Assembly: GCA_030683705.1 (NCBI GenBank) | Contig: JAUXPP010000167.1 | Coordinates: 1-64,000, forward strand | DNA length: 64,000 nucleotides | Source of the DNA: Polaromonas sp. | Lineage (GTDB): Bacteria > Pseudomonadota > Gammaproteobacteria > Burkholderiales > Burkholderiaceae_C | Direction: 5' to 3' | Shown: positions 1 to 64,000 of the stretch, in pieces | How positions within the stretch are numbered: position 1 is the first letter of the stretch | Layout of the letters: the number at the start of each line of letters is the position of its first letter | The notes under the pieces: model-generated | Told to the model about the DNA's origin: nothing | What the model saw: only the letters and a program-made list of their open reading frames with translations | Database searches by the model: none | Position numbers and translations under genes: made by a program

Positions 1-188
1 AAGGCGACCCGATGGTCCGGGTCCCTCCGCTTCGCTGCGGGCAACCTGCGGTGCTCGCCGAAAACGGGGCCGGGCTCGAACTCGCTTCGCTCAGACAATC
101 GCCCGTCCTGATCCGTTTTCGGCTGCGCTCCTCGGCCCAGCCCGACGGGGAAGGGGAAGCAACCGGATCCCGGGGAGAAAAATCCGGA

Positions 189-217
189 GCAGAAGAAGCG
201 CGACGCGCTTCTTCTGC
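189..217. repeat. Perfect 14-bp inverted repeat with 1-nt centre
   Basis: GCAGAAGAAGCGCG (189-202) is followed by a single A (203) and its exact reverse complement (204-217). It could form a long hairpin or cruciform. It has no T-tract on either strand, so it is not a classical rho-independent terminator. Confidence 0.85.
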
Positions 218-390
218 GGGAATCCCAACGCACGGTCATGTGTGCACGCGAGCGCAGCGCACGCGGCCAAATGAGGTCCCCCTCCATCGCCCAGCGGGGC
301 GAGGGAGGGGCTAGGGGTGGGAGTGGGGAGTTAAAACTACTGTCTCAGGCGAGCTACAACCGCAGCGCGATGCAGAATTCGCTACGAATT

Positions 391-407
391 TAATAGCTGC
401 TTACGCT
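391..407 (+). repeat. Mini-repeat copy a (TAGCTGCTTRCGCT family)
   Basis: TAATAGCTGCTTACGCT matches a core that recurs at 3721, 12703, 21265, 26051 (inverted), 27101, 28637 (inverted) and 55913 (inverted). The copy is intergenic, just downstream of the sigma-factor gene. Confidence 0.6.
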
Positions 408-439
408 CGTCGGATGTGGGCTGCAGGTCATTTTTCATC

Positions 440-1738
440 TCAGAACGAAGCATCTGCACGCCCCAGGCCGCGGGCCCGTTCCATCAGCAGCTCGCGTTCC
501 CGCGCATTCCCGGCGAGCGCCGCCGCCCGCTCGAATTCTTCGCGTGCCTCGGCGTGGCGGCCCAGGCGGGCCAGCAGGTCACCGCGCACGCTGGGCAGCC
601 ACGGGTAGTTCTGCAGCGCTTTTTCGCCGCGCACGGTATCGATGATCGCCAGGCCGGCGGCCGGCCCGAAGGCCATGGCGACGGCCACCGCGCGGTTGAG
701 TTCCACCACGGGCGAGGGGGCGATGCGGGCGAGGTCCGCGTACAGGGCGGCAATACCCGCCCAGTCGGTGTCATCGGCCTGCAGGGCGCGCGCATGGCAG
801 GCCGCAATCGCCGCCTGCAGCGCGTACGGTCCGGGCGCCTCGCCGGCGTCGGCACTCAACACCCGGGCACGCTCCAGGGCCGCCAGCCCGCGGCGGATCA
901 GCAGGTGATCCCATCGCGTCCGGTCCTGCGCCAGCAGCAACACCGGCCGGCCTTGCGCGTCCACCCGTGCGGCCGCGCGCGAAGCCTGCAATTCCATCAG
1001 GGCCAGCAGGCCGTGGGCCTCGGGCTCTGCCGGTGCCAGCTCGGCCAGCATGCGTCCCAGGCGCAAGGCCTCTTGCGTCAGTGCCGGGCGCATCCAGTCG
1101 TCGCCGACCGTGGCTGTGTACCCTTCGTTGAACACCAGATAGACCACTTCGAGTACCGAGGCCAGGCGGGCGGCCAGTGCATCGCCGCGCGGAAGTTCAA
1201 AAGCCACCTTGGCTTCGGTCAGCGCGCGTTTGGCGCGCACGATGCGTTGCGCAATCGTCGGCTCGGCCGCCAGGAAGGCACGGGCGATTTCGTGGGTGCT
1301 CAGGCCACCCAGCAGCTTGAGGGTCAGTGCCACCCGCGCCTCGGCGGGCAGCACGGGATGGCAGGCGGTGAAGATCAGGCGCAGCAGGTCGTCGCCGATC
1401 TCGTCCTGCCGCGCGGCATCCAGCGCATCGACAAAGTCCGGCACGACGAGGGCCTGCTGCGCTTCCAGGTCCTGGCCGATCTGCTCGAGTTTTTCCGCCT
1501 GCATGCGGCGGTGGCGCAAATGGTCCAGTGCCCGGTTTTTGGCCGTCCGCATCAGCCAGGCGCCAGGATTGTCCGGCACGCCGTCAAGCGGCCAGTGCTC
1601 CAGGGCCGCGACCAGCGCATCTTGCGCCAGTTCCTCGGCCAGGCCGATGTCGCGCACCAAACGTGCCACCGCGCCCACAATTTTTGCGGACTCGATGCGC
1701 CAGACGGCGGCAATCGCCTGGTGGGTGGCTGAATGCAT
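440..1738 (-). CDS. ECF42-group RNA polymerase sigma factor
   Basis: An extracytoplasmic-function sigma factor of 432 aa, much longer than the usual 180-200 aa. The N-terminal half carries sigma region 2 (about residues 10-75, including the stretch AWLMRTAKNRALDHLR) and region 4 (about 110-180, HTH around LSTHEIARAFLAAEPTIAQR). The remaining 240 residues are an Ala/Leu-rich helical C-terminal domain of TPR type. That architecture, with linked DGPF/YCII genes, defines the ECF42 group, which has no classical anti-sigma factor. It is the last gene of a minus-strand run starting at 3160 or 3634 and lies 32 nt after the VOC gene. The ATG start fits the alignment to sigma region 2. The signal it responds to is unknown. 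The group assignment rests on architecture plus neighbours. Confidence 0.9.
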   Translation of the reverse strand: MHSATHQAIAAVWRIESAKIVGAVARLVRDIGLAEELAQDALVAALEHWPLDGVPDNPGAWLMRTAKNRALDHLRHRRMQAEKLEQIGQDLEAQQALVVPDFVDALDAARQDEIGDDLLRLIFTACHPVLPAEARVALTLKLLGGLSTHEIARAFLAAEPTIAQRIVRAKRALTEAKVAFELPRGDALAARLASVLEVVYLVFNEGYTATVGDDWMRPALTQEALRLGRMLAELAPAEPEAHGLLALMELQASRAAARVDAQGRPVLLLAQDRTRWDHLLIRRGLAALERARVLSADAGEAPGPYALQAAIAACHARALQADDTDWAGIAALYADLARIAPSPVVELNRAVAVAMAFGPAAGLAIIDTVRGEKALQNYPWLPSVRGDLLARLGRHAEAREEFERAAALAGNARERELLMERARGLGRADASF

Positions 1739-1770
1739 CCGGCAAGTGTCCCAGATTCAGCCCGGACGGA

Positions 1771-2184
1771 TCACGCCTGTGGCGGTGCTGCGTGGATGTC
1801 CATCCAGAAGACTTCCCAGGTATGGCCGTCGAGGTCGGTGAAGCCATGGCTGTACATGAAGCCGTGGTCTTGTGACGGGTTGGGTGCAGTGCCGCCCGCG
1901 GCGAGGGCCTTCTTCACCATTTCGTCCACCTCCTCACGGCTGTCACAGGACAGAGCAAGCAGCACTTCGGTGGTTTTAGTCGCATCGGCAATCGGCTTGC
2001 TGGTGAATCCCTGGAAGAAGGGCTCGACCAGCAGCATGACGTAGCTGTGGTCCTCACTGATCACCAAACAGGCGCCCTGCGCGTTGGTGAACTGCGGGTT
2101 GAAGGCAAAGCCCAGGCTCTTGAAGAAGGCCTGGCTCTTTTCCATGTGCTTGATGGGCAGGTTGACGAAGATCTTGCGGGTCAT
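1771..2184 (-). CDS. VOC-family (glyoxalase/PhnB-like) protein
   Basis: A 137-aa single-module vicinal-oxygen-chelate protein. It begins MTRKIFVNLPIKHMEKSQAF, the typical first beta-alpha unit, and ends with DLDGHTWEVFWMD, the conserved last strand carrying a Glu metal ligand. Such proteins bind a divalent metal and act on or bind small molecules; the substrate here is unknown. It sits between the SRPBCC gene (20-nt gap) and the ECF42 sigma gene, the usual gene content of ECF42 operons. Length is normal for the family. A role as glyoxalase proper is unlikely; a binding or resistance protein is equally possible. Confidence 0.85.
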   Translation of the reverse strand: MTRKIFVNLPIKHMEKSQAFFKSLGFAFNPQFTNAQGACLVISEDHSYVMLLVEPFFQGFTSKPIADATKTTEVLLALSCDSREEVDEMVKKALAAGGTAPNPSQDHGFMYSHGFTDLDGHTWEVFWMDIHAAPPQA

Positions 2185-2204
2185 AGTGTGTTTTTTCCTG
2201 TGGG

Positions 2205-2726
2205 TCAGCGGGTTTCGGCGCGCTGCTTGAGCGCGGCCAGGCCATTGTCGAACTGCGTGCCGATATCGCGGTCCAGGCTGATGAAGATGCTGAAGAGGCG
2301 GCCCACGAAGGGCATCGGACCTTCCATGGACCAGGTGACGTCGGTGGCGGCGCCGCGCGGCTGCAGCGTGAACTCGATGTTGTTGCGGCCTTCCATGGGC
2401 TTGCGCATGCGCAGCTCCATGCGGATCTTCTGCGGCGCCGCGTCCACCAGGTGCAGGCTGCCCGCGCCGGAGCTGCCGCCTTCGAAGTGGAAGGCCGCGC
2501 CCGGTCCCTGCGACGGCCCGTGGTACTGGCCCTTCATGGCGGGGTCGCTGGCGAAAGGGTTCCAGGTGTTGAACTGGCGCAGGTCGGCGATCAGCGGATG
2601 AAGCTTCTCGGCGGGTGCCTGCACGGTTTGAGTGCGCGTCACGCGGAAGTGAGCGGGCCGCAGCCAGGCGGCAACCAGCAGCATGAAAACCAGGGTGCCC
2701 ACGGCCAGGCCGATGATCTTGAGCAT
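2205..2726 (-). CDS. SRPBCC (START/Bet v1-like) protein with N-terminal membrane anchor
   Basis: A 173-aa protein. Residues 1-22 form one hydrophobic segment (MLKIIGLAVGTLVFMLLVAA), then follows a polyketide-cyclase/START-like domain with the motifs FNTWNPFA and FEGG and a C-terminal helix. The domain forms a hydrophobic cavity for a lipid-like or aromatic ligand. The ATG at 2726 is preferred because it puts the hydrophobic segment at the N-terminus and lies 11 nt after the YCII stop; the open frame extends further upstream but there overlaps the YCII gene. It is part of the ECF42 operon. The ligand is unknown. Confidence 0.85.
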   Translation of the reverse strand: MLKIIGLAVGTLVFMLLVAAWLRPAHFRVTRTQTVQAPAEKLHPLIADLRQFNTWNPFASDPAMKGQYHGPSQGPGAAFHFEGGSSGAGSLHLVDAAPQKIRMELRMRKPMEGRNNIEFTLQPRGAATDVTWSMEGPMPFVGRLFSIFISLDRDIGTQFDNGLAALKQRAETR

Positions 2727-2737
2727 CGCGGGTCCTT

Positions 2738-3160
2738 TCAGCGCAGCTCGATGTTGTCGAAGCGCTGCCGGGTTTCCTCCTTCAGCAGGCCATCGAAGTC
2801 TTCCATCTCGTACAGCTGCCGCACCTCGATGTGGCAGGAGACGCCCTCGCTGACGGGGTTGGGGAAGCGGCGCGACCACTCCAGCGCTTCGTCGCGTGTG
2901 CGCGTCTGGATCAGCGTGTAGCCGGCGATCAGTTCCTTGCTCTCGGTGAAAGGGCCGTCGACGATGGTGCGGCGCGACCCCTCGTACTGCACCCGCCAGC
3001 CCTTGCTGCTCGGTTGCAGGCCAGAGGCATCGAGCAGCGCGCCGGCCTTGGCGAGCTCCTCGTGGTAGGCCGCCATGGCGGCGAACACGGGCTCGGGGTT
3101 GTCGGGGAAGCGGCCGGCCTCGGAGTCGGCGGTCGCCTTGACGATGATCATGAATCGCAT
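2738..3160 (-). CDS. YCII-family DGPF-domain protein (2)
   Basis: A 140-aa protein of the YCII superfamily. It has the hallmark Asp-Gly-Pro-Phe motif (IVDGPFTESKELIAGY, about residues 66-81) for which ECF42-associated DGPF proteins are named. It starts MRFMIIVKA with a good ribosome-binding site (AAGGAG) 7 nt before the ATG at 3160; a longer frame reaching 3211 lacks these signals. A candidate ECF-type promoter (3212-3238) lies about 50 nt upstream. The biochemical activity of DGPF proteins is not known. Confidence 0.9.
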   Translation of the reverse strand: MRFMIIVKATADSEAGRFPDNPEPVFAAMAAYHEELAKAGALLDASGLQPSSKGWRVQYEGSRRTIVDGPFTESKELIAGYTLIQTRTRDEALEWSRRFPNPVSEGVSCHIEVRQLYEMEDFDGLLKEETRQRFDNIELR

Positions 3161-3211
3161 CCTGGTACTCCTTGTGTGTGGCGGCCAGAATCCCTGGCCT
3201 CCTGTTGACAC

Positions 3212-3238
3212 GACGAAGCAGCCGATGCGAAATCGACA
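3212..3238 (-). promoter_or_regulatory. Candidate ECF42-dependent promoter
   Basis: On the minus strand TGTCGA (complement of 3233-3238) is followed after 17 nt by CGTC (complement of 3212-3215), about 50 nt before the ATG at 3160. TGTCGA in -35 with a CGA/TC-type -10 is, to my recollection, the reported ECF42 promoter signature, so autoregulation of the operon 3160-440 is likely. No similar pair is seen before the first YCII gene (start 3634). Confidence 0.6.
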
Positions 3239-3280
3239 AGTTCAGACCAGGCAAAAACCCTTGCTTACAATTTTTGGGGC

Positions 3281-3634
3281 TCAGAAGAAGCAGGGGCCGG
3301 TGGCGCGAACCTCCAGCGTGGCCCATTCGGCCGCCGGGCATTGGCCGGCGATGGCAATCGCCTCCTCGCGGGTGTCGCAAGCCAGCAGGAAAAAACCGCC
3401 AACCATTTCCTTGGCCTCGGCAAACGGGCCGTCGAGCATGCTCGCGCGCCCGGCTCTGACCTGCACCCGCGTGGCCTGGTCCTGGGACAACAGGGATTCG
3501 GCAGCCAGCAAGAGGCCGCGCGCCTTCAGGTCGGCCGCGAAATCCAGCATGCGCCCGTACACAAGGCGGCCCTCGGCCTCGCCGCGTGCCTGGCGCTGGC
3601 CGACGGGTTCATGGATCAACAACATATAGGGCAT
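3281..3634 (-). CDS. YCII-family DGPF-domain protein (1)
   Basis: A 117-aa YCII protein starting MPYMLLIHEP, with the DGPF motif in SMLDGPFAEAKEMVGGF (about residues 65-81). The ATG at 3634 follows a strong ribosome-binding site (GGAGG) and matches the start of the fold; a longer frame to 3814 adds sequence unlike the family. It is paralogous to the neighbour at 2738-3160, from which it is separated by 120 nt holding the candidate ECF promoter. It may therefore be transcribed from its own promoter in 3635-3861 or by read-through. Function unknown beyond membership of ECF42/DGPF loci. Confidence 0.88.
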   Translation of the reverse strand: MPYMLLIHEPVGQRQARGEAEGRLVYGRMLDFAADLKARGLLLAAESLLSQDQATRVQVRAGRASMLDGPFAEAKEMVGGFFLLACDTREEAIAIAGQCPAAEWATLEVRATGPCFF

Positions 3635-3861
3635 GGGCGGCTTCCTCCGGAAAATGCAGGAGAGAAGTATGCCGCGCCTGCTCGAAAGCCGCATCCCGGT
3701 CCGACGCGGGCACACCATTGCTATCAAATGTATAGCTGCGTACGCTTTCTGTACAAGGGCAACTGCCACTTTTGATGCACAAGCTCTGGGGGTCAGGCCC
3801 GCCATCGCCAACAAGCGCCGCAGTCCGGCTGCGACGGCGCCACACGGCGTGTGGACGGATG
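3635..3861. other. Intergenic region upstream of the YCII/ECF42 operon
   Basis: About 227 nt between the stop of the enoyl-CoA hydratase gene and the first YCII gene. It holds mini-repeat copy b (3721-3746) and should hold the promoter of the first YCII gene. I see no clear sigma-70 boxes and no gene. Confidence 0.5.
3721..3746 (+). repeat. Mini-repeat copy b
   Basis: CTATCAAATGTATAGCTGCGTACGCT resembles the core at 391 and at 27101, including the upstream A/T half. Intergenic. Confidence 0.6.
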
Positions 3862-4629
3862 TCAGAGCTTGCTGAAATCCGGCTTGCGTTTTGCCATGAA
3901 GGCGCCGAAGGCTTCCTTTGCCGCGGGTTCACCGAGCATGCGGCCGAAGCTGGCGCCTTCTTCGTCCATCTGTTGCTGAACCAGTTGCTGCTGGCCCTTC
4001 TTCATGAGGCGCTTGGTTTCGACCAGCGATGTCAGGGGTTTGGCAGCGAGCTTGCGCGCGACCGCCTGGGCCAGGCCATGGGCTTCGGTGGGCGGCACGA
4101 CGCGGTTGACCAGTCCCACCTCCAGCGCCGCCTCGGCCATGAAGGGCTCGCCCAGCAGCAGCGCCTCGGCGGCGCGGTGGTAACCCAGCATCTGCGGCAC
4201 CAGCAGGCTGGACGCCGCCTCCGGGCACAGGCCCAGATTCACGAAAGGCATGGAGAAGGCCGCGTTGTCGCCGGCATACACCAGGTCGCAGTGCAGCAGC
4301 ATCGTGGTGCCCACACCCACGGCCGGGCCGCAAACGGCCGCCAGCAGCGGCTTGGGAAAAGCGGCAATGCCGCGCAGGAAACGGAAGACCGGTGAATCCA
4401 TGCCGGCAGGCGGTTTGTTCAGGAAGTCGCCGATATCGTTGCCGGCGCTGAAGACGGTTTCGTTGCCCTGCAGCACGACGACACGCACGCCGGGGTCCTG
4501 CGCAGCCGCAGCCAGCGCATCGGCCATGGCGCCGTACATATCCGCGGTGATCGAGTTCTTGCGCTCCGGCCGGTTCAGGGTGATGGTCATCACGCCGGCT
4601 TCGGTATGGGTGAGGATGTCTGTGCTCAT
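3862..4629 (-). CDS. Enoyl-CoA hydratase/isomerase family protein
   Basis: A 255-aa crotonase-fold enzyme. The first oxyanion-hole region is SAGNDIGDF (about residues 61-69) and the second GPAVGVGTTMLLHCD (about 100-114). The position that often carries the first catalytic Glu of hydratases holds other residues, so an isomerase (ECI/PaaG-like) or other crotonase role is possible. The C-terminal helix ends KRKPDFSKL. Its ATG overlaps the stop of the upstream isomerase-like gene by 4 nt (ATGA), implying translational coupling at the end of the acyl-CoA operon. Exact substrate unknown. Confidence 0.88.
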   Translation of the reverse strand: MSTDILTHTEAGVMTITLNRPERKNSITADMYGAMADALAAAAQDPGVRVVVLQGNETVFSAGNDIGDFLNKPPAGMDSPVFRFLRGIAAFPKPLLAAVCGPAVGVGTTMLLHCDLVYAGDNAAFSMPFVNLGLCPEAASSLLVPQMLGYHRAAEALLLGEPFMAEAALEVGLVNRVVPPTEAHGLAQAVARKLAAKPLTSLVETKRLMKKGQQQLVQQQMDEEGASFGRMLGEPAAKEAFGAFMAKRKPDFSKL

Positions 4630-5225
4630 GCTGCTGCTTTCAGTGCTTGTTGTACAAAATCGAGGCGGTCCTGCCCCCAGTGCATCTGGCCATCGACGAA
4701 AAAGGTGGGCGCCCCGAACACGCCACGTTCGACCGCCTCCTGGGTGATGGCTTTCAGGCGGTCTTTCACCGCCGGCTCGCCGCTCATGGCCAGCAGCGCC
4801 GCGGGATCGAAACCCGCGGCCTGCAGAACGGCGCCGACGGTGGCGGGATCGTTCATGTTCTTCGCATCGGCCCAGATCGCGTGATAGACCGCATCCACGT
4901 AGGGCACAAAGCGCGCGGGCTCCCGCATCTGCAGGCCAGCCGCGCCACGCATCAGCATCAGCGTGTTGATCGGGAAATGCGGGTTCTGCTGAAAGGCCAC
5001 GCCGTAACGCGCAGCGAAGCGCCCGAGGTCGTCCATCATGTAGCGGCCTTTGGCGGGCACGGTGGTGGGCGAATGGTTGCCGGTGGCCTGGAACACGCCG
5101 CCCAGCAACATCGGTTTGTAGTTGATGGCAGCACCGGTTTCACGGCAGACATGGGGCAGCTGCTTCCAGGCGATATAGGCAGCCGGGCTGCCCACATCAA
5201 AAAAGAACTCAACGGTTTTGGGCAT
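4626..5225 (-). CDS. 2-hydroxychromene-2-carboxylate isomerase-family (DsbA/kappa-GST-like) protein
   Basis: A 199-aa thioredoxin-fold protein with the N-terminal FFFDVGSPAAYIAWKQLP, in which the Ser after Gly is the position used for glutathione activation in HCCA isomerases. The middle is helical, and the end (APTFFVDGQMHWGQDRLDFV) is typical of the family. Known members use glutathione for cis-trans isomerisation in naphthalene degradation. Here no aromatic-ring genes are near and the gene lies in an acyl-CoA block, so the substrate is probably different. Its start overlaps the stop of the upstream SDR gene by 1 nt (TGATG). Confidence 0.87.
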   Translation of the reverse strand: MPKTVEFFFDVGSPAAYIAWKQLPHVCRETGAAINYKPMLLGGVFQATGNHSPTTVPAKGRYMMDDLGRFAARYGVAFQQNPHFPINTLMLMRGAAGLQMREPARFVPYVDAVYHAIWADAKNMNDPATVGAVLQAAGFDPAALLAMSGEPAVKDRLKAITQEAVERGVFGAPTFFVDGQMHWGQDRLDFVQQALKAAA

Positions 5226-5968
5226 CAGAACTTCTCCATGTAAGGCCGCAGGTCAAGCTCGTGGGTCCACGCGTCGCGCGGCTGGCGGTGCAGCATCCAG
5301 TAGGTGTCGGCGATGTGCTCGGGGTTGACGATGCCGTCCTGGTCTTTCAGCGCATAACGCTCCGGAAAGTTGTCCCGGATGAAGGCGGTGTCGATGGCGC
5401 CGTCGACCACCACGTGCGCCACGTGGACGCCGCGCGGGCCGAGCTCGCGGGCCATGCTTTGCGCCAGTGCACGCAGCGCCATCTTGGCGCCGGAAAACGC
5501 GGCAAAGTTGGCGCCGCCACGCAGCGATGCTGTGGCCCCGGTAAAGATGATGGTGCCCTTGTGACCGTCACCGTCCCGCTGCACCATGCGTTTGGCGACT
5601 TCGCGCGCGTTCAGAAAACCGCCGAAGCAGGCCATCTCCCAGATCTTGAAATACTTGCGCGCAGTTTCTTCGAGGATGCTGCTGGGCGCATTGGCACCGA
5701 TGTTGAACACCAGCACCGCGATGGGCCCGATTGTGCTTTCGATCTGCTCGACCAGCGCGATCACCTCTTCTTCCTTGCGCGCATCCGACGCAAAGCCGTG
5801 CGCGACCCCGCCTTCAGTGCGAATCTGCTCCAGCAAGGGCTGCAGCTTGTCGAGGCTGCGCCGCGTCACGCAGGCGGTGTAGCCCTCACGCGCGAAGCGC
5901 CGGGCAATCGCACCGCCGGTGGCGTCACCGGCGCCGATGATGAGGGCTACCTTTTTTTTCAAAGTCAT
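5225..5968 (-). CDS. Atypical short-chain dehydrogenase/reductase lacking the catalytic Tyr
   Basis: A 247-aa Rossmann-fold SDR starting MTLKKKVALIIGAG. The nucleotide-binding loop is GAGDATGGAIA. The usual NNAG is replaced by FNIGA, and the YxxxK position reads FSGAK (about residues 151-155), i.e. Phe instead of the catalytic Tyr while Lys is kept. I believe this variant is conserved in a subgroup of bacterial SDRs beside acyl-CoA genes. The ATG at 5968 overlaps the thioesterase stop (ATGA, 4 nt), which supports this start over a longer frame to 6025. A classical oxidoreductase activity is doubtful; coenzyme or acyl-CoA binding is possible. Confidence 0.87.
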   Translation of the reverse strand: MTLKKKVALIIGAGDATGGAIARRFAREGYTACVTRRSLDKLQPLLEQIRTEGGVAHGFASDARKEEEVIALVEQIESTIGPIAVLVFNIGANAPSSILEETARKYFKIWEMACFGGFLNAREVAKRMVQRDGDGHKGTIIFTGATASLRGGANFAAFSGAKMALRALAQSMARELGPRGVHVAHVVVDGAIDTAFIRDNFPERYALKDQDGIVNPEHIADTYWMLHRQPRDAWTHELDLRPYMEKF

Positions 5969-6774
5969 TCCTTGTAATAGACGACCTGGTGGGTGGTCAC
6001 GAGCAGCTCGCCAGCCTCGTTCCACAACTGGGCGGTCTGGTCAAAGTAGCCATTGCGAAAAGCCTGGGCCTGGGTCTGGCCCAGCAGGTAGCCGCTGCCG
6101 GTGGACTGCAACAGCGCGGCGTCGGCATGGTAGTACACCGTCATCGACACCGTCCCTATGGGCACCAGCATCGGGCGCCGCCGCCAGACACGCGGAAAAA
6201 ACACATCCGACAGCGCGGTCAGCGAGGCGAAGTCCAGCGGCCGCGGCGGGTCGTCGCGCAGCCACAGGCGGGTGCGGCTGACGCCCTGGTCGGCGCCATG
6301 CCATTCCACCGGGATCGCACCCTCGATAAAACGCATGTCATACCGCTTGACCCACTCGACCCGGGCCGGGCCGGTGGCACGCGCCACTTCGGCGGCCGGG
6401 CGAACGTCGGGCATGGTGTGTTCATCGGCGCCCCAGGTGTCGCGCCGCAGCCCGAAAAATGCCGTGCCGGTCAGCACCGTCTCGCCGTTCTGCAACATCT
6501 CGATGACCCAGTGCTGGGTCGAGCGGTTGGTGCGTGCCGGGCGCGCGTTCACGGTAAAAGGCCCATCGGCCAGGGCCGCGGCGAAATTGACCGTCAGCGA
6601 GATCGGGTTGCCCAGGCGCTGCGGGTGTTGCAACACGGCATTCAGGGCCTGGGCGGCGGTGATGCCACCGAAGGGCCCGACCATGTTGGCATAGGCCGCA
6701 CTGGTGTGCCCGAGACATGTGCCGTCGGCCTGCACCTGCAGGGCCACGGCCGAATCAAAAGGATGGGAACTCAT
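5965..6774 (-). CDS. Acyl-CoA thioesterase-family (double hotdog) protein
   Basis: A 269-aa protein with two hotdog halves. The first (about 20-115) contains YANMVGPFGGITAAQALNAV and SLTVNFAAALADGPF. The second (about 150-265) ends with an FRNGYFDQTAQLWNEAG strand pattern. This is the TesB-like/4HBT_3 layout of enzymes that hydrolyse acyl-CoA to free acid and CoA. It follows the alpha/beta hydrolase gene by 27 nt and overlaps the SDR start by 4 nt. It probably releases acids from CoA during beta-oxidation or recycles CoA; chain-length preference is not predictable. Confidence 0.85.
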   Translation of the reverse strand: MSSHPFDSAVALQVQADGTCLGHTSAAYANMVGPFGGITAAQALNAVLQHPQRLGNPISLTVNFAAALADGPFTVNARPARTNRSTQHWVIEMLQNGETVLTGTAFFGLRRDTWGADEHTMPDVRPAAEVARATGPARVEWVKRYDMRFIEGAIPVEWHGADQGVSRTRLWLRDDPPRPLDFASLTALSDVFFPRVWRRRPMLVPIGTVSMTVYYHADAALLQSTGSGYLLGQTQAQAFRNGYFDQTAQLWNEAGELLVTTHQVVYYKE

Positions 6775-6801
6775 GATTCGAGTATGCCGCCCGCGAAGGG
6801 T

Positions 6802-7698
6802 TCAGGCAGTCGTGCCGGTGACGCGATCCGCCGGCTGCGCCTGGCCCATGCGCTCCAGGGTTTGCGCCAGCCGCGGCCACAGTGAGTCGCTGAACTGCTG
6901 GCGGAAAAACCCGAAATGCCCGATGCGCTGGACGCCCAGGTCGGCCGGCTTGATGCGCTCAAAACTGCGCGTGGCGCCGGTGTACAGGTTGATGAGGTTT
7001 TGCGTGCCGCGCCAGGTCATGAGTTCATCGTCGCTGATGGACAGCGCCAGCACCGGAAACCTGGCCTGCGCATAACGCATGCGCGCGCCCTCGCCTTCGG
7101 CGCCCACGCTGTACTCCGGGTTCAGGCACCACTTGCGCCACTGCAGCATCACGCCGGCCGGCAGGTCACCCACCTTTTTCAGCTTGCGTCCGGGGAAGTA
7201 ACCACACAGCCGGGTGGCCAGCGGGACCAGCACGTACCAGAAGTACAGAATCAGGCGTTTGAGTTGCGGCGCGTTGTCGCGCCAGTAGCCGCTGCCGGCA
7301 GCGATGCTGACCAGGCCGTCGACCTTGCCCTGGTTTTTCAGGAAGCCCGGCAACTGCGCGCCCAGACTGTGACCCAGCAGGTACAGCGGCGCATCCGGCA
7401 AGGCCGCTTTTGCCGTATCAACAACGGCCTCATAGTCGCTGGCCCAGTCGAAAAGGTCTGCCTTGAACCCGCGCAAGCCGCCGTCCGGCGTGCCGGGCAA
7501 GGATTCGCCGGAGCCACGGTAGTCAAAGGTCGTGACCCGGAAACCCTGGCCCGACAGCCAACCGGCAAACGGCGCGTAATAGTCCTGCCTGACGCCCATC
7601 GCCCCGCCGATCACCACACTGGCGCGCGCAGCGCCGGCCGGCTCGTAAACCCGCAAGGCGAGTTGTGAAGAGCCCGATTCAAGAAGCTGCTGTTGCAT
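6802..7698 (-). CDS. Alpha/beta hydrolase
   Basis: A 298-aa alpha/beta-hydrolase-fold protein. The oxyanion region is near GGAMGVRQDYYAPFA, the DYRGSGES turn follows (about 60-67), the nucleophile elbow is LLGHSLGAQ (about 104-112) and a C-terminal His sits in IGHFGFF (about 267-273). The catalytic triad is thus complete. The ATG at 7698 follows AAGGGGAAGG; an upstream frame reaches 7722 but lacks a better site. It lies between a thiolase and a thioesterase, so an ester or thioester of a lipid is a plausible substrate. Not further identifiable. Confidence 0.85.
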   Translation of the reverse strand: MQQQLLESGSSQLALRVYEPAGAARASVVIGGAMGVRQDYYAPFAGWLSGQGFRVTTFDYRGSGESLPGTPDGGLRGFKADLFDWASDYEAVVDTAKAALPDAPLYLLGHSLGAQLPGFLKNQGKVDGLVSIAAGSGYWRDNAPQLKRLILYFWYVLVPLATRLCGYFPGRKLKKVGDLPAGVMLQWRKWCLNPEYSVGAEGEGARMRYAQARFPVLALSISDDELMTWRGTQNLINLYTGATRSFERIKPADLGVQRIGHFGFFRQQFSDSLWPRLAQTLERMGQAQPADRVTGTTA

Positions 7699-7738
7699 GA
7701 CCTTCCCCTTAAAGAACCACATAAGCCACTACCCCCAA

Positions 7739-7901
7739 GGCGTAGCGAGCGGGATGCAGTGTGTCCGCTCAATAGCCGTCACCAGGGCGTAGCGAGCGGG
7801 ATGAGCTGCAAGGCGGACGGAGCGGACCCACCGGAACGTACTTCAGGTACGTGAGGATGGGGAGCACCGGACCAACGCCGCAGATCGCCCGCGCAGTAGC
7901 C
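7739..7901 (-). repeat. 3'-UTR hairpin repeat, copy A (with a partial duplicate)
   Basis: The full unit is about 7783-7901. A partial duplicate of its GTAGCGAGCGGGATG end lies at 7739-7755. The central hairpin is ACGTAC-TTCAG-GTACGT (7836-7852), flanked by CCGGA and GAGGAT. The end nearest the thiolase gene reads GCAGTAGC, a few nt beyond its stop at 7908. The same layout recurs at 9659-9776 and 31660-31775. Strand is given as that of the adjacent gene's transcript. Confidence 0.8.
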
Positions 7902-7907
7902 CCGCCG

Positions 7908-9107
7908 TCAGACTCGTTCGAAGATGCCGGCGGCGCCTTGTCCCATGCCGACACACATCGTCACCATCCCGTACTTCAGCTGGTGCCGGTGCAAGGCATG
8001 GATCACCGTGGCGGCGCGGATCGCCCCGGTCGCGCCCAGCGGATGGCCCAGCGCAATCGCGCCACCCATCGGGTTCACTTTCGCCGCATTCAGTCCCAGC
8101 GTGTTGATCACCGCCAGCGATTGCGCGGCAAAGGCCTCATTCAGTTCATACCAGTCGATGTCGTCCTGCTGCAAGTCGGCATAACGCAGGGCGGCGGGAA
8201 TCGCCTCGATCGGGCCTATGCCCATGATGTGCGGCGGCACACCCTTGGCCGCGTAACTGACAAAACGCGCGAGCGGCTTCAAGCCATGTTCCTTGACCGC
8301 CTTCTCGCTGGCCAGGATCAGTGCGCCGGCGCCGTCCGAGGTTTGCGAGCTGTTGCCGGCCGTGACCGAACCGCGCGCGGCAAACACCGTCTTGAGTTTG
8401 GCCAGTCCTTCGAGCGAGGTGTCGGGGCGCGGACCTTCGTCCAGGCTCACGGTGCGGGTTGTGGCGATCACCTCACCGCTGTCCAGGTCCGGCGAGCGGT
8501 CGGTGACTTCAACCGGCGTGATCTCGGCCGTGAATTCGCCATCCTTTTGTGCCTTCATCGCCTTCTGGTGCGACTCGAGCGCAAACTGGTCCTGGGCGTC
8601 GCGCGAGACCTTCCACTGCTGTGCCACTTTTTCGGCGGTCAGCCCCATGCCGTAGGCAATGCCGATGTTTTCATCGTTGCCGAACATGGCTGGCGACAGC
8701 GAAGGCGAATTGCCCGACATCGGCACCATGCTCATGCTTTCGGTGCCGGCGGCAATCATCACATCGGCTTCACCCACGCGGATGCAGTCGGCCGCCATCT
8801 GGATGGCCGAAAGGCCGGACGCGCAGAAGCGGTTCACGGTGATGCCACCGACACTCGTCGGCAGTCCGGCCAGCACCGCGCCTATGCGCGCGATGTTCAG
8901 GCCTTGCGGACCTTCGGGAATGGCGCAGCCACAGATGATGTCCTCGATGGCTCTCGGGTCCAGCGTCGGCACCTGTGCCAGCGCGGCCTGCAGTGCGCGC
9001 ACCAGCAGGTCGTCGGGACGGGTGTTGCGGAAAAAACCGCGGTGCGAACGCCCGATGGGTGTGCGCGTGGCGGCAACGATGTAGGCTTCCTGGACTTGTT
9101 TGGCCAT
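7908..9107 (-). CDS. Thiolase (acetyl-CoA acyltransferase)
   Basis: A 399-aa thiolase that cleaves 3-ketoacyl-CoA with CoA, or condenses two acyl-CoAs. The nucleophilic Cys lies in VNRFCASGLSAIQ (Cys about 95), the GHP motif in GGAIALGHPLGATGAI (His about 355) and the second Cys in VTMCVGMGQGAA (about 385). All catalytic residues are present and length is typical. The start MAKQVQEAYIVAATRTPIG fits the family. With the bifunctional gene at 9780-12194 and the acyl-CoA dehydrogenase it completes a beta-oxidation spiral. It is followed by repeat copy A. FadA-like in role; the exact orthologue is not assigned. Confidence 0.93.
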   Translation of the reverse strand: MAKQVQEAYIVAATRTPIGRSHRGFFRNTRPDDLLVRALQAALAQVPTLDPRAIEDIICGCAIPEGPQGLNIARIGAVLAGLPTSVGGITVNRFCASGLSAIQMAADCIRVGEADVMIAAGTESMSMVPMSGNSPSLSPAMFGNDENIGIAYGMGLTAEKVAQQWKVSRDAQDQFALESHQKAMKAQKDGEFTAEITPVEVTDRSPDLDSGEVIATTRTVSLDEGPRPDTSLEGLAKLKTVFAARGSVTAGNSSQTSDGAGALILASEKAVKEHGLKPLARFVSYAAKGVPPHIMGIGPIEAIPAALRYADLQQDDIDWYELNEAFAAQSLAVINTLGLNAAKVNPMGGAIALGHPLGATGAIRAATVIHALHRHQLKYGMVTMCVGMGQGAAGIFERV

Positions 9108-9127
9108 GATGTTTTTCCTTAAATTCT

Positions 9128-9637
9128 TTAACTTTTTCGCGGGCCGGACGGAATCCAGGCCCAGACAAATTCACATTCGACCGGGCTCACGCCGGCCTCG
9201 TCCGTCACGGTGACCGCTACGCTGACTTCACCCTTGTCGCTGGCCTGCATGGCCGCGCGCTGCTCATCGCTGAGCGTCGCCACGGCGCGCAGCGCACCGG
9301 TTGCGCGTTTCCTGAACGCCATCTTGAGTTCCTTGGCCAGCGGAATGCAGTCGTCACGCACGTTCATGCCCACCACCATGCCGGTGGCGGTCTCCGCCAG
9401 CAAATTCATCGCCGAAGCGTGGATGCCACCGATGTGGTTCTGCACCTTCTTTTCGTTCTTGAGGCCGATCTCGACGCGGCGCGTCGTCATTTCCAGAAAA
9501 TCCAGTCCCGCCGTTCCGGTGAAAGGCACGGCACGATGCATCACGACACCCCGGAAGAAAGTGCGCGCAAAAGCCGGCACATCCGACAGGCGGTTCAGCT
9601 GACGTTCAAGGCGATTGGGGGAATGGTCGGTGGTCAT
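9128..9637 (-). CDS. Hotdog-fold DUF4442/PaaI-like thioesterase
   Basis: A 169-aa single-hotdog protein. The segment GGIHASAMNLLAETATGMVVGMNV (about residues 69-92) is the characteristic helix, with the Asn-Leu-xx-Glu positions used for catalysis in PaaI/DUF4442 thioesterases. It lies 20 nt upstream of the thiolase and is preceded by repeat copy B. A housekeeping acyl-CoA thioesterase role in the beta-oxidation block is inferred. The ATG at 9637 is the only reasonable start. Confidence 0.82.
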   Translation of the reverse strand: MTTDHSPNRLERQLNRLSDVPAFARTFFRGVVMHRAVPFTGTAGLDFLEMTTRRVEIGLKNEKKVQNHIGGIHASAMNLLAETATGMVVGMNVRDDCIPLAKELKMAFRKRATGALRAVATLSDEQRAAMQASDKGEVSVAVTVTDEAGVSPVECEFVWAWIPSGPRKS

Positions 9638-9658
9638 AGCGATAGGTTCGTGATTGAG

Positions 9659-9776
9659 AAAGCGTAGCGAGGAGGCATCAGGCGAGGCGCGGGCGCCCGA
9701 AGAAAACCGGAGCGACCTTCAGGGTCGTGAGGATTTTCTTTGGGCTGCAACGACGCATGGCGATTCCGCAGTAGCT
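9659..9776 (-). repeat. 3'-UTR hairpin repeat, copy B
   Basis: It begins AAAGCGTAGCGAG and ends GCAGTAGC 4 nt from the stop of the bifunctional dehydrogenase gene. The central hairpin is GCGACC-TTCAG-GGTCGT (9712-9728, one G-T wobble), again between CCGGA and GAGGAT. The stem sequence differs from copies A and C but pairing is kept. Confidence 0.8.
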
Positions 9777-9779
9777 TGA

Positions 9780-12194
9780 TCAGTTACGCAGAGGTTTGCC
9801 CGTGCTCATCATCCCCATGATCCGCTCCTGCGTTTTGGGGTGTTCCAGCAGCGAACAAAAGGCCTTGCGCTCCAGCGTCATCAGATACTCTTCGGTCACC
9901 AGCGAGCCCGCATCGACATCGCCGCCGCAGACCACGTTGGCGATCAGGCTGGCGATGTGGAAGTCGTGGGCGCTGATAAAACCGCCGTCGCGCATGTTGA
10001 CCAGCTGGCCCTTGATGGTCGCCAGGCCGCTGCGGCCCACAACCGGGAACGGCCGCTTGTGCGGCGCGCGGTAACCTGAGTTGAACAAGGCGCGTGCCTC
10101 GTTCAGTGCCACATACAAGAGCTCATCCTTGTTCGGCACGATCACGTCGCTGTCGAGCAGGTAACCGATCTTGCGGCTTTCAATCGCGCTGGTGCCCACC
10201 TTGGCCATGGCCGCGGCAGTGAAACCCTCGGTCAGGAAAGGCAACACGTCCTTGTTGGTGGAGGTCGCGGCATTTTCAGCTGCGCGGCGCGCGATATAGG
10301 TCAGGCCACCGGCGCCGGGCACCAGGCCCACACCGACTTCGACCAGGCCGATGTAACTTTCCATGGCCGCCACACGTTTGGCCGAATACACCGCGAGTTC
10401 ACAGCCACCGCCCAGGGCGAGGCCGCGAACCGCCGACACCACCGGCACGGACGCATAACGCAGCTTGAGCATCACGTTTTGCATCTCGGCCTCGGCACCT
10501 TCGACGGCCGACACACCGGCCATCATGAAGGCGGGCAGCATGGCCTGCAGGTCGGCGCCGGCCGAGAACATCTCGTCGTTCGACCAGATCACCAGGCCCT
10601 TGTAACTTTTCTCGGCTAGGTCCACCGCCATCGCCAGGCCCTCGACCACGTCGGGGCTGATGGCGTGCATCTTGGTCTTGATGCTGGCGATCACCACGTC
10701 GCCCTGCTCACCGTCCAGCGTCCAGAGGCGGATCGCGTCGTCTTCATGCAGCGTGGTGCCGGCCGTGGTGAAGGAAGGCGCCTTGGCACCCAGCACGTTT
10801 TCGGGGAAGAACTGGCGCTGGTACACCGGCAATTCGCGGCGCGCGATGAACTTGCCGGCCGAAGCGCTCCACGAGCCTTCCGGCGTATGCACACCACCGG
10901 CGTCGGCCACCGGGCCGGTGAACACCCAGCCGGGCAGCGGCGCAGAGCTAATGGCTTTGCCCGCATCAATATCTTCCTTGATCCAGTTCGCCACCTGCAG
11001 CCAGCCGGCTTCCTGCCAGAGCTCGAACGGCCCCTGCTTGGCGCCGAAGCCCCAGCGCATCGCAAAGTCGATGTCGCGCGCGGTCTCGGCAATCGTCGCC
11101 AGGTGCACAGCGGCATAGTGGAACTGGTCGCGCAGGATGGCCCAAAGGAAACGCGGCTCGGCGCCCTCGGCTTCGCGCAGCAGCTTCAGGCGTTCGCCGG
11201 CAGGCTTCTTGAGCATGCGGCCGACCACCTCATTGGCCTTGGCGCCACCGGGCACGTACTCCATCGACTCCGGGTCCAGACGCAGGATGTCGCGGCCGAC
11301 CTTCTTGTAAAAACCGGCGCCGGATTTCTGGCCCAGGCTTTTGCTTTCCAGCAGTTTGGCCAGCACCGCCGGCGTGCCATACATGTCCGAGAACGGGTCT
11401 TCGGTCTTGCCGGGGCCCAGGTTGTCCTGCAGCGTTTTGATCACATGCGCCATGGTGTCCAGGCCGACCACGTCGGCGGTGCGGAAGGTGCCGGAACTGG
11501 CACGGCCCAGCTTCTTGCCGGTCAGGTCATCCACCACGTCGTAGCTCAGGCCGAAGTTGTCGGCTTCCTTGATGGTGGCGAGCATGCCGGCGATACCGAC
11601 GCGGTTCGCGACGAAGTTGGGCGTGTCGTGCGCGCGGATCACGCCCTTGCCCAGGCCGCTGGTCACAAAGGCTTCGAGGTCGTCCAGCACTTTGGGCTCG
11701 GTGGTCGGCGTGTTGATCAGCTCGACCAGCGTCATGTAACGCGGCGGGTTGAAGAAATGGATGCCGCAAAAGCGCGGCTTGATCGATTCGGGCAAGGCTT
11801 CGCTGAGCGTGGTGATCGACAGGCCGGAGGTGTTGCTGGCGACGATGGCGCCTTCACCGATAAAAGGCGCGATCTTGTGGTACAGGTCGGTCTTCCAGTC
11901 CATGCGTTCGGCGATCGCCTCGATGACCAGGTCGCACTCCTTCAGGACATCCATGTGTTCTTCGTAGTTGGCCTGCTGGATCAGCGCGGCATCTTCCGGC
12001 ACGCCGAGCGGTGCGGGTTTGAGTTTTTTCAGGCCCTCGACAGCCCTGGTGACGATGCCGTTTTTCGGGCCCTCTTTCGCCGGCAGATCGAACAGGACGA
12101 CCGGCACCTTGAGGTTGACCAGATGGGCGGCGATCTGCGCGCCCATCACACCGGCGCCGAGCACGGCGACTTTCTTGACTTGGAAGCGGGACAT
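9780..12194 (-). CDS. Bifunctional 3-hydroxyacyl-CoA dehydrogenase/enoyl-CoA hydratase
   Basis: An 804-aa beta-oxidation enzyme. The NAD-binding 3-hydroxyacyl-CoA dehydrogenase domain is N-terminal (VAVLGAGVMGAQIAAHLVN, about 9-27). The 3HCDH C-terminal helices follow (FVANRVGIAG, about 190), then a second dehydrogenase-type segment, and a crotonase domain at the C-terminus (NDEMFSAGADLQAML and ALGGGCELAVYSAKR, about 540-610). This order is FadN-like and the reverse of E. coli FadB. It converts enoyl-CoA to 3-ketoacyl-CoA for the neighbouring thiolase. The first crotonase oxyanion motif is intact. Repeat copy B follows its stop and the DUF2147 gene precedes it. Confidence 0.92.
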   Translation of the reverse strand: MSRFQVKKVAVLGAGVMGAQIAAHLVNLKVPVVLFDLPAKEGPKNGIVTRAVEGLKKLKPAPLGVPEDAALIQQANYEEHMDVLKECDLVIEAIAERMDWKTDLYHKIAPFIGEGAIVASNTSGLSITTLSEALPESIKPRFCGIHFFNPPRYMTLVELINTPTTEPKVLDDLEAFVTSGLGKGVIRAHDTPNFVANRVGIAGMLATIKEADNFGLSYDVVDDLTGKKLGRASSGTFRTADVVGLDTMAHVIKTLQDNLGPGKTEDPFSDMYGTPAVLAKLLESKSLGQKSGAGFYKKVGRDILRLDPESMEYVPGGAKANEVVGRMLKKPAGERLKLLREAEGAEPRFLWAILRDQFHYAAVHLATIAETARDIDFAMRWGFGAKQGPFELWQEAGWLQVANWIKEDIDAGKAISSAPLPGWVFTGPVADAGGVHTPEGSWSASAGKFIARRELPVYQRQFFPENVLGAKAPSFTTAGTTLHEDDAIRLWTLDGEQGDVVIASIKTKMHAISPDVVEGLAMAVDLAEKSYKGLVIWSNDEMFSAGADLQAMLPAFMMAGVSAVEGAEAEMQNVMLKLRYASVPVVSAVRGLALGGGCELAVYSAKRVAAMESYIGLVEVGVGLVPGAGGLTYIARRAAENAATSTNKDVLPFLTEGFTAAAMAKVGTSAIESRKIGYLLDSDVIVPNKDELLYVALNEARALFNSGYRAPHKRPFPVVGRSGLATIKGQLVNMRDGGFISAHDFHIASLIANVVCGGDVDAGSLVTEEYLMTLERKAFCSLLEHPKTQERIMGMMSTGKPLRN

Positions 12195-12297
12195 CTGTTT
12201 CGTTCCTTATTGATTGCTTATCTTGTTTCGTTGCGCGTATCAAATCCCGGCCCGGTGGCAGCGGCTACACACGGTGTGTCGCAGGCGGGTGTGCCAT

Positions 12298-12732
12298 CTA
12301 CTGAATGCGAACCCAGGTCTGGGTGCGACCGAAGGGGCCGAAGGAGCCGCGCACCTCCAGCTTTTTGCCGCCCTCAACAGGCGTCATGCGCAGGGTGTAG
12401 TTGCGGCCGTTCTCCGGATCAAGAATCTTGCCGCCTTCCCACACCTCTTTACCCTCGGCCTTTTTGGCGCCGCGGATGATCTCCAGGCCGACAACGGGTT
12501 TGTCCTTGCGGTCGTCGCTGCACTGGTCGCAAACATCGTCGGGCTTGACGTCCTTGCCCAGGCGCTTTTCTATCCTGCCGCTGAGCACACCGCCGGCCTC
12601 GACAATCCGGATCTCGGCTTTCGCCTCCCCGGTCTTGTCATCCACGTTGCGCCACAGGCCCACCGGGCTGATCTGGGCAAAGCCGGAGACCGAGGTTGCT
12701 CCCAAAATAATAGCTAGTAGCGCACGGTACAT
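12298..12732 (-). CDS. DUF2147 secreted protein
   Basis: A 144-aa protein with a Sec-type signal peptide (MYRALLAIILGATSVSGFAQ; cleavage likely after GFA). The DUF2147 beta-barrel signature follows: SPVGLWRNVDDKTGEAKAEI, a CDQC pair (about 67-70), DPENGRNYTLRM and the terminal VRGSFGPFGRTQTWVRI. It is presumably periplasmic. It sits between the acyl-CoA dehydrogenase and the bifunctional beta-oxidation gene, where DUF2147 genes often occur in Burkholderiales; the role is unknown. The signal-peptide coding sequence contains mini-repeat copy c, which supplies part of the hydrophobic core. Confidence 0.88.
   Translation of the reverse strand: MYRALLAIILGATSVSGFAQISPVGLWRNVDDKTGEAKAEIRIVEAGGVLSGRIEKRLGKDVKPDDVCDQCSDDRKDKPVVGLEIIRGAKKAEGKEVWEGGKILDPENGRNYTLRMTPVEGGKKLEVRGSFGPFGRTQTWVRIQ
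12703..12725 (+). repeat. Mini-repeat copy c, inside a signal-peptide coding region
   Basis: CAAAATAATAGCTAGTAGCGCAC matches the family core with a small change and encodes, on the opposite strand, the RALLAIIL part of the DUF2147 signal peptide. Confidence 0.5.
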
Positions 12733-12778
12733 AGGGGCTCCGGTGCAAAAAGGCTTGAAGCTTGCGGCAATCCGGCCA

Positions 12779-14575
12779 TCAGGCCAGCGCGGCGTCGGTG
12801 TCCATCAACGCGGCACTGCCGCTGCGCGCGGTGCGCATCAGCGTCGCGGTTTCGGGGAACAGCTTGGCGAAGTAAAAACGCGCGGTCTGCAGCTTGGCCT
12901 GGTAGAAAGGATCGGTGTTGCCGGCGGCCACCTCGCGCAGCGCCACCTGCGCCATGCGGGCCCAGAAGTAACCGAACACCAGGTGGCCGGCCACGCGCAA
13001 ATAGTCCACCGCGGCGGCGCCTACTTCGTCCGGGTTCTGGAAACCCTTGAAACCGAGTTCGGTGGTGAACTTGGTCATCTGGTCAGCCAGGTAGGCCAGC
13101 GGGTTGATGAACTCGGCCATCTTCTCGTTGACGCCTTCCTCGGCGATCAGCGCAGCAATGATCTTGCCGAACTTCTTGAGGGTGGCGCCGTTGTTGCCCA
13201 GCACCTTGCGGCCCAGCAGGTCCAGCGACTGGACCGTGTTGGTGCCTTCATAAATCATGTTGATGCGGTTGTCGCGCACGAACTGCTCCATGCCCCATTC
13301 CTTGATGAAGCCGTGGCCGCCGAAAACCTGCATGCAGGCGTTGGTGGCGATGTGGCCGTTGTCGGTCAGGAAGGCCTTGACGATGGGCGTCAGCAACGCG
13401 ACGATTTCAGCCGAGTCCTTGCGCACCTTCTCGTCGGGGTGATGGATTTCCTTGTCGAGCAACAGCGTGCAGTAGATCGCCAGCGCGCGGCCGCCTTCGG
13501 CATAGGCCTTGGCCGTCAGCAGCATCTTGCGCACGTCGGGGTGCACGATGATCGGGTCTGCCGGCTTGTCCTTGGCTTTCACGCCCGACAGGCTGCGCAT
13601 CTGGATGCGGTCCTTGGCGTAGGCCAGCGCGTTCTGGAAGGCCACTTCGGTCAGGCCCAGCGACTGGTTGCCCACGCCCAGACGGGCGGCGTTCATCATC
13701 ACGAACATCGCAGCAAGGCCCTTGTTGGGCTGGCCGACCAGGCTGCCGCTGGCGCCGTCCATGACGATCTGGGCGGTGGCGTTGCCGTGGATGCCCATCT
13801 TGTGTTCCAGGCCGGAGCAGAAGATGCCGTTGCGATCGCCCAGCGAACCATCGGGCTTGACGTTGGATTTGGGCACCACAAACAGGCTGATGCCCTTGCT
13901 GCCCTGGGGTGCATCGGGCAGGCGGGCCAGCACCAGATGAACGATGTTGGCCGCCATGTCGTGTTCGCCGGCGCTGATGAAAATCTTGTTGCCGGTGAGT
14001 TTGTAGCTGCCGTCGGGCTGCGGCTCGGCCTTGGTGCGCAGCAAGCCCAGGTCGGTGCCGCAATGCGGTTCGGTCAGACACATGGTGCCGGTCCACTCAC
14101 CGCTGACCAGCTTGGGCAGGTAAGTCTTCTTCTGCTCGTCGGTGCCGTGCGCGTGCAAGGCCTCATAGGCGCCGTGGGACAGACCGGGATACATGGTCCA
14201 GGCCTGGTTGGCCGAATTCAGCATCTCGTACAGGCACTGGTTCAGCACAAACGGCAGGCCCTGGCCACCGTATTCGGGATCGCAGCTCAGCGCGGCCCAG
14301 CCGCCGGCGACATACTGCGCATACGCCTCCTTGAAGCCTCTGGGCGGCGTGACTTCATGGGTGGCCAGATCCAGCTTGCAGCCCTCGGTGTCACCGCTGA
14401 TGTTCAGGGGGAAAGTCACCTCGGCAGCAAACTTGCCGGCTTCTTCCAGCACCGCATTGATGGTGTCGGCATCCACCTCGGCATGTTTCGGCAGGGCCTT
14501 GAACTCGTCGGTGACATTCAGCACTTCGTGCATCACAAATTGCATGTCGCGCAGTGGTGGGGTGTATTGAGGCAT
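12779..14575 (-). CDS. Acyl-CoA dehydrogenase (long form with C-terminal extension)
   Basis: A 598-aa FAD-dependent dehydrogenase for the first beta-oxidation step. The N-terminal helical domain spans about 1-160 and the middle beta domain about 160-280 (MCLTEPHCGTDLGLLRTKA, TGNKIFISAGEHD). The C-terminal helical domain contains the FAD/dimer motif VFGGHGFIKEWGMEQFVRD and MIYEGTN. A further extension of about 120 residues is present, as in the DmdC/PA0506-like long acyl-CoA dehydrogenases. It is the first gene of the block below the TetR gene, 23 nt after its stop, so it is probably co-transcribed with and controlled by that regulator. Substrate chain length is not predictable. Confidence 0.92.
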   Translation of the reverse strand: MPQYTPPLRDMQFVMHEVLNVTDEFKALPKHAEVDADTINAVLEEAGKFAAEVTFPLNISGDTEGCKLDLATHEVTPPRGFKEAYAQYVAGGWAALSCDPEYGGQGLPFVLNQCLYEMLNSANQAWTMYPGLSHGAYEALHAHGTDEQKKTYLPKLVSGEWTGTMCLTEPHCGTDLGLLRTKAEPQPDGSYKLTGNKIFISAGEHDMAANIVHLVLARLPDAPQGSKGISLFVVPKSNVKPDGSLGDRNGIFCSGLEHKMGIHGNATAQIVMDGASGSLVGQPNKGLAAMFVMMNAARLGVGNQSLGLTEVAFQNALAYAKDRIQMRSLSGVKAKDKPADPIIVHPDVRKMLLTAKAYAEGGRALAIYCTLLLDKEIHHPDEKVRKDSAEIVALLTPIVKAFLTDNGHIATNACMQVFGGHGFIKEWGMEQFVRDNRINMIYEGTNTVQSLDLLGRKVLGNNGATLKKFGKIIAALIAEEGVNEKMAEFINPLAYLADQMTKFTTELGFKGFQNPDEVGAAAVDYLRVAGHLVFGYFWARMAQVALREVAAGNTDPFYQAKLQTARFYFAKLFPETATLMRTARSGSAALMDTDAALA

Positions 14576-14598
14576 GGATGCGTCCTTTTTGGGGAAAA

Positions 14599-15309
14599 TT
14601 AAAGGGAAGGTAAGGGTGTGGCGCGTTGTGGGGCTGCCTGGCTGGCCGCGGTGCCGTAACGCGCCAGAATGCTCTGGAAAGCCTGCAGGGTCCGCTCGAT
14701 GGAGCCCGGCGTCTTGAGGAAACGGGCCTCGTAGTGCAGTGCAAGAATGAGGCCGTGGATTTCGAAGGCGATCTGGCGCTCGTCGGCATCGGCGCGCAGG
14801 TGCCCGGCTTCCTTGGCCAGAACAACAGCGCGGTACATCGCGGCGAGCCAGGTCTGCACCGAGGTCGCCAGCGCATCGCGCACCGGACCGGGCCGGTCGT
14901 CAAACTCGACAGCGCCGCTGATGAAGATGCAACCCGACTGCAGCTCGACCGCCACACGTTTCATCCAGTTGCCGAACAGCGCCTGCACCCGCGGCAGGCC
15001 TTTGGCTTCCTTGAGGGCCGGGTAAAACACCTCTTCCTCGAAGCGCGCGAAATATTCGCGGATCACCGAAATCTGCAACTCTTCACGCGAGCCGAAATGC
15101 GCAAATACCCCGGACTTGCTCATGCGCATGACCTCGGCCAGCGCGCCTATGCTCAGGCCTTCCAGGCCGATCTGTGTGGCCAGGCCCAGCGCGGCATCCA
15201 CGATGGCGGCCTTGGTTTGCTGGCCTTTCTGCAGGCCAGACTGGCCTGCACGGCCACCGTCCCGCGCGCCGGGGCGGGCAGTTTTGGAGGGGAGTTCAGT
15301 CACAGACAT
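14599..15309 (-). CDS. TetR-family regulator of the acyl-CoA operon
   Basis: A 236-aa TetR repressor. A low-complexity N-terminal tail (about 1-28) precedes the HTH (about 30-78; LSIGALAEVMRMSKSGVFAHFGSREEL) and an all-helical ligand domain with the TetR_C-type segment LQSGCIFISGAVEFDDRPGPVRD. It probably senses an acyl-CoA and represses its own operon, which continues into the acyl-CoA dehydrogenase gene. A perfect palindrome GAACGATCGTTC lies 29 nt before the start and is the obvious operator. The ATG at 15309 is supported by that spacing. Confidence 0.9.
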   Translation of the reverse strand: MSVTELPSKTARPGARDGGRAGQSGLQKGQQTKAAIVDAALGLATQIGLEGLSIGALAEVMRMSKSGVFAHFGSREELQISVIREYFARFEEEVFYPALKEAKGLPRVQALFGNWMKRVAVELQSGCIFISGAVEFDDRPGPVRDALATSVQTWLAAMYRAVVLAKEAGHLRADADERQIAFEIHGLILALHYEARFLKTPGSIERTLQAFQSILARYGTAASQAAPQRATPLPSL

Positions 15310-15337
15310 GGAATGAGGATGGAAGGGCCATAAAAAC

Positions 15338-15349
15338 GAACGATCGTTC
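15338..15349. promoter_or_regulatory. Palindromic TetR operator candidate
   Basis: GAACGATCGTTC is a perfect 12-bp palindrome in an A/T-rich context, 29 nt upstream of the TetR gene. Palindromes of the form ACGAACGATCGTTCGT are typical TetR-family operators in fatty-acid regulons. Confidence 0.75.
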
Positions 15350-15448
15350 TATTTTGCCGCAAAACCGCGTCCGTCAAGCCATGATGGAAAAAAACCCGGG
15401 TTTTATAGGGAGTCAGGCCTAAGGCCGTCAAGGGTAAACACCAAGCCC

Positions 15449-17806
15449 CTAAACAACGCGCTCCGAGATCAGCACCGACAGCCGCAAGGGGTCGAAAGGT
15501 TTGGTCAGGTGCAGGTCAAACCCGGCGGCCATGGCCTTTTGCCGGTCATCGTCCTGGCCCCAGCCGGTGGCGGCGATCAGCAGCGGCCGGTCTCCCCCGG
15601 GCTGCGCGCGGACATGGCGGGCCACCTCGTAGCCGTTTTTGCCGGGCATGCCGATGTCCAGCACCAGCACATCGGGCTGAAGCTGGCTGGCCAGTGCCAC
15701 CGCCTGCAAGCCATCGTTGGCGGTATGCACCACATGGCCGTCCATGCGCAGCAGTTCTGCCAGCAGATCCACCGCATCGCGGTTGTCGTCGGCCAGCAAC
15801 ACGGTCCGGGCACGTCCCGGCGCTGCGGGTGGCACGAGCGGCTGCGCCGCCTGCTCCGCCTCGGCCAGCGGCGCAGGGCCGGGCAGCGTGACGGTGAAAC
15901 GGCTGCCCAGGCCCGGGCCCGCGCTGTGGGCAGTCACCGTGCCTTCATGCAGTTCCACCAGCCCCTTGACCAGTGCCAGGCCAATGCCCAGCCCGCCCTC
16001 TGACCGGTCCAGCGCAGACTGTTCCTGGGCAAACATGGCGAAGACCTTGCTGATGGCCGCCTCGCTCATGCCGATACCGCTGTCCGTGACGGTGAAGACC
16101 ACGGCGCCGGGCGCCAGCGTCACCTCCAGCCTGATGCGTCCGCCCGCATCGGTGTACTTGGACGCGTTGTTCAGGAGGTTGGAAAGGATTTGCGCCAGGC
16201 GCACCGGATCGGCCAGCAATTGCAGTCCCGGCCGGGCGACCGTCGCCTCCAGCAGCTGGCGCCTGGCCTCGGCCAGCGGCCGTGCGGTTTCCAGCGCGGT
16301 TTCCACCAGCTCGTCGACCGACATGCGTTCTTTCTTGAGGATCAGCCGGCGCCGGGTGATGCGCGCGATGTCGATCAGGTCGTCCAGCAGATGCGCCATG
16401 TGGCCGACCTGGCGGGTAATGACGGCCGTCGCCTGGTCGCGCACCCGGTCGGTGGCGGCCGGCGAAGCCAGCAACTGGACCGCCGTGCGTATCGGCGCCA
16501 GCGGATTGCGCAACTCATGCGCCAGTGTTGCCAGGAATTCGTCTTTTTCACGGTCCGCTTCCTGCAGCACCTGCGCCGCGGCGCGTGTTTCCTCGATGTC
16601 CGTGGTGGTGCCGAACCAGCGCAACACGCGACCGTCGGCATCGAGCTGCGGCACGGCGCGCGCCTTGAACCAGCGATAGCCGCCGCCCGCACCGCGCAGG
16701 CGGTAGTCGACCTGCCACTCCTGGTTGCCGCTGCGCACCCGCGCCCAGTTCTCCCGGGCCACGGCCCGGTCATCGGGATGCAGTGACGCCATCCAGCCGT
16801 TGCCGAGCGCACTTTCCGGTGTCTGGCCGGTGTAGACCTGCCATTGGGAATTGAAGCGCTCCAGCGGGCCGTCGGCCGCAGCCACCCAGGCGATGGCGGG
16901 AATGCTGTTGGAAAAAGCCAGCAGGGCCTGCTGGGTACGCTGCAATTCAGTGACATCGTGCCCCTGCACAAACACGCCGTTGACCGCACCCGTCGCATCC
17001 CGCAGCGGCTGGTAGACGAAGTCCAGCCAGGCCTCGGTGGGCGGCGCATCACGTTCACGGTTGAGCATCAGGCGCACCGACCGGCCCACGTAGGGCTCAC
17101 CGCTGCGGTACACCTGGTCCAGCAGCTTGACAAACCCCTGCTCGACCACCTCGGGCAGTGCCAGGGCCAGCGGTTTGCCGATCACGTCGCGAAAACCCGT
17201 CAGCTGCACATAGGCCTGGTTGGCAATTTCAAACACGTGGTCGGGCCCGCGCATGATGGCAATAAAGCCGGGCGCCTGGCTGAACAGCGACTGCAGGCGC
17301 TCCTGCTCCGCGCGCTGGTGGCGCTCTGCCAGCACCATGCCGGTGGTCTCGGTACACGCGCAATAGATGCCGGCCACCGCGCCGGTTTCGTCGCGCACCG
17401 GCGACCATGAGAAGGTAAACCAGGTCTCTTCGTCATAACCATGGCGCCGCATGAGCAGCGGCAGGTTTTCCATGAAGAAGGCTTCGCCGCCCATGGTACG
17501 CGCAACCAGCGGCGTGAGGTCGCCCTCGATTTCCTGCCAGATGTCGAGAAACGGCTGCCCCATGCCTGCCGGATGTTTGGCGCCCATGATGTCGCCGTAG
17601 GCATCGTTGTACAAGGTATGCAGTGAGGGCCCCCACGCCACGAACATGGGAAAAGCCGAGCCCAGCACCAGGCTGACCACCGATTGCAGCGCCTGCGGCC
17701 ACTGTTGCGGCGGGCCCAGCCCCGGACCCGACCAGTCCATGCCACGCATCAGCCGCGAGGTTGAGCTATCGCCGGAAAGAAAAGGCAGGTCGGGTACGGC
17801 GCTCAT
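15449..17806 (-). CDS. Hybrid sensor histidine kinase with PAS/PAC domains and receiver
   Basis: A 785-aa cytoplasmic-looking kinase without obvious membrane segments. In order: an N-terminal PAS-like sensor (about 35-160), a second PAS (about 170-285), a PAS_3 domain with PAC (about 300-415), HisKA with H-box FLATLAHELRNPLAPI (about 430-445), an HATPase domain with ILSNLLNNASKYT and GGLGIGLALVKGL, and a C-terminal receiver with VLLADDNRDA and the phospho-acceptor Asp in VLVLDIGMPGKNGYEV. The CheY-like Lys (LHLTKPFD) is present. It stands alone with no partner regulator next to it. The N-terminal architecture (a PAS with partial GAF-like features) suggests light, redox or small-molecule sensing; the signal is unknown. 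Confidence 0.9.
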   Translation of the reverse strand: MSAVPDLPFLSGDSSTSRLMRGMDWSGPGLGPPQQWPQALQSVVSLVLGSAFPMFVAWGPSLHTLYNDAYGDIMGAKHPAGMGQPFLDIWQEIEGDLTPLVARTMGGEAFFMENLPLLMRRHGYDEETWFTFSWSPVRDETGAVAGIYCACTETTGMVLAERHQRAEQERLQSLFSQAPGFIAIMRGPDHVFEIANQAYVQLTGFRDVIGKPLALALPEVVEQGFVKLLDQVYRSGEPYVGRSVRLMLNRERDAPPTEAWLDFVYQPLRDATGAVNGVFVQGHDVTELQRTQQALLAFSNSIPAIAWVAAADGPLERFNSQWQVYTGQTPESALGNGWMASLHPDDRAVARENWARVRSGNQEWQVDYRLRGAGGGYRWFKARAVPQLDADGRVLRWFGTTTDIEETRAAAQVLQEADREKDEFLATLAHELRNPLAPIRTAVQLLASPAATDRVRDQATAVITRQVGHMAHLLDDLIDIARITRRRLILKKERMSVDELVETALETARPLAEARRQLLEATVARPGLQLLADPVRLAQILSNLLNNASKYTDAGGRIRLEVTLAPGAVVFTVTDSGIGMSEAAISKVFAMFAQEQSALDRSEGGLGIGLALVKGLVELHEGTVTAHSAGPGLGSRFTVTLPGPAPLAEAEQAAQPLVPPAAPGRARTVLLADDNRDAVDLLAELLRMDGHVVHTANDGLQAVALASQLQPDVLVLDIGMPGKNGYEVARHVRAQPGGDRPLLIAATGWGQDDDRQKAMAAGFDLHLTKPFDPLRLSVLISERVV

Positions 17807-17854
17807 CCGGCGCAGTGTACCTGCAGGTCCGTCCCGCAGGGCGCCTGGAAAGAC

Positions 17855-18703
17855 TTACAACTTGAAAGGAACGACAAGCTGGCGCTGCTCGCCCAGGCCT
17901 TCGATGCCCAGCGTCATCACGTCGCCTTTTTTCAGGTACAGCGGCGGCTTCATGCCCAGGCCGACGCCGGGCGGTGTGCCGGTGGTGATCACGTCGCCGG
18001 GCAGCAGGGTCATGAACTGGCTGCAGTAACTGACAATTTTGGCCACGCTGAAAATCATGGTGCGGGTAGAGCCGGTCTGCATGCGTTTGCCGTTGAGGTC
18101 CAGCCACATCGAGAGTTTTTGCGGATTCGGCACGTCGTCTCGCGTCACCAGCCAGGGGCCCAGCGGGCCGAAGGTGTCGCAACCCTTGCCCTTGTCCCAG
18201 GTGCCGCCGCGCTCGATCTGGAACTCGCGCTCGCTGACATCGTTGATGGTGCAATAACCGGCGACGAAATTCAGCGCATCCTTTTGCGACACATAACGCG
18301 CGCGCGCACCGATCACCACGCCGAGTTCGACCTCCCAGTCGCTCTTGACCGAACCCTTGGGCAACATGACCGGGTCGTTGGGACCCTGGATACAGCTGGT
18401 CGCCTTCATGAACACCACCGGCTCGGGTGGAATCGGCATGCCGGACTCGGCCGCATGGTCGGCGTAATTCAGGCCGATGGCGATGAACTTGCCGACACCG
18501 GCGACCGGGCTGCCCAGGCGCGGCGACCCTTTCACCAGCGGCAGGCTGGCGGTCTTGAGCTTGCGCAGCTTGGCCAGTGCGGCATCCCCGAGCTGCTCCG
18601 GGCCGATGTCCTTGACCACCGCGCTGAGGTCGCGCAGCTTGCCATCGGCATCGATGAGGCCGGGTTTTTCCTTGCCGGGGTTGCCGTAACGAACGAGTTT
18701 CAT
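17855..18703 (-). CDS. Fumarylacetoacetate hydrolase-family protein (candidate 2,4-diketo-3-deoxy sugar-acid hydrolase)
   Basis: A 282-aa FAH-family enzyme with N-terminal MKLVRYGNPGKEKPGLIDA and core motifs GLNYADHAAE, FMKATSCIQGPNDPVMLP, DWEVELGVVIGARARYV (the Glu-x-Glu metal ligands) and ITTGTPPGVGLGMKPPLYL. This subgroup includes 2,4-diketo-3-deoxy-L-fuconate/rhamnonate hydrolases, which cut the C-C bond to give pyruvate plus a hydroxy acid. The two SDR genes upstream, one of which could make the 2,4-diketo substrate, support that role. The start follows AAGGA. Alternatives within the family (ureidoglycolate lyase, oxaloacetate decarboxylase-like) cannot be excluded. Confidence 0.88.
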   Translation of the reverse strand: MKLVRYGNPGKEKPGLIDADGKLRDLSAVVKDIGPEQLGDAALAKLRKLKTASLPLVKGSPRLGSPVAGVGKFIAIGLNYADHAAESGMPIPPEPVVFMKATSCIQGPNDPVMLPKGSVKSDWEVELGVVIGARARYVSQKDALNFVAGYCTINDVSEREFQIERGGTWDKGKGCDTFGPLGPWLVTRDDVPNPQKLSMWLDLNGKRMQTGSTRTMIFSVAKIVSYCSQFMTLLPGDVITTGTPPGVGLGMKPPLYLKKGDVMTLGIEGLGEQRQLVVPFKL

Positions 18704-18759
18704 ATTTTTCCTTTTTAGCTACACAAAACAAAATCCAAAACCATGTGGAAATGGGCTTA

Positions 18760-19506
18760 TCAGTAAGTCGAACGGCCGCCGGACAAATCAAAAACCGCGC
18801 CGGTTGAAAACGAACAATCTTCGGTGCAGAGCCAGCCCACCATGGCGGCGACTTCTTCTGGCGTGCCGAAGCGTCCCATGGGAATTTTCGACAGCATGAA
18901 GGCGATATGTTCGGCACTCATCTGGTCGAAGATGGCGGTCTTGACGGCGGCCGGCGTCACGCAGTTCACACGCACGCCGGTGTCGGCGAGTTCCTTGCCC
19001 AGCGACTTGGTCAGCGCAATCACCGCCGCCTTGCTGGCGCTGTAGGCGCTGGCGTTCGGGTTGCCGTCCTTGCCGGCGACCGAGGCGATGTTGACGATGC
19101 GGCCGTAGTTATTGGCGCGCAGGTGCGGCGTCCATTCACGACAGCAAAGGAAAAGGCCATTGAGATTGACGGCCATCACCTGCTCCCATGCGTCCACCGG
19201 GTAGTCCCAGAGCTTGACGTTGGGACCGGTGACGCCGGCGCTGTTGACCAGGGCATCGACCCTGGGCGCGTGTTGAAGTGTCGCCTCAACCGCGGCGCAT
19301 ACCGAGGCGTGCTGCGACACATTCACCGCCACCGCCCACGCCCGCGTGCCCAGCGCAGCTGCAGCCTTGCGGGCGGCCGCTTCGTCGCGGTCCCACAGGG
19401 TGACGCTACCGCCGGATGCGATGAGACGCTGGGCAATGGCGAACCCCAGGCCCACAGCCCCGCCGGTGACCACCGCGTGGCGGCCACCGAAGTCGAGCTG
19501 GTTCAT
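18760..19506 (-). CDS. SDR dehydrogenase (candidate sugar or 2-keto-3-deoxy-sugar-acid dehydrogenase, A)
   Basis: A 248-aa classical SDR: TGGAVGLGFAIAQ cofactor loop (about 14-26), NSAG motif, catalytic Ser in IVNIASVAG and YSASKAA catalytic Tyr/Lys (about 153-157). It ends SGGRSTY. It probably oxidises a sugar, or the C4 hydroxyl of a 2-keto-3-deoxy sugar acid, with NAD+. The ATG at 19506 overlaps the stop of the upstream SDR gene by 4 nt (ATGA); a longer frame running to 19959 is a shadow within that gene. It lies 56 nt upstream of the FAH-type hydrolase gene. Confidence 0.9.
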   Translation of the reverse strand: MNQLDFGGRHAVVTGGAVGLGFAIAQRLIASGGSVTLWDRDEAAARKAAAALGTRAWAVAVNVSQHASVCAAVEATLQHAPRVDALVNSAGVTGPNVKLWDYPVDAWEQVMAVNLNGLFLCCREWTPHLRANNYGRIVNIASVAGKDGNPNASAYSASKAAVIALTKSLGKELADTGVRVNCVTPAAVKTAIFDQMSAEHIAFMLSKIPMGRFGTPEEVAAMVGWLCTEDCSFSTGAVFDLSGGRSTY

Positions 19507-20246
19507 ATGGTCATGCCGCCATCGATGCTGTAAGACTGGCCGGTGACAAACGCCGACTCGTCGCTGGCCAGGAAAGTCACCAGCGGCGCGATCTCGTGGG
19601 CCTGCGCAAGCCGCCCCATGGGCTGGCGCGCCACAAAATTCTTGCGCGCCTCGACCGGGTCCTCGAACACGTTGATGCGGTCCTGCAGCGAGGGGGTGTC
19701 GACCGTGCCGGGGCAGATCGAGTTGCAGCGTATGCCCTGGGTCACGAAGTCGGCCGCCACACTTTTGGTCAGGCCGATCACGGCCGCCTTGGACGCGCCG
19801 TAGACAAAACGATTCGGCAGGCCCTTGAGGCTGACCACGCTGGCCATGTTGATGATGCTGCCGCTGCCCTTGCCGCCGTTGTTGGCCAGCATCTTCGGCA
19901 GTGCCGCCTGGATGGTCCAGTACTGCGAGCGCACATTGAGGTTGAAGGCGAAGGCCCACTCCTCGTCGGTGGCCTGCAGGATGGAGCCGGCATGCACAAA
20001 GCCGGCGCAGTTGAACAGCACATGCAGCGCAGGCATGTCGGCAATCACTTTGCCGATCGCCGCCTTGTCGAGCACATTCAGCGCGAGCGCGCGGATGTTG
20101 GGCACACCCTCATAGGCGGCGAGCAGTTTTTCGTTGACGTCGGTGGCCCAGACCTGGGCGCCTTCTGCGGCCATGGCCAGCGCGCTGGCCTTGCCTATGC
20201 CCTGACCGGCGGCGGTGACCAGCGCGGTTTTTCCTTCGAGTCTCAT
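19503..20246 (-). CDS. SDR dehydrogenase (candidate 2-keto-3-deoxy-sugar-acid 4-dehydrogenase, B)
   Basis: A 247-aa classical SDR: TAAGQGIGKASALA loop (about 9-22), NCAG motif, INMASVVS, YGASKAA catalytic Tyr/Lys (about 150-154) and C-terminal TGQSYSIDGGMTI. It resembles dehydrogenases acting on 2-keto-3-deoxy-L-fuconate/rhamnonate (LRA5-like group). The ATG at 20246 has AGGAA upstream. It is first in the minus arm, divergent from the GntR regulator, with the candidate operator between them. Which of the two SDRs is the sugar dehydrogenase and which the 4-dehydrogenase cannot be settled from sequence alone. Confidence 0.88.
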   Translation of the reverse strand: MRLEGKTALVTAAGQGIGKASALAMAAEGAQVWATDVNEKLLAAYEGVPNIRALALNVLDKAAIGKVIADMPALHVLFNCAGFVHAGSILQATDEEWAFAFNLNVRSQYWTIQAALPKMLANNGGKGSGSIINMASVVSLKGLPNRFVYGASKAAVIGLTKSVAADFVTQGIRCNSICPGTVDTPSLQDRINVFEDPVEARKNFVARQPMGRLAQAHEIAPLVTFLASDESAFVTGQSYSIDGGMTI

Positions 20247-20334
20247 GGATGGTTCCTGTAGTTGCGAAAGCGGCGCCGGCAGCCCCTGCACAGGGTTTTG
20301 CCGGATGTTGCCGCCGGGGATTCATGGGATTATT

Positions 20335-20359
20335 AATTGGCCTTACCACTTGTCCAATT
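20335..20359. promoter_or_regulatory. Candidate GntR (FadR-type) operator between divergent arms
   Basis: AATTGG (20335-20340) is matched by CCAATT (20354-20359), and TGGCCTTACCA (20338-20348) resembles the TGG-N-ACCA sites bound by FadR/UxuR-type regulators. The site lies between the SDR start (20246) and the GntR start (20398), where one regulator could control both arms. Confidence 0.5.
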
Positions 20360-20397
20360 CTGGCTAACCCTTAATCCCTTTTTCACTCGCCTGTTCC

Positions 20398-21156
20398 GTG
20401 CCGCTTCAAACCGTCGAACCCCAACGCCTGTACCGCCAGATTGCGGGGCAGTTGCGTGCGCTGATCAGTGCCGGCGAATTTGCCGTCAACACCCGGCTGC
20501 CGGCCGAACGCGACCTGGCCAAGCAACTGGGCGTGAGCCGGCCCTCGGTGCGTGAAGCGCTGATCGCGATGGAAGTCGAGGGCTGGGTCGAGGTGCGCAC
20601 CGGCTCGGGCGTGTATGTGCTGGACCGCAGCAGCCATGCCGCCGCGGCCGCCGCCAGCCGGCCGCAGATCGCGCCCGACGAATGGGGGCCGCTGGAGCTG
20701 ATACGCGCGCGCCGCGTGGTCGAAGGCGAGATCGCCTCGATCGCGGCGCTGCAGGCCAAACGCAAACACGTCAGCGCGATGGCCAGGGCGCTGGATCTCA
20801 TGAAAAAGGACGCCGCCCGCGGCGTGCTGCCGCTCGAAGGCGACCGCGCCTTCCATACCGCGATTGTCGAGTCGTGCGACAACGTGGTCCTGCTCGAAAC
20901 CGTGCAGCGTTTCTGGGACTCGCGGCGCGGTCCGCTGTTCGAGCGTCTCGGCGGCTACTTCGAAAACCTGGAGTCCTGGACCGCCGCCATCAGCGAACAC
21001 GAAGCCATCCTGCAGGCGGTGCGCGACCACGACGGCGCGGCCGCCCGCCTGGCCATGCATGCCCACATGGACAACTCGCACACCCGCTTCAGCGTGAGCT
21101 GGCGCCAGGCGCGGCAACTCAAGGAGCCCTTCGCCAGCCTGGCGAACGCCGGATGA
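20398..21156 (+). CDS. FadR/UxuR-type GntR transcriptional regulator
   Basis: A 252-aa regulator. The N-terminal winged HTH (about 10-78) contains RLPAERDLAKQLGVSRPSVREAL and VEVRTGSGVYVL. The C-terminal FCD domain (about 95-225) carries the Asp/His metal-site pattern DRAFHTAIVES, ISEHEAI and AHMDNSH. It uses a GTG start at 20398. Members of this group sense sugar acids or keto acids; here it probably represses the flanking catabolic and TRAP genes. The HTH specificity pattern (R-L-P-A-E-R, S-R-P-S-V-R-E-A-L) is standard. Confidence 0.92.
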   Translation: MPLQTVEPQRLYRQIAGQLRALISAGEFAVNTRLPAERDLAKQLGVSRPSVREALIAMEVEGWVEVRTGSGVYVLDRSSHAAAAAASRPQIAPDEWGPLELIRARRVVEGEIASIAALQAKRKHVSAMARALDLMKKDAARGVLPLEGDRAFHTAIVESCDNVVLLETVQRFWDSRRGPLFERLGGYFENLESWTAAISEHEAILQAVRDHDGAAARLAMHAHMDNSHTRFSVSWRQARQLKEPFASLANAG

Positions 21157-21232
21157 CCCATGAACCGCGGTGCACGGCTGGCGTGTGCATCGTTTCCCTT
21201 TGAAAGCCAGTAACCACCCAAGAGGAGACACC

Positions 21233-22231
21233 ATGAAAGCGCTGACAAGAAAACAATTTGCTCTCAAAACAGTAGCTGCTTGCGCATTGCTGGCGGGGGC
21301 TATCGCCCCTCTTGGCATCGCGAATGCGCAGACCAAACTGAAATGGGCGCATGTGTATGAAACCTCCGAGCCCTACCACAAGTGGTCGGTCTGGGCCGGC
21401 GAGGAGTTCAAGAAACGCACCAACGGCAAGTACGAGATCCAGGTCTTTCCGGCCTCCAGTCTCGGCAAGGAAAGCGACATCAACCAGGGCCTGCAACTCG
21501 GCACGGTGGACATGATCCTGACCGGCGCTTCCTTCGCCTCGAACTCCTACCCGCGGCTGGCCGTCAGTTATTACCCCTTCACCTTCCGCGACGCCGACCA
21601 TGTGGTCAAGTACGGCAAGAGCGAGGTGTTCAAGGAGCTGACCGAGGGTTACAAGAAAGCCACCGGCAACACCGTGACCGCGCTGACCTACTACGGCGCG
21701 CGCCATGCCACCAGCAACAAGCTGTTCAAGAACTGCGACGAGATGAAGGGCATCAAGATGCGGGTGCCGGACTCGCCCGCCTACACCGCCCTGCCACGCG
21801 CCTGCGGCGCCAACCCGACGCCGATCGCCTTTGCCGAGGTTTACCTGGCGCTGCAGAACGGCACCGTGGACGCGCAGGAAAATCCGCTGCCGACCATCGA
21901 AGCCAAGAAGTTCTTCGAGGTGCAGAAGAACATCATCCTGACCGGCCACATCTCCGACGCGCTGCTGACGGTGATCGCGCCCAGTCTGTGGGGCAAGCTG
22001 TCGCCGGCCGAGCAGAAAATCCTGACCGAGGTGACGCAGGAAGCCGCCGTCAACGCCACCAACGACATCCGCAAGCGTGAAGGCGAGCTGGTCGAGGAGT
22101 TCAAGAAGAAGGGCAACAACGTGGTGACCGTGGACCGCGCCGACTTCCAGCAGCGCGTGCTCAAGGCCATCACCTTCGAGTCCATGAAGCTGGACAAGAA
22201 GGACTGGGACAAGATCATCGCGATCAAATAG
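21233..22231 (+). CDS. TRAP transporter substrate-binding protein DctP
   Basis: A 332-aa periplasmic receptor of a tripartite ATP-independent transporter. The signal peptide is residues 1-32 (cleavage after the A-N-A at 30-32). Mature motifs include KWAHVYETSEPYHKWSVW, the conserved Arg in IKMRVPDSPAYTAL (about 180) that binds the substrate carboxylate, and QNGTVDAQENPLPTIEA. A sugar acid is the likely substrate. The ATG at 21233 follows AGAGGAG; a longer frame from 21170 has no such site. Mini-repeat copy d is embedded in its signal-peptide coding sequence. Confidence 0.93.
   Translation: MKALTRKQFALKTVAACALLAGAIAPLGIANAQTKLKWAHVYETSEPYHKWSVWAGEEFKKRTNGKYEIQVFPASSLGKESDINQGLQLGTVDMILTGASFASNSYPRLAVSYYPFTFRDADHVVKYGKSEVFKELTEGYKKATGNTVTALTYYGARHATSNKLFKNCDEMKGIKMRVPDSPAYTALPRACGANPTPIAFAEVYLALQNGTVDAQENPLPTIEAKKFFEVQKNIILTGHISDALLTVIAPSLWGKLSPAEQKILTEVTQEAAVNATNDIRKREGELVEEFKKKGNNVVTVDRADFQQRVLKAITFESMKLDKKDWDKIIAIK
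21265..21287 (+). repeat. Mini-repeat copy d, inside the dctP signal-peptide coding region
   Basis: CAAAACAGTAGCTGCTTGCGCAT carries the family core and encodes the KTVAACA segment of the DctP signal peptide. Confidence 0.6.
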
Positions 22232-22246
22232 GCCTCCCCCCGAAGT

Positions 22247-22264
22247 GGCTCACTGGCGTGAGCC
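22247..22264. repeat. Intercistronic hairpin between dctP and dctQ
   Basis: GGCTCAC-TGGC-GTGAGCC (22247-22264) is a perfect 7-bp stem in a C-run/G-run context 15 nt after the dctP stop. It has no T-tract. It may protect the dctP transcript or partly terminate, giving excess binding protein; this is inference. Confidence 0.65.
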
Positions 22265-22350
22265 GCCTCCCCCCAGGGGGCGACACCAGCGGCCCGGCAT
22301 AGCCGGTTCCGCGGTGTCCTGATCCACAGAGAGTCACTTGCAGGCACACC

Positions 22351-22926
22351 ATGAAGATAGAAACCATTGACGACATGGCCCCCGTGATGGGGGCGGACGG
22401 CGAATTTCACATGCAGGACGACGCCGTGGACCTGTCGGGTACCACGCTGGAAGGCTGGGTGGCGCTGGGATTCTTCTGGATCCTGGGCGCCACGGTGTTC
22501 TACCAGTTCTTCACGCGTTATGTGATGAACGACTCGGCCGCCTGGACGGAAGAGATTGCGCGTTACCTGCTGATTGCGGTGGTCTTCACCGGCGCCACCA
22601 TCGGCGTGGTGAAGAACAACCACATCCAGGTGGATTTTTTCTACAAATTCATGCCGAAGCGCATGGGCCGTGTCATGGCGACAGCGGTGGACCTGCTGCG
22701 CATCGGCTTCTTTGCGGCGGCCACCATCCTGACCGGGATGATGATGCTCAAGCTCGGCAGCAACTCGCGCATGACCATGGTGGACCTGCCGATGAACTGG
22801 GTCTACGGCGTCTGCCTGCTGGGTTTCGCTGCGATGACTTTCCGTTCGGTGCAGGTCGCGCTGTTTCACCGCCAGCGCGGCTACTGCGTGCTCGAGCGGC
22901 CCGAGTCCTCGATGGACGACAAATAA
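22351..22926 (+). CDS. TRAP transporter small permease DctQ
   Basis: A 191-aa membrane protein with four hydrophobic segments (about 40-62, 80-100, 115-140 and 150-170). The DctQ signature FTRYVMNDSAAWTEEIARYLLI is present after TM1. It forms the small membrane component that pairs with DctM in the inner membrane. It lies 120 nt after dctP, a gap holding a hairpin, and 9 nt before dctM. Confidence 0.92.
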   Translation: MKIETIDDMAPVMGADGEFHMQDDAVDLSGTTLEGWVALGFFWILGATVFYQFFTRYVMNDSAAWTEEIARYLLIAVVFTGATIGVVKNNHIQVDFFYKFMPKRMGRVMATAVDLLRIGFFAAATILTGMMMLKLGSNSRMTMVDLPMNWVYGVCLLGFAAMTFRSVQVALFHRQRGYCVLERPESSMDDK

Positions 22927-22935
22927 CAAGATCCC

Positions 22936-24330
22936 ATGCTCAAAATCATTTTTCTTTTACTCATGAGCGGCGGCATTCCGGTCGCCATCGCGATGGCCGG
23001 CTCCTCGCTGATCTACATCTGGTGGACCGGCAACCTCCCGAGCTTTGTGGTGATCCACCGCATGGTCAGCGGCATCGACAGCTTTCCGCTGCTGGCTGTG
23101 CCCTTCTTCATCCTCGCCGGCAACCTGATGAACAACGCCGGCATCACCAACCGCATCTACAACTACGCGCTGGCACTGGTCGGCTGGCTCAAGGGCGGAC
23201 TGGGCCATGTCAACATCGTGGGCTCGGTGGTGTTCGCCGGCATGAGCGGCACCGCGATTGCCGACGCCGCCGGCCTGGGCACCATCGAGGTCAAGGCCAT
23301 GACCGACCACGGCTACAGCAAGGAATTTGCCGTAGGCGTGACGGCGGCGTCGGCCACCCTGGGGCCCATCATCCCGCCCAGCCTGCCGTTTGTGATCTAC
23401 GGGATGATGGCCAATGTCAGTGTGGGCGCGCTGTTCCTGGCCGGCATCCTGCCGGGCGTGCTGATGGCCATCCTGATGATGCTGACGGTGGCCTATTTCG
23501 CCCACAAAAACGGCTGGGGCGGCGACATCCAGTTCGAGTGGCCGCGCGTGATCAAGGCCCTTGCGGAAACCGCCGTGGTCATCGTCTGGCCGGTGCTGGT
23601 CTGGCTGCTGATCGCCAGGTTCGGGATGCCGGCGCAAATCACCGTGGTGGTCTGCCTGGCCGCGCTGTTTGCAGCGGACCGCTTCTTCCAGTTCCAGGCG
23701 GTGCTGCCCATCATGACGCCGGTGCTGCTGATAGGCGGCATGACCACCGGCATCTTCACGCCCACCGAAGGCGCGATTGCCGCCTGCCTGTGGGCCATGA
23801 TCCTGGGCTTTGCCTGGTACCGCACGCTGAACTGGAAGATGTTCATCAAGGTCTCGCTGGACACGGTGGAGACCACCGCCACGGTGCTCTTCATCGTCGC
23901 GGCCGCCAGCATCTTCGGCTGGATGCTGACTGCCACCGGCGTGACGGCCGCGATCTCGGAGTGGGTGCTGGGCTTCACCAAGGAGCCCTGGGTGTTCCTG
24001 CTGCTGGCCAACCTGCTGATGCTGTTTGTCGGCTGTTTCCTGGAGCCCACCGCCGCCATCACCATCCTCGTGCCCATCCTGGTGCCGATCTGCCAGCAAC
24101 TGGGCATAGACCTCGTGCACTTCGGCCTGGTGATGGTGCTCAACCTGATGATTGGCCTGCTGCACCCGCCCATGGGCATGGTGCTGTTTGTGCTGGCGCG
24201 GGTGGCCAAGCTCTCGGTGGAACGCACCACCATGGCCATCCTGCCCTGGCTGGTGCCGCTGCTGGGATCGCTGGCCCTGATCACCTACTTCCCGAAAATG
24301 GTGCTGTGGCTGCCCAAAATGTTCTATTGA
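22936..24330 (+). CDS. TRAP transporter large permease DctM
   Basis: A 464-aa polytopic permease with about 12 hydrophobic segments. Family motifs include PLLAVPFFILAGNLMNNAGI, GMSGTAIADAAGLGTIE, LGPIIPPSLPFVIYGM and LVMVLNLMIGLLHPPMGMVL. It moves substrate with Na+ symport together with DctP and DctQ. Somewhat longer than the commonest 425-430 aa forms, with an extra hydrophilic stretch in the middle (about 195-235). Followed after 14 nt by the UxaA-type dehydratase gene. Confidence 0.93.
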   Translation: MLKIIFLLLMSGGIPVAIAMAGSSLIYIWWTGNLPSFVVIHRMVSGIDSFPLLAVPFFILAGNLMNNAGITNRIYNYALALVGWLKGGLGHVNIVGSVVFAGMSGTAIADAAGLGTIEVKAMTDHGYSKEFAVGVTAASATLGPIIPPSLPFVIYGMMANVSVGALFLAGILPGVLMAILMMLTVAYFAHKNGWGGDIQFEWPRVIKALAETAVVIVWPVLVWLLIARFGMPAQITVVVCLAALFAADRFFQFQAVLPIMTPVLLIGGMTTGIFTPTEGAIAACLWAMILGFAWYRTLNWKMFIKVSLDTVETTATVLFIVAAASIFGWMLTATGVTAAISEWVLGFTKEPWVFLLLANLLMLFVGCFLEPTAAITILVPILVPICQQLGIDLVHFGLVMVLNLMIGLLHPPMGMVLFVLARVAKLSVERTTMAILPWLVPLLGSLALITYFPKMVLWLPKMFY

Positions 24331-24344
24331 TCGCAGGTGTTCCC

Positions 24345-25871
24345 ATGACCCCCTTTATCCGACTCCATCCCGCCGACGATGTGCTGATCGCGCGTGCCCA
24401 GCTGGTGGGCGGCGCGCAGGCTGAAAACGTCACCGTGCGCGGCCTGGTCCCGCCCGGCCACAAGGTCGCCACACGCGCCATCGCGGCCGGCGAGCCGGTG
24501 CGGCGCTACAACCAGATCATCGGTTTTGCCAGCCAGCCGATCGCGCCGGGTGAACATGTGCACACGCACAACCTGAACATGGGTCCGGACAAGGGCGACT
24601 TCGCGCGCGACTATGCCTTCGGCGCCGACGTCAAGCCGGCACCCACCCAACGCGAGGCGACCTTCATGGGTATCAAGCGCGCCGACGGCCGCGTCGCCAC
24701 GCGCAACTACATCGGTGTATTGACCAGCGTGAACTGCTCGGCCACTGCCGCACGCGCGATTGCCGATCATTTTTCGCGCCAGACCAACCCGGCGGCGTTG
24801 GCGGCGTTCCCGAATGTCGACGGCGTCGTCGCGCTGACGCATGGCACCGGCTGCGGCATGGACGACAAGGGCATGGGCATGCAGATTCTGGAGCGCACGC
24901 TGACCGGCTACGCCACCCATGCCAATTTCGCCGCGGTGCTGGTGGTTGGCCTGGGCTGCGAGGCCAACCAGATCAATGCCTGGCTGGCGCACAGCGCGCT
25001 GCGCGAAGGCGACAACTTCCGTGTCTTCAACATCCAGGACACCGGCGGCACGCGCAAGACGGTGGACAAAGGCATAGCCCTGATCAACGAGATGCTGCCG
25101 CGCGCCAACGCCGTGAAGCGTGAGCCCTGCAGCGCTTCCCACATCACCATCGGCCTGCAGTGCGGCGGCTCCGACGGTTATTCGGGCATCAGCGCCAATC
25201 CGGCGCTGGGCGCGGCGGTCGACCTGCTGGTGGCGCACGGCGGCACCGCCATCCTGTCGGAGACGCCCGAGGTCTACGGCGCCGAACATCTGCTGACACG
25301 CCGCGCCGTCAAACGCGAGGTCGGCGAAAAACTGGTCGAACGCATCAAGTGGTGGGAGCACTACACCGCCATCAATGGCGGCGAGATGAACAACAACCCC
25401 TCGCCCGGCAACAAGGCCGGCGGCCTGACCACCATCCTCGAAAAGTCGCTGGGCGCAGTGGCCAAGGGCGGCACCAGCAACCTCGAGGCGGTGTACGAAT
25501 ACGCCGAGACTGTGGGCGCACACGGCTTTGTCTACATGGACACGCCGGGCTACGACCCGGTCAGCGCCACCGGCCAGGTCGCCGGCGGCGCCAACCTGAT
25601 CTGCTTCACCACCGGGCGCGGCTCGGCCTACGGCTGCGCGCCCTCGCCTTCGCTCAAGCTGGCGACCAACTCGGCGCTGTGGCGCAAGCAGGAAGAAGAC
25701 ATGGACATCAACTGCGGCGAGATCATCGACGGCGCCAGCACGGTGGCCGAGATGGGCCAGCGCATCTTCGAGCTGGTGTTGGCCACAGCCTCCGGCGAGA
25801 AAAGCAAAAGCGAGTCGCACGGTTATGGGCAAAACGAGTTTGTGCCCTGGCAGGTCGGCGCAGTGATGTAG
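24345..25871 (+). CDS. UxaA/GarD-family sugar-acid dehydratase
   Basis: A 508-aa altronate/galactarate dehydratase-family enzyme. An N-terminal SAF domain (about 1-95) precedes the catalytic GD_AH domain, with HGTGCGMDDKG, GLGCEANQI, GLQCGGSDGYSGI, SETPEVYGAE, NGGEMNNNPSPGNKAGG and a C-terminal MDINCGEIIDG. These enzymes dehydrate an aldonate or aldarate to a 2-keto-3-deoxy acid using iron. Combined SAF plus catalytic domains match full-length UxaA. The start at 24345 follows the dctM stop by 14 nt; a larger open frame beginning at 23022 is a shadow of dctM. Family members act on altronate, galactarate, L-fuconate and arabinonate, so the substrate is open. Confidence 0.92.
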   Translation: MTPFIRLHPADDVLIARAQLVGGAQAENVTVRGLVPPGHKVATRAIAAGEPVRRYNQIIGFASQPIAPGEHVHTHNLNMGPDKGDFARDYAFGADVKPAPTQREATFMGIKRADGRVATRNYIGVLTSVNCSATAARAIADHFSRQTNPAALAAFPNVDGVVALTHGTGCGMDDKGMGMQILERTLTGYATHANFAAVLVVGLGCEANQINAWLAHSALREGDNFRVFNIQDTGGTRKTVDKGIALINEMLPRANAVKREPCSASHITIGLQCGGSDGYSGISANPALGAAVDLLVAHGGTAILSETPEVYGAEHLLTRRAVKREVGEKLVERIKWWEHYTAINGGEMNNNPSPGNKAGGLTTILEKSLGAVAKGGTSNLEAVYEYAETVGAHGFVYMDTPGYDPVSATGQVAGGANLICFTTGRGSAYGCAPSPSLKLATNSALWRKQEEDMDINCGEIIDGASTVAEMGQRIFELVLATASGEKSKSESHGYGQNEFVPWQVGAVM

Positions 25872-25889
25872 TTGATGCATGCACCCGAC

Positions 25890-25979
25890 TGTCATTGCGG
25901 GCTCGACCCGCAATCCATGCGGGCACACGGACAGCGGCGGTCTGTGTGACATGGATCCCGGATCAAGTCCGGGATGACA
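25890..25979. repeat. Palindromic repeat unit with TGTCAT/ATGACA ends
   Basis: The unit begins TGTCATTGCGGGC and ends GTCCGGGATGACA. It contains two internal hairpins: GCGGG-CTCGA-CCCGC (25897-25911) and CCCGG-ATCAAGT-CCGGG (25957-25973). It occupies the gap between the dehydratase and the Ldh2-type gene. Units ending CCGGGATGACA are common intergenic palindromes in several proteobacteria. It may act as a terminator-like or mRNA-end structure. Confidence 0.7.
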
Positions 25980-26016
25980 TATAAACGCAGCCATCCCGAT
26001 AAACAGCACTTTTTAT

Positions 26017-27081
26017 ATGCAAAAAACCTTTCAAGCGGCCGCCCTGCAAGCGCAAGTAGCTACTGTTTTAATAGCATCTGGCAGCACCCGGGAGGAAGCT
26101 GACACCGTCGCTTCCAACCTGGTTTTTGCCAACCTGAGCGGCCACGACTCGCACGGCGTCGGCATGGTGCCGCGTTATGTGGACGCGGTGCTCGAGGGCG
26201 GCTTGATCCCCAACAACAGCCTGCGTGTGCTGCTGGACAGCGGTTCGCTGCTCACGCTGGACGGCCAGCGCGGTTACGGCCAGGTGGTCGGCCAGCAGGC
26301 CATGGCGCTGGGCATGGAACGCGCGAAAACCCACGGCAGCTGCATCGTGACCCTGGCCAACGCCCACCACCTGGGCCGCATCGGCCACTTTGCCGAAATG
26401 GCGGTGGCGCAAGGCCTGGTTTCGCTGCACTTCGTCAATGTGTTGTCGCGGCCCGTGGTCGCGCCTTTCGGCGGCGCCGACGGGCGTTACGGCACCAACC
26501 CCTGTTGCATCGGCATCCCGCTCCGGGGACGTGAACCCTTCATCCTCGACTTCGCCACCAGCCGCGTGGCGCAGGGCAAGATGCGGGTGGCCCACAACCA
26601 GGGCCAGCAGGTAGCACCCGGCATGCTGATCGACGAGTTCGGCCGCCCCACCACCAACCCCGGCGTCGTCGTGGTGCCGCAAAGCAACGGCCTGTTCGGC
26701 GCGCTGATGGCGTTTGGTGAACACAAGGGTTACGGCATGGCGGTGGCCTGCGAGCTGCTGGGCGGCGCGCTGACCGGCAGCGGCACCGCGCACAAACCGG
26801 CCGACCCGGCGATCCGCGCCGTCGTCAACGGCATGCTGACCATCCTGATCGATCCGGCCAAACTCGGCACCCAGGCCAGCTTCGAGCAGGAGGCCTTGGC
26901 CTTTGCGGACTGGCTCCAGGCCGCGCCGGCCGCACCCGGCACCGACGCGGTGCTCATTGCCGGTGACCCGGAACGCGCCAAACGCCTGCAACGCCAGCAC
27001 AGCGGCATAGAGGTCGACAGCGAGACCTGGCGGGAAATTGTGGCCGCCGGCCGCAAGGTCGGGGTGTCGCTGCCGGACTGA
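26017..27081 (+). CDS. Ldh2-family malate/lactate-type dehydrogenase
   Basis: A 354-aa NAD(P)-dependent oxidoreductase of the malate/L-lactate/ureidoglycolate dehydrogenase (Ldh2) family, unrelated to classical LDH. Motifs are FANLSGHDSHGVGMVPRYV, the catalytic His in IVTLANAHHLGRIGHFAE (about 117-134), GTNPCCIGIPLRGREPFILD and GEHKGYGMAVACELL. It probably oxidises or reduces a 2-hydroxy/2-keto acid in the sugar-acid pathway, for example a hydroxy-acid product of the FAH-type hydrolase. Mini-repeat copy e lies in its 5' coding region and encodes AQVATVLIAS, so the repeat has been absorbed into the protein. Confidence 0.9.
   Translation: MQKTFQAAALQAQVATVLIASGSTREEADTVASNLVFANLSGHDSHGVGMVPRYVDAVLEGGLIPNNSLRVLLDSGSLLTLDGQRGYGQVVGQQAMALGMERAKTHGSCIVTLANAHHLGRIGHFAEMAVAQGLVSLHFVNVLSRPVVAPFGGADGRYGTNPCCIGIPLRGREPFILDFATSRVAQGKMRVAHNQGQQVAPGMLIDEFGRPTTNPGVVVVPQSNGLFGALMAFGEHKGYGMAVACELLGGALTGSGTAHKPADPAIRAVVNGMLTILIDPAKLGTQASFEQEALAFADWLQAAPAAPGTDAVLIAGDPERAKRLQRQHSGIEVDSETWREIVAAGRKVGVSLPD
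26051..26077 (-). repeat. Mini-repeat copy e (inverted), within coding sequence
   Basis: The reverse complement of 26051-26077 contains AACAGTAGCTACTTGCG, the family core. It is read through in frame by the Ldh2-type gene. Confidence 0.55.
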
Positions 27082-27100
27082 CAGGCTGCCGCTTTCATCA

Positions 27101-27128
27101 CTATGAAATTGATAGCTGCTCACGCTTG
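27101..27128 (+). repeat. Mini-repeat copy f
   Basis: CTATGAAATTGATAGCTGCTCACGCTTG (split across 27101-27128) has the complete A/T half plus core. It is intergenic, 23 nt before the TTG start of the next gene. Copy g lies in the opposite orientation just after that gene. Confidence 0.65.
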
Positions 27129-27151
27129 TCAATACTGAGCTGGAAGCCAAA

Positions 27152-28609
27152 TTGACCATCAATTCCGCGCTTGAACCAGCCTTGCTGAACAACGCTGGTC
27201 TGACCGCCATCGCCAGCCGCGGCGTCACCGTCCCGTCCTATGTCCGCAGCGGCGCGCCCGGCGTGGTGCACCTGGGGCTGGGCGCCTTCCACCGCGCCCA
27301 CCAGGCGCTGGTGTTCGACCGGCTGCTGCAGCGCGGCGACACGCGCTGGGGCGTGTTCGGCGTGGCCATGCGCAACAGCGCGCTGGCCGACAGCCTGCGG
27401 GCGCAAGACGGCCTCTACGCGGTGCAGGTGGCCAGCAGCGCCGGCTGCCAGTGGCAGGTCGGCGGCGCGATCTGGCAAACCGCCGTCGCCGCACGCGAGC
27501 CGGCGCAGGTCATCGCCGCGATCGCCGCGCCGGCCACCCGCTGGCTCACGTTGACCGTCACCGAAAAAGGCTACGTCCCCGAACTGGGCCGCTTGATCGC
27601 GTCGGGCCTGGCGGCGCGGCAGGCGGCTGGCCTGCCCGGCCTGACCATCGCGTCCTGCGACAACCTGGTGGGCAACGGCCGGCAATTGCAGGCCCTGTGT
27701 GTGGCGGCCGCGCGGCAGCTGAGCCCTGCGCTGGCGCACTGGGTAGCCGGCAAATGCGCCTTTCCCAACAGCATGGTGGACCGCATCGTGCCTGCTGCCA
27801 CGCCGCAGCGCCTGGCCGCGGCGCGCGAAGCCCTGGGCGTGGCCGACGAAGCCGCGCTGGGGACCGAGGCGTTCTGGGAATGGGTGATCGAGCGGCGTTT
27901 TGTCGAGGCGGGTGACGCCGGTGTGCTGGCGGCCGCGGGCGTGACCGTGGTCGACGATGTGGCACCGTTCGAGGACGCCAAGCTGCGCCTGCTCAACGGC
28001 AGCCACACCGTCATGGCTTGTCTGGGCGCGGTCGCCGGCTGGCCGGTGATTGGCGAATGCATCACCCAGCCGGCCGTACGCAGCTTCATCCATGGCCTGA
28101 TGACGCAGGAGGTCGGCCCGCAACTGGCGCGCCCGGACTGGCCGGCTTACCGCGACGCCCTGCTGGCGCGTTTTGCCAACCCGGCGCTGCAGCACAGCGT
28201 GCACCAGATCGCCACCGATTCCTCGCAGAAAATCCCGCAGCGCTGGCCGCCCTCGGTGCTGGGCGCGCTGCGCGCCGGCCTGCCGGTAGACCGCCTGGCC
28301 TTTGCCGCCGCGGCCTGGATGCGCTATCTGCGCGGCAGCGACGAGTCGGGCCGGGCCTATGCCATGAACGATCCGATGGCCAGCCAGCTGCAGGCGCTGG
28401 CCCTGGCGCATGCCGGTGATGCCGCCGCCAGTGTGCAGGCGCTGGGCAGCTTGCCGGCGATCTGGGGGGAGGTCTTGCCCAGGGATCAGCGCTGGCTGGC
28501 GCTCGTCACCCGCAGCCTGGATGCCATCGACGGTCTGGGGGTACTGGCGGCGCTGGAGCGCTTGCAGGCCGGGCCGGACGGTGAGTCCGGACCTGTCCCG
28601 GATTCATGA
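27152..28609 (+). CDS. Mannitol dehydrogenase-family oxidoreductase (fructuronate reductase-like)
   Basis: A 485-aa polyol/uronate dehydrogenase of the long-chain mannitol dehydrogenase family. Motifs: HLGLGAFHRAHQALV (about 35-49, NAD binding), TVTEKGYV, FPNSMVDRIVP (about 207-217), KLRLLNGSHTVMA with the catalytic Lys/Asn/His group, and DSSQKIPQR. Candidate reactions are fructuronate to mannonate, tagaturonate to altronate (which would feed the UxaA-type dehydratase) or mannitol oxidation. No ATG suits the N-terminus; the start is a TTG at 27152 preceded by GGAAG. The gene is bracketed by inverted mini-repeats f and g. Ends PDS-stop before a convergent slmA. Confidence 0.88.
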   Translation: MTINSALEPALLNNAGLTAIASRGVTVPSYVRSGAPGVVHLGLGAFHRAHQALVFDRLLQRGDTRWGVFGVAMRNSALADSLRAQDGLYAVQVASSAGCQWQVGGAIWQTAVAAREPAQVIAAIAAPATRWLTLTVTEKGYVPELGRLIASGLAARQAAGLPGLTIASCDNLVGNGRQLQALCVAAARQLSPALAHWVAGKCAFPNSMVDRIVPAATPQRLAAAREALGVADEAALGTEAFWEWVIERRFVEAGDAGVLAAAGVTVVDDVAPFEDAKLRLLNGSHTVMACLGAVAGWPVIGECITQPAVRSFIHGLMTQEVGPQLARPDWPAYRDALLARFANPALQHSVHQIATDSSQKIPQRWPPSVLGALRAGLPVDRLAFAAAAWMRYLRGSDESGRAYAMNDPMASQLQALALAHAGDAAASVQALGSLPAIWGEVLPRDQRWLALVTRSLDAIDGLGVLAALERLQAGPDGESGPVPDS

Positions 28610-28636
28610 AGCAAATCAGCCTGCAGCGCACGGCTG

Positions 28637-28668
28637 GCAAGCGTCAGCAGCTCCTGTTTTTATATCAT
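28637..28668 (-). repeat. Mini-repeat copy g (inverted)
   Basis: The reverse complement begins AATGATATAAAAACAGGAGC and continues with GCTGACGCTTGC, matching the family. It lies between the convergent mannitol-dehydrogenase-type gene and slmA. Confidence 0.6.
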
Positions 28669-28669
28669 T

Positions 28670-28684
28670 CCGGCGCCGCGCCGG
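28670..28684. terminator. Hairpin between convergent genes
   Basis: CCGGCG-CCG-CGCCGG is a perfect 6-bp GC stem placed directly at the slmA stop, between two convergent genes. On the minus strand it is followed by A-rich rather than T-rich sequence, so it is at best a weak bidirectional terminator. Confidence 0.4.
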
Positions 28685-29236
28685 TCAGCCCAGCAACATG
28701 CCCAGGCTGGCGTCCAGATGTTCGGACGGCAGGCGCTTGAAGCCCGAGCGTGAAAATCGCTGCAGCCGGCCCATCATGAAAGCCACGATGACCGAGGCCT
28801 GGACCTGGGCCTGCACCGTCGGCATGGCCGCGCCCTCGGAGGCCGCGCCTTCGCGCAGACTTTGCTTGAGGCTGGCTTCGAGCTTGTCGAAAAACTGGTT
28901 CATGCGTTCCTGCAGGCGATCGTTTTCAAACACCAGGGCGTCGCCGGCCATGACACGCGTCATGCCGGGATTTTTCTCGGCGAACTGCAGCAGCATCATG
29001 ACCAGCTTGCGGGTGCGCACCGCCGGGTCGGTTTCGCGTTCGGTGATCTGGTTGACCAGGGTGAAGACGGTCTGCTCGATGAACTCGATCAGCCCCTCGA
29101 ACATCTGCGCCTTGCTGGCGAAGTGCCGGTACAAGGCTGCCTCGCTGACATCCAGCCGCGAAGCCAGTGCCGAGGTGGTGATGCGCTCCGCGCCGGGTTG
29201 CTCGAGCATGGTTGCCAGCGCCTGCAGGATCTGCAC
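28685..29236 (-). CDS. slmA: Nucleoid occlusion factor SlmA (TetR family), N-terminus interrupted by two amber codons
   Basis: A 183-aa readable part of SlmA, which binds DNA away from the terminus and blocks FtsZ assembly over the nucleoid. The HTH segment RLDVSEAALYRHFASKAQMFEGLIEFIEQ and the helical FtsZ-binding domain (EKNPGMTRVMAGDALVFENDRLQERMNQFF) are intact. The natural reading frame begins at an ATG at 29320 (MSEFESEV...) and is in frame with this ORF. It is stopped by TAG at codons 20 (29263-29261) and 23 (29254-29252), at positions where related proteins have Lys in KRPKPGERRVQILQ. Translation could restart at the GTG at 29236 (codon 29), which has only a weak ribosome-binding site. 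Alternatives are a pseudogene, amber suppression or sequence error. Confidence 0.85.
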   Translation of the reverse strand: MQILQALATMLEQPGAERITTSALASRLDVSEAALYRHFASKAQMFEGLIEFIEQTVFTLVNQITERETDPAVRTRKLVMMLLQFAEKNPGMTRVMAGDALVFENDRLQERMNQFFDKLEASLKQSLREGAASEGAAMPTVQAQVQASVIVAFMMGRLQRFSRSGFKRLPSEHLDASLGMLLG

Positions 29237-29320
29237 GCGGAGCTCGCCCGGCTAGGTCCGCTAGCGCGGCGCAGCGGCTGCGGGGAGCTCAGGGCTTACT
29301 TCAGACTCGAACTCGGACAT
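29237..29320 (-). pseudogene. slmA: Upstream in-frame segment of slmA containing two TAG codons
   Basis: Twenty-eight codons from the ATG at 29320 encode MSEFESEVSPELPAAAAPR, then TAG, R, T, TAG, PGELR, running in frame into the SlmA ORF. The residue pattern around the stops (R-x-R-x-x-P-G-E-x-R) matches the conserved SlmA lead segment, so this is coding sequence interrupted by stops rather than an untranslated leader. Confidence 0.7.
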
Positions 29321-29447
29321 AGGCGGCGTTGTAAGAGATGTTTCAAAAGCTAAAGACTGACTGGATTCTCTCACAGCTTATAAGGGCATCCTGAGCGCCG
29401 GCCAGAGGGGTGCGCCGGAGCGAAAAAGCCGGCCGCCGGGGGCAGTT

Positions 29448-30911
29448 TCAGCCCGTCAGCGGCATCACCAGCCGCACGCGCAGGCCGCCCTGCGCGCCGG
29501 CCGGCGCCAGCGCGAGTTGCGCGCCGTGCAGGCGCGCAATCTCGTCGGCAATCGCCAGACCCAGGCCGTTGCCCTCGCCGGCAGTCCCGGGCACGCGGTA
29601 AAAGCGTTCCAGCGCGCGCGCGTATTCGGCCACGGGGATGCCGGGTCCGTCGTCTTCCACCTCCAGAACCACCTGCGCCCGGCCGGTCACCGGGTCGTCC
29701 CGCTGGCCGCAACGCAAGGTCACGGTGCCGCCGGCCGGGGTGTACTTGACAGCGTTGTCCACCAGGTTGCTCACCAGTTCGCGCAACATCCATTCATGGC
29801 CGGCCACCTGGGCAAAGCCGGCGTCCAGCCCGAGGTCGATGTTTTTGGCGCTGGCGGCGTCCAGGTGCAGGGCCAGCACCGCTTCGCACAAATCCTTGAG
29901 GTCCACCCGCTGCCGCGGCTGGTTCGCCATGCTGGACGCATCGGCGCGCGACAGCGCCAGCAGCTGGTTGGCCAGCTGCGAGGTGCGCCGGGTGGCGCTG
30001 CGCAAGGCGGTGATTTTTCCGGCCGACAGCGTCAGTTGCCCGCCGGCGGCCGGTGCGCCCGCCGCCTGGGCCCAGGCTTCGACCTGGGCCTGCAGCCCGG
30101 CCAGCGGGGTGCGCAGCTGGTGCGCGGCATCGGCCACAAAGCGGCGCTGGCCCTCGGCCTGGTCGTTGACCAGCGCAAACAGCCGGTTCAGCGAGGCCAC
30201 CAGCGGCTGGACCTCGGCTGGCGTGCTGGCGGGATCGATGGCGCTGAGGTCGCGCGGTGAGCGGCGCTCGACCGCATCCTTCAGGTCCAGCAGCGGCCGC
30301 AGCGCGCGGGTGACCGCCCAGTTGACCGCAATGCCGGCCGCCAGCACCAGCACCAGGTTGGGCAACAAGACCTTGAACATCACCGAACGCACCCACTGCT
30401 GGCGCGCATCGGAGCCGTCGGCCAGTTGCAGGATCAGCTCGCCGGCGCCGGTCCGGGCGCGCTGCACCGCGATGCGGTAGGTCACGCCGTTTTCCTCCAT
30501 GCTGTGCAGTTCGGGCTCGCGGGTGGCCGGCACCACCACGCTGATCCAGCTCTCGCCGGCCAGGAAATTGCCGGCTTCGTCCGAGATCCGGTAGCCGGCA
30601 AAGCCGCTGTGCGCCTTGATGAATTCTTCCAGCGGCGGCGCCAGCAGCATCACCGGCGCGCCGCCCGGCGCGCCGGGTGCCAGCACCGAATCGGCCAGCA
30701 GCGGGATCAGCCGGGTGAGCTGCTGGTCCTGTTGCAGGGCGGCATTGCCGGCGGCCTGGTAATCGAAGTAAACACTGACCAGCGCAAACAGGCTCAGCGG
30801 CAGCAGCAGCAGCAGCAGCAACCGGCGCTGCAGGCCGGACGTCATGGCTGAGGGCAGGCGCGCGGGGAGAGCGGCTGGACGGTCAACGGAGGCGCCGGGG
30901 GGCGGGCTCAT
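29448..30911 (-). CDS. Sensor histidine kinase (QseC/TctE-like)
   Basis: A 487-aa membrane sensor kinase if started at the ATG at 30911; an ATG at 30845 (MTSGLQRRLL) directly before the first membrane segment is equally possible. TM1 is LLLLLLLPLSLFALVSVYF. A periplasmic loop of about 130 aa follows, then TM2 (VLLPNLVLVLAAGIAVNW), HAMP, the H-box RRFVADAAHQLRTPLAGLQ, the N-box LVSNLVDNAVKYTPAG and the G-box VEDDGPGIPVAE with GNGLGLAIADEI. It phosphorylates the upstream OmpR-type regulator; the genes are 28 nt apart. Ligand unknown. The pair is inserted between slmA and argB. Confidence 0.9.
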   Translation of the reverse strand: MSPPPGASVDRPAALPARLPSAMTSGLQRRLLLLLLLPLSLFALVSVYFDYQAAGNAALQQDQQLTRLIPLLADSVLAPGAPGGAPVMLLAPPLEEFIKAHSGFAGYRISDEAGNFLAGESWISVVVPATREPELHSMEENGVTYRIAVQRARTGAGELILQLADGSDARQQWVRSVMFKVLLPNLVLVLAAGIAVNWAVTRALRPLLDLKDAVERRSPRDLSAIDPASTPAEVQPLVASLNRLFALVNDQAEGQRRFVADAAHQLRTPLAGLQAQVEAWAQAAGAPAAGGQLTLSAGKITALRSATRRTSQLANQLLALSRADASSMANQPRQRVDLKDLCEAVLALHLDAASAKNIDLGLDAGFAQVAGHEWMLRELVSNLVDNAVKYTPAGGTVTLRCGQRDDPVTGRAQVVLEVEDDGPGIPVAEYARALERFYRVPGTAGEGNGLGLAIADEIARLHGAQLALAPAGAQGGLRVRLVMPLTG

Positions 30912-30939
30912 GGCGGCGCTCGAGAGGGCGTGTTGCGGC

Positions 30940-31626
30940 TCAGCCGCCGGCGGGCGCCGCATCCACCAGCTCCAGCCGGTAGCCGAAGCCGCGGATGGAA
31001 CGCAGGGCCACGCCGTGCGGCTCGAGTTTGCCGCGCAGGCGCGAGATATAGACCTCGATGGCGTTGGGCGTGATTTCCTTGTCCCAGCCGGTCAGCGCGG
31101 CCAGCAGTTTTTCCTTGCTGGCGGGCTTGGGGGCATGGATCAGCAGGTATTCCATCACCGTCCATTCGCGCGGGCCGAGCTCGATCAACTGGCCGTTGGC
31201 GCGCGCCTGGCGGTTCGCGGAATCGAGCTCCAGGCTGCCGAAACTCAGGATGGCGCTGGTCGCGGCCTGGGAACGGCGCAACAGCGCACGCAAGCGGGCC
31301 AGCAGTTCGGGCAGCTCGAAAGGCTTGACCATGTAGTCGTCGGCGCCCAGATCCAGCCCCTGCACCCTGTCCTCCAGCGCGTCGCGCGCAGTCAGGATCA
31401 GCACCGGCATCGCCAGGCCGCGGCCGCGCAGGCGCCGCGTGAGTTCGAGGCCATCGGTGCGCGGCAGGCCGATGTCGATGATGGCGGCATCAAAACTCTC
31501 GGCCAGCAGGACCTCCTCCGCACGCTCGGCGCTGCCGACCCAGTCCACCGCATAACCGGCGTCGCTGAGCCCCAGCTTGATGCCGCTGGCCAGCATGACA
31601 TCGTCTTCAACGAGGAGCAATCTCAT
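30940..31626 (-). CDS. OmpR-family response regulator (QseB/TctD-like)
   Basis: A 228-aa regulator. The receiver has MRLLLVEDDVMLASGIK, the phospho-acceptor Asp about 51 (AAIIDIGLPRTDGLEL), the switch Thr (LILTARD) and Lys (DDYMVKPFEL). The winged-helix DNA-binding domain (about 128-222) ends VEVYISRLRGKLEPHGV-like IEVYISRLRGKL and IRGFGYRLE. It is first in a two-gene operon with the sensor kinase. Repeat copy C separates it from argB, which could allow separate expression. Target genes are not evident here. Confidence 0.93.
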   Translation of the reverse strand: MRLLLVEDDVMLASGIKLGLSDAGYAVDWVGSAERAEEVLLAESFDAAIIDIGLPRTDGLELTRRLRGRGLAMPVLILTARDALEDRVQGLDLGADDYMVKPFELPELLARLRALLRRSQAATSAILSFGSLELDSANRQARANGQLIELGPREWTVMEYLLIHAPKPASKEKLLAALTGWDKEITPNAIEVYISRLRGKLEPHGVALRSIRGFGYRLELVDAAPAGG

Positions 31627-31659
31627 AAGGCCTCGATCAAGGTTGGAAAACGCGTTCAG

Positions 31660-31775
31660 GAAGCGTAGCGAGCGGCTGTCAGGCTAGGCGCACGGAGCGC
31701 AGCAACCGGAATGTGCTTGACGCACATGAGGATTGCGAGCACCGCGCAACGACGCATGGCAGACGCGCAGTAGCT
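31660..31775 (-). repeat. 3'-UTR hairpin repeat, copy C
   Basis: It begins GAAGCGTAGCGAGCGG and ends GCAGTAGC, 15 nt from the argB stop. The central hairpin is ATGTGC-TTGAC-GCACAT (31711-31727) between CCGGA and GAGGAT. Pairing is preserved with compensatory changes against copies A and B. Confidence 0.8.
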
Positions 31776-31789
31776 TCATGGGCGCGTTT

Positions 31790-33772
<1,983 letters not shown>

Positions 33773-33776
<4 letters not shown>

Positions 33777-34936
33777 GGCGCGCACATCTCGCGGTAAACA
33801 GCGAGGGTCTGCTGCGCCACCCTGGCTTCGGAAAATTCGGACTCAACCATCTGCCGTCCGGTTTCACCCATCCGCAGCCGCAGCGCCGGATCGTCCACCA
33901 GTTGCTCGATGGCCTCTGCCAGGCTCGCCGCGTCACGCAGGGGCACGAGCAGCCCGTTTTCACCGTGGCGAACGATCTCGCGGCAGCCGGGCGCATCGGT
34001 GGCCACCAGCGGCCGCGCACAGGCGGCTGCCTCCAGCAGCACCTTGGGCAGCCCCTCGCGGTAGGACGGCAGGCAGACAATGTGGGCCTGGGCCAGCGCC
34101 TCGGGCATGTTGTCGCAGCGGCCCCAGCACTCGACCACACCGCTGTCGTGCCAAGCCCTGAGCTGGTCATCTGGTATGGACGCGGGGTTGTCGGCATCGC
34201 CATCCCCCACCAGGACAAACCGCGCCGCAACGCCGCGTGCGCGCAGCATGCCGGCGGCAGCGACAAACTCGCCAACACCCTTGTCCCAGAGCATGCGGGA
34301 CGCCAGCATCACCAGCGGGATGCCGACGGGTTCGCGGGTGGGCCGGAAGCGCCCGATATCGACCCCGGACCCGCGGATCAGCCTGACCCGCGAAGCCGTC
34401 ACAAGTCCGCCCGACACCAGCATCGCCATGTCGTCCGGGTTTTGCAGGATCAGGACATTTCGGCCGGCGTTGAGCAATACCCGGAACACCCGCGACACGG
34501 CTGCGCGCAGCACCGTCGCGAGGCGGCTGCCTGAGGTAAAAAGAAAACCCATCCCGGCCAGCGCGTTCACCACGGCAGGCCGCCGCACGAGCAAGGCCGC
34601 CAACGAACCGTACAACACAGGCTTGAGCGCCACATGGTGAACGATGTCCGGACGTTCGCGCCGGTACAGCTGCACAATCTCGACGATGGCCGCGATCTCG
34701 CGCAAGGGATTGCGGCTGCGGCGGCGCAAGCCGATCGGTACGACCCTGAAGCCCTCGGCGCTGATCTCGGCGCCGCGCTGCGCGACACGGGTAGCCACCA
34801 CGATGTCATAGCCGGCCGCCTGCGCGGCGCGGGCCGGCGGCAGGCGGTGCGAACAAAAATACCAGTCTTCGGTGACGAGAAACAGGAGCTTTTTACGCGC
34901 CCCCCCCGCCGGAAAATTGCTGCCGGTGCCGGTCAT
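33773..34936 (-). CDS. Glycosyltransferase family 4
   Basis: A 387-aa GT-B glycosyltransferase. The N-terminal domain begins KKLLFLVTEDWYFCSHRLPPARAA and has NALAGMGFLFTSGS; the C-terminal donor domain has LVMLASRMLWDKGVGEFVAAAGML, VECWGRCDNMPEALAQAHIVCLPSYREGLPKVLLEAAACARPLV and the E-x7-E-like pair. The phrase TEDWYFCSHRL is common in WbpH/WbcV-like O-antigen transferases. It overlaps the TviB gene by 1 nt upstream and the epimerase gene by 4 nt downstream. Probably transfers an N-acetylhexosamine or uronic acid residue; acceptor unknown. Confidence 0.9.
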
Positions 34937-36213
34937 CAGAGGCGCAGGTCGGCCTCATCGGCCGCGAGCACATACTTGAGGTCGTACAGGACATGGACCG
35001 GCTTGCCCAGCGCCCGGATGCCCTCGGCACCGAGGGCGCGGAATTCGTTGTGGGCCACCGCGAGGATGACGCCATCGTAGGTGCCGGCTTCCGGTGAACG
35101 GATCGGCGTGATGCCGTATTCGTGAACCGACTCTTCGGCCGAAACCCAGGGATCGTAGACATCGACCTTGCAGTTGTATTCCCGGAGTTCCGCAACAATG
35201 TCCACTATGCGGGTGTTCCTGAGATCCGGACAGTTTTCCTTGAACGCAAGACCCATGACAAGCACCCTGGCGCCGTCGACATGGATGCGCTTTCTGGTCA
35301 TGGCCTTCACCAGCTGGGCCACCGCATAACCGCCCATGCTGTCGTTGAGGCGGCGGCCCGCCAGGATGATCTCGGGATGGTAGCCCAGGGCCTGCGCCTT
35401 GTGCGTGAGGTAGTAAGGATCGACGCCGATGCAATGCCCACCCACCAGACCGGGCCGGAACGGCAGGAAATTCCACTTGGTGCCGGCCGCCTTGAGCACG
35501 GCCTCGGTATCGATGCCCATCTTGTTGAAGATGATCGCCAGCTCATTGATCAGCGCGATGTTGAGGTCGCGCTGCGTGTTTTCGATGACCTTGGCCGCTT
35601 CGGCGACCTTGATGCTGGAGGCCTTGTGGGTGCCGGCAACAATGATCTCGCTGTACAACGCATCCACGATATCGGCAGTCTCGGGGGTGGAGCCCGAAGT
35701 GACCTTTCTGATGGTGGTGACCCGGTGTTCCTTGTCACCCGGGTTGATGCGCTCGGGGCTGTAGCCGGCGTAGAAATCGCGGTTGAACTTCAGGCCCGAA
35801 AATTTCTCCAGCACCGGCACACAATCTTCCTCGGTGGCACCGGGATATACAGTGGACTCGTAAATGACAATATCGCCGGCCTTGAGCACCTTGCCGATCG
35901 TTTCACTGGCCTTGATCAGCGGCGTCAGGTCGGGCCGCTTGTGTTCGTCAATCGGTGTCGGGACGGTCACGATGAAAACGTTGCACTTGCGCAGGTCTTC
36001 AGGGTTGGTCGAGAAAGTCAAAAACTTCGCGGCGCGCAACTCTTCGGGCTCGGTCTCCAGGGTGTGGTCGTTGCCGGACTGGAGTTCGGCGATACGTTTG
36101 ACGTTGATGTCGAAGCCGACGACCGCCCGCTTTTTGCCGAACTCCACGGCCAGGGGCAATCCCACGTAGCCCAGGCCCACGATGGCGAGTTCAAGTTTGG
36201 AAAGATCATTCAT
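34936..36213 (-). CDS. tviB: UDP-N-acetylglucosamine 6-dehydrogenase (TviB/WbpO type)
   Basis: A 425-aa UDP-sugar dehydrogenase. The NAD domain is [19 protein letters not shown] (about 8-26). [16 protein letters not shown] and [11 protein letters not shown] match TviB/WbpO rather than UDP-glucose dehydrogenase. The catalytic Cys lies in [17 protein letters not shown] (about 265-281), and the C-terminal domain has [20 protein letters not shown]. It oxidises UDP-HexNAc to UDP-HexNAcA in two NAD-dependent steps. Directly downstream of tviC (12-nt gap), giving UDP-GalNAcA. All key residues are present. Confidence 0.93.
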
Positions 36214-36225
36214 AAATTGGCGGGA

Positions 36226-37266
36226 TCAATGGGTTAAGGGCTTCAGATCGCGGACATACCAGTCCATGGCTTCTTTCATGCCGTCCGCGATGGTGTGCGT
36301 GGGTGCATAGCCCAGGCGCGAACGGGCTTTGTCGATGCTGGCCAGGGAATGCTGAACGTCGCCCGCCCTGAAGTCGCGGTATTGCGGCGCCTGCACCGCC
36401 AATCCGGGCAAGCGGGCCCGCAGTTCACCGGCGATCAAGGTGTGGAGGTCGTTGAGCGTCGTGCGTCCACCGACCGCAACGTTGTAAACCTGGTTCAACG
36501 CGTCCTCATTTTGCGTGGTCGCCGCCAGCAGGTTGGCCTGCACGGCATTGGCGACATAGCAGAAGTCGCGGCTTGTGGCACCGTCTCCGTTGATGAATAC
36601 CGGCTCCCCCTTGTGCATGGCGGCGATCCACTTGGGGATCACGGCTGCGTAGGCGCCGTCAGGGTTCTGGTGGGGGCCGAAAATATTGAAGTAACGCAAG
36701 CCGATGGTGGGAAGGCCATAACACCGGGAAAAGACTTCTGCATACAGCTCATTGACCAGCTTGGTCACCGCATACGGCGAAAGGGGTTTCCCGATCCGCT
36801 CCTCGATCTTTGGCAACGCCGGGTGATCGCCATAAGTGGAGCTTGACGCGGCATACACAAAGCGCTGAATGCCGGCGTCACGCGCGGCCACAAGCATGTT
36901 GAGGAAGCCATCGATGTTTGCGCGGTTGGTCCTGATGGGATTTTCCAGCGAGCGGGGAACCGAGCCCAGCGCCGCCTGGTGCAGGACAAGATGGACCCCC
37001 TTGACCGCCTCATGGCAATCCTCCAGCAAGGAAATATCGCCCTCGATGAAACGGAAATTTGCCCAGCGGGCAGGGCCCACAGAGGCTTCAATCTGGCGGA
37101 GATTTTCACGCCGGCCCGTTGCAAAATTATCAAGACCCACAACCTGCTGGTCCAGCATCAGCAGTTCTTCAAGAAGATTGCATCCAACAAAACCGGCGAC
37201 ACCGGTCACCAGCCAGGTGCGCGGGTTCTGCCGGAGCCGGGTTCTAAGGTTGTCGTAATCGGTCAT
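36226..37266 (-). CDS. tviC: UDP-N-acetylglucosamine (uronate) C4-epimerase TviC/WbpP type
   Basis: A 346-aa extended SDR. It starts [20 protein letters not shown] followed by [16 protein letters not shown] (cofactor loop). [16 protein letters not shown] and the [19 protein letters not shown] segment carry the catalytic Ser, and [15 protein letters not shown] the Tyr/Lys. It interconverts UDP-GlcNAc(A) and UDP-GalNAc(A). A GTG at 37284, overlapping the asnB stop, is an alternative start adding six residues; the ATG at 37266 fits the family better. With TviB it makes UDP-GalNAcA for the glycan. Confidence 0.92.
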
Positions 37267-37280
37267 TTCAGATTCAGTTT

Positions 37281-39239
37281 TCACGCAATGCCGGCTTGCG
37301 ACTCCAGCCAGGCCTGAAACATCAGGACGTTCCAGAGCTGGTATTGCCAGTTACGGCGACCCGACAGGTGCTCTTGCCACTTCTCGCGGATTTCCGCCGG
37401 GTTCAAGTATCCTTCTTTTTCAAGGCGCGTTTGATCCAGCAAGGCCTCCGCCCAGGCCCTCAACGGACCGCGCAACCAGGCGTCAATGGGCACACTGAAG
37501 CCCACCTTCGGCCGCTCGATCAGGGCGCGCGGCACATGCCGGTACAACACCTGCCGCAAAATCCACTTGCTCTGATCGTCATGCAGTTTCATGGACAGAG
37601 GCAGGCGCCAGGCCATCTCGACCACCCGGTGGTCCAGAAAAGGAACCCGAGTCTCCAACGACACCCCCATGGCAGCCCTGTCCACCTTGGTGAGAATGTC
37701 GTCCGGCAGATAAGTGAGCAGGTCCAGGGCCATCATCCGCTCGACCTGGCCCAGGCCTGCGAGGGCGGGAAGGTTCCCACGAAGCTGCGTGGGAGGCTCA
37801 TGCCCTCCAACAACGATGGACGCAGGGTTCTGCCACTGCGATACCAGCCCCCGATAAAGATCGTCAACGGACTCGCTGGCCAGCACGCCGGCGCCTTTGT
37901 GAATCTTGTCCCCCGGCTGGGCAAAGCGCGCAGCGCCGGGCAGAAAAGGCGCGATGGCCCCTGCTATCCTGTTCCAGGTCTGGGGCGCCACGCTGGTCAG
38001 GGACGCCGCCAGCAGCCTGCGGGCGGGCGCAGGAATGGACGACAAACGCCGCCAGAGCTTCTGGGTCAACTGGTAACGGTTGTAGCCGCAAAACAACTCA
38101 TCGCCCGCATCTCCGGACAGCGACACCGTGACATGCTCGCGCGCAAGTTGCGCCACAAGAAAAGTAGGTATTTGCGACGAGTCTGCGAAAGGTTCATCGT
38201 AAAGCGCGGGCAAACGCGGAATCACATCGAGCGCGCTTTCGGCAGTCACATAGAGCTCGGTGTGATCGGTCCCCAGGTGCTTCGCGACAGCCAGAGCGTG
38301 CTCGGCTTCGTTGTAGCCCGGCTCGTGAAAACCGATGGTGAAGGTTTTCACCGGCCGCGCCGACTGCGCCTGCATCAGCGCAACCACCGTTGAGGAATCA
38401 ACGCCGCCGGACAGGAAGGCGCCGAGAGGAACATCGGCGACCATTTGCCGCCCTACGGCGTCCTTGAGCAGGGTTTCGAGCTCGTCCACAGCTTGCCCGG
38501 GCGTGCCGGCGAACGGGTTGGCCACTCCCTGTTCGACGATTTTGGCGGCAGACCAATAAGGCGTGATGACCGGTTCTCGCTGCTGCCGCGAAACCGTCAA
38601 CAGGCTGCCGGGCGGCAACTTGGCAATGCCTTCGTAGATGGAATAAGGCGCGGGGATGTAGGCATGCCGCAGGAAGAGACTCAGCGCGCCACGGTCGATG
38701 GTGGCTTTGAACGCGGGATGCGCCCGGACTGCCTTCAACTCGGATCCAAACAGGAAGGTGCCGTTCTGCCACCCGTAATAAAGCGGCTTCTCCCCAAGCC
38801 GGTCGCGGCCCAGCGTCAAGGCGCCCGTCTGCTTGTCCCAGAGTGCAAAGGCGAACATGCCAATGGCCATTTCAACCGTTGCCTGAATGCCAAAGCAGTC
38901 GAACCCGGCCAGCAGGGTCTCGGTGTCTGAATGGCCCCGCCATGCGGGGATGCCCCCGCCCGACGCCTCGATACGCCGGCGGATATCCTGATGGTTGTAG
39001 ATCTCGCCATTGAACACAATGACGAAGCGCCCGGCGGGGGAAACCATCGGCTGGCTTCCGGCCTCTGACAGGTCGACAATCGAAAGCCGCCGATGCGCAA
39101 ATCCTATGCCGGCATCGGCGTCGTACCAGCAACCCGAGGCATCCGGGCCCCGATGAGCGATGGCCATCGCCATGTTTTGCAACAGGGCGTCGGCCGACTC
39201 ATGCTGATTCTCGGAAAGAAAGCCTGCCAATCCACACAT
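37281..39239 (-). CDS. asnB: Asparagine synthase-type amidotransferase (glutamine-hydrolysing)
   Basis: A 652-aa class-II glutamine amidotransferase/synthetase. The N-terminal nucleophile Cys2 ([12 protein letters not shown]), [11 protein letters not shown], and [12 protein letters not shown] form the Ntn glutaminase domain (about 1-190). The synthetase domain has the PP-loop [20 protein letters not shown] (about 255-275). In glycan clusters such proteins (WbpS-like) amidate uronic acid carboxyls, here plausibly GalNAcA to the amide, rather than aspartate. The neighbouring tviB/tviC genes support this. Length is typical of the cluster-encoded AsnB family. It has a 119-nt gap upstream and overlaps the alternative tviC start. 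Confidence 0.92.
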
Positions 39240-39358
39240 TGAATATTCACTCGCAAATGACTGACATGACGTTCCAGGCGGTTTGGCCGGACTGCAAAAC
39301 CAGGGCCGGACTGAATTGAACTTGCAAGCGCCTTCAAATCAATCGAAGTGCACCCGGC

Positions 39359-40882
39359 TCAATTGGCGGCGTCTCCCTTGTCGATCCAGGGCGGCCTGAT
39401 TTTAGCGAGCTGCAGGATGCCGGCCATGCCAATGCTCACAAATATCATCGCAAACGGAAAACGCATCCGGTACAAGGTTCCTACATTGGCAACGGTCAGC
39501 CCCAGCAACAACATGAGGCCAAAAGCAAAAGCCACAGGCACCACCAGCGCCACGTTCCACCGGCAGTAGCTGACCAGCCAATACAGCAAACCTATATAGG
39601 CGATGTAGCAGTAAAACATTTCGACCGCCGAAATATAGATCTCCACCGAACTTGAATTTCGTTTTTCTACGGCAAACCAGCTTGAGGGGAAAGGCGCAAA
39701 GAATGCAATCTGCAGGGCCCTGGGAACATACCGGATCAGGTCTTCGTTCTTGCAGAAATCGATTCCCTTGTCGATATTGCTTGCCGCGGTCGTGCCTCCC
39801 GAACTCGTAAAACCGGCCCGGGCCACCGCGATTTTCAGGAACGCGCGGTTCACCATATTCTCCAGAAATGCCCCATCCTTGAGCACCACCACGGGCCGGC
39901 ACTCTTCAATGGCCTTGATCACCGCTGCCTCATTGGCCGCCGCATCGGCACTCTTCAGGAGACGCACGGTATCAGCGCTACGTACAGTGGCATTGGATTG
40001 CCAGACAAAGCTGGGAAGAGCTATCTTTACGGGAGCACTGTCGGATGGAAACACCCGCATTTGCACATCAACGTAGCTGATGCTCAAGAGAAAAACAGTG
40101 AATCCGAGTCCGACCAGAATGAAGACCGATTGCAGGTGGGATTTCAAAAGCCGGCCATACATGGCCGCCTGCGGTGCCACGCGGGAACGAAACAGCAACC
40201 ACACCGCCTTGCCCACGTACCAGCACAACAGGACGGCAACAAGCCCCAAAAACGGGTACATGAAATAGGGCCGGAATACTGAAACAACAACCAACGCGAC
40301 GGCGCTTGCGGCAAACAGCAAAAGAACACGTTTGAGGTTGCGGCCTTCATGGAGCAGACTCACCCAGCTCCACAGAACGACCAGCACGCCGGCGGTGCAA
40401 AAAACGTCCTTGTGTATCTGCCCATACTGCAAAAGCGCCGAGGGGAAAAAAACGTAGGGAAGCAACGCGATCAGGGCCTCGTTATCCTCCAGTTCCAGCA
40501 TCTTCAGCAAGGAAAAGAGTGCCGCGCCACCCGTGGCAAACATTGCCGCACTCAGCGGCAGAATGGTCCAGGGTTTGGCTCCAAAAATGACGTAGAAAAA
40601 TGAAGCAACGCCGGTAATTGCGTTGTCGCCATCCGGCCTCAGGCGAAACTCACCCCACCCACCTTGCACTATCCTCTGGGCCTGGGCAATCGCCTGCTCA
40701 TGAAAACCCACCCAGTCCCGCCCCGCAAGAAGGCCGTCACCGGCATGAAGCTGGGGGAAAACATAGGGAAGAATCACCAGCTGGATGGCCAATCCAGACA
40801 GCATGGCATAGACAAAAATGCCGAGCCAGACCTTCAGCGTCATGGGCTGTGTAGACATGGGCGTGACTGGCAGGCTTGACAC
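39359..40882 (-). CDS. Polytopic membrane protein of unknown function (paralogue 1; candidate polymerase)
   Basis: A 507-aa inner-membrane protein with about 10-11 hydrophobic segments and one large hydrophilic loop (about 270-400). I do not recognise the family. It is clearly paralogous to the protein at 54282-55661: both share an LPYVFPQLHAGDGLLAGRD-type element after TM1, a GW-x-x-x-ELRP-like stretch (GWGEFRLRPDGDNAITGVA), FFPSALLQYGQIHKD after a TM, YVPRALQIAFFAPFPSSW, and NVGTLYRMRFPF before the last TM. The topology, with a large extracytoplasmic loop late in the chain, suits a Wzy-type polymerase or O-antigen ligase. The GTG at 40882 lies 2 nt after the upstream stop; an ATG at 40858 is an alternative start. 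Function is inference. Confidence 0.8.
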   Translation of the reverse strand: MSSLPVTPMSTQPMTLKVWLGIFVYAMLSGLAIQLVILPYVFPQLHAGDGLLAGRDWVGFHEQAIAQAQRIVQGGWGEFRLRPDGDNAITGVASFFYVIFGAKPWTILPLSAAMFATGGAALFSLLKMLELEDNEALIALLPYVFFPSALLQYGQIHKDVFCTAGVLVVLWSWVSLLHEGRNLKRVLLLFAASAVALVVVSVFRPYFMYPFLGLVAVLLCWYVGKAVWLLFRSRVAPQAAMYGRLLKSHLQSVFILVGLGFTVFLLSISYVDVQMRVFPSDSAPVKIALPSFVWQSNATVRSADTVRLLKSADAAANEAAVIKAIEECRPVVVLKDGAFLENMVNRAFLKIAVARAGFTSSGGTTAASNIDKGIDFCKNEDLIRYVPRALQIAFFAPFPSSWFAVEKRNSSSVEIYISAVEMFYCYIAYIGLLYWLVSYCRWNVALVVPVAFAFGLMLLLGLTVANVGTLYRMRFPFAMIFVSIGMAGILQLAKIRPPWIDKGDAAN

Positions 40883-40884
40883 CG

Positions 40885-41805
40885 CTAACGCTTGGCGTAA
40901 TCCGCCTTGAAGACTTCGGCGTACTCTTCAAGACAAACATGCCAGTCGCGCATCAGGTTGAGCCCGCGCTGGTTGAGCTTGAGATTGACCAGCTTCTCGC
41001 TGGCCGGACGCGGCGCGAAATACTGCTCCTTGAAGTAGTCCGAAGGCACCACGGTCACCTTGATCTTGTCGGACAACCCCATGAGCCGCACGAACTCCTG
41101 CGCAACCACGAACCGGCTCGCGGCGCCATTGCACACCTGGTTGTACAGGCCATATTGGCCGCTCTCGACAATGCCGCACAGCCCATTGGCGAAATCGACG
41201 GTATAGGTCGGCGTGCCGAGTTTGTCATCAACAACAAAAAGCTCCTGCGAGCCTGCGCAAATCTGTTTGTAGATCTTGTTGATGAACTTCTTGTCCTTGC
41301 CCGGCCCCCCGCCCATCATCCACCCGGCCCGCAAGACGTAGTGCTTCCTGACACTGTTGCGGACATACTGCTCCCCGTAGTACTTGGACTGCGCATAGAC
41401 CGACAAGGGGTTGGGCGCATGAAAGTCGTTATACAGATCGCGTTCGCCACCAAAAATGCCGGCCGTGCTGATGTAAACGTAAGGCACATCGAGCTCATTG
41501 GCCACCAGCCCCAGGTTTTCAGCGCCCAGGGCATTGGTGAGCCACGAGTTCTCCTGCTCCTTTTCGCAAAACTCGAGGTCGGTCAATGCCGCCAGATTGA
41601 TGATCAGGTCAGGCCCGAAATCAATAATGCTCTTGCGTATGGCACCGAGGTCCCGCACATCGCCGTACTCGAGCCAGCTCTCAATACAGTTGATATCGGT
41701 CGCCTTGATGGTTGCGCCGACGCGCTTGAGGCGCGCATACATTGCGTCGCCCAGCATGCCGCCGCAGCCGGCCACGTAAACACGGGTTCCATTCTCAATT
41801 TTCAC
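40885..41805 (-). CDS. dTDP-4-dehydrorhamnose reductase-like (RmlD-like) sugar reductase
   Basis: A 306-aa SDR-type reductase with VYVAGCGGMLGDAMYARLK (cofactor loop, about 9-27), PDLIINLAALTDLEFCE, VPYVYISTAGIFGGE (catalytic Thr/Ser) and YAQSKYYGEQYV (Tyr/Lys). These positions match RmlD, which reduces a 4-keto-6-deoxy sugar nucleotide. No rmlA/B/C set is present, but CDP-4-keto-6-deoxy sugars are made by the rfbF/rfbG module, so this could act there. The GTG at 41805 follows AGGTGAGG and is preferred over a GTG at 41814. Exact substrate unknown. Confidence 0.85.
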   Translation of the reverse strand: MKIENGTRVYVAGCGGMLGDAMYARLKRVGATIKATDINCIESWLEYGDVRDLGAIRKSIIDFGPDLIINLAALTDLEFCEKEQENSWLTNALGAENLGLVANELDVPYVYISTAGIFGGERDLYNDFHAPNPLSVYAQSKYYGEQYVRNSVRKHYVLRAGWMMGGGPGKDKKFINKIYKQICAGSQELFVVDDKLGTPTYTVDFANGLCGIVESGQYGLYNQVCNGAASRFVVAQEFVRLMGLSDKIKVTVVPSDYFKEQYFAPRPASEKLVNLKLNQRGLNLMRDWHVCLEEYAEVFKADYAKR

Positions 41806-41849
41806 TCGCCTCACCTTTTTTTCGTAATGTTAGCTTGCACAAGCTCGCG

Positions 41850-42935
41850 CTATTTGCCAAAGAGGGCCAGATAAGTCGGCACCTGTGACCGCACTGAATA
41901 ACGTTCGTCAATGTATTCCCGCGCAGCCCGGCCCATGGCTTCCAGCTGGCCGGGATTATCGAGCAATGATGACAGTGCATTGACCCAAGATGCCTTGTCA
42001 TTGTCCACGACAAAGCCAGTCTTGCCGTGCAATACGACCTCATGCCCTGAACCCGTTGACGACACCACGGGCGCCGCAGCGACGCCGGAGTACTGGATCG
42101 CCTTGAATCCAACCTTGCCCTGCTCCCACTCGCCCTGCGGTACCGGCATGATGCCAATGTCCATGCCTGCCAAATCCTCGATTTCGGACGCCAGCGTCCA
42201 CTTGACGAAGCGGTAGTTTTTCAGCTCGGGGAACTGGGGGTCGACATCGCAAATGACCCTGAACTCGAAATCGTAGCGCGTCTGGAGTTCAGCAAGCGCT
42301 TCCCGAACCAGCTCAAGGTAGACCATGGTGGACTGCGTTCCCGTCCAGCCGATGACAGGGCGACGCATGGTGAGTGGGGGTTTTGCGATGGGTTTGTGAT
42401 AGTCCAGATCTATCGTCGTCGGCAACAGCACCGCGTTGGCGTTGTATTGCTTCACCCAGTTGACAAGATAGTTGTTGCACACAGCCACCTTCGTGCTGTG
42501 CCGCGTGATGAAACGGATTTTCGAGGACCACTTTGCGAAGGCCACGATACGATTCACTTTGGACGTCTTGCTGATAAAGATCGCGTCATCAAAATCGAAG
42601 ATCACCCTGCGGCCCAGAGCAAAAAGAATGGCTTCAACAAACGGCGGCCCCAGCGGCGTGGCTTCGCGGTGCACAAAAATATAGTCGTAAGCGAATACCC
42701 GGGGCAGGATCAACAGCCGCTGCAAAAAGCCCGAAACAACGCCCACCACCTTTTTGAACATGTGGCCCGGCTTGTACAAAATGCGCATGGTGTCCATATC
42801 CAGGAAGGGCCGCACATCAATATCAACCCCCTTTTCTCTCAGGACATCCAGATATTGCTCAAAACGGAATCGTTGCCCCGGGCTGATCCCAAGGGGATAA
42901 GGGCAGAGGATGAGGACTTTCGGGTTCGGGTTCAT
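41850..42935 (-). CDS. Glycosyltransferase family 4 (group 1)
   Basis: A 361-aa GT-B glycosyltransferase starting MNPNPKVLILCPYPLGISPG. The C-terminal donor half includes RPVIGWTGTQSTMVYLELV, LAGMDIGIMPVPQGEWEQGKVGFKAIQYSGVAAAPVVSS and the Glu-rich GHEVVLHG. The GIMP...GFK-IQY-SGVAA pattern is the usual E-x7-E region variant seen in cluster-encoded GT4 enzymes. It is preceded by the FkbM gene, whose stop is at 42932 (4-nt ATGA overlap). Sugar and linkage unknown. Confidence 0.87.
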   Translation of the reverse strand: MNPNPKVLILCPYPLGISPGQRFRFEQYLDVLREKGVDIDVRPFLDMDTMRILYKPGHMFKKVVGVVSGFLQRLLILPRVFAYDYIFVHREATPLGPPFVEAILFALGRRVIFDFDDAIFISKTSKVNRIVAFAKWSSKIRFITRHSTKVAVCNNYLVNWVKQYNANAVLLPTTIDLDYHKPIAKPPLTMRRPVIGWTGTQSTMVYLELVREALAELQTRYDFEFRVICDVDPQFPELKNYRFVKWTLASEIEDLAGMDIGIMPVPQGEWEQGKVGFKAIQYSGVAAAPVVSSTGSGHEVVLHGKTGFVVDNDKASWVNALSSLLDNPGQLEAMGRAAREYIDERYSVRSQVPTYLALFGK

Positions 42936-43810
42936 GAATTCACGGCTGCAGAACGGTCATTCCTGATCGAAAACACGTTTTCACCCAGGTACACAAAATC
43001 GCGGTCCAGCCGGGAAATCGTCTTGAGGAAATTGGCAGACGTCTGCTGCCCCGGGAACAGCCAGTCGTGCATCTCAATGATCAGCACAGGAAACTCGTTG
43101 ACCCAGTCAGTATTGCCGGAGAAGAGTTCCGACTCAAAACCTTCAATGTCGATCTTGACGATGAACGGGGAATAGCCTTTCGAGCGCGGATGACGCGCCA
43201 GGATTTCGGGCACGGTGACCCCCTCGATACCGCCTTCACTACCTGGCGCTGCCACCGTGGTGGTGAATGCATTTTTCTCGACCTCCGGATCGGTCAAGGT
43301 CAGCCTGGAAGGCTGGCTCGCGATACCCGCCAGCAGGGCCTCAAATGCGTTGTCCTTCCCGAAGTTCTCGCGCAGCACCCTGAAGTTGTCCTCACTCGGC
43401 TCGACGGCCACGATTTTGGAAGCCGGCCAGATGTGACGGAAATAGACACCCGACAATCCTATGTTCGCGCCCAGATCCAGGATCAGCGGCGTACCTTCGG
43501 CGACATATTTTGCGTAGAGAGCCTCAAATTCCGGATACCGTTTGAGTGCCTTGAGGTTGTAATCTTCGTGAATGAATATCTGGTCGAACGTGAACCAGTC
43601 GGAAGTCGCCGAACGCAGAACGATGTCCGATTTGACGTCATTCAGGTTATTGGCAACCGTCAAGCGGTCCATGCCCTCGCGCGTCCCGTTCTTGCGGTAG
43701 CTGAATGTCTTGGGGAAGGCCCGCACTATTTTTGCGTTTATCGTGGACAGCAAAATGCCGTTCAGCAATTGAACAATTTTTCGGGGTGTCGGGATCCAGT
43801 TTTTTATCAT
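42932..43810 (-). CDS. FkbM-family methyltransferase
   Basis: A 292-aa SAM-dependent methyltransferase. The SAM motif PLILDLGANIGLSGVYFRHIWP (about 110-131) is followed by IVAVEPSEDNFRVLREN, FIVKIDIEGFESELFSG and VLIIEMHDWLFPG, the FkbM signature. Members O-methylate sugars or other hydroxyls. It is one of three methyltransferase types in the cluster. It shares 4 nt with the GT4 gene downstream. The target in the glycan is unknown. Confidence 0.9.
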   Translation of the reverse strand: MIKNWIPTPRKIVQLLNGILLSTINAKIVRAFPKTFSYRKNGTREGMDRLTVANNLNDVKSDIVLRSATSDWFTFDQIFIHEDYNLKALKRYPEFEALYAKYVAEGTPLILDLGANIGLSGVYFRHIWPASKIVAVEPSEDNFRVLRENFGKDNAFEALLAGIASQPSRLTLTDPEVEKNAFTTTVAAPGSEGGIEGVTVPEILARHPRSKGYSPFIVKIDIEGFESELFSGNTDWVNEFPVLIIEMHDWLFPGQQTSANFLKTISRLDRDFVYLGENVFSIRNDRSAAVNS

Positions 43811-43843
43811 CTATCGATACCAGTCGTCCAGCGGGTCGCCGGT

Positions 43844-44986
43844 TCAACCCTTTTGCTCGGGGGTGGCCTCATTCGTGATCCAGTCCGAAAACTGCGCGAT
43901 ATTCACAACCCCCGGTAACGGCTGAAGGCTGCTCCACTGGATTTCAGCCCTGCTCTTCCTTGACGAAGAAATGATCTTGGTGAACCGGTTCCAGCTGGCC
44001 CTGTCAAAGATGGAGAGAAACAACCCACCCCAATCGCGCATGGACAACAAACGCAGGTTGACCATGAAGTCGGCCATGCTCAAAACGCCCAGTTTTTTCT
44101 GCATGTACCACGCAAAAACCTGCCGCCGCACATACCCGCCACGATCAACTTCGATGCCTTTGAGCTTGTCACCCAGATTCTTCTTCAGAAGATTGAGCCA
44201 CATGTGCATGCCGTTGGTCAGGTCGCTGCCCGGGAGCATGCCGGGAAATTCAGGATCAATGCCGAGGTACGCCAGTCCGCTCTTGTGCTTGCTGCTGTAG
44301 AAATAATGGCCGAAGGACTTGGGGGAGACACCCACAACAAGCAGTTTTTCGGGACTGAAGACCCATTTGTCTGCCGTCAGCAAAAGCGAGTTAAGCGCAT
44401 AGTGATCGGGAAATGGGGGGTGGAACTGCGGGAGTTTATCGCGGCGTACCAGCGTGGTTTGCATGTTCAGCGGGATGCGAACCTGGAAGCGAAACATGTC
44501 GTGCACGATGGAAAACCGCTGATCAAGCGGCATGACACCCTCCTGGGTCAGGTCAGGCCCGAAATTGAAGTGCGCACGGCTGTAAAAGCCATGCTCATTC
44601 TGGCCAATCGAATTGGGCGCAACGTAGGAATAACCATTGTGCAGAACGCAATCGGGCTGCCCGTATTTTTCGATGATCTGGGCCATCCTGACGAAATAGC
44701 CCGGAAGCAGAAGGTCATCGTCCCCCATCATCATGATGTAGTCGCCCGACGCCGAAAAAAGTGCGTTGTTCCAGTTGTCGGTGACAGAGATCGGCTGTTC
44801 GAGCCGCAGAATCTTCACGCGCGGGTCAGTTGCATACTGCGCAATGATCTCAGGCGTTTTGTCGGTATTCGCATTGTCTGAAATGATCAGTTCCAGGTCG
44901 TCGTAACCTTGCCCAAGAATTGAATGAATGCAGTTCTCAAGATAGGGCCCACCATTGCGGGTAGGGAGCAATACTGAAAATTTCAT
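43844..44986 (-). CDS. Glycosyltransferase family 2
   Basis: A 380-aa GT-A glycosyltransferase. It starts MKFSVLLPTRNGGPYLENCI and continues DDLELIISDNANTDKTPEII (nucleotide binding) and the acidic pair in YIMMMGDDDLLLPGYFV (about 85-101). The C-terminal half is a helical/acceptor region without obvious membrane segments. The ATG at 44986 matches the family start; a longer frame to 45037 overlaps the upstream acetyltransferase gene. Transfers an unknown sugar to the growing glycan. Confidence 0.9.
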   Translation of the reverse strand: MKFSVLLPTRNGGPYLENCIHSILGQGYDDLELIISDNANTDKTPEIIAQYATDPRVKILRLEQPISVTDNWNNALFSASGDYIMMMGDDDLLLPGYFVRMAQIIEKYGQPDCVLHNGYSYVAPNSIGQNEHGFYSRAHFNFGPDLTQEGVMPLDQRFSIVHDMFRFQVRIPLNMQTTLVRRDKLPQFHPPFPDHYALNSLLLTADKWVFSPEKLLVVGVSPKSFGHYFYSSKHKSGLAYLGIDPEFPGMLPGSDLTNGMHMWLNLLKKNLGDKLKGIEVDRGGYVRRQVFAWYMQKKLGVLSMADFMVNLRLLSMRDWGGLFLSIFDRASWNRFTKIISSSRKSRAEIQWSSLQPLPGVVNIAQFSDWITNEATPEQKG

Positions 44987-44988
44987 TT

Positions 44989-45627
44989 TTACTTCAACTC
45001 TTTCAAACTTGTCGAATCGGCGCTTAGCCGGATCCACTTTCCTGTTTCAAGATCAAACCGCTTGACCGGCCTGGCCGGAACCCCTGCCACGACCGTGTAA
45101 GCCGGAACCGGGCGCGTCACAACGCTGTTGGCTCCGACCACCGAGCGCTCGCCCAGTGAAACATTGCCGGCTATAAAAGCGCCATAGCCCACCCACGCAC
45201 CCTGGCCGATGCTTATCCGGCCCGGCAAGAGCGGCTGGTCGAGCACGCCCAAGGCCGGATTGCTGTAATCATGGTGGGAATCAGCGATATAGACATTGTC
45301 TCCGATTGTTACATCGTGCCCGATCTCAAGATGGTTGACACAGGACAGCGTACAGCCGAAGCCTATGCTCACATTATCGCCAATGCTGATCAGCGGCTTG
45401 AATGATTGGGTTCCGTAAGCCTTGAGCGCCAGAAGGCGGGTATTTCTGCTGATTCGCGAGCGGTTCCCCAGGCTCACGCAGTCCAGGCCTACAGATTGGA
45501 TGAACGGACTGACAAATGTTGCCGTGCCCATGCTCCGGAACAACAAGCGGTAAATCCACCCGTAGGGAATCGCCAGCAGCGACTCAAAGCGCACCCTCTC
45601 GAACAGCAGGCGAATGATGGAAGTCAT
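44989..45627 (-). CDS. Left-handed beta-helix (hexapeptide) acyltransferase
   Basis: A 212-aa acetyltransferase with an N-terminal helical lead (MTSIIRLLFERVRFESLLAI) and imperfect [LIV]-G-x-x-x-x repeats from about 65: SIGDNVSIGFGCTL, EIGHDVTIGDNVYIADS, SIGQGAWVGYGAFIAGN and SLGERSVVGANSVVTRP. The catalytic His lies in the IADSHHDYS segment (about 120). The NodL/WbbJ-like group acetylates sugar hydroxyls with acetyl-CoA. The ATG at 45627 overlaps the Wzx stop (ATGA); a longer frame to 45837 is not supported. Confidence 0.9.
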   Translation of the reverse strand: MTSIIRLLFERVRFESLLAIPYGWIYRLLFRSMGTATFVSPFIQSVGLDCVSLGNRSRISRNTRLLALKAYGTQSFKPLISIGDNVSIGFGCTLSCVNHLEIGHDVTIGDNVYIADSHHDYSNPALGVLDQPLLPGRISIGQGAWVGYGAFIAGNVSLGERSVVGANSVVTRPVPAYTVVAGVPARPVKRFDLETGKWIRLSADSTSLKELK

Positions 45628-47120
45628 CGGCGGGTCAATCGTTTCAGCAGGTTGACAAAGTCGGCCCGGAGGGCGTTGGACAACAGGAGCCAGGCAATGC
45701 CAACATACAGCGCAACGCCCAAACCAAATACCGCGGCGGTTTGTATACCGGGCTGCACAGCCAAAGTCAGGATTTTCGCACTTCCGAACGCCACGCCGCC
45801 GGCGAAAAGGAAAGGCAGCAAATTGGCCCGCAACCACACGCCAAATCCCTGATGCAGTACCTTCGCCTGGACCAGTGGCAGCAGCGTAAAGATGTAATAG
45901 GCATTCAGGACCGCATACGCTGCAGCGGCGCCGCTGATGCCGTACTGGTTCACCAGCCAGTAAAGCCCCGGCAGATACAGTACCAGCGCCACCAGATTGA
46001 CCTTGAGGGGCAGATGGGGCTGGCCGCAGGCAACAGCCGCCATGTAGGCATTGGAGGCCACTGCGTTAAAGAAGAACCCGGCAGCCAGCCAGGCCATCGT
46101 CAACGCAGCCTCGTCAGCGACCCGCGCATTGATCCACAGGTGAAGGATCTCATGCCCAAAAAAAATCAGTGCGAAGCAGGGGAGTGCCACTGCCAGGCCC
46201 ATCAACTGGCTGGCTTTCCCGTAACGCGACAGCAGATCCGCATGCTGGCCACTGCTGAACGAATGGGAAAATGCGGGAAAGGAAGCGCTGTTGATCGCAC
46301 TCTGGACAAGCGAGATGACGATGGACGCGTTGTACGCGATCGAGTAGTAGCCCAAGGCCTCGAGACTCAGGAGTTTGGTGACGGCCAAACGATCGGCCTG
46401 GCTCAGCACCAGTGCCGTCAGTGCGATGAGATTCATGGCCACGGAATACTTCCAGATATCCCGAAACGAAGCCAGCGAAAAGCGCGGCCAGATCCCCAGG
46501 GTTGGCAGCAGGCGGTACGTGATGGCGGCGTACACCACCAGCTCCACGGCAGAACTGATGGCAAACCAGACAAGAAATGCCACAAGATCAGGCACAAAAA
46601 AGAGCACCACCACCCCGCCCACCAACCGCAGCGTGTGCACCCCCGCCTTGACCAGGTTCAGCACGTCCATGCGCTGCAACCCGCTGATAACGCCCGTGTA
46701 AAAGGCGACCGGCCAACGCAGGCCCAGATACACGGCAATGATCTGTATGCCCAGCGTGACGGTCGCCGGATCCAGCTTTGTACGGCTCAACCAGAAGGCC
46801 GCTACCTTCCCCGAGCTCAGCCACAGCAGGGCAGCGATCAGAAGCGCAATGCTCCAGTAAACGGTGGACGCCGTATTCACGGCATTGGCGCTTGCGCTAC
46901 GCTGGTGGCTGTGATCGGACGACACGACCTTGGTCACGGTAGCTGAAATACCGAGATCGAGAGAGCCCAGCAACACCTGGAGTATCGTGATCAGGCCCAC
47001 AAAACCGAAGGCTTCGACGCCGAGAAAATGTACCTGTATCGGCGTGACGGCAAGCGTGAGTATCCCGAGCCAGGCGCTCCCCAGGAAATTGAAGATGATG
47101 TTGGACTTGAGCTTGGCCAC
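45624..47120 (-). CDS. wzx: Oligosaccharide flippase (Wzx)
   Basis: A 498-aa polytopic MATE-like protein with about 12-14 hydrophobic segments. It begins with GTG encoding M-AKLKSNIIFNFLGSAWLGIL, the typical Wzx/RfbX N-terminus. Further motifs are VFLGVEAFGFVGLI-like GVEAFGFVGLITILQVLLG and RYGKASQLMGLAVALPCFALI near TM9-10. It flips undecaprenyl-linked repeat units across the inner membrane. The cluster also encodes an ABC half-transporter (52265-54040), so two lipid-linked export routes are possible. It lies 17 nt after the ketoreductase gene. Confidence 0.9.
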   Translation of the reverse strand: MAKLKSNIIFNFLGSAWLGILTLAVTPIQVHFLGVEAFGFVGLITILQVLLGSLDLGISATVTKVVSSDHSHQRSASANAVNTASTVYWSIALLIAALLWLSSGKVAAFWLSRTKLDPATVTLGIQIIAVYLGLRWPVAFYTGVISGLQRMDVLNLVKAGVHTLRLVGGVVVLFFVPDLVAFLVWFAISSAVELVVYAAITYRLLPTLGIWPRFSLASFRDIWKYSVAMNLIALTALVLSQADRLAVTKLLSLEALGYYSIAYNASIVISLVQSAINSASFPAFSHSFSSGQHADLLSRYGKASQLMGLAVALPCFALIFFGHEILHLWINARVADEAALTMAWLAAGFFFNAVASNAYMAAVACGQPHLPLKVNLVALVLYLPGLYWLVNQYGISGAAAAYAVLNAYYIFTLLPLVQAKVLHQGFGVWLRANLLPFLFAGGVAFGSAKILTLAVQPGIQTAAVFGLGVALYVGIAWLLLSNALRADFVNLLKRLTRR

Positions 47121-47137
47121 GGTTTGTCAATGCGTCG

Positions 47138-48052
47138 TCACACGCGCAGCTGGCCTGCCTGCTCTCTCCACCAGTTGATCGTATCGTCGAGTCCACTGTC
47201 GAGATCAAATCGCCGCGTCCAGCCGGTCGAAAGAAGGCGCGTGATGTCCGGCACGAGCAGCTCGGGCTCGCCACTCGACCCGGGCGGAGGCACCCGGAAC
47301 TTGATGAGGTCGCGACCGTCGAGCTTGCTGGCTATCGTTTCAACAATATCGTGGAGCGTGGCTGATTCGCCGGACCCGATGTTCACCGGTCCTTCAAGCT
47401 TGCTGTCAAGAAGGGAAACAAATGCGGACGCGACGTCTTCCGCATGCGAATAGTCCCGGATCAAACCCGAATTGCCGCAAGTGGCCACCTCGCGTTTGAG
47501 CAGGGCGGTTATCACGGAAGCCACGAGGCGCTGGGGATTTTCCCCCGGCCCATAAAGCGAGAACACGCGGCCCCAGGCGCCGGACAAGCCCGCCTGTTTG
47601 CACCAGGAATCCAGCATCAGCTGCAGGGCATGTTTGTAGGTGCCGTAAAGCGTCGCGGGGACCAGGGGCGTGACACCCTCACGGCACACACCACCGAGGC
47701 TCCAGTCGTACTCGGCGCAGGTGCCGGCCACCACCAGGCGCTCGCCGCCGGCTTCCGTGAATTCCCTGATCAAGCCCAGACTACCTTGCGCCCAGCTCAA
47801 ATTTTCTGGCGCCGTCCAGTACCGACCGTGTTTCGTGTACCAGGCCAGATGAAGCAAATGGGAGGGTTTGATCTCGCGCACAAGCGTCTTCGTCTGCGCG
47901 GCATCGAGCAGGCTGGCCTGATGCCATTGCACCGTCGAAGTACCCGGACGGGCTACCGACGAAACGGCATGAACTTCGTAACCTCGGGCATGCAGCTGCG
48001 CCAGACAGTATTGCCCGATAAATCCACTGCCGCCAGTGACAAGCACTCTCAT
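47138..48052 (-). CDS. NAD(P)-dependent sugar 4-ketoreductase (CDP-abequose/paratose synthase-like)
   Basis: A 304-aa extended SDR with VTGGSGFIGQYCLAQL (about 5-20), LLHLAWYTKHGRYWTAPENL, VVAGTCAEYDWSLGG (catalytic Thr) and LYGTYKHALQ (Tyr/Lys about 148-152). The LAWYTKHGRYW and GTC-EYDW motifs match the reductases that finish CDP-3,6-dideoxyhexoses. Here no rfbH (3-dehydratase) is present, so the substrate is probably the methylated CDP-4-keto-6-deoxy sugar. The ATG at 48052 overlaps the methyltransferase stop by 1 nt (TGATG). Confidence 0.87.
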   Translation of the reverse strand: MRVLVTGGSGFIGQYCLAQLHARGYEVHAVSSVARPGTSTVQWHQASLLDAAQTKTLVREIKPSHLLHLAWYTKHGRYWTAPENLSWAQGSLGLIREFTEAGGERLVVAGTCAEYDWSLGGVCREGVTPLVPATLYGTYKHALQLMLDSWCKQAGLSGAWGRVFSLYGPGENPQRLVASVITALLKREVATCGNSGLIRDYSHAEDVASAFVSLLDSKLEGPVNIGSGESATLHDIVETIASKLDGRDLIKFRVPPPGSSGEPELLVPDITRLLSTGWTRRFDLDSGLDDTINWWREQAGQLRV

Positions 48053-49275
48053 CAGAATATCCGCAGCGCCGGAACCGCAACAACGAACTTTCCGCCCCAT
48101 TCGCGGACGAATTCGTTGGACTTGACCACCTCGTCGGCAATGTTCCAGGGCAGGATCAGGACGTAGTCAGGGCGGCGCTCGCGCAATTCCTTTGGCGCCA
48201 ATATCGGAATATGGCTGCCCGGCATGAACTTGTCCTGCTTGGACGTTGCCGCGTCACACACAAACGCCACCAAGTCAGGCTTGACGCCTGCATAGTTCAT
48301 CAGCGTGTTGCCCTTGGCGGCGGCGCCGTAGGCCGCCACCGTCTTGCCCGCCTTGTCGGCTTCGACAAGAAATGCCAGCAGGTTGTTTTTTACCTTGTCC
48401 GCTTCGCGCTGGAAACGCTGGTAGGTCGCGAGATCCTGCAGGCCGCTGGCAACCTCTTCCGCAAGCACACGCGCCACGGCGGAACCATCGGTGCGCGAAT
48501 CATCAGCATGGCAGCCATAGACGCGGAGACTACCGCCGTGGGTGGGGATTTGCTCAACATCGCACACCCTCAACCCGGCTTTTGCGAACACCGCCTTGAC
48601 TGATTGCAGGGACAGGTAGGAATAGTGTTCGTGGTAGACCGTGTCGAACTGGTTCAGGCGCATGAGGCTCATCAGGTGGGGGAACTCCAGCGTGATGGTC
48701 CCGCCCGGCTTCAGCGCCGTCTTCATGCCCGCAGTGAAGTCGTTGATGTCGGGCACATGCGCGTAAACGTTGTTGCCGATGATCAGATCGGCCTGCTTCC
48801 CGGACTTCACGAGTTTCTCCGCAAAATCCTCGCCAAAAAATTCGCGGGCCACGGGAATACCGGCCGCCTCGGCCACAGCAGCGGTGCTGTCCGTCGGCTC
48901 CACGCCCAGGCACGGCACGCCATTGGCGACAAAGTTCTTGAGCAGGTAGCCGTCGTTCGAGGCCACCTCTATGACAAAACTGCCGGCGCCCAAGCCGAGC
49001 CGTGCGGTGATCATTTCCACATAGGAACGGGCGTGCGCGAGCCATGTGGTCGAGACCGAGGAGAAATAGGCGTAGTCCTTCGTGAACAGTTCGTCCGAAC
49101 GGGAATAGTCCTCGGTTTGCACGAGCCAGCATTTATTGCAGACAAACAATTTGAGCGGGAAGTACTTTTCGGGGGCCTGGAGGTCGGCCGCACTCAGGTA
49201 GGCATTGGACGGCGGCGCGAAGCCCAGGTCCAGAAACACGTGCTCCAGCGGAGCGCTGCAGTGGCGGCAATTCAT
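48052..49275 (-). CDS. TylC3-type sugar C-methyltransferase
   Basis: A 407-aa protein of the TylC3/NovU/EryBIII group of NDP-sugar 3-C-methyltransferases. The N-terminal zinc domain has CRHC (3-6) and CNKC (45-48). The SAM motif is IEVASNDGYLLK (about 96-107) and the catalytic TVYHEHYSYLSL (about 191-202, His-Glu-His) is followed by THGGSLRVY. The C-terminal domain carries VAAYGAAAKGNTLMNY. It attaches a methyl group to a carbon next to the ketone of a 4-keto-6-deoxy sugar. Its ATG overlaps the stop of the RmlC-like gene by 4 nt. All named residues are present, so it should be active. Confidence 0.93.
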   Translation of the reverse strand: MNCRHCSAPLEHVFLDLGFAPPSNAYLSAADLQAPEKYFPLKLFVCNKCWLVQTEDYSRSDELFTKDYAYFSSVSTTWLAHARSYVEMITARLGLGAGSFVIEVASNDGYLLKNFVANGVPCLGVEPTDSTAAVAEAAGIPVAREFFGEDFAEKLVKSGKQADLIIGNNVYAHVPDINDFTAGMKTALKPGGTITLEFPHLMSLMRLNQFDTVYHEHYSYLSLQSVKAVFAKAGLRVCDVEQIPTHGGSLRVYGCHADDSRTDGSAVARVLAEEVASGLQDLATYQRFQREADKVKNNLLAFLVEADKAGKTVAAYGAAAKGNTLMNYAGVKPDLVAFVCDAATSKQDKFMPGSHIPILAPKELRERRPDYVLILPWNIADEVVKSNEFVREWGGKFVVAVPALRIF

Positions 49276-49823
49276 ACGGCAATACCCTGAAAATTTTTAT
49301 GGAGAAGTGGATGATTTCTATCGCGCTCGGACACGTCACCCGCAGGCAAGGGCCATGGCACGTTCAATGCGGGATCGTTAAAACGCACGCCGCCTTCGAC
49401 CGAAGGCGTGTAGTTTGCAGTGTGCAGGTAGAGCAATTCCGAGTCGGGCTCGAGCGCCTGGAAACCGTGCGCGCAGCCTTCAGGAATGACAAGCATCAGC
49501 GCATTGGCGGGCGACAGCTCCTGGGCATGCCACTGCAAGAAGGTCGGTGAACCCTGTCGGAGGTCCAATGCGACATCCCAGACGCGGCCCTTCAGGCAAC
49601 GCACCATCTTCATTTCGGCATGCGGTGCTTGCTGGTAATGCAGTCCCCGTATCGCGCCTACTGCGGCCGTGCGCGAGTGGTTGATCTGCTTTATCCGGCG
49701 CCCACCGACGGCCTCGGCCAGCTCGCTTTCACAAAACAACCTGACAAAGGCGCCCCGGTTGTCCTGAAAAGCCTTGGTTTCCGCGACAAAAACACCTGCG
49801 AGGGGAGTGGGAAGGAGTTTCAC
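49272..49823 (-). CDS. RmlC-like sugar 3,5- (or 3-/5-) epimerase
   Basis: A 183-aa cupin of the dTDP-4-dehydrorhamnose 3,5-epimerase family. Motifs: KLLPTPLAGVFVAETKAFQDNRGAF, INHSRTAAVGAIRGLHYQ with the catalytic His (about 65), KGRVWDVALDLRQGSPTF (the Asp of the dyad) and IPEGCAHGFQAL. It uses a GTG start at 49823, confirmed by a 4-nt GTGA overlap with the rfbG stop; the longer frame to 49976 is not supported. In this CDP-sugar module it likely epimerises C3 and/or C5 of CDP-4-keto-6-deoxyglucose, or prepares C3 for methylation. Confidence 0.92.
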   Translation of the reverse strand: MKLLPTPLAGVFVAETKAFQDNRGAFVRLFCESELAEAVGGRRIKQINHSRTAAVGAIRGLHYQQAPHAEMKMVRCLKGRVWDVALDLRQGSPTFLQWHAQELSPANALMLVIPEGCAHGFQALEPDSELLYLHTANYTPSVEGGVRFNDPALNVPWPLPAGDVSERDRNHPLLHKNFQGIAV

Positions 49824-50902
49824 GCCGCTCCCGTCCAGCCGAGATTTTTCGCCGCCGCCGCCGCGACATAAGCGGCCAGTTGCTGCCGGCTGATCACTTC
49901 GCCTGTTTCCTGGTGGGCACGGTACCAGGCGGCTGTTTGCTGGAGACCCTCGTCCAGGCCCCAGACGGGTGTCCATGGCAACAAGGTGCGCGATTTGGTG
50001 CTGTCCAGTTGAAGCAGCCCGGCTTCGTGCGGTTGCGGCGCCGTCGCGAGGTGCCAGCGCAGCTCACCCCAGCTTTGTGTGAGTTTGGAGAGAACCGCCG
50101 AGACCGGTTGATTGCCTGATTCGTCAGGCCCAAAATTCCACGCTTCTGCGAAACCCGCCCGACGTTCGAGCAGGCGTTGCCCGAGCAGCAAATAACCGGA
50201 CAATGACTCAAGAACATGCTGCCAGGGCCGGGTGGCATGCGGTGAGCGGATCTCGACCGATTCGCCACGCGCGCTGGCGCGCACCAGGTCCGGAATCAGG
50301 CGGTCTTCCGACCAGTCACCGCCACCAATCACATTGCCCGCGCGCGCAGTTGCCAGTTGAAGGGAATCTTGCGAACCGAAATAGGATTTCCGGTAGCTGG
50401 CGGCGACGAGTTCGGCCCCCGCCTTCGACGCCGAATACGGATCGTGGCCCCCCAGCCGGTCGTTTTCCCGGTAGCCCCAAAGCCATTCCTGGTTTTCATA
50501 ACACTTGTCGGTGGTCACTGCGACGACAGCCTTGACACTGCCCGTATGGCGGCATGCCTCCAGCAAATGGGCCGTGCCCTGAACATTGGTTGCCCAGGTG
50601 GTCAGGGGATCGGCATAGGAGCGGCGCACCAGCGGCTGGGCGGCCAGATGAAAGACCACCTCGGGCTGCACCTGGCTCACCAGTTTCTGGACGGCCGCGT
50701 AGTCCCGGATGTCGAAGCGATGCTCTTCGATGCCCAGTTTGAGCAGTTCCCAGTGGTTCGGTTGCGTGTTCGGCGGCAAGGCCAGACCAACCACTTCTGC
50801 GCCCAGTTGCTGAAGCCACAACGCCAGCCAGCTGCCCTTGAAACCGGTATGACCGGTCAACAGCACCTTGCGCCCCTTGAACACATCGCCAAAGGCTGTC
50901 AT
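49820..50902 (-). CDS. rfbG: CDP-glucose 4,6-dehydratase
   Basis: A 360-aa extended SDR. Motifs: VLLTGHTGFKGSWLALWL (about 11-28, cofactor), VVFHLAAQPLVRRSYADP, VVAVTTDKCYENQEW (catalytic Thr-Asp-Lys), GGHDPYSASKAGAELVAAS (Tyr/Lys) and ARAGNVIGGGDWSEDRLIPD. The VTTDKCYEN plus GHTGFKGSW signature is specific for CDP-glucose 4,6-dehydratases. It makes CDP-4-keto-6-deoxyglucose from the product of RfbF (59108-59878). The ATG at 50902 after AGGGGG is preferred; a GTG at 50911 is the alternative. First of four overlapping genes for a CDP-sugar. Confidence 0.95.
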   Translation of the reverse strand: MTAFGDVFKGRKVLLTGHTGFKGSWLALWLQQLGAEVVGLALPPNTQPNHWELLKLGIEEHRFDIRDYAAVQKLVSQVQPEVVFHLAAQPLVRRSYADPLTTWATNVQGTAHLLEACRHTGSVKAVVAVTTDKCYENQEWLWGYRENDRLGGHDPYSASKAGAELVAASYRKSYFGSQDSLQLATARAGNVIGGGDWSEDRLIPDLVRASARGESVEIRSPHATRPWQHVLESLSGYLLLGQRLLERRAGFAEAWNFGPDESGNQPVSAVLSKLTQSWGELRWHLATAPQPHEAGLLQLDSTKSRTLLPWTPVWGLDEGLQQTAAWYRAHQETGEVISRQQLAAYVAAAAAKNLGWTGAA

Positions 50903-50996
50903 GCCCGGCACCCCCTACAGGCAGGGCTCGGCAGTCCGGTCGTCAGTCGCGTCAGATTTTCGGGAAGCACATGCATCTGCTTGATTGCCTTTAAAG

Positions 50997-52133
50997 TCAT
51001 TTCAGCGCCACTGATTGCCAGAGATGGAGATAGTCCTGTGCCATTTTTTCCAGGCTGAAGTTGTCCTCAATCCGTTGGCGCGCGTCGATGCGGCGTTTCG
51101 CGTCATTTTCGCCCCCAAAACCGTCCCTGGCTTCTTCGATGGCGCGTGCCAGCAAAACGGGATTTTTCGGCGGAACGACCCATCCGGTATCTCCCACAAT
51201 CACCGCAGCGTCGCCGACGTTCGTCACGACGCAAGGCGTTCCACACGCCATCGCCTCTGCAACCACATTGGGGAAAGCCTCACTTGCGCTTGGCAAGAGA
51301 TGGAAATCCAGGGCATTCATGACCGACGGTATGTCACTGCGGGGGCCCGCAAGCACAACGGAACTCTCGAGATTGTACTGAGCGAGCAGGCCCATCAAAC
51401 CCGCATTGCGGGTGCTCAGGCCGCCACCCACCAGCACGCAACGGACCGCTCCGCTACTGCCAGCCACGGCAGACAAGGCTTGCAAAAGATTGGGGTGATC
51501 CTTGTAGGGATCCCACCGTGCGACGCAGCCAAACAGCAGCTCGTTGGGCGCAATGCCCCATTCTTTACGGAGTTGCTCGCGCTTCGCGGTATCCGGCGCG
51601 TAGGCCCTCAAATCGAAGCCATTCGGAATGACATAGAATTTGGTCGGGTCGTAACCCATTTTTTTATGCTCCTTCGCAGCTTCCACCGAACAGGTGGCAA
51701 TGGCCACGGGCAGGAAGCCGGACAGCCGGGCGCAGAGCCAGGCCACGATCAGGGTGAAACGGCTGTTCAAGGCAGGACTCAGGTTGGCCGTCCGTATGCC
51801 CCAGACAATGCGCCGGCACCCCGCCAGCCTGGCAGCCAGGCCCCCGATCAAATCAGCGTGGTAAAGCCAGGTCTGCACCACATCGGGCGAGAGACTGGCA
51901 ATAAGGCGAACCAGACGCACAAACTCGAAGAAGCTGGCCAGCTGAAAAAATCGCTTGAACTGGAAGCAATGGGGAGCAATCCCGCTTGCCCGAAGCGTTG
52001 CGCCGTAAAAACCGTCGCCTTTGAGCGATATGACCGAATACTCCACGCCTTCCACTCTGGCCGCAACCAGACGGCACAGCACCGCCTCGGCGCCGCCTTG
52101 ATCCAGAGAGGTGATGATGTGCAGTATTTTCAA
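50997..52133 (-). CDS. Glycosyltransferase family 4
   Basis: A 378-aa GT-B glycosyltransferase: KILHIITSLDQGGAEAVLCRL (acceptor domain), YVIPNGFDLRAYAPD, LLFGCVARWDPYKDHPNLLQAL (donor domain), VVLAGPRSDIPSVMNALDFHLLPSASEAFPNVVAEAMACGTPCVV with the E-x7-E pair (SEAFPNVVAE), and DTGWVVPP. The start is a TTG at 52133, because KILHII is the usual second-residue position and no ATG lies near. Linkage unknown. It is followed after 94 nt by rfbG. Confidence 0.9.
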   Translation of the reverse strand: MKILHIITSLDQGGAEAVLCRLVAARVEGVEYSVISLKGDGFYGATLRASGIAPHCFQFKRFFQLASFFEFVRLVRLIASLSPDVVQTWLYHADLIGGLAARLAGCRRIVWGIRTANLSPALNSRFTLIVAWLCARLSGFLPVAIATCSVEAAKEHKKMGYDPTKFYVIPNGFDLRAYAPDTAKREQLRKEWGIAPNELLFGCVARWDPYKDHPNLLQALSAVAGSSGAVRCVLVGGGLSTRNAGLMGLLAQYNLESSVVLAGPRSDIPSVMNALDFHLLPSASEAFPNVVAEAMACGTPCVVTNVGDAAVIVGDTGWVVPPKNPVLLARAIEEARDGFGGENDAKRRIDARQRIEDNFSLEKMAQDYLHLWQSVALK

Positions 52134-52264
52134 TTGACTACTGAAAAACAGCCTGCGGAGAGGCCTGATTTACCGCCATTTGCGGGAATGTGGATGAGGC
52201 AATTTCGACCTTGTCCGTCAAGCGGCTACAGCAGCAAGCCGACGTCCAATGTCTACTTATAGAC

Positions 52265-54040
52265 TTATAGCAAACGGCTGAACTGCCCCTGGCTGCCTTC
52301 AAGCTCGGCCCATGTGCCTGACTCGACGATCTGACCCTTGTCCAGCACATAGATGTAGTCAGCCATGCGTACCGAAGACAGGCGGTGCGAGATGACGATC
52401 ATGGTCACTTTCCCCTTGAGTAATTCTAGTGCCCGCGTCACAGCAGCATCGGTTTCGGCGTCCAGCGCACTGGCAGCCTCGTCGAGCACCAGCAAGCCGG
52501 GATTGCCAAGCAAGGCCCTGGCCAGTCCCAGGCGCTGTCGCTCGCCGCCGGACAATCGCCCTCCCCTGTCGCCGACCATGGTGTCCAGCCCGTGCGGCAA
52601 CTGTGAAATAAAACCATCCGCCGCAGCCAGGGAAGCGGCAGCCATGACAGCCTCGTCGGAATGATGCGGCTGACTCCACAGAATATTGCCGCGGATGGTG
52701 CTGTTGTACAGCATGGTCTCCTGGCCCATGTAGCCGATACGCCGGCGAAGGCCACGCAGGGGCAGTTGCTCAAGACCCATGCCGTTGACATGGATAGCCC
52801 CGGTTGTTATGGGGACCAGTCCCAGCATCGCGTCGACGAGCGTCGACTTCCCAGCCCCCGAGCGCCCCACCAAGGCGACGCAGGCACCCGCCGGTATGGA
52901 CATCGAGAGGTTCGATATGACCTGGAAATCATCATGGCTCACGGCAACGTTCTGCAATGACACGGCCAGGGGGCCTCTGGTCAGGGCTTCCGGCAGAGGG
53001 GTCTCACTGGAAACTTCGGCCTCCGCCTCGATAGTTCGCGCCATCGCGTTCAGATTGGCAACGGCCGGCAGGCTGCTTGTGAGGGACTGCAGGCTTTGCT
53101 GCAAGCCGGTCAGCTTTGGAATCAATCGCACAAAAATGGCCAGAATGACCAATATCACGGCGGCGTCAATATTGAGGACGCTGCGGCTGATAACCAGGAT
53201 GCTGGCAACCATCGCGGCCGCGCCAAAATCGAAAATGCCTTTGACGATCTGTGCATCAAAGCCGTTGGCCAGCGTGTGCTTGCGCAAGCGCTGGATGATC
53301 CCCCCCAGGACGCGCAAGGCCTCACTTTCGGTGGCGGTGGCCTTGAGCAGCTTCGCACTGCCGACAAACTCCCCGGTCTTCACCTGCAACTCGGCGTTTT
53401 CGTGGCTGATGCCGGCGCCGATGCGATAAGCACGCTGAATCAACGGCCGTGTAATCAGAAAAAGAAAGGCCCCCCCGGCGATGACCCCCAGGGTCGTCAA
53501 GCCGGACAGCATGGCGGCCAGGGCCATGTAGATGACACTGTGCAGTAGCCCCGTGAGGAGCAGGCCGGTCTGGTAGAAGGCGCCGGCAAGCCTCTGGGTT
53601 TCGGTGACCACCGAGTTGATCAGATCACCGTTTCTTGTCTTCAGAAACAAGCCCCACTTTGCTGCGAAGATGCCGGTCAGCAGCCGCGTTTGCCATCGGC
53701 TCATGTAAGTGGTTTGCAGGGAAATTCCCATATAGGCCTGCGCCAGGAAAACGACGGTGCTGAAGAATAGAGAGACGAGTATCAAAGCGGCAATCGCAGG
53801 CACCGACGCGCCCAATCCCAACCAGGCCAGCAACTCAAGAACCGTCCGGCTGACCACACCGCCGACTCCGCTCCCGCCTTCGCCGATGCCGATCGCGGCA
53901 AGCAAGGGAACCACGCTCGCCAGCGTCAAACCTTCCAGCAGTCCTGTCAGCGCCAGCAGGCACAGGTACAGCGCGTAACGGGTTCCGACCACCGACCAGA
54001 TGTCAGAAAACAAGCGACGCAAAGCCAGAATGTCAATCAT
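52265..54040 (-). CDS. PglK/MsbA-like ABC half-transporter (lipid-linked glycan flippase candidate)
   Basis: A 591-aa fused exporter. The six-TM membrane domain (about 1-330) precedes the ATPase domain: Walker A CVALVGRSGAGKSTLVDA (about 370-387), Q-loop in RRIGYMGQET, signature LSGGERQRLGLARAL, Walker B LLVLDEAASALD and the H-loop VISHRLS. Heterologous forms such as PglK flip oligosaccharides linked to undecaprenyl diphosphate; MsbA flips lipid A. The TM domain begins FSDIWSVVGTRYALYLCLLAL. It coexists with a Wzx in the same cluster. The ATG at 54040 is 3 nt after the stop of a short ORF. Confidence 0.9.
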   Translation of the reverse strand: MIDILALRRLFSDIWSVVGTRYALYLCLLALTGLLEGLTLASVVPLLAAIGIGEGGSGVGGVVSRTVLELLAWLGLGASVPAIAALILVSLFFSTVVFLAQAYMGISLQTTYMSRWQTRLLTGIFAAKWGLFLKTRNGDLINSVVTETQRLAGAFYQTGLLLTGLLHSVIYMALAAMLSGLTTLGVIAGGAFLFLITRPLIQRAYRIGAGISHENAELQVKTGEFVGSAKLLKATATESEALRVLGGIIQRLRKHTLANGFDAQIVKGIFDFGAAAMVASILVISRSVLNIDAAVILVILAIFVRLIPKLTGLQQSLQSLTSSLPAVANLNAMARTIEAEAEVSSETPLPEALTRGPLAVSLQNVAVSHDDFQVISNLSMSIPAGACVALVGRSGAGKSTLVDAMLGLVPITTGAIHVNGMGLEQLPLRGLRRRIGYMGQETMLYNSTIRGNILWSQPHHSDEAVMAAASLAAADGFISQLPHGLDTMVGDRGGRLSGGERQRLGLARALLGNPGLLVLDEAASALDAETDAAVTRALELLKGKVTMIVISHRLSSVRMADYIYVLDKGQIVESGTWAELEGSQGQFSRLL

Positions 54041-54043
54041 TGA

Positions 54044-54247
54044 TCAACCTGGCCCAGAGGACCTGACGCCGCGGACGAACTCGCGGCGAGACAACACGGC
54101 GCCGGCAATGCAGTTAGCCTGGAACACATGCGCTCCAGTGGCTTTAGCGAAATGAAGATCAAAAAGCGCTCGCGACTTGGCATTGAAAGGTCCACCGGCA
54201 AGCGCCGAATGGGCAAGATTGAGAAGTGGCGCTGTTGTGCTGACCAC
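54044..54247 (-). CDS. Small ORF (67 aa), hypothetical or gene remnant
   Basis: A GTG-initiated 67-codon frame in the 240-nt gap between the membrane protein gene (stop 54282) and the ABC transporter gene (start 54040). The product begins MVSTTAPLLNLAHSALAGGP and ends with the Arg-rich RREFVRGVRSSGPG. It shows no signal peptide or domain that I recognise. Tight spacing (3 nt to the next ATG) argues for a gene; the small size and alternative start argue for a remnant or chance. The frame stays open for some codons upstream of the GTG. Confidence 0.3.
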   Translation of the reverse strand: MVSTTAPLLNLAHSALAGGPFNAKSRALFDLHFAKATGAHVFQANCIAGAVLSRREFVRGVRSSGPG

Positions 54248-54281
54248 CCGGAATTGTAGCCGCCGTGAGCCCCTGCGGCCG

Positions 54282-55661
54282 TCATTCCAGCCGGGCCGCC
54301 CGGCGTGCCAGAACCCGGTCCACCGCCCCGGCCAGGGCCAAGCCCACCACAGCGGTCAGAAAACCGTAGCGCATCCGGTGCAAGGTGCCCAGGTTCGGGA
54401 CCAGGTAGACATGGATCACCGTGAGCAGGGTCAGAAAGCCCAGTACGAACCAGAACTCCGTTTTTTTGCGGAAATTCCACATCGCCACAGGCAAGAACAG
54501 CAGGCATGCGTAAACAACCAGCATTTCTGCACTGATCACCCTGCGCATCACGGTATTGGCAGCAACGCTGCCGTCCGCCACCCACTGAGCAGGAAAAGGC
54601 GCCAGATAGCCGATCTGAAGCGCCCGCGGCAAATAGGTGAGCAAGTTGCATACCGTACCTGGCACAAACTCAGGATCCATATTGCTTTTGGCATTGCGGT
54701 ATCCTGATATGTAGAAGTCTCGCATCGCCGCGATAGTGGTGGGTAGCTTATCGACCCCAACGTTGGCGCCTCGCTCGAGCAAGCAGGCACCGGGCATATA
54801 TTGCATCACCATCTCACGCTCAACAACGCTTCCGCGCCAGCTTTCAACGCGATCATCGGAAGGTTTGACTAATATCATCATCAACGGGATTGTGAGCAAT
54901 ATAAAAACGGCTGTTAGCGCACGCTCGCCGCCAATGACACGCCTACGCCACCAAACCGACGCCACGGCTAATTCAAGTATCGAGGCAACGAATGCCACTG
55001 CTTGCATCAGGATCATGATGTGCGGCCGCACCAGCCACACCAGAAACAGGCCTATTGCCAGCGGGAGAATCAGCGCCGTATATGCCGGCCTTGCGGACGC
55101 CCAGAAGGCCGGTCGGAAGGCCTGCATCCAGCCGAGCGCGCACAGCAACATGCCCAGGGCAAAAATGCCATCCTTGTGGATTTGGGCGTACCAGCTCGCT
55201 GCAGAGGGAAACAGCAAAAAAGGAAGGGCAGCAAGCACTGAAGCCAGCCGGCTTGCTGACACAAGATATGCAATCAGGTAAACCATCATGCCCCCGGCCG
55301 CGTGCACCAGGGCGTTCAGGGGTACCAGCATGTAGGGTTCGGGTGTCACGAACACATACAAGGCCGCAGCGATCCCCGTTGGGGCGTTGCCAGCCGGGCG
55401 GAGCTCCCAGACAGACCAGCCCTCTTTTTGAATGCGAGCGGCCAGATCGACAGCCGTGAGGTGCATGCCTGCCGAATCGCCACCGACCAACATGCCGTGC
55501 CCTGCATGAAGATGCGGAAAAAAATGCGGCAACAGGATCAGTTGCACAGCCCAAGCCACAAGGCAGGTCCCGAGGAAGGCGACAGCCAGCAAGAGCCAGG
55601 GCGTCGCCTGCAGCCAGGGCTTGCCTTCGAAATTAACCTGATCTGGGAGTTTTGACGTCAT
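54282..55661 (-). CDS. Polytopic membrane protein of unknown function (paralogue 2; candidate polymerase)
   Basis: A 459-aa inner-membrane protein with about 10 hydrophobic segments and a large hydrophilic loop (about 265-375). It is paralogous to 39359-40882: LLPHFFPHLHAGHGMLVGGD after TM1, GWSVWELRPAGNAPTGIA, LFPSAASWYAQIHKDGIF, YLPRALQIGYLAPFPAQW and NLGTLHRMRYGF correspond position by position. The conserved charged elements (HAG-x-G, ELRP, QIHKD, LHRMR) suggest an enzyme acting on a polyprenyl-linked substrate, as in Wzy polymerases. It follows a 325-nt intergenic gap and precedes the ABC transporter. Function is inference. Confidence 0.8.
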   Translation of the reverse strand: MTSKLPDQVNFEGKPWLQATPWLLLAVAFLGTCLVAWAVQLILLPHFFPHLHAGHGMLVGGDSAGMHLTAVDLAARIQKEGWSVWELRPAGNAPTGIAAALYVFVTPEPYMLVPLNALVHAAGGMMVYLIAYLVSASRLASVLAALPFLLFPSAASWYAQIHKDGIFALGMLLCALGWMQAFRPAFWASARPAYTALILPLAIGLFLVWLVRPHIMILMQAVAFVASILELAVASVWWRRRVIGGERALTAVFILLTIPLMMILVKPSDDRVESWRGSVVEREMVMQYMPGACLLERGANVGVDKLPTTIAAMRDFYISGYRNAKSNMDPEFVPGTVCNLLTYLPRALQIGYLAPFPAQWVADGSVAANTVMRRVISAEMLVVYACLLFLPVAMWNFRKKTEFWFVLGFLTLLTVIHVYLVPNLGTLHRMRYGFLTAVVGLALAGAVDRVLARRAARLE

Positions 55662-55774
55662 GGCCCTGAGGTCTGAAATTGTGTGAAGTCACCGGAATGG
55701 GGACAAGTCCTGCAATAAACGCCGTTGGCCGTGATTCTCCCGCGTTTTCTGCCTCCCCCCCGGAGTCGCAGCTA

Positions 55775-55794
55775 CCGAAGAACGCTTGCTTCGG
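55775..55794. repeat. Hairpin with flanking C/G runs
   Basis: A 6-bp stem CCGAAG/CTTCGG with an 8-nt loop, extendable by pairing of the C run at 55755-55761 with the G run at 55793-55800. It could act as a terminator-like structure on either strand but lacks a T-tract. Confidence 0.5.
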
Positions 55795-55912
55795 GGGGGG
55801 CATCCAAACTACATCAACCCCCTGTTAGAACCGTTCACTCAGCGCCAACTGCGTATTCGGCACAGCATCAAGCAATGATTGTATTTTGAGAGCAAAAAAC
55901 GGCCGCCAGCCC

Positions 55913-55950
55913 ATATACGCTTGCGCGAGCTGCTATTAAATACATAGCGC
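55913..55950 (-). repeat. Mini-repeat copy h (inverted)
   Basis: The reverse complement contains ATTTAATAGCAGCTCGCGCA, a diverged member of the family. Intergenic. Confidence 0.5.
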
Positions 55951-55986
55951 TCTGCGGCTGCATATGCCGATCAAAAGCCTCCGACG

Positions 55987-56856
55987 TCATGCCCCCCGGC
56001 TGATACGGCGACGCAGGTATACGGGAATGACTTTGACCTGTTTCCAGCTAACCAGCGCCGCTGCATACAAGCCCATGACAGGCCCCCCCAAGGTGGCGCA
56101 TGCCCTGTAGACTGCAGCAATCAGGCCTCCTATCGCCATGAGAAGGTTAAAGCGATCGACGTAATCCTGCTCCTTGACGCGTCGCAAATTGCTTTTGGGC
56201 ACCTCGTAGTAATGGAACTTCACCCCAGGCACATACAAAAAGGAGCCCAGCATCGACGCCGCAAGCATCAGTGGCAAGTCGGGCCACCACGCGCAGTAGG
56301 AATATGGCGCCTTCCTGATCGCCGACGTACGCCAGAGCCCATAGAAGTAATAACACTGCAACGGTGCCAGCTTGGACAGGCGCTGCGCCACGGTCAAGCC
56401 GGTCGTCGCGAAATCAAAGGGGGTGAACGTCCCAACCTTGTCGGTGGGCGTGACTGTCGTGACATCACAAAATGCCATAACGGGCTCCGGCGCGGCGTCG
56501 AGGGCGTTTGCGAGCTTCTCGATAAAATCCGGGTCCCAGTTGTCGTCGCAGGCGGCCCACATGAAATACGGCGCCCGAGCCTTGGACAGCACGTAGTGGA
56601 AGTTGTCATAAGCCCGCAGGCTTTTCTCCTGACGGAAGTACCGCACACGTTTGTCTGCTGCCGCGGTTTCAAGAAGGATTTCAGTGGACCCATCCGACGA
56701 CCCGTTGTCGGAAACCACCAGCTCAAAATCGGACTCGGTCTGGCTCAGCAGGGTTTTGAGAGCGTTCCGGATAAAAGCGGCGCCGTTATAGACCGGCATG
56801 CCGATGCTGACGCGTGGCACGCGCGCAGCAACAGCACCTGCGTCAGAATCAGCCAC
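55987..56856 (-). CDS. Glycosyltransferase family 2
   Basis: A 289-aa GT-A transferase: RVSIGMPVYNGAAFIRNAL (about 14-32), ELVVSDNGSSDGSTEILLE, and the acidic motif MWAACDDNWDPDFIEKLA (about 98-115). The C-terminus has a hydrophobic helix (LLMAIGGLIAAVYRACATLG) that may attach it to the membrane. It uses a GTG start at 56856. It precedes the 325-nt repeat-containing gap. Sugar specificity unknown. Confidence 0.88.
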   Translation of the reverse strand: MADSDAGAVAARVPRVSIGMPVYNGAAFIRNALKTLLSQTESDFELVVSDNGSSDGSTEILLETAAADKRVRYFRQEKSLRAYDNFHYVLSKARAPYFMWAACDDNWDPDFIEKLANALDAAPEPVMAFCDVTTVTPTDKVGTFTPFDFATTGLTVAQRLSKLAPLQCYYFYGLWRTSAIRKAPYSYCAWWPDLPLMLAASMLGSFLYVPGVKFHYYEVPKSNLRRVKEQDYVDRFNLLMAIGGLIAAVYRACATLGGPVMGLYAAALVSWKQVKVIPVYLRRRISRGA

Positions 56857-56933
56857 GGTATGAAGGTGCTACGGCAGCGCGCAGCGCCGCGGGGCTTTTC
56901 GGGCGCACAAAGCGTTGAGGTCTGTGCACCGTA

Positions 56934-57767
56934 TCAGGCTGTCCGCTGCAGGTAGCCATCGGGTGCATTGGTCATGATGAGCTTGTTTTCAACCAGCTTG
57001 TCGACTTCAAAAACCATGGGTTCGCCCTGCAGGCCCTTGCTACGCCCATCTTTCAGCCGACGCATGTACTCCCAGACGGCGGTCTTGGGACTGTTGCCAT
57101 GCGCCCACGGCTTTCCGGCACTGATCTCGGCTGGCAGGTCTTCAACCACGGTGTCGAACACGCAGCAGTAGCTGCCGACGCTGGTCAGGGGCGCATAGGC
57201 TTCGAGTTCCGCCAGCACGTGGTCATGGGCATGGTTCGAATCCAGGCAAATCATGATCCGCTGGTAGCCCTTCGCAAAGTTCCGGACTTGTTCCACGATG
57301 GCTGCATCGGTGGACGGGCCCTCAATCATTTCGATCAGATGCGCCATGGGATGCGCTTCGATAAGCGCCCGGTTGTGCGCCCGGATATCAATGTCTATCC
57401 CCAGCACCTTGCGACGGGAGGCCTTGGGGTCCAGCACGCTGCCGGTTTCGACGGCTTCGCAGTAGTCGATCTGCGCCAGCATGGAAGCGCTCATGACGAG
57501 GGATCCACCGTGGGCAATGCCCGTTTCGATGATGAGGTCCGGCTTGACCTTCCAGATCAGTTCCTGTGTGGCGATGATGTCCATCGGCATCTGGATGATG
57601 GGCCGACCCAGAATCGCAAAGTTGTACATGTAGTACTGGAGGAAGGACTTTGTATGAAACTCCTTCGACAGCCGATGCCAGTCTTTGTCCTGAGCATACG
57701 AAGCAATATTTACGAGCTTCATCGCCTCAAACTCAGCGATGGGGTCGACGGACTTCTTGATGCTCAC
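56934..57767 (-). CDS. Cephalosporin hydroxylase (CmcI)-family sugar O-methyltransferase
   Basis: A 277-aa SAM-dependent methyltransferase of the CmcI/RhlE-type family. Motifs: LGRPIIQMPMDIIATQELIW, PDLIIETGIAHGGSLVMSA (SAM binding, about 85-103), VLGIDIDIRAHNRALIEAHP and IMICLDSNHAHDHVLAELE (metal-ligand Asp/His region). It ends NAPDGYLQRTA. Despite the family name, cluster-encoded members O-methylate sugars. The GTG start at 57767 overlaps the epimerase stop (GTGA, 4 nt). Confidence 0.9.
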   Translation of the reverse strand: MSIKKSVDPIAEFEAMKLVNIASYAQDKDWHRLSKEFHTKSFLQYYMYNFAILGRPIIQMPMDIIATQELIWKVKPDLIIETGIAHGGSLVMSASMLAQIDYCEAVETGSVLDPKASRRKVLGIDIDIRAHNRALIEAHPMAHLIEMIEGPSTDAAIVEQVRNFAKGYQRIMICLDSNHAHDHVLAELEAYAPLTSVGSYCCVFDTVVEDLPAEISAGKPWAHGNSPKTAVWEYMRRLKDGRSKGLQGEPMVFEVDKLVENKLIMTNAPDGYLQRTA

Positions 57768-58594
57768 AAATCATCTCCAGCTTGCCGGGGGATCCCACAT
57801 TCAGTAAGCAATCCACCGACGGTATCAAACAAATGGCGCGGCCTGTAATCAAACTCGTGCCGGGCCCGGGAAACATCGACCAACGGGAAAGTGCGGATGG
57901 GCGCCCCTACTGCATAGTCTGCGGAGAAGCCTGTCAGCGCGCAGATTCTTTCAAGCAACAACTTATGGCTGAGGCTGCGGCCGCTGGCGACATTATAAAG
58001 ACGCTCCTTCCCACCAGCGCTGATGGCCTGCAACAAGGTACAGACATCTTCTATGCCAACGTAATCCTTGCCGGACTCCGGCGCCTCGTTGACGGTGACC
58101 CGGCCTTGACGCCGCAGGTCACTCAGCACGGACCCCAGAAAGTTGTCCGGGCTCATGCCCTTCCCATACACGTTAGACAGGCGCGCAACACGTATGGCGG
58201 GATTGGGGAGCGTCAGGCACAGCGACTCCCCCATGAGCTTGCTCAGGTTATACAGGCTGTCGGGGCCCGGCGGAACCAGGATGGCATCATCCTCTGTGAC
58301 CTGGCTCTTGCCGAGGCCGGCATAAACGCGTGTGCTGGAAAGATACAGCCACGACTCGAAGCGGCAGCGCTGCAGCAGCCTGGCCAAAAGCGACACATGC
58401 GCATCCACCGTGTCAAAGGGTCGCTTGCGGAAATCAGCGGTCAGCCCTATGGCATAGATGACATGGCCGAGTTCGCCATCCATAACGCCTTCCAGCTCTC
58501 TCCCAGGGTCGTCTACAACGTGTCCCTGCGCCTTCAGGTGTTTCACGAGATGGCCACCGATAAAACCGTGGCCACCTAGAACGGTGAACTTCAC
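57764..58594 (-). CDS. NAD-dependent epimerase/dehydratase family protein
   Basis: A 276-aa extended SDR, shorter than most sugar epimerases: KFTVLGGHGFIGGHLVKHLK (about 2-21), the catalytic Ser/Thr in WLYLSSTRVYAG and YNLSKLMGESLCL (Tyr/Lys). The G-G-x-G-F-I-G loop is intact. The GTG at 58594 overlaps the acyltransferase stop (GTGA); upstream residues in the frame are not SDR-like. Substrate unknown; it might be a 4-reductase or epimerase for a nucleotide sugar in this cluster. Confidence 0.85.
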   Translation of the reverse strand: MKFTVLGGHGFIGGHLVKHLKAQGHVVDDPGRELEGVMDGELGHVIYAIGLTADFRKRPFDTVDAHVSLLARLLQRCRFESWLYLSSTRVYAGLGKSQVTEDDAILVPPGPDSLYNLSKLMGESLCLTLPNPAIRVARLSNVYGKGMSPDNFLGSVLSDLRRQGRVTVNEAPESGKDYVGIEDVCTLLQAISAGGKERLYNVASGRSLSHKLLLERICALTGFSADYAVGAPIRTFPLVDVSRARHEFDYRPRHLFDTVGGLLTECGIPRQAGDDL

Positions 58595-59082
58595 TTCCGC
58601 CACCCCATGAGTCTGAGTGGGTTGCCCGCCTGAATGCTGTAGGCAGGGATTTCCCCCCTGACAAGGCTCATCGCACCGATGACACAGCCGCGCCTCAGGA
58701 TGGCGCCATCCAGCAGTACGACCCCGGCACCTATCCACACATCGTCTTCAACCAGAATGCCGCCCTTGCCGGGCCTGAAGCCCTGGTCGCGGATCAGGCG
58801 ATGGCGATCGCCGTACTCGTGGTTGACCGGCGCAAAAACGCAGTTGGCCGCAATGGCCACGGAGTCGCCGATGCGGATGCCGTTGCCGGTATAAAAAACA
58901 CAGCCGGAATTCACGATCGACCGGCTACCGATGACAACATTTCCCGCACCGCCTGCAGGCTTGAATTTCACGAAGCTGTCAATGACCGAATGCGCGCCAA
59001 CACGAATTTCGGTTCCGCGCACAGAGTCCTCAATATCCGCAAGAGCGGACACCCTGGCGCTGGGGTCTATGACGATGGTCAC
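58591..59082 (-). CDS. Hexapeptide-repeat acyltransferase
   Basis: A 163-aa left-handed beta-helix acyltransferase. It starts at a GTG (VTIVIDPSARVSALADIED) and repeats as EIRVGAHSVIDSFV, VVIGSRSIVNSGCVFYTGN, RIGDSVAIAANCVFAPVNHEYG (the catalytic His region) and LVEDDVWIGAGVVLLDGA. It closes with GCVIGAMSLVRGEIPAYSIQ. It acetylates a sugar of the glycan or a precursor. The longer frame to 59385 is a shadow of rfbF. The gap to rfbF is 25 nt. Confidence 0.88.
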   Translation of the reverse strand: MTIVIDPSARVSALADIEDSVRGTEIRVGAHSVIDSFVKFKPAGGAGNVVIGSRSIVNSGCVFYTGNGIRIGDSVAIAANCVFAPVNHEYGDRHRLIRDQGFRPGKGGILVEDDVWIGAGVVLLDGAILRRGCVIGAMSLVRGEIPAYSIQAGNPLRLMGWRK

Positions 59083-59107
59083 GGTGGGGCCAGCCGCTTG
59101 AAAAGCG

Positions 59108-59878
59108 TCATTTCCAGATTTTCCAGGGAGCCTTGCCGCTGCTCCATAGTTCCTCGAGCAAGGTCTTGTCCCTGAGCGTGTCCATCGGCTGCCAGAAGCC
59201 CTCGTGTTTGTAGGCCGACAGCTGCCCCTCCCGTGCAAGCCGCTCCAGCGGTTCGCGCTCCCACGTGGTCGTGCTGTCTGCAATGTAGTCGATGACTTTT
59301 GGCGACAGCACAAAGTACCCGCCGTTGATCGAGGCACCGTCACCCTGCGGTTTCTCCTGGAAGCCGGTAATCTTGCCATGGGCAATATCCAGGGCGCCGA
59401 AGCGTCCAGGAGGTTGCACCGAGGTCACGGTTGCCAACGTTCCTTGCGCCTTGTGGAATTCGATCAGCTTGCCCACGTCGACGTCCGCCACACCGTCGCC
59501 GTAGGTAAAGCAGAAGTCCTCATCGCCCAGATAGGCAGCCACCCGTTTCATGCGTCCACCAGTCATGGTGTCCTGCCCGGTGTCCACCAGTGTGACCTTC
59601 CATGGCTCGGCGCTGGCCTGATGCACTTCCATCTTGTTGTTGGCCATGTCGAAAGTCACGTCCGACATATGCAGGAAATAGTTCGCGAAATATTCCTTGA
59701 TCAGATAGCCCTTGTAGCCAAGACAAACAACAAAGTCGTTCACTCCGTGGCATGAATAGGTCTTCATGATGTGCCAGAGGATGGGCATGCCCCCGATCTC
59801 GACCATGGGTTTCGGTTTCAGAACGGTTTCTTCGCTAAGGCGCGTTCCGAGCCCACCCGCAAGAATGACTGCTTTCAT
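59108..59878 (-). CDS. rfbF: Glucose-1-phosphate cytidylyltransferase
   Basis: A 256-aa nucleotidyltransferase: [20 protein letters not shown] (signature loop), [39 protein letters not shown] and [20 protein letters not shown]. The [15 protein letters not shown] and YGDG-VAD motifs identify the RfbF group that makes CDP-glucose from CTP and glucose-1-phosphate. It supplies RfbG (49820-50902), about 8 kb away on the same strand. The ATG at 59878 is clear. All catalytic Lys/Asp positions are present. Confidence 0.95.
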
Positions 59879-59887
59879 CGGCTTTTC

Positions 59888-61369
59888 CTATTCTGTGGAA
59901 TTCAGTTTTTTGAGGGGCAAGTCGAGCTGAGCGGCCAAGGCCGCCCCGTAGTGCTTGCCATTCTCGACCATCGGAAAGTACGGAACCAGCGAATTGAGGT
60001 ACGACAGCAAAAACCGGTTGAGGTGACCCTGACGGTCAGGAATTTTATAGAAGTCGCGCTCGACGAGAATTTTGCGCAGGACGGCAGGCAACTCCTGCAC
60101 TGAACCTATGCGATAAAAAAGATCGCAGTGGGTGTAAAACGACCGGCCAAGAATGACCGTCGGCTTGTCGAGCGCGACACCTTCAAAACCAACAGTGCCG
60201 CTGATGGCGATGACTGCCTCCACGCGACTGATGATTTCCTTTGAAGGCGCGTCGCAAAAGCGCACGTTGTAAAGGCCGGCCAGGTGCCGGTACTGCCATA
60301 CGGGCCGGGCGCCCCGACCCCAGGGGTGCTCTTTCACAATCAGCGTATAGCCCAGCGGAAGGGATTTGGAGATACTCTCTACCAAGGCAATCTGGTTGGC
60401 GTAGAAGATGCCCTGGCTGAGCGTGGACTGCTCCGGCTGATACTGAAACGCAAAGAAAACGCTTTGAGCGGGGATGCCGTGCGCGTCACGCGGACCGAAC
60501 ATATTTCGTCCGGCAAACTTCCTCCAGACGCGGAGCAGGTTTGCCTTGGCTTTCTGCGCCGGGGAAATTTTGATGTATTCCACGTCGGGATCGCGGCGTG
60601 AATTTTTCATGAGATAGGAGAACAGGCCACGCACATTCGGAGACAGTGCGCTGAAACCCGCGTTGCGCTCCCTGTTTTTCTGCGTGAAGGGGGTTTTGTT
60701 CTGGAAAGCCTTCACGGATTCAGCAAACGCGTTGACACGCGAAATCTCGGCCTCCGAAAGGTCCTGTTGCATAACCCGACGATACTCGGCGATCATTTTC
60801 TCGGACTCCATGAACTCATTGTTCGAGAAGTAGCCGCCCTCCGCGCCGCGCTCCAGAAGCCAGGCTGGTGTGATCGCAAACACCTTGACGCCAAAATGCT
60901 GTGCCACCTTGAAAACCACGTGCGAAAACAGTGTGTCCGCCGTCTGGCACACCACGGCCTGCACGCGCTGCACTTTGAACAGATGCTCGAAGAAAGTCAC
61001 CATGTTGACGAGCAGCCGCATGACGTATTCGGGTGTCTCAATGCGTTGCCCCGCCCCCCCCAGCAACAGCGAGTAATCGGTAAACACCCGCTCGCTTGCA
61101 AGCACCGCAGACCAGTTAACCTCGCGATACTCTTCGCGCAACCGGTTCACTTCGTCTCTGGTTTGAGACGCCCGGTGCACCCAATCTTCAAAGGTAAATA
61201 TGGACGCTTCGGACCATCCTTCGGCAACAAGAAGGTCTCGCTCTGAATTGAGCCATGGCGCAAACAGGCATTCAGCTCCCAGGCGCGGGTCGCGAAGCGC
61301 ACCCGCCATGGCGGTGTAGAAATCAAGAACGAGCTTGCCACCCTGATTCCCGATAAACGCAATTTTCAT
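59888..61369 (-). CDS. Capsule-polysaccharide-biosynthesis-like protein (GT-B fold)
   Basis: A 493-aa protein resembling the Capsule_synth/surface-carbohydrate (KpsC/KpsS-like) family. Features: QGGKLVLDFYTAMAGAL at the N-terminus, VKVFAITPAWLLERGAEGGYF, FFAFQYQPEQSTLSQGIFYA, YTLIVKEHPWGRGARPVWQY (Lys-Glu-His-Pro motif, about 385) and AVIAISGTVGFEGVALDKPTVILGR (Ser-Gly-Thr donor site). These match CMP-Kdo- or sialyltransferase-like GT-B enzymes. The ATG at 61369 is chosen because the longer frame to 61573 runs into neuC. Its position beside neuB/neuC suggests a nonulosonic-acid transferase, by inference. Confidence 0.85.
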   Translation of the reverse strand: MKIAFIGNQGGKLVLDFYTAMAGALRDPRLGAECLFAPWLNSERDLLVAEGWSEASIFTFEDWVHRASQTRDEVNRLREEYREVNWSAVLASERVFTDYSLLLGGAGQRIETPEYVMRLLVNMVTFFEHLFKVQRVQAVVCQTADTLFSHVVFKVAQHFGVKVFAITPAWLLERGAEGGYFSNNEFMESEKMIAEYRRVMQQDLSEAEISRVNAFAESVKAFQNKTPFTQKNRERNAGFSALSPNVRGLFSYLMKNSRRDPDVEYIKISPAQKAKANLLRVWRKFAGRNMFGPRDAHGIPAQSVFFAFQYQPEQSTLSQGIFYANQIALVESISKSLPLGYTLIVKEHPWGRGARPVWQYRHLAGLYNVRFCDAPSKEIISRVEAVIAISGTVGFEGVALDKPTVILGRSFYTHCDLFYRIGSVQELPAVLRKILVERDFYKIPDRQGHLNRFLLSYLNSLVPYFPMVENGKHYGAALAAQLDLPLKKLNSTE

Positions 61370-61412
61370 GAACGTTCCGCCATCTCCGCCGCTGCTGGCA
61401 AGCTGCGCCTGT

Positions 61413-62549
61413 TCACGCGCTATGCCGGTAATCGAGCGCGACCAGTTCCTGAGCAATACGCGCGCCTGCGTCGCCCTTGCCGTAACGGGAATCCGCCGGA
61501 TAGCGCCCATGCGCGATTTGATGTCGCAGCTTCTCCGCAATGTCCCTGGCGTCATAGGTGGCGAACACCGCATTGTTGCCGTGTTCCCGCCCCTGTTGCC
61601 GATCGCCGACGATCACCGCTGGAACCCCGAGAAACGAGCATTCGCGAATGAAGGATGAAGAATTTCCAACGCAGCAGGCGGCGTTGTTGATCACCCGGGC
61701 GTAGTCCTCGGGGGAAAAATTCTTGTAGTAGTAAATCGGCTCCTGCATGTTGAGCTCGCGAAAATGCCGAATGCCCTTGGACACGTCGTCACTCCCGGCG
61801 TCGACATTGGGCCACATCACAACTTTCTGGATGTCTCCGATCGCCTTCAGGGCGTGAAGGGTCTCGCTGACCTGCTCAAAGCCATGGCCATAGCTGGTCG
61901 TGACCGGATGCTGCACCATCAGCACATAAGGTTTGGACCAGTCGGTGGGTTTGCCCACTCCCAGATACTGCTCCATGACCTCATTGCTGATCGACAAATT
62001 TTCATGAACGAGGACATCCATCGCAGGACATCCGTAGTTGTACACGTAGCGCGGGTCTTCACCCATCTCAATGACGCGGTTCTTCGAATCTTCGGAGGAT
62101 ACAAAGTGAATATCAGCCAGCTTCGTGATCGCGTGACGAACCCGGTCATCGATATTTCCGCTGACTTCGCCGCCTTGCAGGTGCACCAGGGGAATGTTCA
62201 GGTATGTGGCCGCAATGGCCGTTGCCATCGTCTCAAACCGGTCCGCCACCGTGACCACCATGTCCGGCGCGAGATCTTCAAAGGCAGTGGAGAGCTCCAC
62301 AATGCCCAGACCGGTCGACTTGGCTTGGGTGACCAGCGTTTCACCTTCGATCACGTAGTGAATAGATCGCACCGGCGTAAAGCCGTCTTTCTTGATGACA
62401 TTGATCGCTTTGCCAAAACGCTCGAGAAGCGTTGAAGCGCCCACGACAAGCTGCAGCTCCAGCTCCGGGTGCGCCTGTATGGCCTTCATGAGGTATTTGA
62501 CCCTCCCATAGTTGGCCCGGCTGGCTACCACCACGCATATTTTCTTCAT
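61413..62549 (-). CDS. neuC: UDP-GlcNAc 2-epimerase, hydrolysing (NeuC/LegG family)
   Basis: A 378-aa GT-B-fold epimerase: MKKICVVVASRANYGRVKYL, VTVADRFETMATAIAATYL, LVHLQGGEVSGNIDDRVRHA (about 117-136) and AACCVGNSSSFIRECSFLGVP. GGE-SG-IDD-VRHAI-K is the conserved active-site region. It converts a UDP-HexNAc to free ManNAc-like sugar plus UDP, feeding NeuB. Lies 101 nt after neuB on the transcript. Whether its substrate is UDP-GlcNAc or a modified bacillosamine-type sugar (as for legionaminic acid) cannot be told. Confidence 0.93.
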   Translation of the reverse strand: MKKICVVVASRANYGRVKYLMKAIQAHPELELQLVVGASTLLERFGKAINVIKKDGFTPVRSIHYVIEGETLVTQAKSTGLGIVELSTAFEDLAPDMVVTVADRFETMATAIAATYLNIPLVHLQGGEVSGNIDDRVRHAITKLADIHFVSSEDSKNRVIEMGEDPRYVYNYGCPAMDVLVHENLSISNEVMEQYLGVGKPTDWSKPYVLMVQHPVTTSYGHGFEQVSETLHALKAIGDIQKVVMWPNVDAGSDDVSKGIRHFRELNMQEPIYYYKNFSPEDYARVINNAACCVGNSSSFIRECSFLGVPAVIVGDRQQGREHGNNAVFATYDARDIAEKLRHQIAHGRYPADSRYGKGDAGARIAQELVALDYRHSA

Positions 62550-62650
62550 CAGGTATCTCGTGTTCTTTGTGAATCTGCAGCAAAGGAAGGCGCTTCAGCA
62601 TGGGGGCCGATCCGATCGATCACGGACCGGTCCCATGAGCGTGGAAAAAC

Positions 62651-63679
62651 CTAAGCGAGGTCATCCGGGGTGAGGAAATCCCAGCGCTTTTTGGCTCTGC
62701 CCAGCTTGGCGCCAATGACTTCTGCCATTTTAGCGACCGGCAGGCCCCCATCCGTGGGCTTCTTGCCTTCGAGGTCCTCGAAGCGCAGGATCTCCCCGGC
62801 CTGCATGTCACGGTTGACCGCCAGAGCCTTGCCGAACATGCGACGCAACTCTCCCTTGCTTTCGTCGATCACCTTGTCAGGTCCACCGCCGCGCGCCGCC
62901 TCCAGAAAGCGTGTGCCTTTGACCAGTTCCGCAAACTCGTCAACAGTCAGTGATGCCTTGGCATCAGGCCCGAACATGCGCCTGTCAAACGTGATGTGGG
63001 CCTCCAGGATGACGGCGCCAAGCGCGGCGGCTCCCAACGGCGAATAGATGGTTCCGGAATGATCCGACAGGCCGACCGGGCAGCCATACCTTTCGCGCAG
63101 GCGGGAAAGCCATGAAAGGCCGATATCGACAGCCGCAGTCGGGTATTTCGTCGTGCACTGTAAAACGGCCACAGGCACTTCGCGCTCGCGCATGAAGGCG
63201 ACCGCCGCATCGATTTCTTCCAGTGCACCCAGGCCCGTCGACAAAATGACCTCTTTGCCGGTGCGTGCCAGCCGTTCCAGAAGCACAGGATTGGCAAGAT
63301 CTCCGGAGCCAACCTTGTAGCGCCGGACCCCAATGCTTTCAAGCAGATCGACCGCGGCATTGGAAAACGGCGTGGCCAAAAACTCCACGCCCGCAGCTTC
63401 GCAGCGGCGTTTCAGGTCGGCCCATTGTTCAAGCGACAGCTCCATCCGCTTCCAGTAATCGAAGCGGGTGGCGTCCACCGGAGAGAAGCGCACGCGAAAC
63501 GGCTCCAGCGCACTGCTTTCTGCCTCGGCAATATGCACCTGGAACTTGACGGCATCCACGCCGGCGCTCGCAGCGGCATCGACCATGGAATGCAATATGC
63601 CCAGGCTGCCATCGTGTGCCTGCGCGATCTCGGCAATGATAAAAGTACGCCCAACAGACTCGTATTCAGACAGCTTCAT
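62651..63679 (-). CDS. neuB: N-acetylneuraminate synthase-family protein (NeuB-like)
   Basis: A 342-aa nonulosonic-acid synthase: an N-terminal TIM barrel (FIIAEIAQAHDGSLGILHSMV, AVKFQVHIAEAES, EFLATPFSNAAVDLLESIGV, KVGSGDLANPVLLE, LSTGLGALEEIDAAV, LQCTTKYPT) and a C-terminal antifreeze-like/SAF domain (LAVNRDMQAGEILRFEDLEGKKPTDGG). It condenses phosphoenolpyruvate with a ManNAc-type aldose. The barrel segment IAQAHDG differs from the commonest IG-NHNG, so the sugar accepted may not be ManNAc. It overlaps the upstream dehydrogenase stop by 4 nt. Confidence 0.92.
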   Translation of the reverse strand: MKLSEYESVGRTFIIAEIAQAHDGSLGILHSMVDAAASAGVDAVKFQVHIAEAESSALEPFRVRFSPVDATRFDYWKRMELSLEQWADLKRRCEAAGVEFLATPFSNAAVDLLESIGVRRYKVGSGDLANPVLLERLARTGKEVILSTGLGALEEIDAAVAFMREREVPVAVLQCTTKYPTAAVDIGLSWLSRLRERYGCPVGLSDHSGTIYSPLGAAALGAVILEAHITFDRRMFGPDAKASLTVDEFAELVKGTRFLEAARGGGPDKVIDESKGELRRMFGKALAVNRDMQAGEILRFEDLEGKKPTDGGLPVAKMAEVIGAKLGRAKKRWDFLTPDDLA

Positions 63680-64000
63680 GTTGCTTTCTCCGTACCGTCC
63701 AGGATCTTCTCCAGCTTGCCCACGATGAAGTTTTCTGTTTTGGCCATTGCTGTAGAGGTCGCACCACCTATGTGAGGCGTCACAATGATATTGCGCCTGA
63801 CGGCCGCTGCGTTCCAGCGTTGAAGTTGATGCGCCCCGGTTTCATCGCTCAGCACGTCTGTGGCGACACCCTCCAGCGCATCGGACTCAATGGCCTGCAA
63901 CAGTGCGTCCTCATCCACCAGCTCACCGCGTGCGGTATTGACCAGGTAGCGCCCGCGCATCGCCGCGATCTCTGCCTTCCCCAGGACAGGCGGGGCTCCA
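63676..64000 (-). CDS. D-2-hydroxyacid dehydrogenase, C-terminal part (cut by window edge)
   Basis: The C-terminal ~107 residues of a phosphoglycerate-dehydrogenase-like protein; the start lies beyond the right edge. APPVLGKAEIAAMRGRYLVN, TARGELVDEDALLQAI (catalytic Arg), EGVATDVLSDE and IIVTPHIGGATSTAMAKTE (Glu/His pair) are the canonical NAD-domain elements. The overlap (ATGA) with neuB links it to nonulosonic-acid synthesis or to making its precursor. Its own substrate is unknown. Confidence 0.9.
   Translation of the reverse strand, partial: GAPPVLGKAEIAAMRGRYLVNTARGELVDEDALLQAIESDALEGVATDVLSDETGAHQLQRWNAAAVRRNIIVTPHIGGATSTAMAKTENFIVGKLEKILDGTEKAT

Follow-up and report, generated by a model that had tools for sequence, protein, structure and literature searches.

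The repeat units that follow three genes in the window, the whole 64,000-nucleotide stretch of Polaromonas sp. DNA analysed here (contig JAUXPP010000167.1), are copies of one dispersed repeat family, and they are likely to be old copies of a non-autonomous, MITE-type transposable element. The element is ~145 bp long, has no gene of its own and is self-complementary from end to end, forming one hairpin; its function is something that we infer.

A dispersed repeat family at gene ends

All three units, with their flanking motifs, stems and loops, were found where the sequence-only reading had placed them. Their stems are ACGTAC/GTACGT, GCGACC/GGTCGT (with one G·T) and ATGTGC/GCACAT, and stem pairs 2, 4 and 5 change on both sides, as it had claimed. 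Pfam matches bear out the gene names given there, identifying a thiolase, a 3-hydroxyacyl-CoA dehydrogenase/enoyl-CoA hydratase and an amino acid kinase consistent with argB. Each unit was also said to begin just past a stop codon; this holds for the position (TCA on the plus strand at 7,908, 9,780 and 31,790, in each case of a minus-strand gene), although the stop codon actually lies at the edge of the outer stem or inside it. Two descriptions proved too small: the genome carries 16–17 copies rather than three by covariance model search, and the paired region is the entire ~145-bp unit rather than a 6-bp stem. The parts in the window are as follows.

7,771–7,916, minus strand (that of the upstream gene): element 1, type A, with its outer arms, following the thiolase gene
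7,789–7,898, plus strand: conserved body of element 1, from GTAGCGAG to GCAGTA, with the core CCGGA-stem-GAGGAT
7,739–7,760, plus strand: extra partial left-end copy (AAGGCGTAGCGAGCGGGATGCA) adjoining element 1, seen directly
9,646–9,791, minus strand: element 2, type A, after the 3-hydroxyacyl-CoA dehydrogenase gene; its outer arm contains the stop codon
9,646–9,663, plus strand: left outer arm of element 2, at the terminal inverted repeat position
9,664–9,773, plus strand: conserved body of element 2
9,774–9,791, plus strand: right outer arm of element 2, overlapping the coding 3′ end and the stop codon
31,647–31,790, minus strand: element 3, type A, after argB, with the stop codon at the end of the outer arm
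31,647–31,664, plus strand: left outer arm of element 3
31,665–31,772, plus strand: conserved body of element 3
31,773–31,790, plus strand: right outer arm of element 3, its final base within the argB stop codon

In its own genome, covariance model R1 recovers the three window cores with E-values of 2.7e-16, 2.1e-5 and 1.3e-20, in order; the copies at 7,783 and 31,660 are among its 26 training rows and that at 9,659 is independent of them. Sixteen copies in this genome reach E ≤ 0.001. Within the order, 69 of 250 genomes have the element, and within the phylum 60 of 397; named members come from Chlorobi, Xanthomonas and E. coli. E. coli copies occupy a median of five places per genome; K-12 carries one at qseE-qseG, and its derivative DH1 one at rlmKL-ycbX. 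The enteric form has matches on 132 plasmid-labelled records, one or more of them as large as a chromosome, which speaks for a mobile element. The E. coli copies are similar in size and copy number to RSA, an intergenic E. coli repeat that Rudd reportedly described in 1999 as 152 bp long, and the two may be the same.

The whole element is one hairpin

Of the cells in the 26-row core alignment, 98.6% pair and 46 have changed on both sides, a degree of pairing and covariation that none of 500 shuffled controls reaches. The outermost 18 bp vary among copies, tend toward complementarity and mark the limit of pairing. Across all 80 type A copies, 8.8 of 17 outer positions pair, compared with 4.6 in mismatched controls. 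Position by position, in the 51 of these copies chosen for at least 12 of 18 pairs, pairing is 0.73–1.0 at positions 1–17 except position 6 (0.39), then 0.59 at position 18 and 0.14–0.37 further out. In the window, Watson–Crick pairs number 8 of 18 in element 1, which is weak, 12 of 18 in element 2 and 15 of 18 in element 3.

Pairing of this kind could in principle be made by replication itself. If DNA template switching at the palindrome created and maintained it, as part of the text of PMC8794818 proposes for RNA stems, covariation would be no evidence of a selected function. The apical stem is consistent with such a process: in 45 genus copies, kept only if at least four of six apical pairs were Watson–Crick, pairs 2–6 comprise 223 Watson–Crick cells, no wobble and two others, despite free exchange of U-A and C-G at pairs 2 and 4, whereas pair 1 has eight G·T. 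The outer arms, too, mirror coding sequence, and do so even where genera differ synonymously. However, template switching should erase imperfect internal loops, which by eye persist from lineage to lineage; moreover, the outer arms contain wobble, unequally on the two strands, and pairing stops near 18 bp. On balance, we regard template switching as a rather unlikely account of the pairing. The poor arms of element 1 and the conserved internal loops, which have no explained role, were counted against a MITE-kind element.

Probable insertion at TNA and a duplicated stop codon

One site allows an empty and a filled state to be compared. In E. coli MG1655 the hemE-nfi junction reads CACCGC-TAA-GGAG, whereas in strain N3 it reads CACCGC-TAA-[144 bp, 18-bp inverted ends]-TAA-GGAG; the copy lies between two TAA triplets, which are the duplicated stop codon. 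The filled sequence is covered to at least 80% in 294 of 5,370 matching E. coli genomes, and among 20 matches listed, 18 are shorter by 147 bp. Across 74 named copies, TNA direct repeats flank the arms in 16, compared with 1.7 expected from mismatched pairs. Repeats of any three bases occur in 21 (12.2 expected) and of four bases in 17 (3.4 expected), some of the latter being palindromes of the stem. The genus and order set counts against a MITE-kind element: TNA duplications are rare there (3 of 48, with 0.3 expected), and three-base repeats in general show no enrichment (7 against 6.8). A narrower-range search found duplications in 9 of 124 copies, with 1.5 expected.

The terminal inverted repeats, the target duplication and the empty and filled site by which MITEs are recognised are thus all present. 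Together with placement at stop codons, they support the earlier suggestion that the repeat is mobile and aims at gene ends. The element is bounded by 17–18-bp terminal inverted repeats and, unlike a plain MITE, is also self-complementary in its interior, around conserved internal loops, so that a single strand folds into a long hairpin. Its insertion at TNA would be the work of a trans-acting transposase, probably from an IS5-like group. Because two stop codons, TAA and TGA, match TNA, insertion there would duplicate the stop codon and leave both genes unharmed; the bias toward stop codons may then reflect harmless insertion combined with target preference.

The genus copies are less simple. 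Their outer arms vary from copy to copy and may fall in conserved coding sequence, a pattern that simple insertion of fixed ends leaves unaccounted for. In Burkholderiales, some copies follow the same gene in several genera, with an arm overlapping the coding end; their pairing may have been kept either by selection or by replicative template switching. Alternatively, the element might insert into the loops of hairpins already standing at gene ends, which would explain why the outer arms differ in each copy and yet pair. At the empty hemE site of E. coli, however, there is no hairpin of this sort, and in 11 genus genomes that have the argB end but lack the element, what follows the stop codon is unrelated, with no hairpin by eye. 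Since hemE contradicts it and the argB sites show no sign of it, insertion into existing hairpins was rejected as very improbable.

Orientation relative to genes

A stop codon lies within −5 to +12 of the outer end in one orientation in 68 of 127 copies and in the other orientation in 5; shifted controls gave 8.6% and 10.9% per 81-nt window. There are other arrangements. A second type in the genus lies at gene ends on either strand, a loose listing of coding strands (119 rows, many of them spurious) having given a lead here; enteric copies occur away from stop codons (rlmKL-ycbX, pheM-pheS) or in reverse orientation (malF, an RND permease), and copies between divergent genes are also found. 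In the literature consulted, mostly outside subscription journals, we recognised neither a transposable hairpin joined to the small RNA family sX9 nor an oriented insertion or preference at stop codons. If the orientation bias arises at insertion and not through survival, it would suggest that some transposition system has a preference for stop codons. Filled and empty stop-codon sites in E. coli offer a clean natural experiment on what a long hairpin at a stop codon does to a gene.

The oriented placement could also mean that the hairpin is a structured RNA under selection at the 3′ end, protecting the mRNA past its stop codon, terminating it or yielding an sX9-like small RNA. Besides the gene-sense orientation at stop codons, the core covariation agrees with this, as does the fact that several genera carry copies after the same genes (e.g., groEL, thiolase and 3-hydroxyacyl-CoA dehydrogenase). 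The sequence-only reading had held that further copies with unpaired stems or random placement would argue against a transcript-end structure; the additional copies pair and are placed non-randomly, so that objection does not arise. Against selection at the mRNA end, occupancy of the same site within the genus is low, the element being present in 2 of 13 genomes in which the argB end was found, in 2 of 12 at the thiolase site and in 3 of 11 at the dehydrogenase site, and some copies are reversed or lie between divergent genes. The argB figure also speaks for a mobile element. By eye, none of the three hairpins is followed on the gene strand by a T run of the kind required of an intrinsic terminator.

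Pairing favours the strand opposite the mRNA

The outer arms contain 51 G·T against 19 A·C, which favours the strand opposite the mRNA, and when elements are folded alone the gene-antisense strand is the more stable in 60 of 80. Our strand assignment rests on these two results, other counts being mixed or contrary. When folded with 90-nt flanks, 117 of 177 favour the CCGGA strand, and the strand count in the core alignment is 11 to 2. Over whole hairpins there are 425 G·T and 544 A·C, a mixed signal in which fixed internal mismatches are counted. Anchored core counts give 11 G·T and 22 A·C in the genus set, where one-base insertions misalign some rows; 11 and 3 in the order set, itself found using that strand's model; and, in the scan set, 44 and 50 when excluding apical pair 1, whose 50 G·T come from a scan pattern admitting A-T or G·T only.

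The hairpin that had been read as a selected structure at transcript ends is therefore real, but outer-arm wobble and folding energy favour the other strand. Since stronger pairing on the gene-antisense strand counts against selection on the mRNA end, we consider a selected 3′-end RNA unlikely.

One half of the hairpin resembles sX9

Rfam RF02228, the Xanthomonas small RNA sX9, matches the strand opposite CCGGA over the stretch between the apical loop and the outer end. Its 76-nt model covers half of the hairpin, and that half is on the gene-sense strand, which lends the 3′-end RNA account a described small RNA. Two Xanthomonas loci (L150, L159) give scores of 95.5, 93.9 and 72.7 bits, a Comamonadaceae locus gives 48.8 bits and six others 37.4–43.8 bits; the cut-off of 44 bits is reached in L150, L159 and L131. 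The argB copy scores 37.7 bits in locus L009, below the cut-off, and there is no match in the window at the gathering score. Whereas sX9 is treated as a free-standing small RNA gene, the family here is a repeat with inverted ends, and by the sequence match sX9 is one half of this hairpin.

According to part of PMC9029176, sX9 is among the 20 most prevalent bacterial small RNAs, with no expression listed for it. One of the most widely annotated bacterial small RNA families is thereby linked to half of a mobile hairpin, whose covariation could mislead the discovery of RNA genes. A bolder proposal, which we think improbable but worth stating, is that a cross-phylum mobile element seeks out stop codons, mostly in one orientation, and that its mobile or active form is the folded gene-antisense strand. 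A single-strand machinery would then read the conserved internal loops as a recognition code, and much annotated sX9 would be debris of the element.

Other palindromic repeats and a partner transposase

ERIC, NEMIS/Correia and YPAL/RU-2, as described in part of PMC2229807, are likewise units of 100–200 bp that lack a transposase gene, fold as whole-unit hairpins and duplicate their target; effects on mRNA are proposed for them in the same part. In the passages covered of PMC2759123, a paper that prints RU sequences, neither GAGGAT nor ATCCTC occurs; for RU-2 this applies to part of the sequence. Going by these partial descriptions, the present element is set apart from ERIC, NEMIS and YPAL by its orientation at stop codons and its much wider host range.

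A further candidate partner is RAYT, the Y1 transposase that mobilises REP/BIME-type repeats. Like those repeats, the element is palindromic and intergenic, and type A has GTAG at both ends, a tag that part of PMC3733652 describes in other repeats. However, GTAG is confined to type A and is absent from these places in other lineages, and REP is shorter (20–40 bp, compared with ~145 bp). By hand count over 250 genomes, Y1_Tnp occurs in 38 of 69 with the element and in 111 of 181 without it, and high-copy genomes such as G016, G032 and G033 have no Y1_Tnp match. A RAYT partnership, showing no association, was rejected as extremely improbable. Resemblance to integron attC sites and to group II introns was considered as well and not adopted.

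For the transposable element that we prefer, the trans-acting transposase presumably belongs to a group that we take to be IS5-like, with TNA target duplication and typical ends. PF01609 is absent from this genome; in two relatives it is found at six loci, none with matching ends, although one family in three genomes is too narrow a sample to indicate absence.

Structure of the repeat element

The three units that the sequence-only reading placed downstream of a thiolase, a bifunctional dehydrogenase and an argB gene are borne out by direct reading, as are the positions and sequences of their stems and loops. Pfam supports the genes as a thiolase, a 3-hydroxyacyl-CoA dehydrogenase/enoyl-CoA hydratase and, for argB, an amino acid kinase. 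The upstream stop codon reads TCA on the forward strand in all three cases. Folding yields a single long hairpin reaching into the flanks beyond each unit, and the units are best read as copies of a MITE-like element that forms a hairpin over its full length:

7771-7916, element 1, at the end of the thiolase gene
9646-9791, element 2, at the end of the dehydrogenase gene
31647-31790, element 3, at the end of argB

A partial second copy of the left end (7739-7760) adjoins element 1 and looks like the remnant of a lost tandem copy.

The genus has two types of element, A and B, with a common core (ACCGGA-stem-loop-stem-TGAGGAT) nested in further paired segments. The boundaries of type A are GTAGCGAG and GCAGTAGC, and type B differs from it in the inner flanks. 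Changes on both sides are seen at 10 of the 19 pairs of the core alignment, 98.6% of cells are paired, and none of 500 shuffles reaches any of five measures. The covariation may partly be a product of template switching (PMC8794818). Pairs 2-6 of the apical stem undergo Watson-Crick swaps with wobble in 0 of 225 cells (45 genus copies, kept for having at least four of six Watson-Crick pairs), an apparently atypical pattern for an RNA helix.

Type A ends were found in 80 of the 177 core-bearing places kept, that is, those with at least four of six apical pairs Watson-Crick. Their flanks pair at 8.8 of 17 positions compared with 4.6 for flanks of different copies, and 23 of the 80 lie above the 99th percentile of this mismatched-flank control. 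Where 12 or more of the 18 positions pair (51 copies), the paired fraction stays high through position 17, then is 0.59 at position 18 and 0.14-0.37 from position 19, a contrast partly created by selecting on positions 1-18; the unselected 80 also drop, with 0.66, 0.52, 0.39 and 0.28 at positions 16, 17, 18 and 19. The outermost arms of type B (for example at loci L007, L013, L017, L033, L038-L041, L044, L046, L076 and L077) vary among copies and still pair.

Family size and host range

The argB unit as query gives 17 matches in its own genome at E≤0.01. A genome-wide covariance-model search, as the sequence-only reading had proposed, also turned up further copies. The core model (79 nt) rests on 26 copies out of 36 initially aligned rows; the ten rows excluded were one misplaced duplicate and nine copies that were divergent or of a different build. 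It has 17 matches at E≤0.1 (16 at E≤0.001) in this genome and 21 in the relative G004. The core is present in 69 of 250 genomes and 40 of 121 genera of an order sample (E≤0.001), and in 60 of 397 genomes and 42 of 232 genera of a phylum sample (E≤1e-5), both searched under stricter filtering, at the cost of weak matches.

Scanning named genomes for the core pattern found at least 119 stretches, a handful of which could, by a rough estimate, have arisen by chance. Hosts among the scan matches listed include many Betaproteobacteria as well as Xanthomonas, Enterobacterales, Chlorobiaceae, Desulfobacula, Scalindua, Rickettsia, Vampirovibrio, Bacteroidales and Bacillus relatives. When 20 loci were scored with the core model, 16 reached E≤1e-6, three more ranged from 1.7e-6 to 0.0028, and the unfilled hemE locus of E. 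coli MG1655 gave no match; 19 of these loci were chosen for the core motif or for likeness to such a locus, so the scores are not independent. The weakest (0.0028) belongs to L140 (Bacillus/Metabacillus), where the copy adjoins an rRNA operon and follows 5S rRNA; in L116 and L179 of the same group, a copy next to an rRNA operon immediately precedes the apparent 16S rRNA start. The enteric form matches 5375 of 5426 E. coli genomes at a median of five places each. Matches to this form also occur on 132 plasmid-labelled records, of which one or more are chromosome-sized. In Curvibacter sp. HBC28 (L175, 2795-3097), three copies lie in tandem 3' of a thiolase gene at 137-bp spacing.

The element overlaps sX9, a Xanthomonas sRNA family (Rfam RF02228), which scores 95.5, 93.9 and 72.7 bits in two Xanthomonas loci. 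The two higher matches are:

L150 718-793, opposite strand to the overlapping core-model hit, from the apical loop outward
L159 7450-7525, opposite strand to the overlapping core-model hit, from the apical loop outward

Four of eight Burkholderiales loci match sX9 at E≤0.01, one of them over the gathering score, and three of five genus-set loci match slightly under it. A review's table of the 20 most prevalent bacterial sRNAs includes sX9, and the table gives no expression for it (PMC9029176).

Mobility and history at orthologous sites

The hemE-nfi site is polymorphic in E. coli. MG1655 reads CACCGC-TAA-GGAG, and strain N3 carries a 144-bp insert with ends GAGCCTGGTCCATCAGGC and GCCTGGTGGACCAGGCTC, flanked by TAA on both sides. 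The filled sequence is covered to at least 80% in 294 of 5370 matching genomes, and 18 of 20 among the matches listed are 147 bp shorter. TNA direct repeats stand beside the arms in 16 of 74 named copies (1.7 expected), and in only 3 of 48 in the genus and order set (0.3 expected). The copies at three Chlorobiaceae loci (L115, L132, L144) end in sequences resembling GGGCACCTCT and are flanked by what look like 4-bp target duplications (ATTA, TAAA, TTCA), which may reflect a different transposase group.

Fifteen genus genomes were searched for the three window sites. The argB element is found in two of the 13 with the argB end (this genome and G004), the thiolase element in two of 12 (this genome and G264, another relative), and the dehydrogenase element in three of 11 (all three genomes). 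Beyond the genus set, the dehydrogenase element occurs in four named loci, picked for carrying a copy; Acidovorax L146 and Curvibacter L175 have this site without the element, but both carry the thiolase element. A groEL element was seen at our genome's groEL and at two Rhodoferax groEL loci, all picked for carrying one. The arm facing the gene at the dehydrogenase site consists of the end of the coding sequence, and by eye the opposite arm tracks some of its synonymous differences (e.g., CGC/GCG versus CGT/ACG), with incomplete pairing.

Placement at stop codons

Placement relative to stop codons and strand was tested against open frames of 100 codons or more; where the two strands each offered a frame, the longer was taken. 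A stop was counted when it began -5 to +12 nt from the outer end, a range picked after the distances were seen. Gene-sense stops occur at 68 of 127 copies and opposite-strand stops at 5, some copies being orthologues and thus not all independent. For type A, the gene-sense counts are 16 of 19 genus-centred, 7 of 15 order and 22 of 46 scan copies (opposite strand: 0, 0 and 2). Other copies give 23 of 47 (opposite strand: 3); these are the 124 placed stems minus loci with a type A copy and stems of at least 165 bp, with outer ends fixed by stem extension. The control, 1458 shifted positions around type A copies, gave 8.6% and 10.9% per 81-nt window, or about 2% by our own scaling to 18 nt. Genus-centred distances form two groups, -2 to -1 and +6 to +12, the latter placing the stop inside the arm.

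Not every copy fits. The rlmKL-ycbX and pheM-pheS copies of E. coli lie away from stops, and the malF and RND-permease copies are reversed in orientation. The pheM-pheS copy (L298, L299) sits within a regulated operon, between the pheM attenuator leader and pheS. In some type B copies a gene-sense stop falls -3 to -1 nt from the outer end, and in others there is an opposite-strand gene end, mostly 8-27 nt outside and in one case at 0.

On the best reading, the element sits at stop codons because TAA and TGA both fit TNA and insertion at a stop would do no harm. The TNA fit and harmless insertion alone leave the orientation bias unaccounted for, and any function of the element we infer rather than observe.

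Strand preference of the fold

The sequence-only reading offered either a selected hairpin at transcript ends or a mobile repeat at gene ends. The latter gains from the hemE-nfi site, the TNA repeats and the stop placement. The mRNA hairpin as the selected feature is weakened, because outer-arm mismatches and folding favor the strand reading CCGGA-stem-GAGGAT, which is antisense to the gene at the 68 stop-codon sites. On this strand, outer-arm mismatches in the 51 copies comprise 51 G·T and 19 A·C, with G·T in the majority in 28 copies and A·C in 9 (sign test, 0.0026), and it is the more stable fold in 60 of 80 copies (p=9e-6). Other strand counts are mixed. The mRNA strand is also strong at argB (-65.8 versus -71.6 kcal/mol for the CCGGA strand), and is slightly the more stable in element 1 (-64.2 versus -62.9 kcal/mol).
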